NCBI RefSeq assembly: GCF_032854445.1
Contig: NW_027017954.1
Location: 62,001 to 126,000, forward strand
Direction of reading: 5' to 3'
DNA from: Liolophura sinensis
Taxonomy: Eukaryota; Mollusca; Polyplacophora; Chitonida; Chitonidae
DNA: 64,000 nt
The notes under the pieces: generated by a model
The model's database searches: none
What the model was told of the DNA's origin: nothing
Seen by the model: only the letters and a program-made list of their open reading frames with translations
Shown here: piece after piece, positions 1 to 64,000 of the stretch
Position numbering within the stretch: the first letter of the stretch is position 1
Layout of the letters: every line of letters begins with the position of its first letter
Made by a program: the position numbers and the translations under genes

Positions 1-624
1 CTGCGTGTTAATTTGACGAGTTCACATTTTTCATGTTCATTCGCTATCCCCGCTACTTATAGAATCCGCAATCGCAGATTTATTTCATTCATCACTCAAA
101 ATAACAGTTCACTCATTCAACAGCGGTAAAATATAAAGGTAAAAGAAAGCGCAGTGTAAAACACCATTGTGTTTGTAAATGCTGTACTGTATGTGTTCTT
201 ACAATACACCATTAGTGATTAGAAGTCAGATAGAAATGGGAACGCATTTCATGTATACTTTGACTATTAGCACGCTCATAAACCGTACTATGAATGTAGC
301 AGTGACGGTTTCAGTGCTCTCATATGTTGGAAATCACTGGAAACTATATTCACGCCGTCTTCTTCCTCGTTGGAACATGCTGTAAGTCTATAGTATAATG
401 GTGTTCATGTAGAACGACACAATGAATGGCGAGGTAAGTAGAAACACACCCATCACCCTTCTGCTGACACAATGATTTCTTTCAAGTCATTCTTTGCACG
501 CCATATTTTTGGTACTTCTTATCATCGTTCCGTCTGTAAGGATAGACTACTGCTAGTACAGAAAAAACTGGTGACCCGTGGAGACCAGTGTCAGTCTGTC
601 GCGTTAGTTCACCTCGTCTGTACC

Positions 625-728
625 CTATATAACTAGGCACACGACTTCACACTGACCTTAAATACCTGGACGCCTAAGACTTGTCGGATGCTTAGTAGGT
701 GTTACTGTGAAACTCCCTGGTACCAATA
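625..728 (+). promoter_or_regulatory. Putative TATA promoter and 5' UTR of copy A (unit U1)
   Basis: A TATA-like CTATATAAC lies at about 625-633, roughly 100 bases before the ATG of a signal-peptide exon at 729. The same arrangement recurs at the same distance in copy B (46825-46928), and in weakened form in U2 (about 3971, CTATACAAC) and U4 (about 50369). Conservation of box, spacing and downstream ATG in the duplicated units supports a core promoter. No transcript data are available, so the start site is inference. Confidence 0.5.
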
Positions 729-783
729 ATGTTCTTGACCACATGTACCATCGTGTATGTGCTCATCAGTGATATCTCATCCG
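729..783 (+). CDS. Copy A exon 1: signal peptide of FTP/EGF receptor-like protein
   Basis: ATG at 729 opens an 18-codon hydrophobic leader, MFLTTCTIVYVLISDISS, followed by one extra base and a GTATGT donor at 784. The exon ends in phase 1, matching the 2-base starts of all extracellular exons downstream. The leader looks like a secretory signal peptide: hydrophobic core, then small residues. The copy B equivalent (46929-46983) differs at only two codons, TTG/TTC and TCC/TCT. The next exon of the same gene is inferred to be the EGF exon at 14278, or possibly exon X at 6242. Because every intron is phase 1, phase alone cannot choose between these. There is no splice evidence. Confidence 0.55.
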
Positions 784-1017
784 GTATGTACCCATTCTCT
801 TGTTTCGTTGTTTCTGTTAGTATGCTACAGCAAATAATGGAATGCACATATGTCTATCTGATGGATATACTTAATGCGCATCAAATCACACACACGTTGT
901 CTCCATACTGAAGAAAACGTTACTTCAGCCTGTTGTATGGTTACAAATTGGTTTACAACACCAACATTTCAGTGAAAGGGACATGCGCAGTTGTTAAGCC
1001 ATTCCACAAAAGAATTT

Positions 1018-1072
1018 GATTTATTTATTTAATTGGTGTTTTACGCCGTCGTCAAGAATATTTCAATGAAAA
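1018..1072 (-). mobile_element. SINE family 1, 3'-end fragment
   Basis: ATTTATTTATTTAATTGGTG, then the TTTTACGCCG...CAAGAATATTTCA core, is the reverse complement of the 3' end of the tRNA-derived SINE seen nearly full length at 33255-33512. Only the tail is left. Confidence 0.6.
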
Positions 1073-1856
1073 AACGGATAAGTAGATAGCGCTTCTTTTT
1101 CCATTTTTGTTGAATATAGGTAGAAAGATAACACGAGTATGATTATGTGGTAGTACGTGATAGCTATGTCGGGATCCGGGATGGTTCCATCAATGGTAAG
1201 CTGCCATGTATGTGTTTGCGAGTGCTGATTGGAAGCAAGAAAATATATGAGCTGGACTACGAAATACCTATAACATAGTGTGAGATATACTCCGAGCTCA
1301 GATGCTGATTTTTGGAATGAGAAAACAATATTTTGGTGACTTCTCTTACGGCAAACCATCTCGCACTCGGAGATGAACCCTAAGATTTTCTTTAAATATT
1401 AGAATGTTTAAAAAAGCCATGTTTCGTAATCTCTTTGCGTTTTTGTATAGAAACATTTTCAGTTAGTTTTAGTTCATTATTATAGTTCAGGTAGAAATTA
1501 TTACTTACATTAGATATTAGATATTATCGACAGGTTAATACACGTGTCATCCTTGGCGATGATGTAGCCGGCCGCCACTACCCCTCCGCTCCCCCACCAC
1601 CACATATGTTACTTTAGCCCTTCTCTTGCCCTAACTATGGAACCTCATACCCTATCAACATTTAGGTAAGAGAAACGAAACATAAAAATAATGTTTTTAT
1701 ATGATCTTAACGCGGGGAATTCCTGGTTTAAAACCCAATAGATTGTCTTTACCATGTGCCAAGTAATTATTTATAAGGTATATATGTTTTGACTGGAATT
1801 GTTTAGAATCTGTGATTCGAATGAGACATCCACATACCAGCCGTGAACCTAGGGAC

Positions 1857-1994
1857 AGTTTAATCAGGTTTTGTATTGAACTGGACAAAGAATACAAAGA
1901 TTTACTCAAAACAAATGGCGAATACTTAAATGCAGCAAATGTTGATGGTAGGCATAATACGATGACTATGGGTTTAGTATCTAACACCAGATGA
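1857..1994 (+). pseudogene. Exon X remnant in U1, 5'-truncated
   Basis: The frame from TTA at 1860 to TGA at 1992-1994 matches residues about 20-64 of exon X in U2 (6242-6438). It shares RF-ELDKEYK, LL-TNGEYLN and NV-GRH-TMT. The first ~60 bases of the exon and its acceptor are missing; the join falls at an AGGGAC-like sequence, consistent with deletion of the segment kept in U2 at about 5435-6290. The protein family is not recognised. Confidence 0.45.
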
Positions 1995-3219
1995 CATTCA
2001 TTAATACAACTTGACTAGTCTTCTGTGCATTGAGAAGGCATCAGAAAACACAACATATTTTGTAGTAATATAACTTCGGGGATATTGGGAACGAGAACCC
2101 ATGTATAGTGGTGTGAGGATGCTCACTCTCATAAAAGGAGGTAAACTAGGCTGATTACATTGAACATTATGTCATCCGCGACGTATAACCCAGTGCTATG
2201 CAGAGTGGATATTTACAACATTAAGTTCACAGTGTGGCATTTTATGGACAGGCTGCAGGTGAAGCTTTTTACTTCTCGCCTTCCAAATGTCCTACCCAGT
2301 GTGTGGGTTTGACAGAGTGTACAGGTTACGCCCTATTTCTCTTCGGAGGTAACCTTATTTTGCCCTAGATAAAAGATCAGGCGTTCCGTATGAGCTGTGG
2401 TAATATTATCTAGTTCTTTGTAAAGACTATGTAGTTCCCCCAATGTAGGAATGAAAAGAGTTAGGCGATTGACTGGATGATTGAAAAATCTCTAACCTCA
2501 TTATTTCCTCATTTTACAAATGTACACCGATATATAAACTAGTTATAATGTACAGAAGACGAAGTATAAGTATACTAAAGCATTCCAAAAACCTTCTGTA
2601 ATATTGTGACTTTTTCCCCGCGTGATATATCAACCATCACTATGGCAGTAGATACAATTCTGGAGTTTTGGCCGATGGTATATTACACTGTGATCTAAAT
2701 ATGAAGCAATATACTACTTCACTGTCAATCATACACAATCTTTAACTGGTATGTCTACAATTTGGGTTTATGTACGGAGAACAGATTTCTTCTTTCTTTA
2801 TTAACAAGAGCTTCGCTTTACTGATGCTCTGAATTTATTTGCAAAATCCGCTTTCCTCATGCCGATTTCTTATTACGGTTCTAAGAATGTATTTACAGAT
2901 TAAGAAACTTGAATTATGCGTCGTTGTTGAGTTTCTTAACCTAAGTAACAATGAATTTTAGAAGACATTCAGAATAGCACTAAAACAGAAAGACATGTAA
3001 GACTGGTCGACTGGGAAAAATATATTTATCGCTGACGTTGCGGTGTTGAGCTTGATACTTCCTTAATCCTCCTTGATCCTGAAAGCCGGTATAGAATTGG
3101 TAGATTTTGCATAACAAATTGGATCTTGGTGTAAATTGTTGCTACAAGGCCTTAACTTCAAGACTGCCCGACCTCTAACCGACGGCCTTAGATCGATCAG
3201 CGTAAAATACCAAAATTTA

Positions 3220-3400
3220 TGTATAAACATAAATATGAGAGCTAATAAAAGAATTATCGTGTGTTCGAGACAATGTGAATCATCGCCAAGCTCTTTAGTA
3301 ACACCGTACTTTAAGTCTTGTTATGAGCCAAGGTGTGGTTATGTCTGTCACTGTGACTCACACGGTGCCCGTGGCACACGACAGTGTTCTTATATATAGA
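3220..3400 (+). repeat. Five-copy conserved noncoding block, copy 1
   Basis: Contains GAGACAATGTGAATCATCGC, then ACACCGTACTTTAAGTC and GGTTATGTCTGTCACTGTGA. Related blocks lie at 14050-14240, 45885-46175, 49605-49795 and 57340-57540. Copies 1, 3 and 4 are about 0.6-0.9 kb upstream of a signal-peptide exon. Copies 2 and 5 lie directly upstream of the first EGF exon. Function unknown. Confidence 0.6.
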
Positions 3401-4068
3401 GCATTAGAATTATTTTCCATTTGGGTGTTACAGTGTGTTGATGTGAAGAGATTACACTTTTCAAGTTCGTTCCCTATCTCCGCTGCATATAGTACCCTTA
3501 ACCACAGATTTATTTCATTCATCACTAAAAAACACTTCACTTATACAAGAGCGCTAAATTTTAGAAGAAAGCGCAGAGTAAAACACCGGTAAGTAACTAA
3601 CGTACATTGTGTTTGTGAATACTGTACTGTATGTGTTTTTTGTAATAGGATCATATCTATTCATAGATATGTGATCAGAAGTCAGATAAAAATGGGAACG
3701 TATTTCATGGATACTCCATTACCTAGCCCAGAAGCCGAGTGATGGTTGTAGAACTCTTATATAGTATAATGGTGTTCATGTAGAAGGACACGGTGAAAGG
3801 CGAGGTAAGTAGAAACACCCAACACCTTTCAACTGATACAATGATTTATTTCAAGTCTTTCTTTGCACGCCATATTTGTGGCATTTGAGATAGGCTACTG
3901 CTAGTACAGAAAACTTGGTGACCCGTGGAGACCAGTGTCAAGCTGTTGCGTTACCCTACCTCGTCTGTACCCTATACAACGAGGCATACGACACAGAGCC
4001 TGAATGCGTGTAAGCTTAAGACATGTCAGTTGTTCAGTAAGTGTCACTTATAAACTTTTCTGGTAGCA

Positions 4069-4126
4069 ATGATCTTAATCACCCCCTGTACGATCCTGTA
4101 TCTCCTCATCAGTGATATCTAATCCG
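4069..4126 (+). pseudogene. Decayed signal-peptide exon in U2
   Basis: This is the counterpart of the exon at 729. ATG at 4069 opens MILITPCTILYLLISDI, then TAA at 4120-4122 stops the leader before the still-present GTATGT donor at 4127. The upstream TATA is also altered to CTATACAAC. It is probably an inactivated duplicate first exon. Confidence 0.6.
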
Positions 4127-4387
4127 GTATGTGCCCATTCTCTTGTTTCATTGTTTCCGTTAGTTTACTGGAGCAAATAAGGGAATGTACGTATATCTGT
4201 CTCAACCTACACTGATGGATATTCTTAATGCGCATTAAATCACACACACGTTGTATCCATACTAAAGAAAATGTTACTTCAGCCTGTCGTATGATTACCA
4301 ATTAGTTTATAACATTAATACTTTACCAGTACAGCGGAACTTACCCATCAGCAAAAGGGACGTGCACAATTTTTAAGCCATTCCACC

Positions 4388-4470
4388 GAAGAAATGTGTT
4401 TGATTGGTGTTTTACGCCGTACTGAAGAATATTTCACATATACAAAGACGGCCAGCATTACGGTGGCAGG
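4388..4470 (-). mobile_element. SINE family 1, 3'-end fragment
   Basis: TTTGATTGGTGTTTTACGCC with GAAGAATATTTCAC, then GGCCAGCATTACGGTGG: the reverse complement of the SINE 3' end seen at 33400-33512. Confidence 0.6.
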
Positions 4471-5799
4471 GGGAGCTGGGGTGGGGGTTTTTTGGGGTTG
4501 GGGAGGAGGAGGTTGCGGTTGGAGTAAAAAATTACTTCGAGAATTCCAGTGCCAGTCTGACTTAAAATGACTTCGTTATCAGGAAGTAGTTTCGATTCAC
4601 TCCATTTTAACTACAAATATATCGCCGTCCGACATACCATAGACAACTGACACGATTGATAGCGTTTTGTTTTTCATTTTTCTTGAATATACCTGAAAGA
4701 TAACACGAGTATAATTATGTGGTAGCACGTAATAACTATGTCATCTGGGATGGTTCCATCAATGGCAAGCTGCCGTGTATCAGTATGGGACTGCTGACTG
4801 AAAGCATGACGATATATTCAGAGATTTGATGCTGATCTTTGGAATGAGAAAACAATATTTTGGTTATTTCTTTGACGGCAAACCATCCCACACATGGAGA
4901 TAAAACCTAAATTTTTCTTTAAATTTAGAATGTTAAAGAAAGCCTTGTTGCGTATTCTCTTTGCATCTCCGTAAAGAAACATTCTTAGTTTGTTTTGGTT
5001 CAGTATTATCCTTCAGTAACAATATTTGAACATTATTGACGTCAATAACAGCGATACTTTGTGCTAGGGGATCCTCTCATCGATGTTAGGCTGTCATTAG
5101 TTATATTAGGTATTAGATATTATTGACAGGTTAATTCACGTGTCATCCTTGGCGATGATGTAGTCGGCCGCCACTACCCCTCCGCTCCCCCACCACCACA
5201 TATGTTACTTTGGCCCTTCTCTTGCCCAAACTGTGGAACCTCACACCCTATCAACATTTAGGTAAGAGAAACCAAACATAAAAATAAATTTTTTTTATGA
5301 TCTTAACCCGGGTACTTCCTGGTTTACTATAGGTTGTGCCAAAAGTAGTTATTCATCAGGTATATACGTTCTGACTGGAGTTATGTAGAATCTATTATTC
5401 GAAAAAGGCATTTGTATGCCAGCCGTCAACCAATAGGGACCTTCCAGGTCAATACTCGCAAGGCCGGTTTCTCAAAACGACGTATAACACAAACCACCAC
5501 AGAACTAAGTACTTTCCCCCTCAGGGCCAGGCGGAACCAAACACAATCATGAAACAGAGCGCCAGAAATCCCGGACGCTCTGTCCGTATTTACTTACAAG
5601 AGAATTGCACTCACTGCTAAGAAACCTGGAGCGAAGGCGTTTAATGGAACAACCTTGACACACTAGTTTTTGCAGTATTATCTTGTAACGTTGATTGAGG
5701 GCAAATAGAGGGCATTATTTTAAAAAAGGATAACCAAAAAGAACACAATACAAAAGAAGTAAACTACATTGGCGACAAGACAGGTGACACTGCCTTAGT

Positions 5800-5955
5800 G
5801 TGCTTTTGGGTTCTCTACGCCCGAGGTGAATAGCTGGCCAGCGTGGTGCAGTCACCCAAGAGCCTCTCACTAATGCAGCCCTTTTTTCCGACCATACGTG
5901 GGAAGGTCTCTCAGCAAGCTGTAAAACACTGATCAAGTAAATAAATGAAATAAAT
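5800..5955 (+). mobile_element. SINE family 1, internally deleted copy
   Basis: Shows AGAGCCTCTCACTAATGCAG, CCGACCATACGTGGGAAGGT and a tail GTAAAACACTGATCAAGTAA followed by AAATGAAATAAA. These match the tRNA-derived SINE at 33255-33512 with the middle missing. A related copy lies at 51060-51245 in U4. Confidence 0.6.
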
Positions 5956-6241
5956 CAGTGTGATCTCCACGTATGCACTTGTCCGGGATATACGTTATCT
6001 AGGCAAAGATCCGATTGACTGTGTGAAGGGGAGTCTTCTCAATTTGAGTGCTAAGTTTACACAGCGCTACTTTAACTGTTGTTGACGTTCCCGCAGAACA
6101 ATTTCTCTCTCCATGCTGTGAATTGTTTGCTATTAGAAGACACACTAGGGAAACCGCAACATATTTGAGTTGTTAACAGCATAAGTATTTCATAAAGTAT
6201 AACGTGAAATTATTATAACTGACGGCTTTGTGGTGTTGCAG

Positions 6242-6438
6242 AAAATGCCATTTCGACGAATTGGATAGACAATAGATATTTCACGGAGAGCAGTTTAATC
6301 AGGTTTTATGTTGAACTGGACAAAGAATACAAAGTTTTACTCCAAACAAATGGCGAATATTTAAATGTAGCAAATGTTAATGGTAGGCATAAAACGATGA
6401 CACTGGGTATAGTATCTATGCGTCAAAACACCAGATGA
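6242..6438 (+). CDS. Exon X, intact copy in U2: unidentified conserved frame
   Basis: After a GTGTTGCAG acceptor (ending 6241) the frame runs open for 2 bases plus 64 codons to TGA at 6436-6438. It starts NAISTNWIDNRYFTESS and contains YVELDKEYK and NGEYLN. There are no cysteines and no domain I recognise. The 2-base start fits the phase-1 donor of the signal exon at 729, so a spliced 83-residue secreted protein is possible. Alternatively a phase-1 donor (GTAGGC) inside the frame, near 6392, could join it to the EGF exons. U3 keeps the frame open despite a 39-base deletion, exactly 13 codons. U2-U3 differences are mostly amino-acid-changing, so purifying selection is not evident and it may be noncoding. 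Confidence 0.35.
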
Positions 6439-8149
6439 CATTCATTGATACAACTTGACTAGTCTTCTGTGCATTGAGAAGGCATCAGAATACACAACAT
6501 AATTTGTAGTAAGATAACTTCGGGGATATTGGGAACAAAAACCTATTTATAGAGGTGTCAGGACGGCCACTCTCACATAGAAGGATGGGAAGCTAGGCTG
6601 ATTACATTGAGTATTATATCATCAGCGATGTATAACCCATGCTATGCTATTTACAGCATTCAGTTCACATTGTAGCACTTTATGGACAGACTGCAGGTGA
6701 ATCTATTTACCTGTTGTTATCCAAATATCCTACCCAATGAGTGGGTTTGACATGTTATGCTCTGTTTCTCTTCGGAGGAAATCTTAGCTTGCCCAAGATA
6801 AAAGGTCGGGCATTCCGTATGAGCTGTGGTAATATCATCTGGTTCTTTGCAAAAACCAAGTAATTCCACCATTGTTGGAGTCAAAAGAGTTAGGCTTGAC
6901 TGGACGATTGAAGGGCCTCTTGTCTGTTTGAGTTATTAGCTCATTTGAGAAATGTACACCAATATATAAACTAGTTATGATGTACACTTATGGGGAAGTA
7001 TAAATGTCTACTACAGTTGTTCTGTAATATTGTGTCTTTTCACCGCGTGAGATATCACTATCAAACATACACAGTCTTTAACTGGTGTGTTTACAGAGTG
7101 AGTTTACGAACAAAAGAAATACACAGATCCACTTTATACATATGATTATTGTAACATAATCCATTGAGGATAAGGTCTGCTAACGAACTACTATCCATTT
7201 GTCGCACACAGTGTCATAACGCTTTAGAGAGGCTCACCTAAGCGCGGATCACATTTAAACCTTGCGTGATATGGCTTAAACGTGGCCAACGAACGTCTCT
7301 ACTATTTAGTACTGCAAATTCCCATTCCTCAAGCTGTTAACTTCAGAATTGTCCCAAGTTGGCCTAATCGGTCAACAAAGCTCTCAAAAAGACTTGTCGC
7401 TGTTCTGGTTTTACTCTCTATACTGTACGTCCATTAAACTGACGTCGATGCTCTGGGTTTACTCTCTGTATTGTACGTTTTTTATTACATTGTATTCCTG
7501 CATAAACCAGGTTTCTGCTGATGGACTAAGCATCCCCGAGGACTGGTCCCTTTGCACTGTTTTAATGTGATTGTATGTTAAATGTGATGACAACACAATA
7601 TTTTGAGTAAGTCTAATAAATGTCAATTAATATCACTGCGGAATCCACTTTGTCCATTCTGATTTCTTATTACGGTTCTGTGAATGTTATTATTTGATTA
7701 AGAAACTTCAGTCGACTTTCAGAAACAACCTTAATAACAATGGAGGTTATAAGACATCCAGGTTAGCACTAAAACAAAAAAAAAATGTAAAACTGGTCAA
7801 CTGGAAAAATTGTATATTTATCACAGATGTTGCGGCTGGCGCTTGATACTTCCTTGATCCTCCTTGATCGGTATGCAGTTGGTATATTGCGCATAAGAGA
7901 GGAAGTGTCGTGGAAATTGTTGTTATTATTGGTGTAAGACCGTAACTTCAAGACTGATTGTCGGAAAAACCACTGATCACTTACCATACATCGGCGTAAA
8001 ACAGCAGTCCTGATTGAAATATGTAAAGAAAAACAGATATACAAACAGTAAATTGAGCTGGTAACATCCAAAGGGGTGTCAGTCATCATTTTCTTGATTT
8101 CGCATGTAAAGTTGTCGAGATTTTAAACAGTAACATTTTGAACGTGACC

Positions 8150-8932
8150 GTTATCAAAGCCCGCAATAATCGTTACCCCAACCCACAGTAATAGTTACCA
8201 AACCCACAATAATTGCCATTCCAACCCGGGTCAATCGTTACTCCAACTTGCATTAATCGTTACCCCAACCCAAAGTAACAGTTACCCAACCCGTAATAAT
8301 CGTTATCACAACCTAATAATCGTTATCACAACCCACAGTAAAAAATTATCTAACCCGCAATAGTCGTTATCACTTTCCGCAATAAACGTCACCCAACTCG
8401 CAATAATCCTTACCCCAACCCACGTTAATACTTATCCAACCAACAGTAATAGTTACCCAACCCACAGTAATAGTTACACAACCCACAGTAATAGTTACCC
8501 AACCAGCAGTAATCATTATGACAACCCGTAGGAATAGTTACCCAACTCACAGTAATCGTTATTACGACATACAGTAATAGTTACCCCAACTCCCAATAAT
8601 CGTTATCACAATCTGCAGTAATCGTTACCCCAACCCACAGTAATAGTTACCTAACGAGCAATAATCGTTATCACAACCCGTAGTAATACTTACCCAACTC
8701 ACAGTAATCGTTATCACAACCCGCAATAACCGTTACCCCAACCCACGGTAATCGTCATCCATCAGGCGGTAATCGTTACCCCAACCCACAGTAATAATTT
8801 CCCCCACTCGCAATAATTATTATCACAGCCAGCAACAATCGCTACTCCAACCCACAGTAATAGTTACCCAACTCACAGCAATAGTTACCCCAACCCACAG
8901 TAATACTTACCCAACTCACAGTAATATTTACC
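8150..8932 (+). repeat. Minisatellite, ~21-24 bp unit, left part (copy A)
   Basis: Dozens of imperfect units of the types CCCAACCCACAGTAATAGTTA and CAACCCGCAATAATCGTTAT in tandem. The array is split by a SINE (8933-9272) and resumes at 9273-9535. The same array without the SINE is at 54325-55150 in copy B. The units are immediate repeats without conserved spacers, so it is a satellite array and not a CRISPR. Confidence 0.9.
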
Positions 8933-9290
8933 GGCCCGGATAGCACAGTTGGTAAAGCGTCAGCTTCGGAACCGGTAGATCCCGGATCAATCCTTGATTC
9001 AGTCACACCTAAGGCTTTAAAAGAGGAAGTTGTAACTTCCTTGCTTGGCGTTCAGCATGAAGAGGGTAGTGCAACGGCTGATTGACCCGTATCAGTATAA
9101 TGGCTCGGGCGGGGCGCCTTACTCGTCTCAGTGAAGCAGCACTAAATAAAAGAGCGGTGGAAATCCGTCCTGCAACAAGGAGGCACATTACACGTACATG
9201 CACCCTAAGGATTCCTTCGTCGTCATATAACTGAAAAATTTTTGACTACGACGTTAAGCCCTAAAGCACTCACTCACAGTAATATTTACC
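8915..9290 (+). mobile_element. SINE family 2, near full-length, with 18-bp target duplication
   Basis: The tRNA-like head at 8933-9000 contains GATAGCACAGTTGGTAAAGC, which resembles an RNA polymerase III A box, and a degenerate B box GGATCAATCC. The body runs to the tail ACGACGTTAAGCCC and a CTCA-rich end near 9272. CTCACAGTAATATTTACC occurs on both sides (8915-8932 and 9273-9290), consistent with a target-site duplication in the minisatellite. The copy B array lacks it, so it inserted after the A/B duplication. Confidence 0.8.
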
Positions 9291-9535
9291 CCAACCCACA
9301 GTAATAGTTACCCAACTCACAGTAATCGTTATTACAACCAACAGTAGTAGTTACCCCAACTCCCACTAATCGTTGTCACAGTAATTGTTAACCCATCCCA
9401 CAGTTATAGTTACGCAACCCGAAATAATCCCCATCACAACCTGCAGTAATAGTTACCCCCAACTATTAATAATCGTTATCACATCACGCAATAATCGTTA
9501 TCCCAACCCACAGTAATCGCTACCGCTACTCAAAA
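9273..9535 (+). repeat. Minisatellite, right part (copy A)
   Basis: Continuation of the 8150-8932 array after the SINE, with the same CCACAGTAATAGTTACC-type units. It ends at a non-repetitive stretch (ACTCAAAAGAACTCAAA) shared with copy B at 55157. Confidence 0.85.
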
Positions 9536-9924
9536 GAACTCAAAGTGTGTCCTAATTGTACACGTATGTATATAGTGCTGCCGAACACGTTTTTGTAAAA
9601 TTTGATGTGATTGTTACCAAACTTCTTGATTACTTAATTACACGGTGAGTTGTTTATTTTTCCATCTTTTGTTTAGAGTTTAACATTGGTTTATGTAAAC
9701 CTTGTGTGTTTACTGTGTGGATTTCCATACCATTTAAAATCAAACGGCGCTAAACAGCAAATTAAAACAGGTTGTATATAGGCGGTCCAGGTTTATTCCC
9801 GTCTCGCCTAATTTTTGAACTGGCCTAACTGGGGGATGGGACCTTCTTCGCACCACCGCGCGTTACTCAACAGATCTACAGCTTGCATGCTTTTGTGGAG
9901 AGCTGGACGATGTTTGAATTGAGA

Positions 9925-10175
9925 CTATGGCACAGGCAAACGTCACTGAAGCAGCATCAAACCTGGCCGATTACGTCACTCAAACTTGATTTGAAGGCAA
10001 CTTTCTCCCCCCTGTCAGGAATCAACACAGAAACGATGGACCTTGCAAAACAAATTATTTGGAGGGATGGCACAGAAAACTGAACGGTGGTGATGAAGGC
10101 CTATCCAAATGTGTTTAAGACTACACTGACTCTAAGAAAAGAACAGTGTTACGACCCAAACTGTCTGTATGATAA
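9925..10175 (+). pseudogene. MULE transposase / FLYWCH-protein-like remnant
   Basis: In shifting frames one reads NLADYVTQT, then a stop, FEGNF and NQH (about 9961-10027), then KTNYLEGWHRKLN (about 10046-10084), then VVMKAYPNVFK and RKEQC (about 10086-10150). The T-N-x-x-E-G-W-H and H/Y-P-N-x-x-K blocks in this order are familiar from the C-terminal part of MULE-type transposase domains in FLYWCH-like animal proteins. Stops and frame changes show it is dead. Identification is from motif memory only. Confidence 0.5.
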
Positions 10176-11186
10176 AGAGATGGCTTGTTCGAAATGCACG
10201 ACAGTTTAGCCGCACAAAAAAGTAACCAAAACCAGCAGATTTTATTTTACAACAATTTATTAGCTTTATCAAGAAGAGATAACAAGACTTTTACAAATAC
10301 TAAAGTACTTAAGTTTAACAAGAAAGGATAGCAGTATCTATACAAATACTAAAGTGCTTACATGTACAACGGTGTCAAGCCCAAACGGACGCATATATTC
10401 CACAATGCTGAAAACCATACAGGCATAAATGCACAAATAAGAGGGAAATCCACAGTATAACTGAGTGTATGACAAAATATACACAAAATTCCACAGACAG
10501 GGTCCGTGTACTAATAAGCACTGTGTACACAAGAGCACAAATTAAATATACATGTTCAGACTGAACAAGTGCTCGGTGGAGATAGGATATAACAAAGCCA
10601 GAGGCTATAAAGACACCAAAATTCAGCACAAAACGCCCACTAAAGTAATACACAGCGAACGCATCCAAAACTCTCAATAATTCCCCTTTCTCCCCCCTTG
10701 ACCTGCTTTCATAGGTCTTATATAGACTGGTGGAATTTTCTAGAATAAGAAAATTCTTGAACACTTGTCGTAAACAAACAGGCCCCGAACTGAGCGTATT
10801 CCGGAACATTCTAAGGCAGAGGCAGACAGCAGACCCTGAACTCAGCATATGTAAACAGTGGCAAGCTAAATTTAGAAGTTGACTGCAGTTGTGCACATAA
10901 CAACAGGTTTTAATCGAGCTAAGTATACTACAGATGGAGAGTGGCGCCCTTCCGCCCTTGAAACAGGGAAAGTATCGAAATATTTATGATCCTCCTTGAC
11001 CAGAGCTCAGACCAGTGATCTGAAAACGCCCATCCAGTTTGCAGATGCAGCGTCATACTTGAATAAAGCCTTATAATACGTCACTGTAAACGTGTATAAG
11101 AATAATTTATCGAAAACTTGTTCTATTCTTTATGCTGTATGTGACATGTAAATAAACTTGTAAATAATAAACATACCTTTCATAAT

Positions 11187-11405
11187 TGTGTTCTGCTAAT
11201 TGTGTAACCTGCGGATGGTCGTGGGTTTCCCCCGGGCTTTGCCCGGTTTCCACCCACCATAACGCTGGCCGCCGTCGTATAAGTGAAATATTCTTGAGTA
11301 CGGCGTAAAACACCAATCAAATAAATAAAAAAAATAAATAAATAACTGCTAATTGTGTTCTGCTAATTGTGTTCTGTTAATTGTGCTATGCTAATTGTGT
11401 TCTGT
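11187..11405 (+). mobile_element. SINE family 1, 3' half, inside short ATTGTGTTCTGCTA repeats
   Basis: AACCTGCGGATGGTCGTGGG through GCCGCCGTCGTATAAGTGAA and TTCTTGAGTACGGCGTAAAA (about 11205-11345), with an A/T-rich tail, matches the 33255-33512 SINE. ATTGTGTTCTGCTAATTGTG-type repeats occur just before it and for about 60 bases after it, so it inserted into or next to a small tandem repeat. Confidence 0.75.
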
Positions 11406-11939
11406 TAAATAGCACATGTGTGTCATATGTGTAACCCTTGAGGTAATTTGAGCGATACCTGGTATTTGCATTTCGCCAAATCGATTTTTGGTAGGCGAAA
11501 TACAAAGTAGGCGAAACGCGAAGACACCTGGTCCCAGTACCTAGTGATCCCTGCTATAAGCGACTATTAAAGGGTCAACAATGTGTATCGCTTATAATCC
11601 GCTCTATCAACAACGGCTTTCCATTCGTCCTGCTGGAGGGCGAATCCCAAGGTGGGGTGTCCTGGGTCTGTCTCGCTGCTAGCTGCCATTTGTGTTAGTA
11701 CCGGTTGATCTTTTCTCATTTTTAACGCACCAGGGATCTATTTAGAAGTAAATCTTCCAAAAACACTCTAGTATTACATAAGGGCAAATGCATCATTCTC
11801 CCCATTAGCTGAGTGGTGCCTTAAATATTGTATAAAAGTTGAATGATACACATTTAACATGGTCTTAAATGAGATCCTGGGGTCTAATTTTAAGTCAGTG
11901 TGGAACTTACTAAACATATTGGATTGATTTGATTTTTCA

Positions 11940-12150
11940 TTTATTTGATTTTTGATTTATTTATTTGTTTGATGGAGTTTTACGCCTTACTCAAGAATAT
12001 TTCACTTATTCGACTATTTTCCTAGGAAATACCCATACCATCCGCAGGTTGACGGCAGACCTTCCGAAGTACGGTCGGAGAGGAAGCCAGCATGAGTTGG
12101 ACTTGAACCCACAGCAATCGGATTGGTGGATTTGATTTTTTGATATATTG
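11940..12150 (-). mobile_element. SINE family 1, reverse orientation
   Basis: TTTTACGCCTTACTCAAGAA, then CCATCCGCAGGTTGACGGCA, GGTCGGAGAGGAAGCCAGCA and TGGACTTGAACCCACAGCAA read as the reverse complement of the 33255-33512 SINE. The left end is shared with copy B (about 55700-55785); most of the body is missing there. Confidence 0.75.
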
Positions 12151-14049
12151 CAATATGAAGGTTTATACTGTATATACAATCGCGCCACTTGAACTGTGAA
12201 GAGGCGTATATCTGAAATAAGCTGTAGATAGTCCCGTACTATGTTAACTAAATGGGCAACTTACATGGCTTACGGCTATTTGGTACCCATTCGTATTAGG
12301 CTGGACTCGCAATTTTTGCATCAGTAACTATGATGTAGGTACTGAACGTTCTGTTCATATTTACCCTCAGTCGGAGTATTATAATCGCTGTAAAATTTAT
12401 AAAAAATGATATTAAGTTACATGACTTGCATGCATGTTTAGAAGAGAAGCCTAAGGGATAGGAACAGGAGTTTTGTTTAGAGGGAGTACTATTTTGAAGA
12501 CCAGAAAGCGCATATTTGGTTAGTGAGTGAACATGGTGTCCACTTCGGTTCATTGCGCAAATGCCTTTAGCTTGAATGGAAGCAGAACACTGCTTTATTC
12601 TTTCAGAATAATATATGTTTGCCGACGGTTTCAAATAAATTACCACTGAAATGAGCATGTACAATAAAAGAGACCATTGCCCTGTTACTGAATTACACGA
12701 TAGCTGAGTATTCTGAAAACAGGCCATATTTCACCGGTTACATGGGCCCATTTGCCAACTATCACTCTGTCATCGGTGCTCTGGTTTCACTCTTTATAAT
12801 TAACTATATTTAGTTGAGTTTGGTGGCTAAGATGATAAATTTGTATCTAAGCATTGCTTTTACACAAGTGTTTATTAAATATTGTCAGGACAGAGCGTTT
12901 AGTGCCTTTTTAGACCAGAGGATAATAAGTTTCATTTAACATCTTTTGTGAAAGTTGCTACTTTCAAGCATTTACATGAAGAATAAGAATAGAGCTGTAT
13001 TTGTCATAGCTTGACAAGAGACTGGTTAGGTGAAACAATTAACCATCACACGGTTGTTGCTGATTTAGTTTTACTTTCCATACTAATGTCCTTTGTATGG
13101 CACAAACCAGGGTTCTGTTGATCGCAATTCTTGATTTCTTGGCATTGTTCATATGTAAATGTCTATAACATGTGACGACTGAGCACATCAAGTAATTATT
13201 GCTCAGTGATCTTCAGCACATTGCATTTAACATCACGCACTGCATTTTTAGACCCAGTTCTGCATAAATCATTTTTGTTACTACAGTTTGGGAGATTTTT
13301 TGTTGCTTAAAGACTTACCTGAACCAATAAGAATGATTTCCTTTGTATCCAATACCTGCAAAAACCTCCAACGTTCTATTGGTGGGTTTATTGCCAACGT
13401 GGCTTGGTCCATCTGTCTTGTTTTCATGTAGATGTGTATTACGTGTGGACATCATTTTGAGTAACTCGAGACCAGTGAAGGGTAAATAATAATAATTTGC
13501 AATTTTCCATGTCCCACAGCTTACATGTATGAAAGCATATCATTATATAATTGAATTAATGTAAGCAAAGAAAAGGATTAGCACCTGCCCATCGGATGTG
13601 TTTTACAACAGTACTAATTTCCTATTTCCAGTCGTACGTGAAATGACTTGCAGCAACTTGCAGATAGTCGTGGGTTTTCCACAGACCCCATCATAATACC
13701 GCCTGCCGTCGCATAAGTAAAATATTCTTGAGTGCGGTGTAAAACGCCAATCAAATAAATATAAACTACAATATTACAGTTTTATGCACTGTTAACCATA
13801 TCAAACAATCTGAACCAAGCAGCATCGTGGGCAATGCCGGTCTTCAGTTTTACACATTTACTTCCAGGGACTGTGTTCGTTTTACAAGCGCACATCAAAG
13901 TTTGTCAGAATCAGAATAAAGAGGATTAATTAGCAGGTGGAAGAATATAAAATGTGAGTCCTTTTGTCTGTGAATCTTCGGACTTTTACTTACTGTCCAT
14001 AAAATAAAGTCGTTGGAAACCTTATTATTGCAACACGGTCAAAAGTCTG
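12151..14049. other. Intron 1 sequence shared with copy B, no gene
   Basis: Aligns with about 55790-57340 in copy B in patches, for example TCAGTCGGAGTATTATAATC at 12369 and 55887. It contains a SINE family 1 3' part at about 13655-13765 (shared with 56965-57080, hence older than the duplication). Open frames here are short and not conserved. I see no exon. Confidence 0.6.
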
Positions 14050-14240
14050 CTTTTGAGGGTACGAAACACAGATAGCCGAGAAGCATAAATATAAGAGCTA
14101 ATAAAAACTACTATCCTGTGTTCGAGACAATGTGAATTATCGCCAAATTCATGTAGTAACACCGTACTGTAGGTATGTCTGTCACAGTGACCCGCGTGTT
14201 ACCCGCCAAACAACAGTGTAATTATGGCAGTGTGACTGAC
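14050..14240 (+). repeat. Five-copy conserved noncoding block, copy 2
   Basis: CTTTTGAGGGTACGAAACAC, GAGACAATGTGAATTATCGC and ATGTCTGTCACAGTGACCCG match 45970-46140 and the other copies. It ends about 40 bases before the first EGF exon. The similarity to promoter-proximal blocks upstream of the signal exons suggests a shared regulatory or duplication-breakpoint role (inference). Confidence 0.6.
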
Positions 14241-14277
14241 GCTTATTGTAATTGCACCATGTATGTTATAGTTTCAG

Positions 14278-14411
14278 CTGTGTGTCCCGGCAGTACATAC
14301 GGCCCAGACTGTAAATACGACTGTCACTGTGATACCAGTGTGACCTGTGACCCTCAGAATGGTTGTGGAGGGAACTGCGCTGCAGGTTGGACGGACCCAC
14401 GTGTCAAAGGC
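14278..14411 (+). CDS. Copy A exon 2: EGF-like module with a 1-bp frameshift
   Basis: Acceptor GTTTCAG ends at 14277 and donor GTAAGT starts at 14412. The frame reads VCPGSTYGPDCKYDCHCDTS and on to GGNCAAGW: a laminin-type EGF pattern with regular cysteines. Copy B (57589-57723) reads TTGGGACGGACCC where A has TTGGACGGACCC (about 14387-14396), so A is 134 nt and not 135. The loss shifts the last residues and turns the phase-1 end into phase 0. In exon 3 the shifted frame would meet TAA at 14944-14946. This is either a sequencing slip in a G run or a real inactivating lesion. Confidence 0.75.
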
Positions 14412-14793
14412 GTAAGTAGTCAATAGGCTTTAACTGCATTGCTTTGCAGTATTATAAACGGTCACCAACAAACACTCATCAGCGAAGGTACATTCTACTC
14501 CTGCCTCATCTCAGTGAAGGTGCACAAGTAACAATAGGATCCACTGTACACCAGTGTTGGCTTCATGTGGTGTATGTCTGCCTGAAAGCTTTGTGGTTTT
14601 TATCAGAAAGAACTATCAGAAAAGGAACCATGATTAAGAACATTCCATCTTTCATATAAATAATAACGTATTTATTTATTTGATTGGAGTTTTTTTTTAC
14701 TTATACGACGGCAACCAGCTTTGTTTCCTTGTTTGGCAGCTGTATATATCCTCATCCACGACAACATTATCATGAATAGCTTGATGCTTATAG

Positions 14794-15003
14794 GAAATGT
14801 CGCTCTGGGAAAACCAACATTTCATTCGTCAGACTTCAACGGACACACATCTGAGCTGGCTGTTGACGGTATACTGGGACATTCTTACGATGGTACACCT
14901 TGTACGCACACATGGCAGACACCAAGTCCAGCTTCCTGGAGAGTAACACTGGGCGCCGTGTACTGGATTAACAACTTCACCATATACAACAGAAAAGAAA
15001 ACT
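14794..15003 (+). CDS. Copy A exon 3: FTP/fucolectin-type domain, N-terminal half
   Basis: Between TTATAG and the GTAAGT donor at 15004, the phase-1 frame reads NVALGKPTFHSSD, then ELAVDGILGHSY, CTHT, SWRVTLGAVYWI and FTIYNRKE. NVALGKP, S-x-LAVDG, C-x-HT, W-R-V-x-L-G-x-V and YNR are hallmarks of the fucolectin/tachylectin-4/pentraxin-1 (F5/8-like) fold. With exon 4 this makes a domain of about 139 residues, a normal size. The candidate ligand residues are the His of CTHT and the Arg of YNR, spaced 27 apart, where fucolectins have about 24. The protein would be extracellular. The frame is intact locally but lies behind the exon 2 frameshift. Confidence 0.85.
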
Positions 15004-15868
15004 GTAAGTAACCATGTTTAGTCTGATTATTTTCTGCTTCTCTGTTTTCTCTGTTTAATTGCACAGCCATAGGCATTTTGTTTTTCTTCTGCTTTATGCT
15101 ATTTTCAAAGCTTTTAATAATGGGACTGGCGCGACACTTCGTAAGGAAAGTGAAACAAGTTAGCTCTGCAGTGTAGAGATTTCTGTTAAATACCGTATTC
15201 GCTTTAGTCTTCTTCTCTTTTTTCTACGGAAAAAAACATCATGTAAATCAGTTTAAAGTTATAAGGAGTGACACTGCCACGGTATGATTGTCAGACCCTT
15301 TACGTTTGCCTCGTTTTCGAATACATAGACATTATCGTCGTCATATAAGTCAGTGAGGTACTTAACACTTACAATGTAAATGAATAAACGCCTTTGCCTG
15401 TCAGTCACTAGAACACAAGATGTGTGGGTTCAAACCTACCCTTGGGCAGACAATTTGTATTTTCCTCTGTTCTGGCAATTCGTTTGATCTCGGTGAAAAT
15501 AAGCGCTTGACGACTTTCGTGTCCACAATTTAACGTTCGTTGAAGATCACTTGTCTAACATGTTCGTCAGTAACTTGCCCAAGGTTGATGGTTTCTCCCG
15601 TGCAATTCGTTTTCTTCCACGCAAGACCTGATCTCCATTGTGCGAGTGTAATATTCTTGAGCATAGGTTTACCCAACAATCAGATAAATGACTAAATGTT
15701 TAGATATAAAAAGCAGAACCTGCTATTCAGTATTTAATTTGAGAGTTAAACGTTTCAAATTATTTACTGGTCAAATTATGTTGTGTTACGAGAATTTAGC
15801 TGAGCAGAATAATTAGAGGAATTCCTTTTATTACAACACATGAATCTATAGCTTTATGTTCTTTACAG

Positions 15869-16075
15869 TGGGACGTCGACTTAGCGGCTTCACTTTGCAT
15901 GTGGGAAACTCCTCCCAGGCTTACAAAACCTGTTATAAAGACACCACACCCATTACCACGACTCCTGGGCCCATCGTAACCGAACACTGTACGGGAGGTC
16001 CGGTGTCAGGAGACACCGTCATGATAACATCACGTCGAGACGAATATCTAACACTTTGTGAAGTTCTCATCTACG
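15869..16075 (+). CDS. Copy A exon 4: FTP/fucolectin-type domain, C-terminal half
   Basis: Acceptor TTCTTTACAG ends at 15868 and donor GTACGT starts at 16076; phase 1 on both sides. The frame reads RRLSGFTLHVGNSS, YKTCY, HCTGGPVSGDTVMI and ends YLTLCEVLIYG. RLSGFTL-V-G, a paired Cys and LTLCEV-I-G are the typical end of the FTP domain. Across the splice, R-K-E-N-L-G-R-R forms an R-x-E-x4-R variant of the fucolectin R-x-D-x4-[RK] motif. Compared with copy B, most differing codons change the amino acid. Confidence 0.85.
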
Positions 16076-16459
16076 GTACGTTTATGGATTATGTCTTAAT
16101 TTGCATACTTTTCTCATTCTCATGCTCGTATACGTTGAGAGGGGCATAATTTCTTTCCTTAATTTAATTATCGCACACTGCATATATGGGGCTGATGTCA
16201 TTCCAATTCACGGTTAAAAATTTATTTGTATAATCTGCTTGTCGATAGCAAGGTATATCACTTGATGAAGTGGAAAAGCTCCCTCCAGAGCCTTGTCAGG
16301 AGACCACGTCAGAATAGCATCACTATCAGGTGTACTGCTAACATTTTGTTAAGTGTTTGTATCTATGTATGCTTGGGGTTTTAAGTCGGTCTTAACAAAT
16401 TTTCAGTCATGTTTTTGACGAGGAATCATTAGCCGTGTACACATACTCGTACTGCGTCT

Positions 16460-16656
16460 TCTTATGGCAGGGTGGTGTTCAGTATGAAGGGAATAATTGA
16501 CCCGTATCAGTATAATGGCTCTGGCGGGGCGGCTTACTTACCTTCTGTATGGCGTCTCTGTGAAGCAGCGTGAATATCATCGTCGTCATATGACTGAAAA
16601 ATTGTTTAGTACGACGTTAAACCCCAAACACTCACTCACTCACTCTTATGGCAGGG
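16460..16656 (+). mobile_element. SINE family 2, 5'-truncated, 13-bp target duplication
   Basis: TCTTATGGCAGGG flanks both sides (16460-16472 and 16644-16656). The body contains TTGACCCGTATCAGTATAAT, GACTGAAAAATTGTTTAGTA and a CTCACTCACTCA tail. Copy B has the empty site at about 59739, so it inserted after the duplication. Confidence 0.85.
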
Positions 16657-17172
16657 CGTCCATGCTGCAACTGCCGTCATTGAAGTACCATGCCAAATAC
16701 AATACACATGATACCGCCACCAAGTCACAACATACTGACACCGGACAGACCAGTAACATTTCCTTGCTAGAACACCTCTCAGTGTTGAGCGCCAAGAGAG
16801 GCAGCAACAAGTATCATTTTTAACGTCTTTGGTATGACCAGGGCCAGGTTTGCCTCGTGAAGTGCTTATCTACGGTACATTGATGTGTCTGTGATAACAG
16901 CGTGTCAGCATCTATCTTAATATGTCATAATAGTACACAGACAAGACAATCACACCGAGGTTGTTTCTTTACAACGGCTTCAAAATGCCGTCGAAATCAC
17001 TATATGAACAAAAAGAAAACTATATTAAGTATGAAACAGAAAAATATGTATATCATGCAGGCGTTATTGATGTTATCTGAGATTAAATATGTATAGCTAA
17101 TACATAGTTGAACTGTTTAAAAGAAAGGATGAGATTGTTAATAATTTAGGTTCACGTGGTTATTTTCATCAT

Positions 17173-17500
17173 TCATAAAGCAAATAGTCCGCTTCGGGAG
17201 CGGTAGAGTCAAACCTAAGAGAGGAAGTTGTAACTTCCTCGCTTGGTGTTCACTATGAAGGGGATAGTGCAACGACTGGTTGACCCGTATAAGTGTAATG
17301 GCTCGGGCGAGGCGCCTTACTTGCCTTCGGTGAGGCGTTTCAGTGAAGCAACACTAGATACAAGAGCGATGGAAATCCGTCCTGCAACAAGGAGGCACAT
17401 TATATGCACTCTAAGGATTTCTTTGTAGTCATATGACTGAAAAATTGTTAAGTACGACGTTAAACCCCAAGCGCTCACTCACTTACTCATAAAGCAAATA
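17173..17500 (+). mobile_element. SINE family 2 with 14-bp target duplication
   Basis: TCATAAAGCAAATA at 17173-17186 and 17487-17500 brackets a SINE carrying GGAAGTTGTAACTTCCTCGC, the shared body with AAATCCGTCCTGCAACAAGG, and a CTCACTCA tail. The tRNA head is truncated. Copy B lacks it at the matching point (about 60240-60265), so the insertion is younger than the duplication. Confidence 0.85.
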
Positions 17501-17576
17501 ATGAAAACATTAGTCTCAACCAAGACGATTTGAGACAACTAGGATAAACGTTTCAAATTAATTATACTCCTGACAG

Positions 17577-17672
17577 TGTGTTCCGCTGGATGGTATGGTG
17601 AAATGTGTGGACGACAATGTAATACAACGACAGCATGTTCCAAATGTGATGTCACAAGGACACGGTGTACAG
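17577..17672 (+). CDS. Copy A exon 5: short EGF-like module
   Basis: Acceptor CTCCTGACAG ends at 17576; the donor at 17673 is GTAAAG. The 96-nt phase-1 exon reads VCSAGWYGEMCGRQCNTTTA, then CSKCDV and RCTG. C-x3-GWYG-x-x-C-x3-C is an EGF/laminin-like start; the module is shorter than its neighbours. The copy B equivalent is 60318-60413. Confidence 0.8.
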
Positions 17673-17894
17673 GTAAAGTGGCTTTAACATAAATAATAGA
17701 GTTATGCTGACTAAGAGTAGAAAGATAAATGTGGTAATACACGAAAGCGATGACCAATCTGGAAAACTGTCAGATGGAGTTATTTTCTGTCTTGCAAGAG
17801 AGAAGAAATTCCATTTATCACCAATACCTAGATGGTAATTTTTTACCTCAAAAGTTGTTGAACATATTTATTTGTATAAAATCACTTTCAATTT

Positions 17895-18080
17895 TATATA
17901 TTTGACTGGTGTTTAACCAAGAGTTCTGAAGAGTATTTTGTTGTATGACTACTGTCAGCTTTATGAGTGCAGAGTGCTTGGAGTCAGCCAATCACCTTTG
18001 CTACGTACCAGACAAATCTATACACTTAAATCCACCTTGGAAATAGTGACAGCTTGATTCAAACAGAAAGCCTCACTGAC
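17895..18080 (-). mobile_element. Diverged SINE family 1 copy, shared with copy B
   Basis: TTTGACTGGTGTTTAACCAA and GAGTATTTTGTTGTATGACT are a degraded reverse complement of the SINE 3' region. The same stretch lies at about 60635-60830, so it predates the duplication. Confidence 0.4.
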
Positions 18081-18804
18081 CAACAGTCAATCACTTCTCA
18101 GTTTGCCTTCAAGTTTCTTCATATCTACGGCTTCATTGTCGAATATTTTTCTGGTATATATAATTGCTGAACGCGATGGGCACCTAACTCATACACCGAC
18201 AGTCAGGTTTGTATAGGCTGCTACCGCACCCTGCAGGCAAGCCGAACAAGCACATTGACGAAGTCTGTTCAGCGCGAATGGGTTTGGATACATTTTACTG
18301 TCTCCGATTTAACAACTTCAGCAGTGTATAATATCTGTTTCCTATCGTGTCCGTTTGTGTTCAATAAACCCTTGTAAAAAGTATGAGCGATTTCCGCTGT
18401 TGTTCAATTCAAATATGTACAAACGCTATGTGGCCACTCTTCCCAATTTATTTTCCATTTGTTTTACACACGTTAACGGTTGGCCACACTGCACTGTGCG
18501 TATATATATGACAGCACTGATCGCACGAGGCTTAATAATCTTCTTCCACTGAGACACACTATACTAGAATTCTTGAAAATTTTATCAGTAAAAGTTTTCC
18601 TGAGGGATTGAGTGGGCAAAACCGCTCGGTCAAACGCCAGTGGACTCTGACATTACTTCTTTTACCCCATGTCTAATTAAATATCAGAAAGAAGTGAACA
18701 GTAACATACAACATGCGTCGAAAGTAATTCACAGTTTGGTTTCTCTTGAAAGTGGGAATTGATAATTGATGACCAAACAATTGAACTGTCTTGAGTCATG
18801 TACA

Positions 18805-18940
18805 TGTATACCTCAGACCCACGGATGGTCGTGGGTTTCCCCTGGGCTCTGCCCGGTTACCTCACGCTATAACGCTGGCCGCCGTCGTATAAGTAAAGTA
18901 TTCTTGAGTACAGTGTGAAACACAGATCAGATGAATAAAT
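18805..18940 (+). mobile_element. SINE family 1, 3' half (shared with copy B)
   Basis: CACGGATGGTCGTGGGTTTC, GCCGCCGTCGTATAAGTAAA and TTCTTGAGTACAGTGTGAAA match the SINE 3' half. The copy at 61645-61775 is orthologous, so this insertion predates the duplication. Confidence 0.75.
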
Positions 18941-19732
18941 CAACGTATGCTTGGGAAGGACAGCACTTTGACTACCGGAAGTTGAAAACTGATATTTCCA
19001 CCAGGAAGGGTTTGCTTGTTCATGTAAAACAATGTCCACAAGTATCAACTGAAGGTTGAAATCGAATAACAAAGCGAGCTATTCAAAGTAAACGTTAACA
19101 GGAATTGTCGACAACACTTGTGGATGAGAAGTATCCCATGGTTTTATTTGAGAAATCTCCACGGGATTTGTTTGTTATTTTCATTTGTTTTTTTTTTTTT
19201 TCAAGTATATGTCACTAGTTTTATTTGTCTTGATCTGGCGTCGTTGGAAGCTGACCTCTTGACAAAGTTGAGTAATACACATTGTTACAGATGGACATCT
19301 CACAGACATATACTTCCTAAATTTTTCCCCCTAATTTTGCTTAAGCCATGGCGCTAGAGGGTGTATAAATTGCTACTATTTATTCATTTACATGAACTGT
19401 CACAATAAAAGCCCTCACCGGGGTAAATTGACAAGACGCCGTTTTTCATTAGTTACGTGTGACCACGTGTGACAATTTGCCAACTATCACACTGTCCCTG
19501 ATTTGGTTTTACTCTCCATTCTGTACGTCTTCTTTATACAATTATTTTATATTCTAACAGGTTAAATGTATCAACAAAAGTCAAGTAGCATGTTGAAATC
19601 CAGTTACTTTGTTACAGGACAGTAATTTCCTACAAGCGCTCCTTGGTTTCCTTCTTTCCAACTTCAATAACTCATTGTCATTCTGTTCCGTCTTGAGTAA
19701 AACAGCTACACGTCATTCTATTACTTTTGCAG

Positions 19733-19882
19733 AATGTGTTGACGGTCGATGGGAAGAACATTGTCAAAAGGACTGTGGCCATTGTTGGGCCGACAAATGT
19801 GATAAAGTTACTGGGGAATGTCCTCTAACTGAAGGAAGGCCAAGATGCGATGCTGGCTTCATGCGTGAGAATTGTTCGACAG
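19733..19882 (+). CDS. Copy A exon 6: EGF-like module
   Basis: Acceptor ACTTTTGCAG ends at 19732 and donor GTAAGT starts at 19883; 150 nt, phase 1 both ends. Reads CVDGRWEEHCQKDCGHC, then ADKCDKVTGECP and RCDAGFMRENC: a full EGF-like cysteine pattern of the multiple-EGF/draper type. The copy B equivalent (62560-62709) has R-to-N, E-to-N and S-to-W changes and a GTTAGT donor. The intron just downstream carries tandem copies of this exon's last bases. Confidence 0.85.
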
Positions 19883-20420
19883 GTAAGTGTGTAGAATTCA
19901 GTATGACAGAAAGAAAATCCAAGATGTGATGTTGGCTACATGTGTAGCATGTACAGAACATGTAAGTGTGTAGGATTTAGTACAATAGAGGTGAAACACA
20001 AGAAGTCACATGGATAGGCAGGTATGTAAGATTCAGTATCACAGAGAGTAAAGTCAGTGTGTCATACTGGCTACATGTGTAACGGACGCAGGACAGTTAA
20101 GTGTGTAGGATTTAGTACAGCAGAGACGAAACACAAGAAGCTACATGGGTAACATGTAATTGACAGGCAGGTGTGTAAGATTCAGTACAACAGAGAGGAA
20201 AGCCAAGATGTGATGCTGGCTACATGTGTAGCAGGTGCAGTACAGGTAAGTGTGTAGGATTTAGTACAGCAGAGATGAAACACAAGACGTTACATGGGTA
20301 ACATGTAAGGGATAGGCAGGTGTGTAAGATTCAGCACAACAGAGAGGGAAGCCAAGATGTGATGCTGGCTACATGTGTAGCAGGTGCAGTACAGGTAAGT
20401 GTGTGAGATTCAGTACAATG
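19883..20420 (+). repeat. Tandem intronic repeats derived from the exon 6 end and its splice donor
   Basis: Units of about 135-150 bp recur from about 19917, 20052, 20201 and 20349. Each holds CCAAGATGTGATGCTGGCTA (or a decayed form), then ACAGGTAAGTGTGTAGGATT. These resemble the exon end CCAAGATGCGATGCTGGCTT and its donor. Copy B has about two units (62710-62950). The copies keep GTAAGT-like donors, so they could act as decoy splice sites (inference). Confidence 0.8.
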
Positions 20421-22021
20421 TGAAGGGATTCATTATCATGAAATATATGACCTCCAAGTGTGTTAACTAATGTGAAAGGCAGCACCTGACTAATGTTTAA
20501 ATCAAATGAAAGACTACCACTAAAAGTGTCTCAGACCGGCATTCAATGTGTGTGTAGTATTCATTATGTAGGATTCAGTACAATGTAAAGGGATACATTA
20601 TCCTTTAATACATGACCTCCAAATTAAAGTGAAAGACAGCACCACACTAATGTTTACGTCCACTGAAAGGCTATCATTGAAAGTGTCTTAAACCGACATT
20701 AAATATTTTTTTTACCTTTTTTTTAATCTAGTAAAAGTTTTGTGAAACTTCGTCTTGATATAGCTTTAGTACGTCTCTGTTATCGAGAGCAAGGTGACGT
20801 CAAGCTCACTCTAGGTGTGTAACGTCGAAGGTATTTTCCGTATAATAGTATAAGCAGTAACCTATTACAGATAAAAGTTGTGGACTTGGCGATGAAGGCC
20901 CAAGTGATCAATATAGTTTTCTCAGAAAATGGACATAATGGAAGAATACTTCTTCCACTGCATGAACTGTTGATATAGTAGACCTACTATATCATTTACA
21001 AGGAACTCCAGAGACCCTCTATAAATTGCCAGCTGTAAACGCACGGCCAAAGTATTCCTGGATCAGGACATAGCCTCTTGAGGGGTTGTTCTTGTGATTT
21101 TGATCCCAATTATATGTTAACACAATAACAATAGGATTGTTGTACAACTAGAATTATGCTCATAAACAAACGGAAACATGTTCTGAAGCAAAATGGAAAT
21201 AAGTGTAAGCACCACTGACGTTGGTCTAGGCATTCCACTCTGGCGGTGGCTTCAATAAAGAAAACTGTGCTGACCCAGTTATCGCGGATGTCAGAGAAAG
21301 CACATCGGCTAAAATATGGCGTTTCAATAATTTTGCTGTATTTTATAATGAAAAACAGAAAAAAAAACATCCTTTGTATGCGACAGACGGAGCAAAAAAA
21401 ATGTATCTGGGGAGATGAATGAGGTTTTGGCCGAGACGGTATGCTACTGTCTGACATAATTTGTGATACCGCGGTTGAATATTACACGGCTTGAAAATGT
21501 AAGAGAGAAAAGCTTGAAAATCATCTATTTTACATTTGTGGTAGTCCACAAATGATACAGACCTGTCCCAATGGGTAAACGCCAAGTCACAGCTTAGGCC
21601 TCGCAATCTTATAGCAATGTGTATGATTGGATCAAATTCTAAAGATGGTTGACTCGTCTCACACCAGCAATTTTGTACATTAATGTCACTTTGTTTTATA
21701 TATTATTCGGTAAAATCTCATTAGAACAATAAAGTATGATCCTTTTTAGGACGCTTGTGAGTCCCGCTTTCGATTGAAATATGTTTGGCAATGTGCTATC
21801 CTGTCCTTTAATTGAATGGATGTTGAGATTTAAGCTTTCATATGTCTCAAGGGGGATACTGACCAAGTGGTGAAATCCAAATGTTTGCTGCCTTGTATAT
21901 ATAAAAGAACAACATATAAATATCACTTTTTGTTTGTTAACAGATCACCTATTCTTTGACTCAGGAAGCTATAACCACCGAATTATGATGATGTTTTCTT
22001 TTCCCTTTTGTTTGCATCAAG

Positions 22022-22168
22022 CCTGTGAGGCGGGTAAATATGGCCACGACTGTAACGAGACCTGTGGATCGTGTGCATCTGGACCGGACAGCTGTAACAC
22101 TACTTCCGGGCACTGTCAGGGTGAACCCAGATGCATGCCGGGATATTCTGGTCTGAAATGTAAAACTG
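22022..22168 (+). CDS. Copy A exon 7: EGF-like module
   Basis: Acceptor CATCAAG ends at 22021; donor GTGAGA starts at 22169. 147 nt, phase 1 both ends: [17 protein letters not shown], then [23 protein letters not shown]. First of three near-identical EGF exons (also 23419 and 26013), produced by exon duplication within the gene. Confidence 0.88.
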
Positions 22169-23418
22169 GTGAGACGGAAATATCTTGTTTTTTTTTTTTT
22201 ACATATTTCTCTCTTACATGTCCCTACATTTATTTATCATTTATATGTATTAATTTTTTTACAAAATAGTTAAAGTAAATGGATCACCGCTACTTTGTTT
22301 ACGTGGGGTAAGTATAGATTGTGCGTGATATGGCACGCGGAGTGATGTACAAGTAGTTTCGGTTGAGTCTTTTTATACCAACACCTCTGTGAGAGTGACT
22401 GGCCTCATGTACGCAGGGAATCTCATTGTATCTCATTACTGTCACGATCATACACACTTTTGCACCCGTATGTATCCAGCGGCCGGTTGTTAAACAGTGT
22501 ATTAAAAGTTAAACCAGGCTTAAATGTTAATACTAATCTTGGCCTAATACAAAACTGAATGCACTGTGGCCCTGACTAAAGTTAATACCGGGCTTAACTT
22601 CTACTATATACTTTTGAACACCTGGGCCCAGAACTTCTGGAACTTTTGTCTGGTCCTGGTCTTACTAACATGTGTCGTATATTTACACGTTTTTGTAATA
22701 TTGTATAGAATCAAAGCTAATTAAGTCCAGACAAAACTCAGGCAGAATCTTTTACACCATTTTTATGATACGTCTACTGTATGTTAGAGCAATTATGTCA
22801 TAGTGTACATTACAGCCATTACTTTTTCCAAAGGAATTTTCTCAAGTCACCCAGACCTTTGACAGAAAATTTGCAAACTAGACTTAAAATCTTTAATACC
22901 ATTCTTGATACGTTTACTGTATGTCAGAGCAATTATGTCGTTATGTACATTATCGCTATTAATTTTACCAACGGATTGATTTCATTGATCAGTGTTTTAA
23001 CAACGTGCTCAAAAATTTCCTTTCGTAAAGGAGCGGAGGAAACCGGAGTAACGCAGGCCTTTGTTATAAAATTTGCGAAAAGGACTTAAAAATCCGCTGT
23101 GTAGACAGTCGAAGCGGACATTGGACACGCAACCTCAATGGCCAAGAGCCTAGTACTCAAGGGGAGCTAGTACTAGTACTCACTCACTCAGCCAGCGAGG
23201 TCCCGCGCACGGCAAAGGAGGCTACATGTTTTTGCACGCGCCCAAAGCGAGCACGTTTGTTTCAGTTATATTTTATATATATTATAAACGTCAGGTACAT
23301 CCAGTACAATAACTACCACTTCCTGCTTGCGTGTATAGCCTGTGTATCTTGATACATTACAACAGCACTGAAATGACTTGTATATCGAGCTTTATTTTCT
23401 CTTTTTACTTGAATTAAG

Positions 23419-23565
23419 CCTGTGAAGCAGGTAAATATGGCTCACGCTGTACCGAGACCTGTGGATCGTGCGCAAGTGGACCGGACAGTTGTAACACGGC
23501 ATCCGGGTACTGTCGTGGTAATCCCAGATGCATGCCGGGATATTCTAGTTTGAAGTGTAAAACAG
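23419..23565 (+). CDS. Copy A exon 8: EGF-like module, duplicate of exon 7
   Basis: Acceptor TTGAATTAAG; donor GTGAGT at 23566. 147 nt: CEAGKYGSRCTETCGSC, GPDSCNTASGYC, RCMPGYSSLKC. All cysteines are kept. Flanking intron blocks such as AGAGCAATTATGTCGTTATG (about 22926) recur before exon 9 (about 25425), showing that exon and intron were duplicated together. Confidence 0.85.
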
Positions 23566-23769
23566 GTGAGTCGAGAATAGCTTGTGACTCATATGCTTTC
23601 TTCATACATGTCACCAGATTTATTGACCATTTATATGTTTTACATATTCTTTTGGGAACTGGTGTTATTGGGTTTTTGTTTAAATGATCCCGTGATATCT
23701 ACTTTTGATCCAGTCAAAACAGAGGCAAAATTTAACACCATATTTGTGATACTAGTCCAGGGATAACTG

Positions 23770-25400
23770 TTATGGTCTTATTTTTTGCAAATTGTGAAAT
23801 TCTCAAATAAATCTCCGAACATAAGATCCCAGAGGAAGAACTAATAGTAGAGTTTAAGGTACTCTAATAACCTATAGGGTTCCAGGGTGTTATAATAAAT
23901 GTAAGACAGTATAATGATCTAAAGAAATAAGACTCATGGAAAACAGAAATTAGGAATTTAGTTGTAGATGAACATTTTGTTACAATAAAATAAACCAGCA
24001 AATAGTTGACGCGACTAGGATAAACGAATCGCAAAATGTTAAATTATCCTCGAGTAGTTCTATCGTCTTTCAGGTAGCAGATAGGCAGGTAAGATTTTAT
24101 CATATTCCAGGTCCCAATATAGTGAAAAGGAGACAATGCATAACAAACTAGATTTTGAAACTAATATCACCATAATTGGTGGTGTGTTCATTTCAGATTA
24201 AATAATATGCATAACCATTTATAGCTGAATTCCAAGGTCGTAAATAGGCCTATGTAGTGATATGAGCTTGAGGCATGTAATACTAGGGCAGGAATAGAAT
24301 GCACCGAAAATGGTGGAATTTTCAGTCAATGTTACATATATATAACACATCTCATCAGTATTATCTTGTCTTCTATCGTCACGATCTCGATGGACACTGG
24401 CATGAATCGAGGTGACACTTTAACAAGTCGTCAACAGTTAGATTCTCCCCCAACCGTCAGTCTATAAACAGCTACACTAGTAAGGAATCACCAGTGAACA
24501 GTCCATCAACATCCACAACCGGATTTGGTGGGGGTAGTAGTAGATTGGGACTCCGACTTCACACCTTCACGTACTGTTTGAGGTAAACTAATCATAAAAT
24601 GGTCTCAAGACTGATATAGTGAGCAGTAGGTTATTAACTTCCACCTGTATGGATTCTTAGTATAAATATTAAGTTATTAAGCCGGTGTATAATCGCTGTC
24701 TATATGGTGGACAGTGAAATGTTCAGCTGGGATTCCATCCAGCCTGGTGATGTCGTAATGATCTATATAGCTTGAATATTATAATTACCCATGTGCTTGG
24801 TGTACCGATATTTCTATACCTGTAACAAACCCTTCACTTTAATTCAACATACAGATTCAACATGGGATGGACATCACCCGCACAAACCTGTGCCATCTCA
24901 GGCCGGATAGGTTTTAGTGAACTGTTTTTGATATTTTTTTGAAATACTTACCTTGAAGTTTCGTGGGATCCGAATTTATATTAAAAAGTTAGGAGCAATG
25001 ACCTCGCATTGAACTATCAAAATCCTTTACACTATGAGGGATTTCCGCCTTGCGTCATTCCCTGTGGCAACACTACTGCTGCACGTGAGCAGGGTCTAAA
25101 CAAGATGGCGGTCAACATTTCAGTCGGTTTTCTCCATGTAGGAAACCAGGCAAAATACAATCTGTAGAATGGTATTTCATGTCAAGTTCAGATCAGCTTG
25201 AAATGTTTGTTACTTGAACACAAGCAGATAGCATACACACCAGCCGTAATTCCATAAATGTTGCTGTGTGTTTGACAAGCAAACATCCGTACAACAACAA
25301 CGTGAATATAAATCGAACTAGAAATCCGTTGATATCTCAGACCAACAACTTTAATGATTAGAGCTGGAGAGCAGCCAGTTGTAACGGCAGGAAGCCCCGT
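23770..25400. other. Intron between exons 8 and 9, no gene
   Basis: About 1.6 kb of AT-rich sequence without counterpart in the other duplicated EGF intron units. It may be an inserted element; I see no coding motif. It contains AACAAGATGGCGGTCAACAT near 25099, with no downstream frame of note. Confidence 0.5.
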
Positions 25401-25735
25401 CGTTACAATATGCCCACTGTATGTTGGGGCAATTATGTCGTTATGTACATTATAGCTATTACCTTTGCCAAAGGACAGATTTCATTGATAAGTTTTTTAA
25501 AAACGTACCCAAGAAATTCTCACGTGAATGAGGAGAACCAGAGTTATGGGCGAGGAGTAACCCACCGGCCCTTGTCAGAAATTTTGCAAACAAAACAAAG
25601 CTGCCGTGGAAAAAGGCAGGGATCTATAAATTTAACCATCTCAGCTAGCGATACTAACCCCCCCCCGCCCCCCACGCACCGAGTACCAAAGCAGGGTACA
25701 TGTTTTTATATTCGTCCACACCAAGCACGTTTGTT

Positions 25736-25880
<145 letters not shown>

Positions 25881-26012
25881 TGTAAATGCCAGATTTATCC
25901 AGTGCTACAACTTTCATTTTCGGCTTGCGCGTACAGCGTGTGTATCTGGATATATTGCAATCTAACTCAAACGGATTGTAATATTGTGTTTTGTTTTCTG
26001 TTTTACATGAAG

Positions 26013-26156
26013 CCTGTGAAGCAGGTAAATATGGCCACGACTGTAACGAGACCTGTGGATCGTGTGCACGTGGACCAGACAGTTGTAACACTACATCCGG
26101 GCACTGTCCGGGTGATCCCAGATGCATGCCGGGATATTCTGGTTTGAAATGTAAAG
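26013..26156 (+). CDS. Copy A exon 9: EGF-like module, duplicate of exon 7
   Basis: Acceptor ACATGAAG ends at 26012; donor GTGAGT at 26157. 144 nt: [41 protein letters not shown]. One codon shorter at the 3' end than exons 7 and 8. It is nearer to exon 7 than exon 8 is. Confidence 0.88.
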
Positions 26157-26815
26157 GTGAGTCGGGAATATTGTTTTACATGCTTCTCTCTTACATGTCA
26201 CCAGATATTTTTATGAGTGATATTTATTATTTTTCACATATTTTTTCGAGAACGGATGTCCGAGGTTTTTTGGAAATGAATCTGAATTTGAACACACAAC
26301 CGCAATTACCAATACCTACTTGTCCGGCAGCAAGCAGAGGTTTATGGGTCAGTTCACGTACAAAACCAAAATTGACCTTGAGATATGCTAATTATAAAAC
26401 GGTAACTGCATTTCCATGCTCAAAACCTTTTAATGAGAACAGGTCAGATGTTAATACTTGGGCTAAATTACCTTAAAGCAATAGTACTGATCACGACTGA
26501 GTAACTCCTTTTATACATTGCTTATGACAACGCGATCACTAATGATCAATTCGTAAATTCCCAGCCCATCCACTAAGTAGGACCAGCTATAGATAATGGA
26601 CTGTTTAAAGCGATCGCGTCAGTATTATTATTAATGGGAAACCGTAACTTATGACCTGGAAATTATACAAACTGTCTAACCAAATGATATAGATGTCCCC
26701 AGGCAAAAGCAGGCCCCAAGAGAGCTTACAGTAAAGCAGAAACCATTGAAAAGCATTGCTGAGGAAATCTCTCAGCTTTTTAAAGAAGTGTCATAGAACC
26801 TATACGCAGTAAAAA

Positions 26816-27765
26816 GTTGAATTTATTTCGCAAATGTTCTTAAGGCCAAATAAAGATGGAAGTTATCGGCTAATTCCGAATTTAAAAGGTCTTAACCTGT
26901 ATGTAGAATACTTCCATGTTAAAATGGTCATTATCACTCTGTCTCAATGTCTGTGTGTCTGACAACAGACAAACCTACCCGAATTATTACACAGTTGTGA
27001 GAAATTGCTACACAATAGCTTCAAAATCCTTGTTTTAATGACGTCCAGTTTTTCAGGTGTAATGTATGCACCATTCAAATACAGACAGGTGGAAATTGTC
27101 TTGAGAGAACAAAATGGTGATTTGGACAAAACAATGCAATTGTCCCAGAAGTTACGGAAAGACTTCACCTGGTGGATACGCTCCACTGAGCATAGCTCAC
27201 ACCACATATCACGCGGCCAGTCAGATGTAGTTGTGTATTCTGACGGGAGTTGAAAAATTGGTTGGGGTGAGTTATGCATCAGAGGCATGCTGGCCGTGTT
27301 ACATGTAGGGACCGTGTTACATGTGGGGGCCGTGGCACAGGTGAGGGCCGTGTTACATGTGCCGCCACTGTGGTCAGGGTGAAGAACAACATCACAGAAA
27401 ATACGAGCTCTGAGAAGGTTGTTTAACTCTAAAATCCTGTCAAGATTTTATTGATGACAAAAATGTGAGAATTATGATTGACAATATGATAGCGGTGTTA
27501 GAAATATATCATATGGGGGCAAGTCATTGAAAAGTGTGTAATCACTTAGGTTATGATATACGGCACGTGTGCACTGAGCAAGGCATTTTGTTGAAATTAT
27601 CTCACTTAGTTAGAAAACAAAACGCTGAAGTTGATTAAAAATCTCGTACAAAACGTAGAGAAACAGATTGGATGTTTGACACAACAGTGTTTTCAACCGC
27701 AATGTCAGTATTGGGTATTACATCAAATATTGACCCATTTGCATCACGGTTAAATTCTACATCCG
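26816..27765 (+). mobile_element. DIRS-like retrotransposon remnant (RT and RNase H pieces)
   Basis: Three blocks in order. About 26816-26925 reads FLRPNKDGSYRLIPNLKGLN and VEYFHVKM, an RT start. About 27065-27260 reads YAPFKYRQVE, DFTWWIRS, VVVYSDGS, a stop, then GWGE, an RNase H-like part. About 27640-27760 reads KSRTKRRETDWMFD and DPFASRLNS, the post-RNase H region. The WW, V-x-Y-x-D-x-S-x-x-GWG and D-x-FASRLN blocks are typical of DIRS/Ngaro-type elements. Stops and deletions show it is dead. It lies in the intron between exons 9 and 10. Confidence 0.65.
27283..27368 (+). repeat. Short tandem repeat, ~20-22 bp unit
   Basis: About four units of the type GGCCGTGTTACATGTGGGG, within the DIRS-like remnant just after its GWGE block. 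Confidence 0.8.
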
Positions 27766-28049
27766 TATGTAGGGGCATACGTAGGGGCATATGCTGTTGA
27801 TTCATTTACAATTTCATATGCTGTCGATTCTTTTACAATTTCCTGAAAATGTTATAATTTTATGCTTTCCCCCGTGTCAGCATAGTCTCGGTTGATCATT
27901 CGGTGACGCCATTTTGCCATATAGCTGTTGAGAGTGACGTCACAAGACCGTGGAGCCCTCTCCTACCATCGGTATTAAACAATATGACAATGAGAAATAC
28001 AATAAGACAATATGACGTCTGATACCCAACCAAAAAGTATCATCTCTGT

Positions 28050-28745
28050 TCCGTGTTGAAAAGGCCGGTGTTTCTTGTAGTTTGGCACTCGTTCATGGGC
28101 GATGTTTATGGACACAAGCGTCGTGTTTTAGGGGTTCTCCTAGACCTCGTCCTGCATGGGTGTAAGCATTTGGCCTGTCTGGCTGTATCGACTTCAGGGA
28201 ATTTACCGAACATAGCAGAACCTTCTGAGTGGTAAGAGACCCTTTCATTCAGATTTGGTCGAGATATTTGCGTTATAAATCTGACTATGCTAGGAAAAAA
28301 TGATGCAGTCACAATATTTTTCTTCAAGCAATGACTCTCCCGAGGCGATTTTCTTGCCCTGGCAAGTTACTGCAGTCTCCTGGCCAACACGTACGCATTG
28401 TGACAGCTGTTCTCAGTTCCCTGCTCATAAATGTGTGGTTCAAATGAATCAGTTTAACATTTAAACTGGCCGCAAAATCCAATTTATTACATCAATATCT
28501 GCTTATCCACTACACGAAACCACACTGACAGTCGAGAGCTTATAGTGACCCTTTCAGCGATAGTGATTGGCTAAGTTCATAAGGGCTTCTACAACATGGC
28601 TAGTCGGAGAGAATTGTCCATCAGTGCCATATCCCCAGTGCTGAACTTCATCTTCTCACCTTTCCAAACTTCACAGATTTCTTTCACATATTTTTCTGTG
28701 ATAGCTGTGTGCTATACCATTGTTTAGTGTATATATAGTGACAGA
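28050..28745 (+). repeat. Dispersed repeat, copy 1 (~0.7 kb)
   Basis: Matches 37130-37860 in the same direction: CCTCGTCCT-CA-GGGTGTAAG, GGGAATTTACCGAACA, CAAGCAATGACTCT, GTACGCATTGTGACAG, CAAAATCCAATTTATT and GGGCTTCTACAACATGGCT. No coding frame is conserved between the two. Probably a nonautonomous element; no terminal inverted repeats were found by eye. Confidence 0.75.
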
Positions 28746-29984
28746 CTTCATGTTCGCTTTATGAACTGGTTATTACTAATCAGGTTGTCACGAAGAATGC
28801 ATAAAATAAGTTTCAACCTCATAATATTGTGATCGATATTTTGTCTTATGCTAATTTAGCCCAAATATTGACCTTTGACCCGTTCTCAACTAGTTTTAAG
28901 CATGGAGGTGGAACTACCATTACCATTTCATAATTAACATATCTCAAGGTATTTTTTTAAGAAAAAAACTTTCTTTGTACGCGACATGACCGCCAAAAGT
29001 CATAATTAGCGCTAATATGGTGGTTGGGTTGGCTTGGTGCATAGGCTGAGAACTAAAGAAGAGATCTGGTTACCATGACGAATGTAATAAACGAGTTTCA
29101 TCCTCGTATTCAACCGTAACCGATAAACTGTATTTTTTAAAATAATTGTGCCGTCACCTGAGGTATTGAGTTCTTTCCACCCAAACGCTTTTATGAACTT
29201 TAACAAATAAAAAGATGTCTCAAGTTACAGAGAGCTGAATAAAGGCGACTCTCTAAAAGAGATAGGCTACAGTACGTAGGGCAATGCGTGGCTGGCTATC
29301 TCACCCCACGTGAAAAATTCCACCAATCTTTACAACGTGAACCTATCCTTACATTTGGTACACACGGATTTACTGTCATCCAAGTGTATATATGTCAAAG
29401 GATGCATTGATAAAGCATGCTTAAGCAGTAATCCAGCCATTCAAGCATTTGAATTAACGTCCGTCATGTTTTGATTTAGAACTGCCTCCAAGTTCAGGTA
29501 AAGCATGTGCTGCCTGTTCGAAATTTCTTCCAACGGTGTTTTCCTTGAATGTAATCTGGTTTTCTTTTTTTGTATCTAGAATGAAAGTTTGTAATTGGGT
29601 TTCGCACTTCGCCATTGAAAATACTTAACAGCTGGATTTTCATTAAAGACGGTTTACTGGTACACACTTTAACATCTTTCAAACGCGGATAACTAATAAA
29701 TTCAAAGTATACCAGACCTAAGGATGGACTTAAGGTACAACTATCTACTATCTCCAAACCGTCGACTCTAAGCGGTATACTCTTTTGTTACTTTTTGCAA
29801 TGCATCACTGTTCCTGTACGGTTGTATTCGTAAAGCAGTGTAGGTGCTTAGAACCGGGTTGTTAAACTACGATTTCAGTGTAATAATTGACCTGGAAAAA
29901 AATGGAAGACAGTGTTCTTCTGCTTATTCATTATAATGGGAGAAAAGCGGGTGAAGGCACGACCATTGGCAGATTGTTGGCGTA

Positions 29985-30105
29985 TCTTTTCACGTAGGAC
30001 CCACAGGAAGCCAGCATGAGCTGGACTTAAACTGACAACGACCGCTTTGGTGACGCCCTTGTGTCATTGCGCTGCGTTATCATACTAACCATTTGGCCAC
30101 TAAAT
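29985..30105 (-). mobile_element. SINE family 1, 5' (tRNA-like) part, next to exon 10
   Basis: AGGAAGCCAGCATGAGCTGG, then GTGTCATTGCGCTGCG and TACTAACCATTTGGCCAC, read as the reverse complement of the SINE 5' half. It ends about 30 bases before the exon 10 acceptor, so the branch-point region of that intron may be SINE-derived. Confidence 0.65.
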
Positions 30106-30134
30106 ATTTTTTGAACATTTGACTTTTTTGGCAG

Positions 30135-30287
30135 GATGTGATGCTGGGTTTTGGGGAGCCGACTGTGAGGAAAAGTGTGGCGAATGTTATAACAACGTCA
30201 CGTGTGACAGAGCATCTGGGGGCTGTCCAATCACAGAAGAGAATCCCCGCTGTAAGGCCGGTTTCTTGGGATCTAACTGTCGACAAA
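30135..30287 (+). CDS. Copy A exon 10: EGF-like module
   Basis: Acceptor TTTTTTGGCAG ends at 30134; donor GTTAGT at 30288. 153 nt, phase 1: CDAGFWGADCEEKCGEC, NNVTCDRASGGCP, RCKAGFLGSNCRQ. A complete EGF-like cysteine set. Confidence 0.85.
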
Positions 30288-30421
30288 GTTAGTATGCCAG
30301 TCCCTTGTATTAAATCAAAATGTCTGTTGTTACTAACTAAAAACCTTCCCCTTCTAAAAGGGTCTTATTCTATATCCCTTCTCCTTACACATACCCTATC
30401 AAAGTCTTTACATATTTACGC

Positions 30422-30616
30422 TCAAACCATCCGGAATTTCTTTACGTTAGTCTATATATAAGGCCGACGGAGTTGTGAAGCTGGCCATCATTTACTAAAG
30501 TCCACAACAGTCACTTAGAAAGTCCACTTGACGTTGCGTAAGGTTTGTCGCTTATCTGAGAGGTAAACAAACCAGTTGTTTCTCATCTTTGCTCTCCGAT
30601 AGTGGTACCATTACAT
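30422..30616 (+). mobile_element. Left LTR remnant of the Ty3/gypsy element
   Basis: AAACCATCC, TTTACGTTAGTCTATA, GCTGGCCATCATTTACTAAA and GTCCAC match 35013-35130 near the right end of the element in the same order. A TTTGGGACTTGTCCAGGA-like primer-binding-site candidate follows at about 30618. The 5' end of this LTR is not clear and may be truncated. Confidence 0.5.
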
Positions 30617-30788
30617 ATTTGGGACTTGTCCAGGAACTAAAATCTGCTTGTGCTAGATTGTAGCACGTTAATTGTCAACGGTGTTAGCGGTGCTTAGAGG
30701 TGTTTTGGTTCCTATTTTGGATCAAACAGAGATTGACATTTTGTGAAACTACTTATGTAATTTCTTTGTACACTATATTGTGTCATTA

Positions 30789-31690
30789 TGGCTGAGGAAT
30801 TTAATGCACCTTCAATCCTTGATTGCGAGGATTTGTCGGTTGTTGAGTTGTCTACGAAGGCAGATTTAAGGAAAATATCTGACATGTGTCTATTAGACTT
30901 AAGCCAGAAGCCCTAAGATTATTAGAAAGTTGAAAGTTGAAAGTTAGAAAGGGAAAGTGAGTTTGAGTTAGAGACGGTGATATTAAAAAAGGGAGAAACA
31001 GAGTTAAAAGAGTCACAGAGTTTGAACAGGAGTTCAAACTGAAGGAACCCCGGGGTAAAAGTAGTGATAAAGAAGCTGTTAGTCGTAATCAGCAAGGGAT
31101 TGGTTTGACCCAAAGCCTTCGATTAGTGCCCAAATACGATGATAAGGCTGTTGAAAGTTTTTTTCTGTCCCAAAATATGAGAAAGTGGCTGTTAACTTGG
31201 AGTGGCCTGAAGGTACTGGACAATGTTACTGCAGAGTACATTGGAAGGTTAAGCTGCAGAGGTCTATTCTACTTTGTCGGTAGATCAGTCTTCAGTTTAC
31301 AACACAGTCAATGCACTGGTCTTGTCTGCTTTTGAGCGCTTTTGCCGGAGGCCTGTAGACAGAAGTTCAGACAGTTAAGGAAACAGCTGATGAAACTTAC
31401 GTGGAGTTTGTCGGGGGTAAAGAAACACTGTTTAATAGCTTGTATAGGGCTCTGGCGTTAGGTCATTCTTTTCAGAATTTAAGGGAGGCTATTCTCTTGG
31501 AGGAATTTAAGAACAATGTTGGAAATGAGGTCAAGGCTCATTTAGGTGAACAAAAGGTCAAGGACATTAAGACCGCGGCAAGTTTGGCTGATGAATATGA
31601 GTTAAATCATAAGAGTGATGAACAAAAATGTCAGGCTAAATTTCAGAAGTGGAATTCCGATAAAAAGACTTCAAATTTTAGTACTGACAA
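30789..31690 (+). pseudogene. Gypsy gag remnant
   Basis: ATG at 30789 opens MAEEFNAPSILDCEDLS and soon meets stops. The 31401-31690 part reads LFNSLYRALALGHSFQNLRE, AILLEEFKNN and AASLADEYELNHKSD, the SCAN-like gag pattern of metazoan gypsy elements. Frameshifts separate the blocks. Confidence 0.65.
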
Positions 31691-31710
31691 GCAGATAACA
31701 AAAGTCAAAT

Positions 31711-32067
31711 GTGTGTTTTTCTTCTGATACGTTCCCCGTCAACATACGCAGTTTTTGTCCTATCGTCAAATCATACGTTAAAGAGGTAGGACAGACACCA
31801 GAGACATACTGGGGATTCATGTCTGATGGTGTGGTTACTGTGAATGGAGTTACCTCCCCTGTTCGTATACTTAGGAATCTTCGGGCAAATCAGTCTGATG
31901 TTAGCAGATGTTATTCCGATAAGGCTGCCAGTCATGTTCTGATCCAGGGTTTTAATGGAAATTTTATGTCTGTTCCCTTACTAGAGGTTACCATAACTTC
32001 TGATTTGGTTACTGAAGGGGTTGTTAAGAGTTTGCCTGAGAAAGGTATTTTCTTTCTTGCTCGGTAA
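31711..32067 (+). pseudogene. Gypsy protease-region remnant
   Basis: Reads GFMSDGVVTVNGVTSPVRIL, then RNLRANQSD where an aspartic protease D-T-G-A would be expected, then VLIQGFNGNFMSVPLLEV. The catalytic Asp is replaced by Asn. The frame ends in a stop at 32065-32067. Confidence 0.65.
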
Positions 32068-32463
32068 TGACTTAGCATGAAATTAAGTTAAGGTTTGTCC
32101 TCATGTCTGCAGTGTACAGGTTTTTGGACGAAAATACAAAAGACCTACGAAAAGTTTCCAGGTATATTTCCCTCTTGTGTGGTTACCAGGTCACAGTAAA
32201 GAGCTAGGGAGAAGGAAGACAATTCTTCTGTAACCATCGGGGATTCAGCGGGTAATATTAATTTGGCTGAAACGTTCTTTCATGATATTGATGGTGTAGA
32301 GAATGTAAGGGAATTAAGTAAGTCTGCTTTATTTTGAGGAAATACCTGGAGAGTGGGCTGTTGAGAAGAGAGTATTGACTGCCTGATGCATTAGCTAATG
32401 ATTAAGCAAATTTGAATCAAGTTTTCTCACCTCTAACTGTAGACAGGAACTACTTAAGATGGG

Positions 32464-33210
32464 TCATGAGATTCCAATAGGTGGACATTTAGGCATTAGA
32501 AAATAAAATCGCTCGCTATATTTATTGGCCTAAGATTCACAGGGATGTGGTTAATTTCTGTAAGACAGGTCACACCTGTTAGCTTGTCGGAAAACCACAG
32601 CATAGTATAAGGCCTGCATCCTTAATTCCAAATCCGGGTTTTAGTGTGCCTTTTAGTAAGGTACTTATTGACTATTATGGATACAGCTAACAGATACAGC
32701 TAACTACACCTCGGATAGTTAATAGTCTGTTAATCTTTTTACCAGATATGGTTTACCTAAGGAAATACAAACTGACCAGGGCTCCATCGTTATGTCTGGT
32801 TTATATCAGGAAGTTATGTGGGATTAAGCAGCTTTAATCCACACCTTATCACTGTCGATCCCAAGGGGCTTTGGAAATATACCACCAAATCATGAAGAGC
32901 GCTCTACGAGCATACTGTATGGAAAATTCTGAAACTTGGACAAAGCGATAAAATTTGTATTGTTTGCCTCTAGAGATACTCCTAATGAGTACACTGGGAT
33001 TAGTCCATTGGAGTTGGTGTATGGTCTTAAGGTTAGATGTCCTCAGGAAACAGAAGTAACCTTATTAGATTATGTTTGCCCCTACCTCACGAACCGCTTA
33101 AGGCCAAGTTTAGTGGACCATATCGGTTAGCAAAAAGCTAACGCTGTTAACTACATTATTAGCACACCTGGTCATCGGGAAACTGTCACATGTCGCATTA
33201 ATATGTTGAG
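32464..33210 (+). pseudogene. Gypsy integrase remnant
   Basis: HEIPIGGHLGIRK and FCKTGHTC (zinc-finger region) and LVGKPQ are followed by RYGLPKEIQTDQGS (core), FASRDTPNEYTGISPLELVY and, near 33195-33215, a RINMLSILG-like end. Several stops and a C-to-G change in the zinc finger. It precedes the RT region. Confidence 0.75.
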
Positions 33211-33254
33211 CATTTTAGGTAAAGTGTTAAGTCACCTTTCTAAATGTCGGAGAC

Positions 33255-33512
33255 AGGATTGGCTCTGTTGGTTAGCGCGCTAACGCAACGTAATGACCCG
33301 GAAGCCTTCACCAATGAGGTTGCTGTGAGTTCAAGTCATGCTCATGCTGGCTTCCTTTCCGACCGTACGTGGGAAGGTCTGCCATCAACCTGCGGATGGT
33401 CGTGGGTTTCCCCCAGGCTCTGCCTGGTTTCCTCCCACCATAATGCTGGCGGCTGTCGGAGAAGTGAAATATTCTTGAGTACGGCGTAAAACATCAATCA
33501 AAAAAATAAATA
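33255..33512 (+). mobile_element. SINE family 1, near full-length reference copy
   Basis: The tRNA-like head GGCTCTGTTGGTTAGCGCGC (A-box-like) and GTGAGTTCAAGTCATGCTC (B-box-like) are followed by CCTGCGGATGGTCGTGGG, CCACCATAATGCTGGCGG, TTCTTGAGTACGGCGTAAAA and an A-rich tail. It lies between the integrase and RT parts of the gypsy remnant. Confidence 0.85.
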
Positions 33513-33519
33513 AAATATG

Positions 33520-34640
33520 TTTTGATGTACCTGGTTGTACTAATGCTGCAGGACATGATGTAGATGTAGGAGGGGCTGTACCCATCAAACATCACCCTTT
33601 CAGGATTAACCCTGCAATGCTAAAGCTTGTTAACTAGGAAATACGGTACATGTTAGACAGCGGGGTTATAGGGCATAGCCGGAGTGGCTGTTGTTCACCA
33701 ACTGTAGTTTTTTTTTAGTTCGATGGTTCTATACGCCTATATGTGGATTACAGAAAGATCAATGCTGTAAACAAGACGGATTCTTATCCTATTCCTCGTA
33801 GTGAGGATTGTGTTGATAGGGTAGGAAATGCCAAGTTTATTACTAAGATTGCTCTTAGTAAGAACCTGGTAAACATCTCGAAAAGACAATTCTCTTGATT
33901 GTCTTAATTAGGTTTAGTGACTGATCTCAAGAAGAATTTGCCAAAGAACAAGCGGCATACCTTGGTCCCTCATTCAGCCAGAATCCAGGCCATACTATCT
34001 TTACCAGTGCATACTTGTAGGAAAGACCTTCTTAGAGTGCTTGGGGTATGTCGTTTTACCGTACGTTTGTGCCCAATTTCAGCGATCTTGCTGTTCCATT
34101 GACTCTGTTGCCCAAAAAGAATGTCAAGTGTGTATGGTCAGATAGTTGTTAGTCAGTTTTAATGGGTTAAAGGACATTCTATCTAAACGTCCTATTTTCA
34201 AAGCGCCAAATCTAAGCCGTCCTTTTCAGATGCCTAGTGACATCGAAGTAGGATCTGCTTTACTCCAGGAAGGAGAAGATGGAATGAATGAATGATTATG
34301 ATTTAACGCCACATCGGCAATATTTCAGCCATATCGTGGCGAGTACAGAAGATGGAATAGAACAGCCTGTGAGCTATTTCTCTAGGAACTTAAATAGACA
34401 TCAAAGGAATTAGTCCACCATAGAAAAGGAGGCGTCTGGCCTGGTGCTGGCTGTACAGCATTTCGAATTGTAATTGACCAGTTGCTCTGGTAATATCACT
34501 ATGTATACTGATCACGACCCTTTGGTGTTCTTAGAAAAGTTTTAAGAACAAGAATCAAAGATTATTACGATGGTATTTGACCTTACAGCCTTATGATGTG
34601 GAAATTATACATATTGCTTGTAAGAACAACAGTGTGGCTG
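33520..34640 (+). pseudogene. Gypsy reverse transcriptase / RNase H remnant
   Basis: FDVPGCTNAAGHDVDVGGAV, then HHPFRINPAMLKL and YVDYRKINAVNKTDSYPIPR mark the RT start (to about 33800). KDLLRVLGVC and FVPNFSDLAVPLT follow at about 34020-34105. RNase H gives EKEASGLVLAVQHFE and MYTDHDPLVFLEKF (34420-34540). The palm segment with the catalytic Asp pair is missing, apparently deleted near 33890-33920. Confidence 0.75.
34274..34358 (-). mobile_element. LINE 3'-tail-only insertion, 12-bp target duplication
   Basis: AGAAGATGGAAT at 34274-34285 and 34347-34358 flanks about 61 bases: GAATGAATGATTATGATTTA, ACGCCACATCGGCAATATTT and CAGCCATATCGTGGCGAG. This is the reverse complement of the LINE 3' end at 44121-44178, a severely 5'-truncated insertion into the gypsy RNase H region. 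Confidence 0.8.
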
Positions 34641-34809
34641 ACATGCTATCGAGAGCTTGGTTGACATTTGTGTATGCATATTTCTTTCTATACGTACATT
34701 TTTTCCCTTATTACATCATTTTGCCATTATTGTATATATATGTTATATTTATTGTAAAAAAAAATGGGTACTTATGTACAGTTATCTTTTCTTTTTGGGG
34801 GAGAGTAAG

Positions 34810-35342
34810 TGTTACGAACCATGTTTTTCAATATTGCATTATTTTTTTGTTATTTGTTCCTGAGTCAGTGTCTGACTTACATTTTTCCCTCTGTGCCTGC
34901 TTTGCACTGTAATTCAGTCGAGCGTTCTAGGGGCTTCGGGGTTTATGAGTATAGTGTCATCGTACATAGAGTACACTTTCTGGAAATATGTATCGGTGTT
35001 GTAAACATGTTTAAAACCATCCAGATTATTTTTTACGTTTATCTATAAATATTACCGACAGACTTGTGCAGCTGGCAGTCATTTAGTTAAGTCCATTTGA
35101 GAGCAGTCATTTACTGAAGTCCACTGGAGAGCAGTCATACTTACCGTCCTCCTCTGTGAAGGAGTTTGCTGGGTTTAGACATATCGGCTTTTACGCCATT
35201 TGACTTTCGTACTCCATTTTCTGTACAGGACACTTTGTGAGATTGTGTTTCGCCACCGGCCACTCTTCTCGTCGCCACCCGTGTCTATTCCAAGCAAGCT
35301 TATAGCATTCCTCGCTCCGCTTTAGCCGGTGTCAGGCTTACA
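34810..35342 (+). mobile_element. Right LTR (probable) of the Ty3/gypsy element
   Basis: Preceded by a purine-rich TTTTTGGGGGAGAG and starting TGTTACGAACC. The part from AAACCATCC (35013) to about 35130 matches the left LTR. An internal ~30-40-bp repeat (GCAGTCATTTA-T-AAGTCCA) occurs twice at about 35074-35125. The 3' end, near GGCTTACA, is a guess. Confidence 0.5.
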
Positions 35343-35565
35343 TGGGTTCCTTTGCTTTCCAGGGTTGTTATGTGCTAGTTTTAGTGTCCAAGATTGATGC
35401 CAGCCTATGTTGTGAGATTCATTCTAGCTTGCCTTTAACGATTGCAGTGCAGACAAAAACAGAACAAGAAAGCTGACAATGCAAGCTATAGAACGGTAAC
35501 ACTGAAACATCGACAAATGAGACAGAAGTCTGAAGATAACAGAAATATGTGTTCTATTTTGACAG

Positions 35566-35706
35566 CATGCTCCCCTGGCACATGGGGGCAAAATTGCAAA
35601 CTTACTTGTAGTCTGAACTGTCTTAATGGTCCAACCGGATGTGACGTCAGGAATGGAGCATGTATTGGAGGTTGTACAGATGGACATGAAGGCAGATTTT
35701 GTACCC
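35566..35706 (+). CDS. Copy A exon 11: last EGF-like module
   Basis: Acceptor TTTTGACAG ends at 35565; donor GTAAGC at 35707. 141 nt, phase 1: CSPGTWGQNCKLTCSLNC, NGPTGCDVRNGAC, GCTDGHEGRFCT. A complete EGF-like module. Its final phase-1 base joins the transmembrane exon to give Pro. Confidence 0.88.
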
Positions 35707-36309
35707 GTAAGCATCATTACCTGAAAAAGATTATCTTTGAATGTAAATGCACTCTCTTGGTGACATTTCAACTGATAATAGAACGTCGCCAATAATTTTG
35801 CGTCTAAAAGTAATTCCTAAGGTGCCAGTGGCTTAATGATTATACACAAGAGTATCCTAATATCATTAATATTTGAAAGATCAGCATTTGCTGTCGATTA
35901 CGCTCCATTTACAGGCTGTTTCGGTTTTAATCCTACAACAGATAATTATCTCCATGTGGAAGGCAGGATATCAACAATCCATTGCATATTTCCTTGTTTA
36001 TGTAACTCAGTACGCAGCTCAAAGTCAGTCCCACCTTGAAGATCTAACATATTCCGCCAAAGTTGCACCGCATTAGATTTCCCATACGCCCACCCCTCTC
36101 ACTTTAATAGCATATGTCTGTCGATGTCAGAGTGTAGGCTTTGTCCCACAGCGCCATTGTGTAACGACTTTGTTTAAAAAATAAACATTTCTGTGCTGCT
36201 GAAATGTTCACCGTCATAAAATACATTGCTCGCCAAAAACTGAATAAGATGTAGCACAATAAAATCAGCAATTTCAGCTTTGTTTAAATGTGTATTTTAT
36301 CGTTTGTAG

Positions 36310-36397
36310 CAGTCAACTATAACTACACAGGAGTGGTTATAGGCTGTGTGGCTGTGGTGGTCGCTGTCGTAATCGTCGTTATTGTACTGATGTACAC
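36310..36397 (+). CDS. Copy A exon 12: transmembrane segment
   Basis: Acceptor CGTTTGTAG ends at 36309; donor GTAAGT starts at 36398. The frame reads VNYNYTGVVIGCVAVVVAVV, continuing IVVIVLMYT: about 23 uninterrupted hydrophobic residues after a short polar stalk with a possible N-glycosylation site (NYT). The exon starts with 2 bases and ends with 2, joining a G from exon 13 to make Thr, then Arg-Arg as a stop-transfer signal. It makes the protein a type I membrane protein. Confidence 0.88.
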
Positions 36398-36769
36398 GTA
36401 AGTGATGCCAACTGAAAATAGGACCATGAATGTTTATTCCACAGTATAGGATATAGATATACATGTAATATTTTATGTATTTATTATATTTTTATAATAC
36501 TTTGTTATACACTAAAGGTTGTGATACACCTAAAGCTGTACCCATTGTTCCCTCTCTGTGATACAGAATAATGTGCAATTTAAATCCTAATACGTTTACA
36601 TGTATTCAGAAAATGTGACGAAATAATCCGAATAAATCGATATTAGAGATAAGTATATTGTAATATGCTGCTGTAATAATTTTCGCTTTGTTGGGTTTAT
36701 ATTTTGTGTTAAGATAGTATATCTTTGTTGAAATTATTTAGGTGACCATAGACTGTATTATTTCTACAG

Positions 36770-36980
36770 GAGAAGATGTCACGGTAATAAGTCAGGAGGA
36801 ACCTCTGAGCGTTCGGATCCGGCCCACGTCCAAAATCGGGAGAGTTCTAATCAAGGGAGAGAAGCGCGGATTTCAACTCCAGTGGACAGCAACCCGTATG
36901 AGAGTGTTTATGAGAATGAATACGACAAAATCCGATTTTCTTGTAATGACACCGAGGCCAGTTACACACCTGTTACTTAA
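36770..36980 (+). CDS. Copy A exon 13: cytoplasmic tail with clustered tyrosine motifs and stop
   Basis: Acceptor ATTTCTACAG ends at 36769. The frame set by exon 12 starts RRCHGNKSGGTSERS and runs 69 codons to TAA at 36978-36980. Near the end it reads SNPYESVYENEYDKIRFS, with Tyr codons at 36897, 36909 and 36921, and later TEASYTPVT. YESV and YDKI are YxxV/YxxI motifs four residues apart, a compressed ITAM-like arrangement. YENE fits a YxN SH2-binding motif (known for GRB2). No kinase or phosphatase domain is present, so signalling by recruited SH2 proteins is inferred. A longer overlapping frame (36742-37077) is out of phase with exon 12. Confidence 0.82.
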
Positions 36981-39900
36981 TTTCATGGCTTTGGACGCGA
37001 AACGCTTCCTGGAAAGAACGGGAGATAGTGAACCGTTAAAAATGACAAGTTTTGAACATATATATAGTTTGAATTAGATAATTCGCTCCTAAAAACAGCA
37101 CACTTTGTTTTCAATTTTGAAAAGGTTCAAAGGGCTAATGCTTCTTTTAGTTTGGGGCTCGATGAGGGCGATGTTGGTGGACACAACTGTCGTGTTTTAG
37201 CGGTCCTACTCGCCCTCGTCCTACAGGGGTGTAAGCATTTGACCTAGCTGGCTGTACAGACTGCAGGGAATTTACCGAACACTGCAGGACCTTCTGATTA
37301 ATAACAGACCCTTTTATTCAGATTTTGGAAAGATATTTTTGTAATAACTCTGACTTTGCTAAGGAAAAGTAATGAAAAGTCACCATATTTTTTTTCAAGC
37401 AATGACTCTACCGGACGGTTTTCTGCCAGCTTACCGTGACAAGTTACTGCAGTATCCTGTCCAACATGTACGCATTGTGACAGGGGCCGCCGTTCTCGGT
37501 TCCCTGCTTATAAACGTGTGGTTCAAAATACATCAGTTTTACACTTAAGCCGCAAAATCCAATTTATTGCACCGATACCTGTATCCACTATAAGACACCA
37601 CACTGACAATCGAGAGCTAATATTTTTTCACGTGACAGCCAATTATCACGTGACGCTTTCAGGGCTATGGATTGGCCAAGTTCAAAAGGGCTTCTACAAC
37701 ATGGCTTCTTGGAGTGAATTGTCCGTCATTGCCATATCCCCAATAATCAACTCCATGATCTCGGCTTTCAAAATTTTTTAGAATTTTTTGAACATATTTT
37801 TCGATGACAACTTTGTCGTTTATCATGGTTCCTATGTATGTATAGTGGCAGACTTTATGTCACTTTAATTACACAGGAAAACATTATGGGTTTTATGGAC
37901 CTAGAAAGTCCTAAATTTAACTTGAAAATTATAATAACCCTATCAAATTTAAATTTCAAAGTTCTGAGCATATATTTAGTGGATATATAACAACAGTATA
38001 CTAATATTATATCTCAAAACAATTAAGCAGTGTAGCTTATAAGCCTAAAGACCTAATAGTGTTCACATAGAGTGTAAGTAAACAAGCGCTTACAACCCGA
38101 GTTTCAAGTCAGCGTTTGTGTGACTTGAGCACTTTTCCTTCCAAAATTTTCATGGTCTAGACAGTTTTGCGCCAGTTAGGATATTACAATAAACTTTTGG
38201 ACTACGGATTTCAGCTAGACGTATGAGCTGTATAAACATTTATTCGTTTTGCCATTGCCGGTGAAGTAACAACATACTTGTATATGGATCTGGGAGGTTC
38301 AACGTGTTCGTGAGAGGTCATATTTTGGCAAACCAACAGGAAGACACATCTCCAGGTGCCTACAAAGATAATGGTCAGGCAATCTAGATGTTTTGTCAAA
38401 GAAACCATTCGTGGATTGAACCACAGGAGGTCAGATTATATCCTGATTTGCTCAGTGTAACTTTATTGCTTTCACACCTCAGGCGACCTCTACATAGGGC
38501 TAATCCTACTGGCTGCCAGTGGCTGTCTTGACAATAGCCAGCTGGGCTTTAAAGCAAAGAAGCTTTACTGCCATTGACCAGTAAACCACAAACTTCACTG
38601 GTCAAGACAAAGATGCATATTACAATATTGCAAATTTTCAATCACTATCAAAGCTGCCGAAGTTTGTGGCCACCATTTTGAATTTTTTAAATATTTAATA
38701 GTTATTAATTTTGAAAGTCTTGGGCGCGTACGGCATGTTAATATTGGTCTTTGCTACAATATATAGCGGTTGTTGGCCGCGTTGGACAGGTGTCCGCGTA
38801 GTACAGGTCGTTAAACATGGAAAATCGCTCGGTCCCGGCAGAGAGTGGCCGCTTAGGACAGTTAGACGCTAAACACAGGTGGCCGTAAGTACAGATTTGA
38901 CTGGATAGATCTTTTGTTACTAAAACGAACATGATTGCTGTTCAGAGCTAGTGAGCGGACATGCTCTGTTGGCACACAGATGATTCCTGACTAAATCACA
39001 TTGTCCATTTAAAATAATCGAAGTCCGCTAACTTAACATTTGCCGTATTCCGAATGGAACGTGAGTATTTTCATCAGTAACATTCACCATGTTAACTGTT
39101 CTGTGGTACAGATCATTCGTAGATCTAATGTTAATTTAAAAAATTAACACCATTAGACGACCATATTATTTAACTACAATACATATTTATACAATACATG
39201 TACACAGACCTAATGACTCCTCTTAATTATACGACTAATTTTTTTAAAGTAAGCATCTACGAAAATGTAAGAACCAGAGAATACGAGACATACCTACATA
39301 CATTTTATACATATTTGTTACTTCCAAGCGAAGTTGGATGCTTTTGTTGACAAATGCTCTTTAGGCTTTTAAGTTTTCTTATAATATTAATTTTGATACC
39401 TTTTAATTTACAGTTGTATTATCTGGTATTATTCCTGCATAAACCATGATTCTGCTGGTGGACTAAGTGTTCCCAAGGCCATGCTTTTGACATCAGTGCA
39501 TAAAATGTTTACCTAATTGTGGCTATTAAAATAAAGCCATGGTGCTGGGCGGGTGAGGGGGGCATTCACATGAACAGTTAGAATCACACCCTAGGGTATT
39601 TCACCCGTTTCGTGTCACCATTTGCCAATTATCACAAAGTGGTAGTCGTCAATCAGTGGCAGTGGCCTTTGTTAATTAGTTGGACAGTCTTCAATTTATG
39701 TTTACGCAATTTTCATTTTGGATATTTTTAAATTGTATTTGTTTTGCTAACACTTTTTATATCGATTGACAGAGGCATTACTTATGGATAACAATAAGTA
39801 AGTAAAACTTTTTGTATCAGTAATTAAACTTATTACTTTGATCTCCATTGCGTCTTTACTGTGCTGTGTTTGTTTGTGAGTTATCTGCTTAGGTTTGAAA

Positions 39901-40502
39901 AGCGGTGGATTTTACATTTTTCCCATTGTATATACGTGCGATTGTGGTTTGTGTGCTCTCCGACGTCCGCTTGTCTGTAAAGTAAGCAAACGGACGATGG
40001 CTGGATTGTTTAGCGACTTGAAGTAACTGAGCAGGTATACTTTTTGCACTATAATAAAACATACGAGGTATTCTTTGAACACTACTTATCTCGATCTGAC
40101 AGCTCCTGATATCCTATCCCACAGATTAAACTATCTCTATAAAGGCAAATTACGCAGCCAAAATTTCGTGTAAGGCTTGCACTAAACTGTAGTGTAGCGG
40201 GCCTTGTAGAGAGGAGATGTATCGTACGCAGATATATAGTGTAAGCAGCAGTCTACGTTCAAATGCAGTATTAGCGACAGCCATACCACGCTGTAGCGAA
40301 GAAAAGTGACTACACTGGGCAATGATGTAGACATTAGGTCAAATGTCCTGCACCGTGAAATGGGGTGGTCTAATATTGTCAAAGGCACCAAAGTTTTCCA
40401 GATACAAGCTCTCAATATATTTCACCATGTACTCTACATCGAAATCAATCTTCTATCTCTCGGGCATCGCCATTTCCTGATAGCTACGAAATACAGTTCA
40501 TT
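36981..40502. other. 3' flank of copy A and intergenic DNA, no gene seen
   Basis: Holds the dispersed repeat at 37130-37860 and otherwise AT-rich unique sequence. No AATAAA lies close behind the stop; one candidate, ACAATAAACTTTT, is near 38188. A short region near 38765-38900 has phrases like GGCCGC-T-GGACAG repeated imperfectly and may be a decayed element. No open frame here has recognisable motifs. Confidence 0.5.
37130..37860 (+). repeat. Dispersed repeat, copy 2 (~0.7 kb)
   Basis: Same-direction partner of 28050-28745 with scattered substitutions and small indels. It begins about 150 bases after the copy A stop codon, so the transcript 3' end of copy A may run into it. Confidence 0.75.
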
Positions 40503-42040
40503 TATAAACTCTGTCAAAAAAGAAACGCGAACCCTGTCCTCGGATAGCAAAAATTCGTTCGAATAAAGTTATTGCTTCCAAACTAAATTTTAGCCAAATG
40601 GAATGAAATTATACACGTTTTTAATGAGGATTACCATCCAAACAACTGCCTTTTCTCTCCTAAGTGTATTTTATTGCTTATGACGTCACAACGCATGGAC
40701 TGACCCTGTTGACGTCGCACACAGAACCATTCACATACAAATCATGTCAATGGCAGTTATAGTGTGGAGGTGTATAAAAGCCCATGTGCTTTCGTATTTC
40801 ATTCATTCATTCGTCGACGAAAGGCAGTCGGTAAAATGCCGCGACTGAGTGCTGCCGACCGAAATATCGCCATTGGTCGTCTTCAAGCCGGAGAAAGTTT
40901 TGGTACTATTGCACGACACCTAAATGTTCACAAAACAACTATATCCCGACTTTGGAGCCGTTACAACAACTTTAATTCGACCAACGATCGCCCGAAGAAG
41001 TGGAAGGCCATGGATCACGACCCCACTTCAAGATCGGTACATCCGGGTCCTTCACCTGCGTAATCGGCATGCCCTACCAACCGTGGCTGCCACACAAATA
41101 CCAGGTTTGAGGAGAGTGTCGGCTCAAACGATTAGGAACCGTCTGAAAGAAGCGGGTTTACGTGCCTGTAGACCAGTTGTTGGACCTGTAATACGCCCCT
41201 TACATCGACGCCTACGACTCAGGTGGTGCAACAACGTAAGGATATGGACTTTACAAAACTGGAGGCGCATCTGGTTTTCTGATGAATTCCATTTTCTTTT
41301 GACACGTCACGACGGAAGACAGCGTGTGTATGGGAGACGTCATGAACGCTTTGCGCCCATCGTCCGGCAGGTGGACAGATTTGGCGGAGGCAGTGTTATG
41401 GTTTGGGGAGCCATCTCGTACAACCAGAAATCAGACTTGGTGATAGTTCCAGGGAACCTGACAGCCCAACGTTACATCAACCGCGTGTTACAGCCTCACC
41501 TTCTCCCGATTATTGACCGACAGACACAGCTTTTTCAACAGGACAACGCCAGGCCTCATACTGCACGTGCAACAATGAACTTTCTGCAGGATTCCAATGT
41601 CAATGTCTTGCCGTGGCCCTCTAAATCACCAGACCTCAACCCTATTGAACACCTGTGGGATACTCTGGATCGACACGTGGGTCAACGTCAGCCACCGCTA
41701 CAGACGCTTCAACAGCTCTCCGTTGCGTTACAGGAGGAGTGGAGGGCCATTCCCCAGGAGAGAATCCGGCGTCTTATCTGTTCTTGTCCAAGGAGATGCC
41801 GTGCATGATTGCAGCTCGTGGTGGTCATACGAGATACTGAGGAAGACGCCCCCTGGTGAGCAACTGGTGTCTGTGAGATGACTTTTAAAAAGACAGTTTT
41901 AAACATGACCATCTTGATTATTATTCTGCCAAATTTCTGACTTCTGTCTTCAATAAGAAAAAAGTTGTGCCGTCCTAAAACTAAATATTAAAATTTCTAA
42001 AATACGGGGGTTTGCGTTTCTTTTTTTGACAGAGTTTATA
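40503..42040 (+). mobile_element. Tc1/mariner-type DNA transposon (DD34E), ~1.53 kb with TIRs
   Basis: AACTCTGTCAAAAAAGAAAC at the left end (from 40507) is mirrored at the right end (GCGTTTCTTTTTTTGACAGA to 42032), with TATA at both outer edges as expected for TA target duplication. The TIRs are about 30 bp. The interior holds one transposase gene with two frameshifts. Confidence 0.92.
40836..41876 (+). pseudogene. Tc1-like transposase, two frameshifts
   Basis: Starts MPRLSAADRNIAIGRLQAGE with a helix-turn-helix (GTIARHLNVHKTTISRLWSR). Near 41000 the frame changes, then continues SGRPWITTPLQDRYIR to the catalytic core. Catalytic residues: Asp in WFSDEF (41281), Asp in QQDNARPHTA (41542) and Glu in NPIEHLWD (41647), with 34 residues between the last two. 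Near the C-terminus a second frame change separates RRCRA from IAARGGHTRY (ending TGA about 41840). Otherwise close to full length, so the copy is young but probably inactive. Confidence 0.88.
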
Positions 42041-43400
42041 TCTATTTTATTGGTGTTTTTCGCCGTTCGCCAGAATCTTTTACTTATGGTGAGAGGAAAC
42101 GGGACATTGCACGCGGGACTAACATGCATGCATGATACAAAGGATATTAAGGATTTACTACAATGTTTTATAAGTTTTTGGAGGTATAAACGAAAACCCG
42201 CTATGCAAGCTGTGTGAGTCCGAGTAATTTAATTTGAGGAATAAAATAATATTATCTAACTCGCTGCAACCGCACTGGTGAGAGGCTCCTGAGTCATTGT
42301 ACTGTGGAAGCCCTGTAAATACTCGGCCACGGGTCCCTCGCAACTCTCGTCGGCTGATGTCATGTTTTTCCTTCTGTTGCCTGGAAAAAGAGTTGTTGTC
42401 ATGGCACCCCAAATACTTCAAAGGTCATCAACGGTCCCACTTCTCGTAGTTTCAGGTCCCAGGCGTTGATCTCGCGTTTCGCTTTGGCTGGCGTCAAGTG
42501 ACAGTTGGATAATTCAGATGAGGACTGTTCATATACAATGTTGAAGAGAACACTCTTGGTGCGAGCTATATTTGTGGGGGCACATGACTTGTGTGTAAAT
42601 ATACAACATATCGTATTTCACTGGTTCTATGTGACCATTGATAACCATTATAGAGTCGTCGATGTTGTTGTACTTACTATTGCTGTAGTCTTATATACTG
42701 TATTTTTGCAGGCTGTGGGAGCGCATCTTGGTCGCGGCATTTATACATTCATTGATTTGGTTATTGTTTAACGCCATATTCAAGAGGTTTTCACTTATAC
42801 CATGGCGAGAAAACCCTCAACCTTTAACATTTTACTGAAAAATTTTCTGCTTGCAACGTAGAGATACGCACACCATATTGGTGGAAGGCAAGCGACCCTC
42901 AAGGAACTTCAGACTGTACAACCAATCTAACAAGTCGTCTGCCACAAAGCGCCATCGCCAACGACAAATTCAATGTCCATGTTTGAACTCCAGCGTTGTG
43001 TGTCCTTGTGATTAAATGGCAATAGCCTTAACCTCTCTCTATCCATTGCCAACAATCTGAGGATGATCGTGGGTTTTGCAGATCGGTTTCGTCTCAACAT
43101 AATGCTGATCACCGTTGTATAAGTAAAATATTCTTAAGTACGGTGTAAAACACCAATCAAAACATAAAGTAAAAAAAATGTGACATGTTGTTACTGCAGT
43201 ATGTCGAGCTGATTCAATACGTCGACACAGTCCATATACAAGCGCAATAAGCGCAAGGCCATTTCACAACAGTTTCCTCTGGGCATGCCCAGAAGGCAGT
43301 AATATGCAGCGACTCGCTGTCTTGCCTTTTGGCAATTTAAAATAATAAGTTTAAAAATCCATTGATACTTGAGATAATAGCCAAATACCGAAAACTACTT
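42041..43400. other. Intergenic, no gene; SINE family 1 pieces
   Basis: SINE 3'-end fragments at about 42045-42085 (reverse) and 43045-43170 (forward, with ATGATCGTGGGTTTT and ATATTCTTAAGTACGGTGTA). Remaining sequence is unremarkable. A short frame at 42505 with DNSDEDC is discussed under rejected items. Confidence 0.55.
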
Positions 43401-43424
43401 AAAAGAGGTAAAGATATTTTATTC

Positions 43425-44178
43425 TGCTGAATACCAAGTCACACTGGTATCCATGGAAACACAGTCGTGGACAGGGAAGCAAAAGCTGCCCTGTATAAAC
43501 CTGTATCTCGGGTTAAAATCCCTTATTCTGACGTGAAGTCTAATATTCTTAAATATATTCATCGCCTTTGGCAGGGTGAATGGGACTTGCAGATCCACAA
43601 TAAACTGCATGCCATCCATCATCTCATTGGCTACAATGCCTATACTTGTCAAATGTCTCGTAGAGACCAAGTAGTTTTAACGAGGTGTCGTACTGGGCCT
43701 TCTCATCTGACACACAATTTCATCTTAGATGAGAGCAGTGCTCCCGAGTGTGTTGGATGTAATGCACAATATGGCATCAAACATATCTTGGTTGACTGTT
43801 TACTTTGCCCATATTAAGCAAAGGCTCTACACGGTCAACTCTATATATGATTTATTTGACAGCATCGCTGGCGATGTTGTCATAAATTATTTGAAGGTCA
43901 TTGGCCTATATCATAAAATATAAATTTTAATTGTCATAAATACCCATAGATAAACATGTATATACATATAGATTTATACATGTACTATAATCCTGGTTTT
44001 CGAGTTTTAACTCTTATTTTTCTTTTATACGATTTTAATCATGTCTGTGCTTTTTGTTTTGCTTTTGATGTTCATATTGTCATATCGAAAACCTTAACAG
44101 TCTCGCGTTTTCACCTTGTTCTCGCCACGATATGGCTGAAATATTGCCGATGTGGCGTTAAGCAATAATCATTCATTC
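43425..44178 (+). mobile_element. LINE 3' end: RNase H and C-terminal tail plus 3' UTR
   Basis: The coding part reads PSHTGIHGNTVVDREAKAAL (RNase H end), LTRCRTGPSHLTHNFIL and CVGCNAQYGIKHILVDC. After a frame change near 43815 it ends LYTVNSIYDLFDS and VINYLKVIGLYHKI with a stop at about 43921. These are the C-terminal signatures of RNase H-bearing LINEs of the I/Jockey-like group. The 3' UTR ends in CCACGATATGGCTGAAATAT, TGCCGATGTGGCG and an ATTCATTC-type tail. Confidence 0.8.
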
Positions 44179-44699
44179 CATTTCACAACATCACGTTTAA
44201 CACAAATTATCATAAAACTAAGGAAGTATATAAAGTACAAAAATAAAACACAATCATAAAAAGAGAAGCGGTCAACAGTTCCAATGATGTAGGGAAGACG
44301 GAAGATATGTTCTAGGCCACTGAGTGAAATCAGTATTCAAATCGTGTAACATGCTGAAATATCAATTGTTGATAGCAAAATATGTATCTCAGTTGCGCTT
44401 TGGTTTGTACTGTTCATGTATTCAACGTGGCGATCTAATTTATCACGATAAGCATACGGTCCTTAGGCCCCGATTAAGCGGAACAAAACACAATCATGAA
44501 GTCGGGGCGCAGAGATTCTCAACCCTATGTCCATAAATACTTATAAGAGAATACTATTCATGGTAAAACTTAAGAAATTTGGAGTGAAGGCGTTTGATAA
44601 AATAACCTTAACTCATTAATTTTTGCAGCAAAATCTTGTGACATTGATTGAAATCGTCTCACAACACGCAGGGTATACCTAAAAGGCGAGATATGTACA

Positions 44700-45380
44700 C
44701 GTCATATGCAGGACCCTTCGGTATACTGCTGTCAAAGTAAGGATAATTTATAATGTCAAAATTGAAACTATACCTCTTCTCGTAAAGTCTGCGAGAGAGA
44801 AAACCGTTTTGGTCTTTGTACAGATATAGGTCCAGATAAGATGTACGATCTAAGTAGACTATGGTTCCCTTTAAATCCAGCGTTTAAAGCCAGGAGATCA
44901 TCAATACACCGTTTAGTGAAAGAGGAAGATTGGGCCTGGCGAGGATTACTCGTGCTGGTTTCTGCATATAGTCGTATCCATATGAGAACAGGTATAGGCC
45001 ACAATTTGTATCCATGGGAATACCTATAGACTCTTGATATATGGTTTCCCAGAATTTCACACAGATGTTATTAATGAGAAATTCAAGCAGCTCAATGAAC
45101 ACGGAAACATCCCATGAATGGTAACCTATGTATGTAGTGGGACTGAAGAAGGCTTCGTTGCCTTTGACGTTAATGTAGCAGTAACCCAGTTTGATTAAAA
45201 ATCCATACAATTAGTGATGAAATTCTACCATTTAAATCCGAATGAGGAATTGTCTTATACGGAGTGGGGAAATCCCAAGTACTCAAAACTGTACGTGTAT
45301 TTGAGGGTCTAAGTACCTCAGTGAGACGTTTGGAGATTTTAACGAACCACCTACAGTTAACGCCTTAATTTTTTCACACT
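44700..45380 (-). mobile_element. Reverse-transcriptase fragment, Penelope-like or related
   Basis: On the minus strand: STWDFPTPYKTIPHSDLNGR (about 45280-45215), then ELLEFLINNICVKFWETIYQ, ESIGIPMDTNCGLYLFSYGY (about 45090-44960) and RCIDDLLALNAGF (about 44915-44870). The GIPMGTN-like block followed by Y/C-IDD marks an RT palm. The first Asp of the expected Y-I-D-D region is kept. Frameshifts break it. Family placement is from memory and not firm. Confidence 0.6.
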
Positions 45381-45484
45381 GAATTCCACTACAGTACTTT
45401 TTCAAAAATTACTACTTCTTGTAGTGCCTTCGTGATTAGAGTAGATTCCCCCGGAGCCCGAGCGAAACCCTCGACCAACATAGT

Positions 45485-45575
45485 CTGGTTTTAACTCTTA
45501 GCGACCGCATTGGTAATAGACTCCTGGGTCATTGCGGCGCGCTGGCGTGCTAACCACCTCGGGTACGGAGGCCTC
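45485..45575 (-). mobile_element. SINE family 1, 5' part
   Basis: GCGACCGCATTGGTAATAGA, CTCCTGGGTCATTGCGGCGC and GCTAACCACCTCGGGTACGG read as the reverse complement of the SINE tRNA-like head. Confidence 0.7.
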
Positions 45576-45884
45576 ACTTGTCACACTGAGTTCCATTTAA
45601 TGGAACAGTGTTCTTGTCCATGGACTCTACATGCCGTAACATGTATAAGGCTACTTCCTGGTTTTTATTTCAACCTCTACGTTTTTCTAGCGCTTGAATG
45701 CACTTGAATACAGTAGCCCTACATAGAGCAGTGCATGTGAAATGTCGCTCATTTCCTTCGAAATGTTGCTTCTCTGCATAGCTACTCAAGCGAGTACTTA
45801 TACAAAGACGTTTTAAGCCCACAAAATTATGAGATATCCGACCAGTGTGGCCTTAGATCGATCCGCGTAAACTACCAAAATTTA

Positions 45885-46175
45885 TGTAGAAACATAAATA
45901 TGAGAGCTAATGAAAGCTGTTGAAAAAATTTCATGGCTGGAAACCTTAATATTGCGGAATGAGTCTGCTTTTGAGGGATACGAAACACAGATAGCCAAGA
46001 AGCATAAATATAAAAGCTAATAAAAACTATTATCCTGTGTTGGAGACAATGTGAATCATCGCCGAGCTCATGTAGTAACACCGTACTTTAGGTCTTTGTT
46101 ATGAGCCAGTCTGTGGTTATGTCTGTCACTGTAACCCACGTGTAACCCGTGACACATAACAGTGATATTATATAG
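45885..46175 (+). repeat. Five-copy conserved noncoding block, copy 3
   Basis: The longest of the five copies; it shares GAGACAATGTGAATCATCGC, CACCGTACTTTAGGTC and ATGTCTGTCACTGTAACCCA with the others. GTCACTGTAACCCACGTG, then TAACCCGTGACAC, forms an imperfect inverted repeat around a CACGTG E-box in this copy. It starts about 1.05 kb upstream of the intact signal exon of copy B. Confidence 0.6.
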
Positions 46176-46824
46176 AGTGTTAGAATTATTTTCCATTTGT
46201 GTGTTACAGTGTGTTTCTGTGAAGAGAGATTACACATTTTAAGTTTGTTCCCTATCTCCGCTACAAAGAGTAACCCCAACAGCAGATTTATTTCATTTAC
46301 CATTCAAAACATCGGTTCACTTATACAACAGCGCTAAATTTTAAAGGTAGAAGAGTAAAACACCGTCGTTGGTAAGTATTTTATATACGTTGTGTTTGTA
46401 AAAGCTGTACTTTATGAGTATGTATGATATTGTATGTGCAACATCCGTGATCAGAAGTCAGATAGAAATGGGAACGTATTTCATGGATACTCTTCTACCA
46501 AGCTCAGAACCCGCATTATAAATGTGGCAGAGTTATGTTTGTGGAACTCTCATATGTTGGAAACCATTGGAAAATGTACTGACGCAGTCTTCTTCCTAGA
46601 TGGACTATGCTGTAAGTCTATAGTATAATGGTGTTCATGTAGAATGACAGTGAGTGGCGAGGTAGGTAAAACACTGATCACCCTTCTGCTGACACAATGA
46701 TTTCTTTCACGTCATTCTTTGCACGCTATATTTTTGGTACTTCATATCCGTGTCCTGTTTGTAAAGACTGGTGACCCATGGAGACCACAGTCAAACTGTC
46801 GCGTTACCTCATCTCGTCTGTACC

Positions 46825-46928
46825 CTATATAACTAGGCACACGACTTGACACAGACCCTGAATGCCTGAAGCCTTAAGACCTGTCAGTTGCTTAGTAGGT
46901 GTTACTGTGAAACTCTTTGGTACCAATA
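46825..46928 (+). promoter_or_regulatory. Putative TATA promoter and 5' UTR of copy B
   Basis: CCCTATATAACTAGGCACAC at about 46823-46842 sits at the same distance from the ATG (46929) as in copy A. The flanking sequence is conserved with U1. Confidence 0.5.
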
Positions 46929-46983
46929 ATGTTCTTCACCACATGTACCATCGTGTATGTGCTCATCAGTGATATCTCATCTG
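46929..46983 (+). CDS. Copy B exon 1: signal peptide
   Basis: ATG at 46929, leader MFFTTCTIVYVLISDISS, phase-1 end and a strong GTAAGT donor at 46984. An upstream in-frame TTG codon is not a likely start. It is inferred to be spliced to the EGF exon at 57589 across a ~10.6 kb intron, or to exon X at 48421. Confidence 0.55.
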
Positions 46984-47184
46984 GTAAGTACCCATTCTCT
47001 TGTTTCGTTGCTTTTGTTAGTATGTTACAGCAAATAATGCAATGTACATATGTCTGTCTGATGGATATACTTAATGCGCATCAAATCACAGACACGTTGT
47101 CTCCATACTGAAGAAAATGTTACTTCAGCCTGTTGTTTGATTGGTTTTCAGTGAAAAGGACATGCGCAATTTTTAAACCATTCC

Positions 47185-47275
47185 ACAAAAGAATTTTATT
47201 TATTTATTTGATTGGTTTTCTACGCCGAACTCAAGAATATTTCACTGATACAACGGCGACAAGCATCAGGGTGGG
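47185..47275 (-). mobile_element. SINE family 1, 3'-end fragment
   Basis: TTATTTATTTGATTGGTTTT, CTACGCCGAACTCAAGAATA and TTTCACTGATACAACGGCG: reverse complement of the SINE end. Orthologous to the fragment at 1018-1072. Confidence 0.6.
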
Positions 47276-48420
47276 ATGGGGGTAGGGACGGAGACAGTCG
47301 AGGGAAAGACAACACGAGTATGATTATGTGGTAGTACGTTATAGCTATGTCAGGATTTGGGATGGTTCCATCACTGGTATGCTGCCCTGTATCAGTTTGG
47401 GAGTGATGACTGGAAGCAAGACAATATATGATCTTGAACGCAAAATACCTATAATATAGTGTGAGCTAAATTCCAAGCTCAGATGCTGATTTTTGGAATG
47501 AGGAAACAATATTTTGGTTGCTTCTCCTACGGCAAACCATCCCGCACTTGGAGATAAAACCTATGTTTTTCTTAAAATTTTAGAATGTTTAAAAAAGCCG
47601 TGTTACGTATTCTCTTTGTGTCTCCGTGTAAAACATTCTTAGTTTGTTTTGGTTCATTGTTATCGGTCAGTAAGAACAGTTAAGCATTATGGACGTCAAT
47701 GACGGCGATACTTTGTGCTCGGGGATTCTCTCATCGATGTCAGGTTGTCATTAGTTATATTAGGTATTAGATATTATCGACGGGTTAATACGCGTGTTAT
47801 CCTTGGCGGCCACTACCCCTAAACTCCCCAACCGCCATATATATTACTTCAGCCCTTCTCTTACCCAAACTATGGAGTCTCATACCCTATCAACATTTAG
47901 GTAAGAGAAACCAAACATAAAAATAATGTTTTTTTATATTATCTGAAAACGGGTACTTCCTGGTTTAAACCCCAATAGCTTGTCTTTACTATGTGCCAAA
48001 AGTATTTATTCGAAAAGTGTATATGTTTTGACTGGAATTGTTTAGAATCTATGATTCGAAAGAGTCATTCATATACCAGCAATCAATACTCGGAAGGCCA
48101 GTTCCCTAAAAACGACGTATAACACCAACCATCACAGAAGTAAGTACTGCCCCTCCGGGCCAGGCAGAACTAGACACATTCATAAAACAGAGTGCAAGAG
48201 ACCCCGGACGGATAAAGGAGAAACAAAAAGAACACAATCAAAAGTACACTTTATAGACGACAGTGCACATGACGCTGCTTCAGTGTGCTTTTCTCCAAAA
48301 TTTCTCTCTCCATGTTGTAAATTGTTTGCTGTTGTGTGTCATATCATTTTTGAGTTGTTAATAACATTCAAAAAAATGTAGCGTGAAATTATTATAACTT
48401 AATGCTTTGTGGTGTTGCAG

Positions 48421-48578
48421 AAAATGCCATTTCGACGACTTGGGTAGATTATAGATATTTCACGAGGGGCAGAATAATCAGGTTTTGTGTTGAACTGGAC
48501 TTAAATGTAGCAAATGTTGATGGTAGGCATAATACGATGACACTGGGTATACTATCAATGTGTCAAAACACCAGATGA
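48421..48578 (+). CDS. Exon X, open copy in U3: unidentified conserved frame
   Basis: The acceptor GTGTTGCAG ends at 48420. Two bases plus 51 codons stay open to TGA at 48576-48578: NAISTTWVDYRYFTRG, RFCVELD, then LNVANVDGRHNTMT. Relative to U2 it lacks 39 bases, exactly 13 codons, so the frame survives. It lies 1.4 kb after the intact signal exon at 46929, and the phases fit (GAA at the joint). U2-U3 differences are almost all amino-acid-changing by eye count, so coding status is unproven. Confidence 0.35.
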
Positions 48579-49604
48579 CATTTATTAATATAACTTGACT
48601 AGTCTTCTGTGCATTGAGAAGGCATCAGAAAACACAACATATTTTGTAGTCAGATAACTTCAGGGGATTTATAGTGGTGTGAGGATGGTCACTCTCACAT
48701 AAAAGGATGGAAAGCTAGGCTGATTACATCGAATATTATGTCATCAGCGATGTATAACCCAGTGCTATGCAGAGTGGATATTTACAGCATTTAGTTCACA
48801 TTGTAACGCTTTATGGACAGACTGCAGGTGAAGCTATTTACTTGTCGTCTTCCAAGTGTCCTACCCAGTGTGTGGGTTTGACAGGGTGTACAGATTACGC
48901 CCTATTTCTCTTCGGAGGTAATCTTATCTTGCCCTAGATAAAAGGTCGGGCATTCCGTATGAGCTGTGGTAATATCATCTGGTTCTTTGCAAAGACCATG
49001 TAGTTCCCCCAATGTAGGAATGAAAAGAGTTAGGCGATTGACTGGATGATTAAAAGATCTCTAACCTCACTATTTGCTCATTTGACAAACATACACAGAT
49101 ATATAAACTATTTATAATGTACAGAAGGGGAGATATAAGTGTCAACTATAGCATTCCAAAACGTTCTGTAATATTTCTTATTTCTTTATAACCAAGAGCT
49201 TCGCTTTACTGATGCTTTGAATTTATTTGCGGAATCCGCTTTCCTCATGCCGATTTCTTATTACGGTTCTAACAATGCTATTCTCAGATTAAGAAAGTTG
49301 AATTATGCGTCGTTGTTGACTTTCTTAACCTAAGTAACAATGAATTTTAGAAGACATTTAGGTTAGCACTAAAACAGAAAGACATGTAAGACTGGTCGAC
49401 TGGGAAAAAATATATTTATCGATGACGTTGCGGTGTTGAGCTTGATACTTTCTTAATCCTTCTTGACCCTGAAGCCGGTATAGAATTGGTAGATTGTGCA
49501 TAAAAAAATGGATCGTGGTGTAAATTGTTGCTACAAGACCTTAACTTCAAGACTGCCCGACTGACCGACCTCTAGCCGACGGCCTTAGATCGATCAGCCT
49601 AAAA

Positions 49605-49795
49605 TACCAAATTTATGTAGAAACATAAACATGAGAGCTGATAAAAGAGTTATCGTGTGTTTGAGACAATGTGAATTATCGCCAAGTTCATGTGGTAACA
49701 CCGTACTATAAGTCTTGATATGAGCAAAGCTGTGGATATGTTTGTCAGTGTGACTCACGTGGTAACCGTGACACATGACAGTGTTCTTATATAGA
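49605..49795 (+). repeat. Five-copy conserved noncoding block, copy 4
   Basis: Contains GAGACAATGTGAATTATCGC, ACACCGTACTATAAGTCTTG and GTGACTCACGTGGTAACCG. It precedes unit U4. Confidence 0.6.
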
Positions 49796-50462
49796 GAGCA
49801 TTAGAATTAATTTCCATTTGGGTGTTACAGTGTGTTACTGTGAAGAGAGATTACACATTTCAAGTTCGTTCCATATCTCTGCTGCATTAAGTACCCTTAA
49901 CCGCAGATTTATTTCATTTATTGCTCAAAATAATTGCTAAATTTTAAAGGTAGAAGAAAGCGCAAAGTATAACAGTGGCGTTTTTAAGTAACTTACGTAC
50001 ATTATGTTTGTGAATACTGTAATGTATGTGTTCTTATGGTATAATCATACCTGTTTAAAGATATGTGATCAGAAGTCAGATAAAAATGGGAACGTATTTT
50101 ATGGATACTCTATTACCTAACTCAGAAGCCGAGTGATGGTTGTAGAACTCTTATAAAGCATAATGGTGTTCATGTAGAAGGACACAGTGATTGCCGAGGT
50201 AAGTAGAAACACCGATCACTTTTCAACTGATACTATGATTTCTTTCAAGTCTTTCTTTGCACGCCGCATTTGTGGCATTTGAGATAGGCTACTGCTAGTA
50301 CAGAAAACTTGGTGACCCGTGAAGACCAGTGTCAAGCTGTTGCGTTACCTTACCTCGTCTGTACCCTATACAACTAGGCATACGACACAAAACCTGAATG
50401 CGTGTAAGCTTAAGACATGTCAGTTGTTCAGTAAGTGTTACTTTAAAATTTTTCTGGTAGCA

Positions 50463-50516
50463 ATGATCTTAATCACCATCTGTATCGCCCTGTATCTCCT
50501 CATCAGTGATGTGTAT
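50463..50516 (+). pseudogene. Decayed signal-peptide exon in U4
   Basis: ATG at 50463 opens MILITICIALYLLISDV, but the ATCTCATCCGG stretch holding the phase-1 exon end and donor is deleted. The remaining GTGTAT would be a phase-0 site. It is inactive as a first exon for this gene. Confidence 0.6.
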
Positions 50517-50764
50517 CCATTCTCTTGTTTCGTTGTTTCTGTTAGTATACTGGAGCAAATAAGGAAATGCATCTGTCTCAACCTACACTGATGGATATAC
50601 TTAATGCGCATCAAATCACACAGACGTTGTCTCCATACTGAAGAAAATGTTACTTCAGCCTGTTGTATGATAGCTAACTGGTTTATAACGTTAATACTTT
50701 ACCAGTGTAGCGGAACTTACCCATCAGCGAAAGGGACATGCACAATTTTTAAGCATTTCAACAA

Positions 50765-50850
50765 AAGAAATTTATTTATTGATTTGGTTGCTGTTTTTCG
50801 CCGAACTCCAGAATATTTCACTTTTGCAATGGCGGTCAGCATTACAGTGG
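50765..50850 (-). mobile_element. SINE family 1, 3'-end fragment, followed by a poly-G run
   Basis: TTTTTCGCCGAACTCCAGAA and TATTTCACTTTTGCAATGGC match the SINE end in reverse. A G-rich stretch with about 16 consecutive G follows at 50876-50892. Confidence 0.6.
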
Positions 50851-51059
50851 GAGGAGGAGGGGAGGGAGACAATTGTGGGGGGGGGGGGGGGGAACAACAA
50901 ATCTCAGTACCTGTCTTACTTAAATAACTTTGCTATAATAAGAACATTATGGACGTCAATGACGGCGATACTTTGTGCTCGGGGATTGTCTCATCGATGT
51001 TAGGTGGTCATTAGTTACATTAGGTATTGGGTATTCTTGACAACAGGTTAATGCAAGAC

Positions 51060-51245
51060 CCAAGAACCTGTCACCAATGCAGCCTTTTCTTTGGTCGTAG
51101 GTGGGAAGGTTTCTCAGCAACCTGCGATTGGTCGTTGGTTTCCTCCGGGCTCTACCGGGTTTCCTTCTAAAATAATGCTGTTCGCCACCGTATGAATAAA
51201 GTATTCTTGAGTACGGCGTAAAACACTGATCAAATAAATAAATGA
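51060..51245 (+). mobile_element. SINE family 1, 5'-truncated
   Basis: CCTGTCACCAATGCAGCCTT, CAACCTGCGATTGGTCGTTG, TTCTTGAGTACGGCGTAAAA and a CAAATAAATAAATGA tail match 33315-33512. Confidence 0.75.
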
Positions 51246-51599
51246 AATCAGTGTGATTTCCACGTATAAATTTGTCCGGGAATATACATTGTCTAGGTAA
51301 AGGGCCAACTGACTCATACTCAACTGACTGTGTGGTGAGGGGGTCTTCTCAGTGTGAGTGCTAAGTTTACACAACACTACTGTAACTGTTGCTGACATTC
51401 CCTCAGAACAATTTCTCTCTCCATGTTGTAAATTTTTGCTGTTGGACGGCAGAGACATAGAGAAACTACAACATATTCCAGTTGTATTTCATAAAGTGAA
51501 ATTATTATAACTGACGGCGTTGTGGTTTTGCACAAAATGCCATTTCGACGTTCGGCTAGACAATAGATGTTTCACGGCGGGCAGTTAAATCTGGTTTTA

Positions 51600-51729
51600 T
51601 GTTGAACTGGACAAAGAATACAAAGATTTACTCAAAACAAATGGCGAATACTTAAATGTAGCAAATGTTGATGACAGGCATAATACGATGACCCTGGGTG
51701 TAGTGTCTATGCGTCAAAGCACCAGATGA
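51600..51729 (+). pseudogene. Exon X remnant in U4, acceptor lost
   Basis: YVELDKEYKDLLKTNGEYLN and TMTLGVVSM are kept to TGA at 51727-51729. The acceptor reads TTTTGCAC instead of GTTGCAG, and the upstream part has a small deletion and a stop (TAG near 51557). Confidence 0.45.
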
Positions 51730-51918
51730 CATTCATAAATGCAACTTGGCTAGCTTTCTGCGCGTTGAGAAAGCATAAGATAACTTCAGGGGATAGTGGG
51801 AACCCAAGAACCTATTCATAGTGGAGTAAGGATGGTCACTCTCCCATAAAAGGTAGGGAAAGCTAGGCTGATTACATTGAATATTATGTCATCAGTGATG
51901 TATAAACCATTCTGTGCA

Positions 51919-52003
51919 CCGGCCCCGATAGCACAGTTAGTAGAGGGCCACTTGGCGTTCAGCGTGAAGGGGTAGTGCAACGACTGGTTGACCCGTAGTG
52001 ATA
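51919..52003 (+). mobile_element. SINE family 2 fragment next to the second Tc1-like element
   Basis: CCGATAGCACAGTTAGTAGA (tRNA-like head), then TTGGCGTTCAGCGTGAAGGG and GCAACGACTGGTTGACCCG; it breaks off just before the transposon region. Confidence 0.75.
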
Positions 52004-52128
52004 AAAAGCCCTGTGCCTGGTGTTTCTCCAGTGATCTTCATTCAGAGAGAGGTCAAATTACCTCGCGCATAACGGAGTTCTCGGTTTCGCATGGAACAAA
52101 AAGTAGTGTAGCGGGGATTCCGGCTATG

Positions 52129-53138
52129 CCACATGCTACTCCAATGCCAATTCGCCAGAGAGTGATTGCCCTCCATCAAGAAGGCTTCAAACAGTCCGAT
52201 GTTGCCGATTTTGTAGGCATATCGCAAAGTACAGTCAGCAAAACCATCAGACGTCATCGAGACGTGGGTCATTTGCAGCCACGTCAAACTCCAGGACAAC
52301 CACGACTGACTACGAGACGGGATGACCGCCGACTGCTCAATCTCTCTCGCACAAACCGGAAAATGTCTGCGAACCTTCTTCGCCGTTTGTGGCGGAGGCA
52401 TTACGGAATCAATGTTTCCCGAACAACGGTGAATCGCAGATTACTTCAGCATGGTTATCGAGCAAGACGTATGACCAAATTTCCCCGCCTAACCGCCCAA
52501 CATAGAGTCCAAAGGCCTCGCTGGGCTAGGGAGCACAAACAATTGCAGTAAGGGCATTGGCGACATGTGCTCTTCACGGATGAGAGTCGCTTCTTCCTGA
52601 AACCTGTGGACGAAAGGCAAAAGGTTCGTCGTTTGCGAGGAGAAAGCCTTCGAGATAAATGTGTGAAGGAAAACAATCAAGGGGGTGGCGATATTGGGCC
52701 GGTATTCACTATGGTGAAAAAACGCCGTTGGTGGTGCCCGACGAAAACGTCAACGCCGTCGTGTACATTGATATCCTTGAAAACCATTGCCTTCTATACG
52801 CACGAAGGGTTTATGGAGACAATTTTCGTTTGCAAGACGACAACGCTACACCACACAGGGCCGCTGCAACACGAGAATTTCTTCGGGCACAAGGGGTGGA
52901 TCAGTTACCTTGGCCATCGTGTTCCCCTGATATGAACCCAATAGAACATGCCTGGGACAAGTTAGGGCGAGCCATCAACGCACGTGACAATATTGCTGAA
53001 AATCTGCAAGAACTGGCACAGGCTCTGATCAATGAGTGGAACGTTCTGCCCATTGAATTCATTAACAATCTGGTCGACAGTATGCAACGACGTCTTGACG
53101 CATTGATTCGTGTCAGGGGTGGTCATACGAGATATTAA
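52129..53138 (+). pseudogene. Second Tc1/mariner-type transposase (DD34E), stop and frameshift
   Basis: MPHATPMPIRQRVIALHQEG, with VADFVGISQSTVSKTIRRH as helix-turn-helix, runs to a TAA at 52549-52551 inside what should be one frame. It continues HVLFTDESRFF with the first catalytic Asp (52579). It shifts frame near 52685 and ends with QDDNATPHRA (Asp 52839) and NPIEHAWD (Glu 52944, 34 residues later), then VRGGHTRY and a stop. It is a different family member from the 40.5-kb element. TIRs were not found by eye. Inactive. Confidence 0.88.
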
Positions 53139-54324
53139 TGACTGTTTCTCTTACAAACTGTATTGTCTGTAACTTATAATACGAAGGGAACAAATACGTT
53201 TATGTTTGTGATATGGAGACATTGCAGTAAAGCCTTCAATCCTTTCGTCTTGAAATGCCAGTTTTTGTTTTTACGCCGTTCTACAGCCTATAATCGATCC
53301 ATTAAATATTACAATAGGCTGATATGTGTAGAAAAGACCAACATTTGGTGTTATGCTGATATCTACGCCATAATCAAGCATTCAATGCCGCGTACAATTA
53401 GAATAACTCCGAATTCAGTCGTCGAATTAATTTATTCCAACTTTATGGTCAACAGTGTATTTAGTACTGCAAATTCCCGTTCCTTACATTTTTAACCTCA
53501 GAAGGGTCACAAGTTGACATAATTGGTCAACAAAAGATTGCTCTGGTTTTACTCTCTATGGTGTACGTCTATCACACACAGTCGTCGCTGCTCTGATTTT
53601 ACTCTCTATGATGTCCGTTTTTAATTACATTGTATTCCTACATAAACCGGGATTCTGCCGATGGACTAAGCATCCCCGAGGCATGGTTCCTTTTCATTGT
53701 TTTAATGTGATTGTATGTTAAATGTGATGACAACACAATATTTTGAGAATTTCTAGACCACTGACGTCTAATAAATAGCAATTAACATCACTGCGGAATC
53801 CACTTTGTCCATTCCGATTTCTTATTACGGTTCTGTGAATGTTATTTTTGGATTAAGAAACTTCAGTCGACTTTCTGAAACAACCTTAATAACAATGAAA
53901 GTTATAAGACATCCAGATTAGTACTAAAACAGAAAAAAAAATGTAAAACTGGTCGACTGGAAAAATTGTATATTTATCACTGATGTTGCGGCTTTGAGCT
54001 TGATACTTCCTTGATCCTCCTTAATCGCCATAGCCGGAATGCAGATGGTATGTAACGCGTAACAGAGGTTGCGTCGTAGAAATTGTTGTTATCATTGGTG
54101 TAAGACCCTAACTTCAAAACTGACCGTCTGATTGTCGGACAGACCTCTGATCACCTACCATACATCAGCGTAAAACAGCAGTCCGGATTGAAATATGTAA
54201 AAAAAATAAAGATATACAAACGGTAAATTGAGCTGATAACATCCACAGGAGTGGCAGTCATCATTTTCTTGATTATGCATGTGAAGTTGTCGAGATTTTA
54301 AACAGTAACATTTTGAACGTGAGC

Positions 54325-55150
54325 GTTATCACAGCCCGCAATAATCGTTACCCCAACCCACAGTGATAGTTACCCAACCCACAGTAACCGCCATCACAAC
54401 CCGTGGAAATCGTTACTCCAACTTGCATTAATCGTCACGTCAACCCAAAGTAACAGTTACCAAATCTGCACTATTCGTTTTCACTACCCGTAATGATCGT
54501 TACCCCAACTTGCAAATATTCCTTGCCCCAACCCACAGTAATAGTTACCCAACCCACAGTAATAGTTACACACCCCACATTAATACTTACTCAGCCCACA
54601 ATAATACTTACACAACCCACAGTAATAGTTACCCCAACCCACAGTAATACTTACACAATCCACAGTAACAGTAATAGTTACACCAACCCACAGTAATAGT
54701 TACCCAACCAGCAGTAATTATTATCACAACCCGTAGGAAAAGTTACCCAACTCACCGTAATCGTTATTACAACCCACAGTAACAGTTACCCAACTCCCAA
54801 TAATCGTTATCACAATCCACGGTAATAGCTACCCAACCCGCAACAATAGTTACCCAACCCGCGGTAATCGTTATCCCAACACACAGTAATAGTTTCCCAA
54901 ACCCACAGTAATAGTTACCCCAACCTGTAAGATTAGTTACCAAACTCACAGTAATCGTTTTTACAACCCACAGTAATAGTTACCCCAACTCCCAATAATC
55001 GATATCACAGTAATTGCTAACCCAACCCACAGTAATAGTTACCCAACACGAAATAATCGCTATCACAACCTACAGTAATAGTTACCCCAGCCCGCAGTAA
55101 TCGTTATCATTACCCGCGGTAATCGTTACCCCAACCCACAGTAACCGCTA
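54325..55150 (+). repeat. Minisatellite, copy B, uninterrupted
   Basis: CCAACCCACAGTAATAGTTA- and AATAATCGTTATCACAAC-type units, orthologous to 8150-9535. The flanks are shared with copy A, TTAAACAGTAACATTTTGAA on the left and ACTCAAAAGAACTCAAA on the right. Confidence 0.9.
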
Positions 55151-57339
55151 CCGTTACTCAAAAGAACTCAAACTGTGTCCCAATTGTACTCGTATGTATA
55201 TAGTGCTGCCGAACACGTTTTTGTAAAATTTAAAGGGATTGTTACCAAATCTTCTTGATAACTTAATTACACGGTGAGTTGTTTAGTTTTGCATCTTTTG
55301 TTTAGAGTTTAACATTGGTTTGTGTAAGCCTTGTGTGTTTACTGTGTGGATTCCCATACCATTTAAAATCAAATGGCTTTCCATTTGTCCTGCTGGAGGG
55401 CAAATCCCAACGTGGGGTGTCCTGGGTCTGTCTCGCTGCTAGCTGCCATTTCTGTTAGAGCTGGTTGATATTTTCTCATTTTTAACGCACCAGGGAACTA
55501 TTTAAAGGTATTCAAAATCTTCCAAAAACACTCTCTTATTACATAAGGGCAAATGCATCATTCTCGCCATTAGCTGAGTGATGCCTTAAATATTGTGTAA
55601 AAGTTAAATGACACACATTTAACATGGTCTTAAAATGAGATCCTGGGGTCTAATTTTAAGTCAGTGTGAAAATATATTGGATTGATTTGATTTTTGATTT
55701 ATTGATTTTTTGATTTATTTATTTATTTGATTTTAAGCTGTACTCAAGAATATTTCATTTATTCGACTATTTTTCCTAGGAAATACCCATACGGGTATTT
55801 GGTACCCATTCGCATTAGGCTGGACTCGCAATTGTTGCATCAGTAACTATGATGTAGGTACTGAACGTTCTGTTCATATTTACCCTCAGTCGGAGTATTA
55901 TAATCGCTGTAAAATTTATAAGAGATGATATTACGTTACATGACTTGCATGTATGTTTAGAAGAGAAAGCTTAGGGATGGGAACAGGAGTTTTGTTTAGA
56001 GAGGAATACTGTTTTGAACACAAGAAAGCGCATATTTGGTTAGTGAATGAACACGGTGTCCACTTCGGTTCATTGACCGGCAAATACCTTTAACTTGAAT
56101 GGCAGCTGAAACACTGTATTATTGTTTCAGAAATATATATGTTTGCCGACATTTTCAAGTAAATGTCCACCGAAATGAGCATGTAGAATAAAGAATAGAG
56201 AAAAGATAATAGCTGAGTCTTCTGAAAACAGGCCGTATTTGACCGGTTACATGAGGCCAATTGCCAACTATCACAATGTCATCGGTGCTCTGGTTTCACT
56301 CTCTACGTTATAATCTGTTGTATTTAATTGAGTTTGAGTCTTGTATATTTAACTGAGTTTGGTGACTACGATGATAACTTTGATAACAATCTAGTTTTAC
56401 TTTCCATGCTGATGTCCTTTGTATGGCACAAACCAGGGTTCTGTTGGTAAACTTAGTCCCAATTCTTGGTTTCTTGGCATTGTTTATATGTAAATGTCTA
56501 TGACATGTGACGACACAGCAGATCAAGTAATTGTTGCTCAGTGATCTTCCTCACATTGCATTTAACATCACGCACTGCATTTTTAGACCCAGTTCTGCTT
56601 AAACCATTTTGTTACTACATTTGGGAGTTTGTTGTTGTTAAAAGACTTACCTGAACCCTCACAATAATTTCTTTTGTATTCAAGATCTGCAAAACTTTCA
56701 ACGTTCTGTTGGTGGGCTATTTATTAACGAGAACTGTCCCGACTGTCTTGTTTTCATGTAGATGTGTATTAAGTGTGGACATCATTTTGAGCAACTCTCG
56801 ACCAGTTAAGGGTAAATAATAATAATTTGCAATTTTCCACGTCCCAAAGAAAACATATCATTATGTAACTGAATTTAATGAGTAAGAAAAGGATTTGAAC
56901 CTGCCCATCGGGTGTGTTTTACATCAGTACTAATTTCCTATTTCCAGTCGTACGTTGAAGGACTGGCAGCAACAGGTGGATAGTCGTGGGTTTTCCACAG
57001 ACTCCACCATAATACAGCCTGTCCTCGCATAAGTGAAATATTCTTGAGTGCGGTGTAAAACACCAATCCAATAAATATGAACAACACTATTACAATTATA
57101 TGCACTATTAACCATATCAAACAATCTGAACCAAGCAGAATCGTGGGCAATGCCGGCCTTCAATTTTACACATTTACCTCCTAGAACTGTGTTCGTTTTG
57201 CAAGAGCACGTCAACGTTTCTCACAACCAGAATAATAGGGGTTAATAAGCAGTTGAGTCGTTTTGCCTGTCAATCTTCGGACTTTTAATTACTGTCCATG
57301 TAAAAATATCATCGCTGATAACCTTAATATTGCAACACA
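55151..57339. other. Intron 1 of copy B, no gene
   Basis: Matches 9536-9744 and then 11615-14049 in copy A. It contains SINE family 1 pieces at about 55700-55785 (reverse, trimmed) and 56965-57080 (forward). Nothing coding is recognised. Confidence 0.55.
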
Positions 57340-57540
57340 GACTGAGTCTGCTTGTGAGGAGTACGAAACACAGATGGGCGAGAAGTATAAATATAAGGGC
57401 TAATAAAAACTATTATCCTGTGTTCGAGACACACGTGAATTATTGCCAAATTCATGTAGTAACATCGTACCTTAGGCTATAGGTATATCTGTCATTGTGA
57501 CCCGCGCGTTACCCGGCCAAATAACAGTGTAATTATGACA
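57340..57540 (+). repeat. Five-copy conserved noncoding block, copy 5
   Basis: GAGTACGAAACACAGATGGG, GAGACACACGTGAATTATTG and CTGTCATTGTGACCCGCGCG match 14050-14240. It sits just before the first EGF exon of copy B. Confidence 0.6.
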
Positions 57541-57588
57541 GTGTGACTTAAGCTCCTTGTAATTGTGCCATTTATATTATAGTTTCAG

Positions 57589-57723
57589 CTGTGTGCTCCA
57601 ACGGTACATACGGAACAGACTGTAAATACGACTGTCACTGTAATACTAGTGTGACCTGTGACCCTCAGAATGGTTGTGGAGGGAACTGCGCTGCAAGTTG
57701 GGACGGACCCACGTGCCAAAGGC
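57589..57723 (+). CDS. Copy B exon 2: EGF-like module (intact)
   Basis: Acceptor GTTTCAG ends at 57588; donor GTAAGT at 57724; 135 nt, phase 1. Reads VCSNGTYGTDCKYDCHCNTS, GGNCAASWDGPTCQR: the complete laminin-type EGF ending W-D-G-P-T-C that copy A loses by frameshift. Confidence 0.87.
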
Positions 57724-58101
57724 GTAAGTAGTCAATGGGCTTTAACTGCATTGTTTGGCAGTATTATAAACGGTCACCAGCAAAAACTCAGCAGCGAAAG
57801 TACATTCTAGTCTTGCCTCATCTCACTGAATATGCGGAAGACAATAGGATCCACTGTCACCAGTGTTATCTTCTTGTGGTGTATGTCTGCCTGAAAGCTT
57901 TGTGGTTTTTATCACAAGAACTATCAGAAAAGGAACCATGATTAAGAACATTCCATCTTTCATATAAATAATAACGTATTTATTTATTTGATTGGGGTTT
58001 TATTTTACTGCTACGACGGCAACCAGCTTTGTTTACTTGTTTGGCAGCTGTATATATCCCCATTTACGACAACATTATCATGAATAGCTTGATATTTATA
58101 G

Positions 58102-58311
58102 GAAATGTCGCTCTGGGAAAACCAACAAATCAGTCGTCAGACTACCATGGACACACATCTAACCTGGCTGTTGACGGTATACTGGGACATTCTTACGCGG
58201 GTACACCTTGTACGCACACAGTGAGTAAATCAAGTTCAGGTTCCTGGAGAGTAACACTGAACGCTGTGTACTGGATTAACAACTTCACCATATACAACAG
58301 AAAAGAAGGCT
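58102..58311 (+). CDS. Copy B exon 3: FTP/fucolectin-type domain, N-terminal half
   Basis: Acceptor TTTATAG; donor GTAAGT at 58312. Reads NVALGKPTNQSSDYHGHTSN, LAVDGILGHSY, CTHTVSKSSSGSWRVTLNAV and FTIYNRKE. NQSS is the typical FTP start (copy A has FHSS). Against copy A, by eye, 14 codons change the amino acid and 1 is silent out of about 70. Many of the changed codons carry 2 or 3 base differences. Extracellular lectin-like role inferred from the family. Confidence 0.88.
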
Positions 58312-59170
58312 GTAAGTAACCATGTTTAGTCTGATTATTTTCTGTTTCTCTGATTTCCCTGTTTATTTGCACAATGATAGGCATTTTGTTTTTCTTTTGC
58401 TTTACGTTATTTTCAACGCTTTCAATAATGGGATTGGTGCAACACTTTATATCGCAAGAAAAACCAAACAAGTTACCTCTGCAGAGTAGAGATTTCTGTT
58501 AAATACGTATTCGCTTCAGTAATATTCTATTTTCTCTACGGAAAAAAAACGAGCCAACATTGTAAACAAAATTGGATAAATGTAACTCATTTTAAAGTTA
58601 TAATGAGAGACACCGCCACGGTGTGACTGTCAGCTCCTCTACGTTGGCCTCGTGTTCGAACCAGTAGACATTGTCGGTGTCATATAAATGAATGAGGTGC
58701 ATAACACTTACAATGTAAATGAAGGTGAAGGTTCAAACCAGTTTGTACATTCCTCTGTTCTGGCAGTTCGTGTCCACAATTTAACGTTAGTTGAAGATCG
58801 CTTGTCTAATATGCTAGTCACCAATTTGCCAAAGGTCGATGGTTTCTCCCGTGCAATCGGTTTTCCTCCACCCATGACCTAATTTCCATCATACAATTCC
58901 TGAGCATAGGCTAACGCTACAATCAGATAAATCACTGAATATTTATGTATAAAAAGCAGAATGATATTGCGTTATGCAATAAAGGTATGCAGCCCATAAT
59001 GATAGTTGTCGTCTCTTCGAAACTTATCTGTGTCTATCCTTGAGTTTTTACCAAAGAATGTTTTCTTCCTCACAAAAATTTGTTGTGTTACGAGAATTCA
59101 GTTGAGCAGAGTAATTAGAGGAATCCCTTTTATCACAACACATGAATCTATAGCTTTATGTTCTTTACAG

Positions 59171-59377
59171 ATGCAAATCGACTCAGCGGCTTCACCTTGT
59201 ATGTGGGAAACAACTCCCATCATTACAAAACCTGTTATAATGACACTACAGACTATACCAAGACCCCCGGGGCCATCGTAACCGGACACTGTACGGGAGA
59301 TCCGGTGTCAGGAGACACCGTCAGGATAAGGTCACGGCCAGGTGTACCACTAACACTTTGTGAAGTTCTCATCTACG
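59171..59377 (+). CDS. Copy B exon 4: FTP/fucolectin-type domain, C-terminal half
   Basis: Acceptor TTCTTTACAG; donor GTACGC at 59378. Reads ANRLSGFTLYVGNNSHHYKT, then VTGHCTGDPVSGDTVRI and PLTLCEVLIYG. With exon 3 the splice gives R-K-E-G-Y-A-N-R, the R-x-E-x4-R variant of the fucose-binding motif. About 20 replacement and 6 silent codon differences from copy A by eye. Confidence 0.88.
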
Positions 59378-60317
59378 GTACGCTTATGGATCATGTCTTA
59401 ATTTGCATAATTTTCTGTTTCTTATGTTTGTATACGTGGCGAAGGGTATAATTGCGTTTTAATAATTCCTTAATTTAATCATCGCACACTGCATACCTGG
59501 GGCGGGTGTCATTTCCATTCACGGTTATACATTTAATTGTATAATCTGCTTGTCGATAGCAACGTATATCACGTGATGAAGTGGAAATGCTCTAGTCCGC
59601 TGTCAGGAGTCCACGTCATTTTTGTGAAATGTTTGTATCTATGTATACTTGGGGTTTTAAGTCGTTCTTAACAATTTTTAAGTCATATTTACGACGAGGA
59701 ATCATTAGGTGTGCGTGTATATATACTCGTACTGTGTTTTCTTATGGTCCAGCTGCAACAGTGCTGCCGCCACTGAAGTACCATGCCGAAGACAACACAC
59801 ATGACGCCCTCACCAAATCACAATACACTGACACCGGACAGACCAGTAATATTTCTTTGCTCTAACCTCTCAGTGCTGAGCGCCAAGAGAGGCAGCAACA
59901 AGTATCATTTTTAATGTCTTTGGTATGACCAGGGCCAGGTTTGTCTCGTGAAGTGCTTAGCTACGGTACATTGACGTATCCCTGTCAGCATGTAACTGAA
60001 TATGGCACAGTTGTACACAGTTAGGTGAGACAAGACCGTTACACCGAGGTAGTTTCTTTATAACGGCTTCAAAATCCATCAAATCTTTACGTGGGGGAAC
60101 AGAAAACTATATTAAGTATGAAACAGAAAACTATGTGTATCAACCCATTGTACTACACACAGGCGTTATTGGTGTTATCTGGGGTTAAATATGTATAGAC
60201 AATACATATAGCTGAAATGTTTAGAAGGAAGGATGAGTTTGTTAGAAATTTAGTCTCAACTAATGACGATTTGTGGCAACTAGGATAAACGTTTCAAATT
60301 AATTATACTCCTGGCAG

Positions 60318-60413
60318 TGTGTTCCGCTGGATGGTATGGTGAAATGTGTAGACGACAGTGTAATACAACGACAGGATGTTCCAAATGTGACATCACAGGG
60401 ACACGGTGTACAG
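60318..60413 (+). CDS. Copy B exon 5: short EGF-like module
   Basis: Acceptor CTCCTGGCAG; donor GTAAAG at 60414. 96 nt, phase 1: VCSAGWYGEMCRRQCNTTTG, CSKCDITGTRCTG. It matches copy A exon 5, with 4 residue changes including R for G after MC. Confidence 0.8.
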
Positions 60414-61644
60414 GTAAAGTGACTTTAACATAAATAATAGACTTATGCTGACTAAGAGTAGAAAGATAAATGTGGTAATACACGAAAGTGATGACCAATC
60501 TGGAAAACTGTCAGATGAAGTTATGTTCTATCTTGCAAGAGAGAAGAAATTCCATTTATCACCAGTACCTAAATGGTAAATTTTTATCTTAAAAGTTTTA
60601 CAACATATTTATTTGTATAAAATCACTTCGAATTTTATACATTTGATTGGGGTTTAACCAAGAGTGCTGAAGAGTATTTTGTTGTATGACTACTGTCAAC
60701 TTGGTGGGTGCAGAGGTGATTGGAGTGCCTGGAGTCAGCCACCCACCTTTGCTACGTACCAGACAAATCTGTACACTTAAATCCACCTTTTAAACAGCGA
60801 CAGCTTGATTCAAACAGAAGGCCTCACTGACCAACAGCCAATCACTTCTCAGTTTGCGTTCGTTAAATCCAGTATAATACCACTTTCGCTAATTTTTATA
60901 TCAAATTAAATTATATATAATGTGTATAATGTAAACTGTCATATCTACAGCTTTATTGTCGAGTATTCTTCTGATATATACACTTGCTGAACGTAATGGG
61001 CACCTAACTCATACACCGACAGTCAGGTTTGTATAGCTTGCTACCGCACCTTGCAGGCAAGCCAAACAAGCAGACTGATGACGTCTATTCAGCGCGAATG
61101 GGTTTGGATACATTTTAGTGTCTCCTATTTAATACGGTCAACAGTGCATAATATCTGCATCCTCTCGTGTCAGTTTGTGTTCAATAAGCCCTTGTGAAAA
61201 GTATGAGCTATTTCCGCTATTGTACAATTCAAATATTTATGAAAGCCATGTGGCCACACTCCCCTATTTATTTCCCATTTGTTTTATACACGTTAACGGT
61301 TGGCCACCCAGCACTGTATGTGTATATACACGTATATGACAGCACTGATCGCACGAGGCCTGATAATCTTCGTCCACAGAGACACACTGTACTCAAATTC
61401 TTGAAAAATGTTACCAGTAAAACTTTTCCTGAGGGGATTGAGGGGGTAAAACCACTCGGTCAAACGCCAGTGGACTCTGACATTACTTCTTTTACCCCAT
61501 GCCTGATTAAATATCAGAAGGCGGCGAACAGTAACATACAACATTCTTCAAAAGCAATTCACAATTTGGAGTCTGCTGAAAGTGGGAATTGATAATTGAT
61601 GACCAAACAATTGAACTGTCTGGAGTCATGTACATGTATACCTC

Positions 61645-61775
61645 AGACCCTCGGATTGTCGTGGGTTTCCCCTGGGCTGTGCCCGGTTACCTCACACTAT
61701 AACGCTGGCCGCCGTCGTATAAGTAAAGTATTCTTGAGTACAGTGTGAAACACAGATCAGATGAATAAATCAACG
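61645..61775 (+). mobile_element. SINE family 1, 3' half (orthologue of 18805-18940)
   Basis: TCGGATTGTCGTGGGTTTCC, GCCGCCGTCGTATAAGTAAA and TTCTTGAGTACAGTGTGAAA; same site as in copy A, so older than the duplication. Confidence 0.75.
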
Positions 61776-62559
61776 TATCCTTGGGAAGGACAGCATTTTG
61801 ACGACCGGAAGTTGAAAACTGATATTTAAGTATGTAACGTAAGCCCATCAGGAAGGGTTTGCTTGTTCATGTAAAACAATGTCCACAAGTATCAACTGAA
61901 GGTTGAAATCGAATAACAAAGCGAGCTATTCAAAGCAAACGTTAACAGGAAATGCCGACAACACTTGTGGATGAGGAGTATCTCATGGTTTATTTGAGAA
62001 ATCTCCACGGGATTTGTTTGTCATCTTCATTTGTTTGTGTTTTTTTCAAGTAGATGTCACTAGTTCTATTTGTCTTGATTTGGCGTCTTTGAAAGCTGAC
62101 CTCTTGACAAAGTTGAGTAATACACATTGTAACAGACGGACATCCCACAGACTTGTACTAATTTTGTTTAAGCCATGATGTTAGAGGGTGTATAAATTGC
62201 TACTATTTATTCATTTACATGGACTGTCACAATAAAAGCCCTGACTAGGGTAAATTGACATGACGCCGTATTTCATTAGTTACGTGTGACCTCGTGTGAC
62301 AATTTACCAACTATCACAGTGCCCCTGCTTTGGTTTTACTCTCCATTCGGTACGTCTTCTTTATAAAATTATTTTATATTCTAACATGTTAAATGTATTA
62401 ACAAAAGTGAAGTAGCATGTTGAAATCCAGTTACTTTGTTACAAGAGAGTAATTTCCTACAAGCACTCCTTGGTTTCCTTCTTTCCAACGTCAATAACTC
62501 ATTGTCATTCTGTTCCGTATTGGGTAAAACAGCTACACGTCATTCTATTACTTTCGCAG

Positions 62560-62709
62560 AATGTGTTGACGGTCGATGGGAAAAACATTGTCAAAAGGAC
62601 TGTGGCCATTGTTGGGCCGACAAATGTGATAAAGTTACTGGGGAATGTCCTCTAACTGAAGGAAACCCAAGATGCGATGCTGGCTTCATGCGCAACAACT
62701 GTTGGACAG
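62560..62709 (+). CDS. Copy B exon 6: EGF-like module
   Basis: Acceptor CTTTCGCAG ends at 62559; the donor is GTTAGT at 62710 (GTAAGT in copy A). 150 nt, phase 1: CVDGRWEKHCQKDCGHC, ADKCDKVTGECP, RCDAGFMRNNCW. This is the last exon of copy B inside the window. Confidence 0.85.
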
Positions 62710-62950
62710 GTTAGTGTGTAGAATTCAGTACGACAGAAGAGAAATCCAAGATGTGATGCTGGCTACATGTGTAGCATGTACCGGGCACGTAAGTTTGTAG
62801 GACTTAGTACAGTAGAGACGAAACACAAGAAGCTACATGGATAGGCAGGTATGTAAGATTCAGTATCACAGAGAGTAAAGTCAGTATGTGACACTGGCTA
62901 CATGTGTAACGGACGCAGGACAGTTAAGTGTGTAGGATTCAGTACAATGT
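62710..62950 (+). repeat. Intronic repeats of the exon 6 end, copy B
   Basis: About two units (CCAAGATGTGATGCTGGCTA at 62747; a decayed unit near 62880), against about four in copy A at 19883-20420. Confidence 0.7.
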
Positions 62951-64000
62951 AAAGGGATACATTATCCTCAAATACATGACCTCCAAATTAAAGTGAATGA
63001 CAGCACCACACTAATGCTTATGTCCACTGAAAGGCTATCATTGAAAGTGTCTTAAACCGGCATTACATATTTTTTTTTAGCTCTTTTTTAATCTAGTCAA
63101 AGTTAAATGAAACTTTGTCTTGATATAGCTTAAGCACGTCTCTCGAGAACAAGGCATCACACTACCTCTAGATCTATAACATCGCAGGTATTTTCCGTAT
63201 AAAAGTCTAAGCAGTAGCCTATGACATATAAAAGTTGTGGACTTGGCGATGAAGGCCCAAGTTATCAATATAGTTTTCTCGGAAATTGGACATACTGGAA
63301 GAATACTTCTTCCACTGCTTGAACTGTTGATATAGTAGACCTACTATATCATTTACAAGGAACTCCACAGACCCTGTAAAAATAGCCAGCTGTAGACGCA
63401 CGGCCGGGGTATCCCTGGTTCAGGACATAGCCTCTGGAGGGATTGTGCTGGTGATTTTGACCCCAGTTAAATGTTTACAAAATTACAATAGGATTGTTGT
63501 TAGAATCATGCTCAAAAACAAACGGAAACATGTTCTGAAACAAAATAGAAATAAATGTAAGCACCACTGACGTCTATCTAGGCATTCCACTCTAGCGGTG
63601 GCTTCAAGGAAGAAAGCCGTGCTGACCCAGTTATCGCAAATATGGCGTTTCAATAGTTTTACTGTATTTTAAAATGCAAAACAGAAAAAAAAATATCCCT
63701 TGTATGCGACAAACGGAGCAAAAAAAAAAATGCATTTGGGGAGAGGAATGAGGTTTTGGCCCGGACGGTATGCTACTGTCGGACATAATTTGTGACACCG
63801 CCGTTGAGTATTACAAGGCTTGAAAATCATCTACTTTACATTGTCTGTGGTGGTCCACAAATGATACAGACCTGTCTCACAACATTTCGTGAAATGGTCC
63901 TTCACCTAGACGGAACTAAATTGTTGTACACAATCTCAAAATGATGTCTTATGCAGTACTTCTGTGTTATCATATGTCACTTGATGGAGTGAATGGGTAA
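62951..64000. other. Intron 6 of copy B, no exon seen
   Basis: Matches 20580-21640 of copy A, for example GATATAGTAGACCTACTATA at 63330 and 20972, which is itself a near-palindrome. The alignment ends near 63870; the last ~120 bases differ from copy A. Confidence 0.6.

Follow-up and report, generated by a model that had tools for sequence, protein, structure and literature searches.

The window analysed here, a stretch of 64,000 nucleotides of Liolophura sinensis DNA, carries a predicted membrane receptor gene, gene A, which extends from an ATG at position 729 to a TAA at positions 36978-36980, followed by the 5' part of a related gene, gene B (Table 1). The exons of gene A are bounded by AG and GT and encode a leader, a first EGF repeat (EGF1), an F-type lectin (FTP) domain split over two exons, seven further EGF repeats, a transmembrane (TM) helix and a cytoplasmic tail of about 70 residues, as a preliminary description of the locus had stated. 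The same description counted 13 phase-compatible exons, which does not hold for exon 2: the remaining 12 join into a single frame of 582 residues, but the conserved donor of exon 2 (14411/GTAAGT) puts the FTP exon out of frame, because one G is missing that the ten other copies retain. This 1-base deletion is found in gene A alone, one of the 11 EGF1 copies compared. An open frame through all 13 exons requires a weaker internal donor, CAG/GTTGGA, which trims the end of EGF1; gene A may have been damaged by the deletion, or it may work without its first EGF.

Table 1. Predicted features of gene A and of the 5' part of gene B in the window
Feature	Position	Strand	Remarks
Gene A exon 1, leader	729..783	+	MFLTTCTIVYVLISDISS; donor GTATGT, phase 1
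Second leader-like exon copy	4072..4122	+	ILITPCTILYLLISDI, followed by in-frame stop
Exon 2, EGF1	14278..14411	+	134 bases; private 1-base deletion, GGTTGGACGG vs GGTTGGGACGG
Exon 3, FTP first half	14794..15003	+	fucose-motif His and most variable loops
Exon 4, FTP second half	15869..16075	+	RRLSGF...LTLCEVLIY
Exon 5, EGF2	17577..17672	+	six cysteines
Exon 6, EGF3	19733..19882	+	
Exon 7, EGF4	22022..22168	+	
Exon 8, EGF5	23419..23565	+	
Exon 9, EGF6	26013..26156	+	
Exon 10, EGF7	30135..30287	+	
Exon 11, EGF8	35566..35706	+	
Exon 12, transmembrane helix	36310..36397	+	VNYNYTGVVIGCVAVVVAVVIVVIVLMY
Exon 13, cytoplasmic tail	36770..36980	+	YESV-YENE-YDKI and SYTPV; stop TAA
Gene B, 5' part	46929..64000	+	PTP-type sister adjoining gene A
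Gene B leader	46929	+	
Gene B EGF1	57594	+	
Gene B FTP, first exon	58101-58313	+	
Gene B FTP, second exon	59171-59377	+	
Gene B EGF2	60317	+	
Gene B EGF3	62562	+	

Second leader-like copies lie close to other genes as well. A candidate for exon 4 at 15503-15628 (LDDFRVHNL...) was rejected, as its frame does not contain the second half of the FTP domain, which is encoded by the exon listed in Table 1.

By itself, the first FTP exon matches the profile PF22633 (E=2.5e-6), and the joined protein without exon 2 matches both PF22633 (4.2e-12) and PF00754 (1.3e-6) above the cut-off; the previously proposed FTP domain is thereby borne out and complete over its two exons. Among lectins in the PDB, it matches FBP32 (6e-23) and the Anguilla agglutinin AAA (2.5e-8), that is, it is the same domain as in MsaFBP32 (3cqo) and AAA (1k12). 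The basic fucose-binding triad of AAA, formed by H52, R79 and R86, aligns with H, R and R in gene A, which has E at the position of D81 (residue roles according to an excerpt of PMC5712786). Likewise, cysteines of gene A align with C50, C124 and C146 of AAA, and the Cys-Cys pair of CDR4 is missing, as it is in the C-terminal FBP32 domain. Variation within the gene A family falls in CDR1 and CDR2, as in the eel isoforms described in the same excerpt. The head is an F-type lectin, with a fucose-type glycan as its predicted ligand. In the short-tail relative at 333 kb, F replaces the motif His, and in that at 500 kb the second FTP exon is absent from its expected place. In contrast to FBP32 and AAA, the domain of the gene A family sits on a stalk of EGF repeats, at the head of a receptor predicted to be membrane-bound. 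According to a figure legend of PMC5712786, the domain types that occur in F-type lectins include a transmembrane one, and membrane F-type lectins are therefore already known; for furrowed, this legend gives CCP repeats, and the excerpt mentions no EGF stalk, phosphatase sisters or tyrosine tail.

Six of the seven EGF repeats that follow the FTP domain show an eight-cysteine pattern, whereas EGF2 has six cysteines; exon 5, which encodes it, is identical in 33 of 33 residues to its counterpart in R gene 0, a phosphatase-type gene of the array described below. The array of repeats matches Tie2 (1.6e-9), which shares the eight-cysteine repeats, while gene A has no kinase. For a putative MEGF/Tie-type EGF array, the cysteine pattern of the six repeats and the Tie2 match speak in favour, but the Pfam EGF models gave no match to the joined gene A protein at E up to 0.01. 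Tie and MEGF proteins are not known to carry a lectin head. Close copies of EGF7 (84-98%) are found at seven short-tail genes and are free of stops in all seven, with the next best candidate at about 54% (150 of 410 candidates scored).

Gene A is part of a larger array. The 810-kb contig that includes the window (C15) carries 14 EGF1-FTP copies in a row, which fall into two types when assigned by exon order, not from transcripts: in eight, exons of a receptor tyrosine phosphatase (PTP) come next (type R), and in six, including gene A, a TM exon and an intact tyrosine tail (type S, or short-tail). Counting one gene on contig C7, there are seven short-tail genes, all with the same open exons for EGF8, TM and tail. 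A leader DNA match lies upstream of all 13 C15 copies that have room for one and of both C7 copies. Each of the eight R genes is followed by a leaderless S remnant, which has neither a leader nor an FTP match, and loss is therefore frequent; all three remnants that were read carry a stop in an EGF3-like exon. A PTP domain hidden in gene A itself was considered and rejected, as no PTP match follows its tail at 36.7-46.3 kb (+ strand); further downstream, the first PTP exon detected comes after the leader and FTP exons of gene B. For the S gene at C7:14.89 Mb, no PTP exon within 600 kb is among the matches listed.

By exon order, the PTP exons at C15:152308 and 157072, which lie beyond the window, belong to gene B. 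Gene B retains the D1 phosphatase motifs WPDHGAP and VHC/SAGIGRTG, and to judge from these its D1 domain looks active, like that of other receptor tyrosine phosphatases. The ectodomains of such phosphatases are typically of the MAM, Ig and FN3 kinds. By contrast, the predicted ectodomain of the R type consists of an F-type lectin and EGF repeats, and gene A has no PTP domain. Our literature search, which covered open-licence papers in excerpt, returned no description of an F-type lectin-EGF-PTP receptor. The preliminary description mentions neither the PTP array nor the frameshift, nor the tandem copy that the window contains.

The tail of gene A carries YESV, YENE and YDKI within 12 residues, read in exon 13 as previously reported. 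The ITAM consensus is YxxL/I-x6-8-YxxL/I, and that of the ITIM is [I/V/L/S]xYxx[I/V/L]. Neither fits in the strict sense: the five aligned tails and the seven S tails have YxxV-x4-YDK[IVM], with YxxV-x4-YxxI in gene A, and the residues at -2 of YESV, YDKI and YTPV in gene A are N, N and A. The term 'ITAM-like' used earlier is, strictly taken, inaccurate, as the core spacing is 4 and V stands at +3. Eleven tails belong to a second type (10 on C7 and one on C14, the query included), and each has a PTP exon no more than about 85 kb away. Their matches to the C15-type tails are weak (E 0.002-0.15 in one search and 0.017-0.37 in another), and the putative kinship of the two types rests on an invariant core, P-Y-E-x-V...E-Y-D-K-x-R-F-S, common to gene A and four distant tails in five of five aligned rows, two of which are near-identical. 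The four distant tails bear an additional YYNM or YHNM.

Mean FTP distances are 0.202 among S, 0.190 among R and 0.190 between S and R copies (permutation 0.63) for 15 of the 16 copies, R_594 having been dropped for a length change in CDR1 and R_c7b (C7:14.868 Mb) being counted as R with no PTP exon found for it; S and R lectin heads are intermixed, not separated by type. Variable residues concentrate in the loops predicted to bind sugar (20 of 25, against 11 of 44 elsewhere; Fisher 1.3e-5), whose limits were set partly after the variation had been seen. In the first FTP exon, pN exceeds pS (codon bootstrap 0.88), whereas in the second it does not (0.090 versus 0.104), in a count of 12 of the 16 copies that omits R_270 (unmatched at the presumed position), R_c7b (N there), R_C (frame-broken) and S_500 (no match). 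The share of variable columns in the first FTP exon (54 of 210) does not differ significantly from that in the neighbouring intron (75 of 377, p=0.12). Positive selection is therefore suggested for the first exon, not for the second, and is not established for the domain as a whole. The 3' exons of the S genes are under constraint: over seven S copies, pN and pS are 0 and 0.047 in the TM exon, 0.011 and 0.046 in the tail exon and 0.011 and 0.089 in the EGF8 exon. The corresponding count for EGF1 covers 10 of 11 rows, with gene A excluded. The gene model, the seven matching genes and the constraint on TM and tail support the earlier proposal that a single membrane protein joins a lectin head to a short tyrosine tail.

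We favour the reading that gene A is an S-type copy of a lectin receptor in an array with phosphatase-ended sisters, and that the whole resembles a paired-receptor system; we give it a probability of roughly 0.45. A serious rival, if on balance an unlikely one, is endocytic sorting instead of SH2 signalling. Here, the S genes would encode scavenger or phagocytic lectins that bind fucosylated particles and take them inside, with YESV, YDKI and YTPV/YTVV as YxxPhi sorting signals (where Phi is a bulky hydrophobic residue), read by AP-2 without phosphorylation, and the phosphatase sisters would be a separate matter. Of the four tyrosines in the gene A tail, three fit YxxPhi and that of YENE does not; the EGF array resembles Tie-type repeats, and the constraint on the tail would be expected equally under sorting. 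However, the common tail core reaches past YxxPhi, with P ahead of the Y, E behind it and EYDKxRFS, the YYNM or YHNM of the distant tails is better explained by SH2 docking, and co-location with phosphatase genes would not be expected.

We consider it improbable that the S genes, gene A included, are decaying by-products of the phosphatase array that lost their PTP part through unequal crossing-over. The private deletion in gene A, the remnants without leader or FTP match behind all R genes, the stop in the EGF3-like exon of the three remnants read, and the piecewise match between R gene 0 and gene A at 10-22 kb (about 76-92% identity) would fit such decay, but seven S genes keep open EGF7, EGF8, TM and tail exons, the last three of them constrained, tail relatives exist in other clusters, and the + strand behind the gene A tail is free of PTP matches at 36.7-46.3 kb. 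Least credible to us is the earlier suggestion of a true ITAM in a self-contained activating immune receptor: two YxxV/I motifs do lie near each other, and YTxV/L follows ten residues past YDK[IV] in the C15-type and some distant tails, yet the spacing and the V at +3 of the core pair depart from the strict definition, and in one of the five aligned tails S takes the place of the third tyrosine.

In the favoured paired-receptor-like arrangement, the lectin head would bind a fucose-type glycan, and receptor clustering would let a Src-family kinase phosphorylate the tail at YExV and YDKI/V, which would then dock SH2 proteins. Receptors of the R type that recognise the same glycans, or related ones, would bring in a phosphatase that sets or opposes the tail signal, and both arms would be kept matched as lectin-loop variants diversify and are exchanged between the S and R genes. 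The possible immune or self-recognition role raised earlier gains only indirect support from the loop-focused variation and from the sharing of heads with the PTP sisters.

In vertebrate families of paired activating and inhibitory receptors, clustered genes join homologous but varied heads to signalling ends that differ. The array on C15 is built in the same way by exon order, with homologous heads and different signalling tails in one cluster of eight R and six S genes. The fester family of Botryllus (PMC12065747, excerpt) is a comparable case, where the genes are likewise clustered and varied heads of common descent are combined with different signalling ends. Unlike in these systems, the head of the S and R genes is an F-type lectin and one arm carries its own phosphatase, not an ITIM; in a further difference from paired receptors, the TM helix of gene A shows no charged residue.

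For the snail Gigantopelta aegis, an expansion figure (PMC7895826) contains the gene families FUCL, MEGF and PTPRK, as three separate families and with no joined lectin-EGF-phosphatase or short-tail architecture described there. Since these labels would suit pieces of the genes described here, related genes may exist in this snail under separate names. The array also suggests that fucolectin, MEGF and PTPRK labels in expanded families may denote pieces of one receptor system.

The question of how invertebrate recognition receptors diversify and balance activation against inhibition is still open; Botryllus and Hydractinia are the cases studied (PMC12065747, excerpt). We tentatively propose that the array is an invertebrate complex of paired receptors, with a diversified F-type lectin head that tandem duplication and exchange of sequence would have placed on two opposite signalling ends, a conserved SH2-docking tail (S) and a built-in phosphatase (R), so that a glycan repertoire and the sign of the signal would be encoded in one array for self/non-self recognition. 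An array in which the same kind of lectin head tops both a phosphatase and a tyrosine tail would make this balance directly testable, with one head bound and two outputs to follow.

Gene A (window 729-36980) has AG/GT-bordered exons for a leader, EGF1, seven more EGF-type exons, a transmembrane (TM) exon and a tail, and a scan for symmetric phase-1 exons in gene A and three sisters placed the second half of its F-type lectin (FTP) domain at 15869-16075. The preliminary description had proposed 13 phase-compatible exons; the leader and every exon from FTP through tail do form a single frame of 582 residues, whereas exon 2 (EGF1), at 134 bases, falls out of frame with its conserved donor. The predicted FTP/F5_F8 profiles were recovered in the 582-residue protein by PF22633 (4.2e-12) and PF00754 (1.3e-6), each over its cut-off; the Pfam EGF models gave zero matches at E up to 0.01. 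The EGF array resembles Tie2 (1.6e-9). The FTP domain can be aligned to FBP32 and the eel agglutinin AAA, and in the alignment to AAA all three residues of the fucose triad (one His, two Arg) are in place, with E at the D81 position (AAA residue roles from excerpts of PMC5712786).

The frame break reflects one G missing from GGTTGGGACGG, found in gene A only among 11 of 16 aligned copies: seven with a short tyrosine tail (S type) and four running into receptor tyrosine phosphatase (PTP) exons (R type). Either a genuine lesion or a misassembled run of G could account for it. Since the intact exon 2 is symmetric, skipping it preserves the frame, as does a weaker internal donor; gene A is nevertheless not callable as intact because of the break. 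In the R-type gene C, an extra G in TGTGGGGAAAC (C15:~196.2 kb) likewise breaks the frame of the second FTP exon.

Pieces of window 1-21,570 are repeated at 46,233-63,879 with ~72-91% identity, and the window therefore holds one gene, A, and the 5' part of its sister B. The two are separated by a Tc1/mariner-type transposon, whose frame differs between the HTH and DDE parts. Both tandem units have copies of the minisatellite CCCAACCCACAGTAATAGTTA (unit ~21-22 bases), and pieces of the EGF3 exon end (PRCDAGYM...GKCV), some in frame, are duplicated along the next intron. Leader-like exons are paired, ~3 kb apart, in three genes; the second contains a stop in gene A and is open in gene C, and the paired exons are possible alternative first exons.

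We searched the genome (609 Mb, 632 contigs), scoring 150 of 397 candidate PTP (PF00102) exons. Contig C15 (810,550 bases), which includes the window at 62001-126000, carries both PTP and FTP exons. Ordering its 14 EGF1+FTP copies with the tail, PTP and leader exons, a classification by order and not by transcripts, assigned eight copies to PTP exons and six to an intact tail (see table). A leader match precedes all 13 C15 copies having room and both copies on contig C7, and a further one lies at C15:804943, close to the contig end. After each of the eight PTP genes, before the next leader, sits a diverged short-tail match; leader and EGF1/FTP searches found no leader or FTP match belonging to these eight, and an EGF3-like exon has a stop in all three readable copies. 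In gene B, the first phosphatase domain keeps WPDHGAP and VHC|SAGIGRTG. R genes 0, B and C each carry a non-canonical PTP-like motif, VHVMCPLGAGRIS, before an exon with a match to the N-terminal portion of a second PTP domain.

Positions of the receptor genes and associated features
Feature	Position	Remark
Copies then PTP exons (R)	C15 FTP match starts 3247, 119573, 194135, 270158, 432389, 536165, 593894, 697616	exon order
Copies then intact tail (S)	C15 FTP match starts 76260 (gene A), 333535, 379951, 500255, 660950, 769247	exon order
Seventh tail gene	C7:14917429, tail 14889611	minus strand; exon order
Diverged short-tail matches	C15:58579, 177107, 249702, 317758, 483632, 578348, 644190, 750021	tail search
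Paired leader-like exons	window 729/4072; window 46929/50466; C15:182164/185302	
VHVMCPLGAGRIS	C15:38917, 154998, 222383	R genes 0, B, C
Tc1/mariner-type transposon	window 40713-41805	plus strand; HTH_38 4.8e-8, DDE_3 1.9e-14
Minisatellite CCCAACCCACAGTAATAGTTA	window 8149-8932, 9272-9519, 54527-55144	
EGF3 exon-end pieces	window 19841-20418, 62658-62948	

Across the seven S genes, the 3' exons are constrained: TM (pN 0, pS 0.047), tail (pN 0.011, pS 0.046) and EGF8 (pN 0.011, pS 0.089). Four distant tails on contigs C7 and C14 share 47-58% identity in the matched core (E 0.002-0.15), and P-Y-E-x-V...E-Y-D-K-x-R-F-S is common to these and gene A (five of five rows, two near-identical). Upstream EGF-type matches occur at three of the four. 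Searching with one of the four recovered 11 strong tails, the query counted among them (10 on C7 and one on C14, all at E 4e-12 or better), along with a weaker C7 match (7.5e-4) and all seven C15-type tails (E 0.017-0.37). Among the PTP matches listed, a PTP exon lies within ~85 kb of each of the 11 strong tails and of all six S tails on C15, and none lies within ~600 kb of the C7:14.89 Mb tail gene; these counts are not independent because the copies are clustered. Three places at C1:56.11-56.20 Mb give weak tail-like matches (41-43%, E 0.4-0.8), which could represent another branch or chance similarity.

The lectin heads vary differently. Across 11 copies, pN is 0.113 and pS 0.070 in the first FTP exon, beside 0.062 in the adjoining intron, and EGF1 (10 copies) shows pN 0.041 and pS 0.135. 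When 15 of the 16 copies are counted, that FTP exon gives pN 0.110 and pS 0.078 (codon bootstrap 0.88 for pN>pS). The second FTP exon lacks such an excess (pN 0.090, pS 0.104; 12 of 16 copies). Variable residues of the first exon occupy 20 of 25 positions in loops that match CDR1, CDR2 and the turn following H52 in AAA, versus 11 of 44 others (Fisher 1.3e-5, with loop limits set knowing the variation). Its variable columns are mildly denser than those of EGF1 (54/210 vs 21/134, p=0.03) and not significantly denser than those of the intron (75/377, p=0.12). Together, these results suggest, but do not prove, diversifying selection on the FTP loops. The gene at C15:~594.5 kb shows a length change in CDR1. 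Heads of the S and R types are intermixed (permutation 0.63), and an R head is the nearest or joint nearest relative of four of seven S heads, such as S_380 with that of gene B.

F-type lectins on membranes are already known (PMC5712786, in part), and so is a fucolectin and MEGF family expansion in a snail genome, with PTPRK among the families in the same figure (excerpts of PMC7895826). In the portions of the open-licence literature searched, we found no description of a joined lectin-EGF-PTP receptor or of a short-tail/phosphatase pairing.

The tail had no notable match in Pfam. Its core is YxxV-x4-YDK[IVM], with an extra tyrosine 10-12 residues later in four of five aligned rows; it lies outside the strict ITAM and ITIM definitions, and the proposed ITAM-like label does not hold in that strict sense. 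Judged by motif, pYExV and pYDKI/V are plausible candidate SH2 sites, and the unphosphorylated YExV and YDKI/V plausible candidate AP-2 sorting signals. Because sister genes bear an active-looking phosphatase beneath the same type of head, we favour a paired-receptor-like system of S and R genes, in which the S tail would be phosphorylated and the R receptors would reset or oppose this phosphorylation. A proposed balance of ITAM and ITIM signals has been described in invertebrate systems (PMC12065747, in excerpt).
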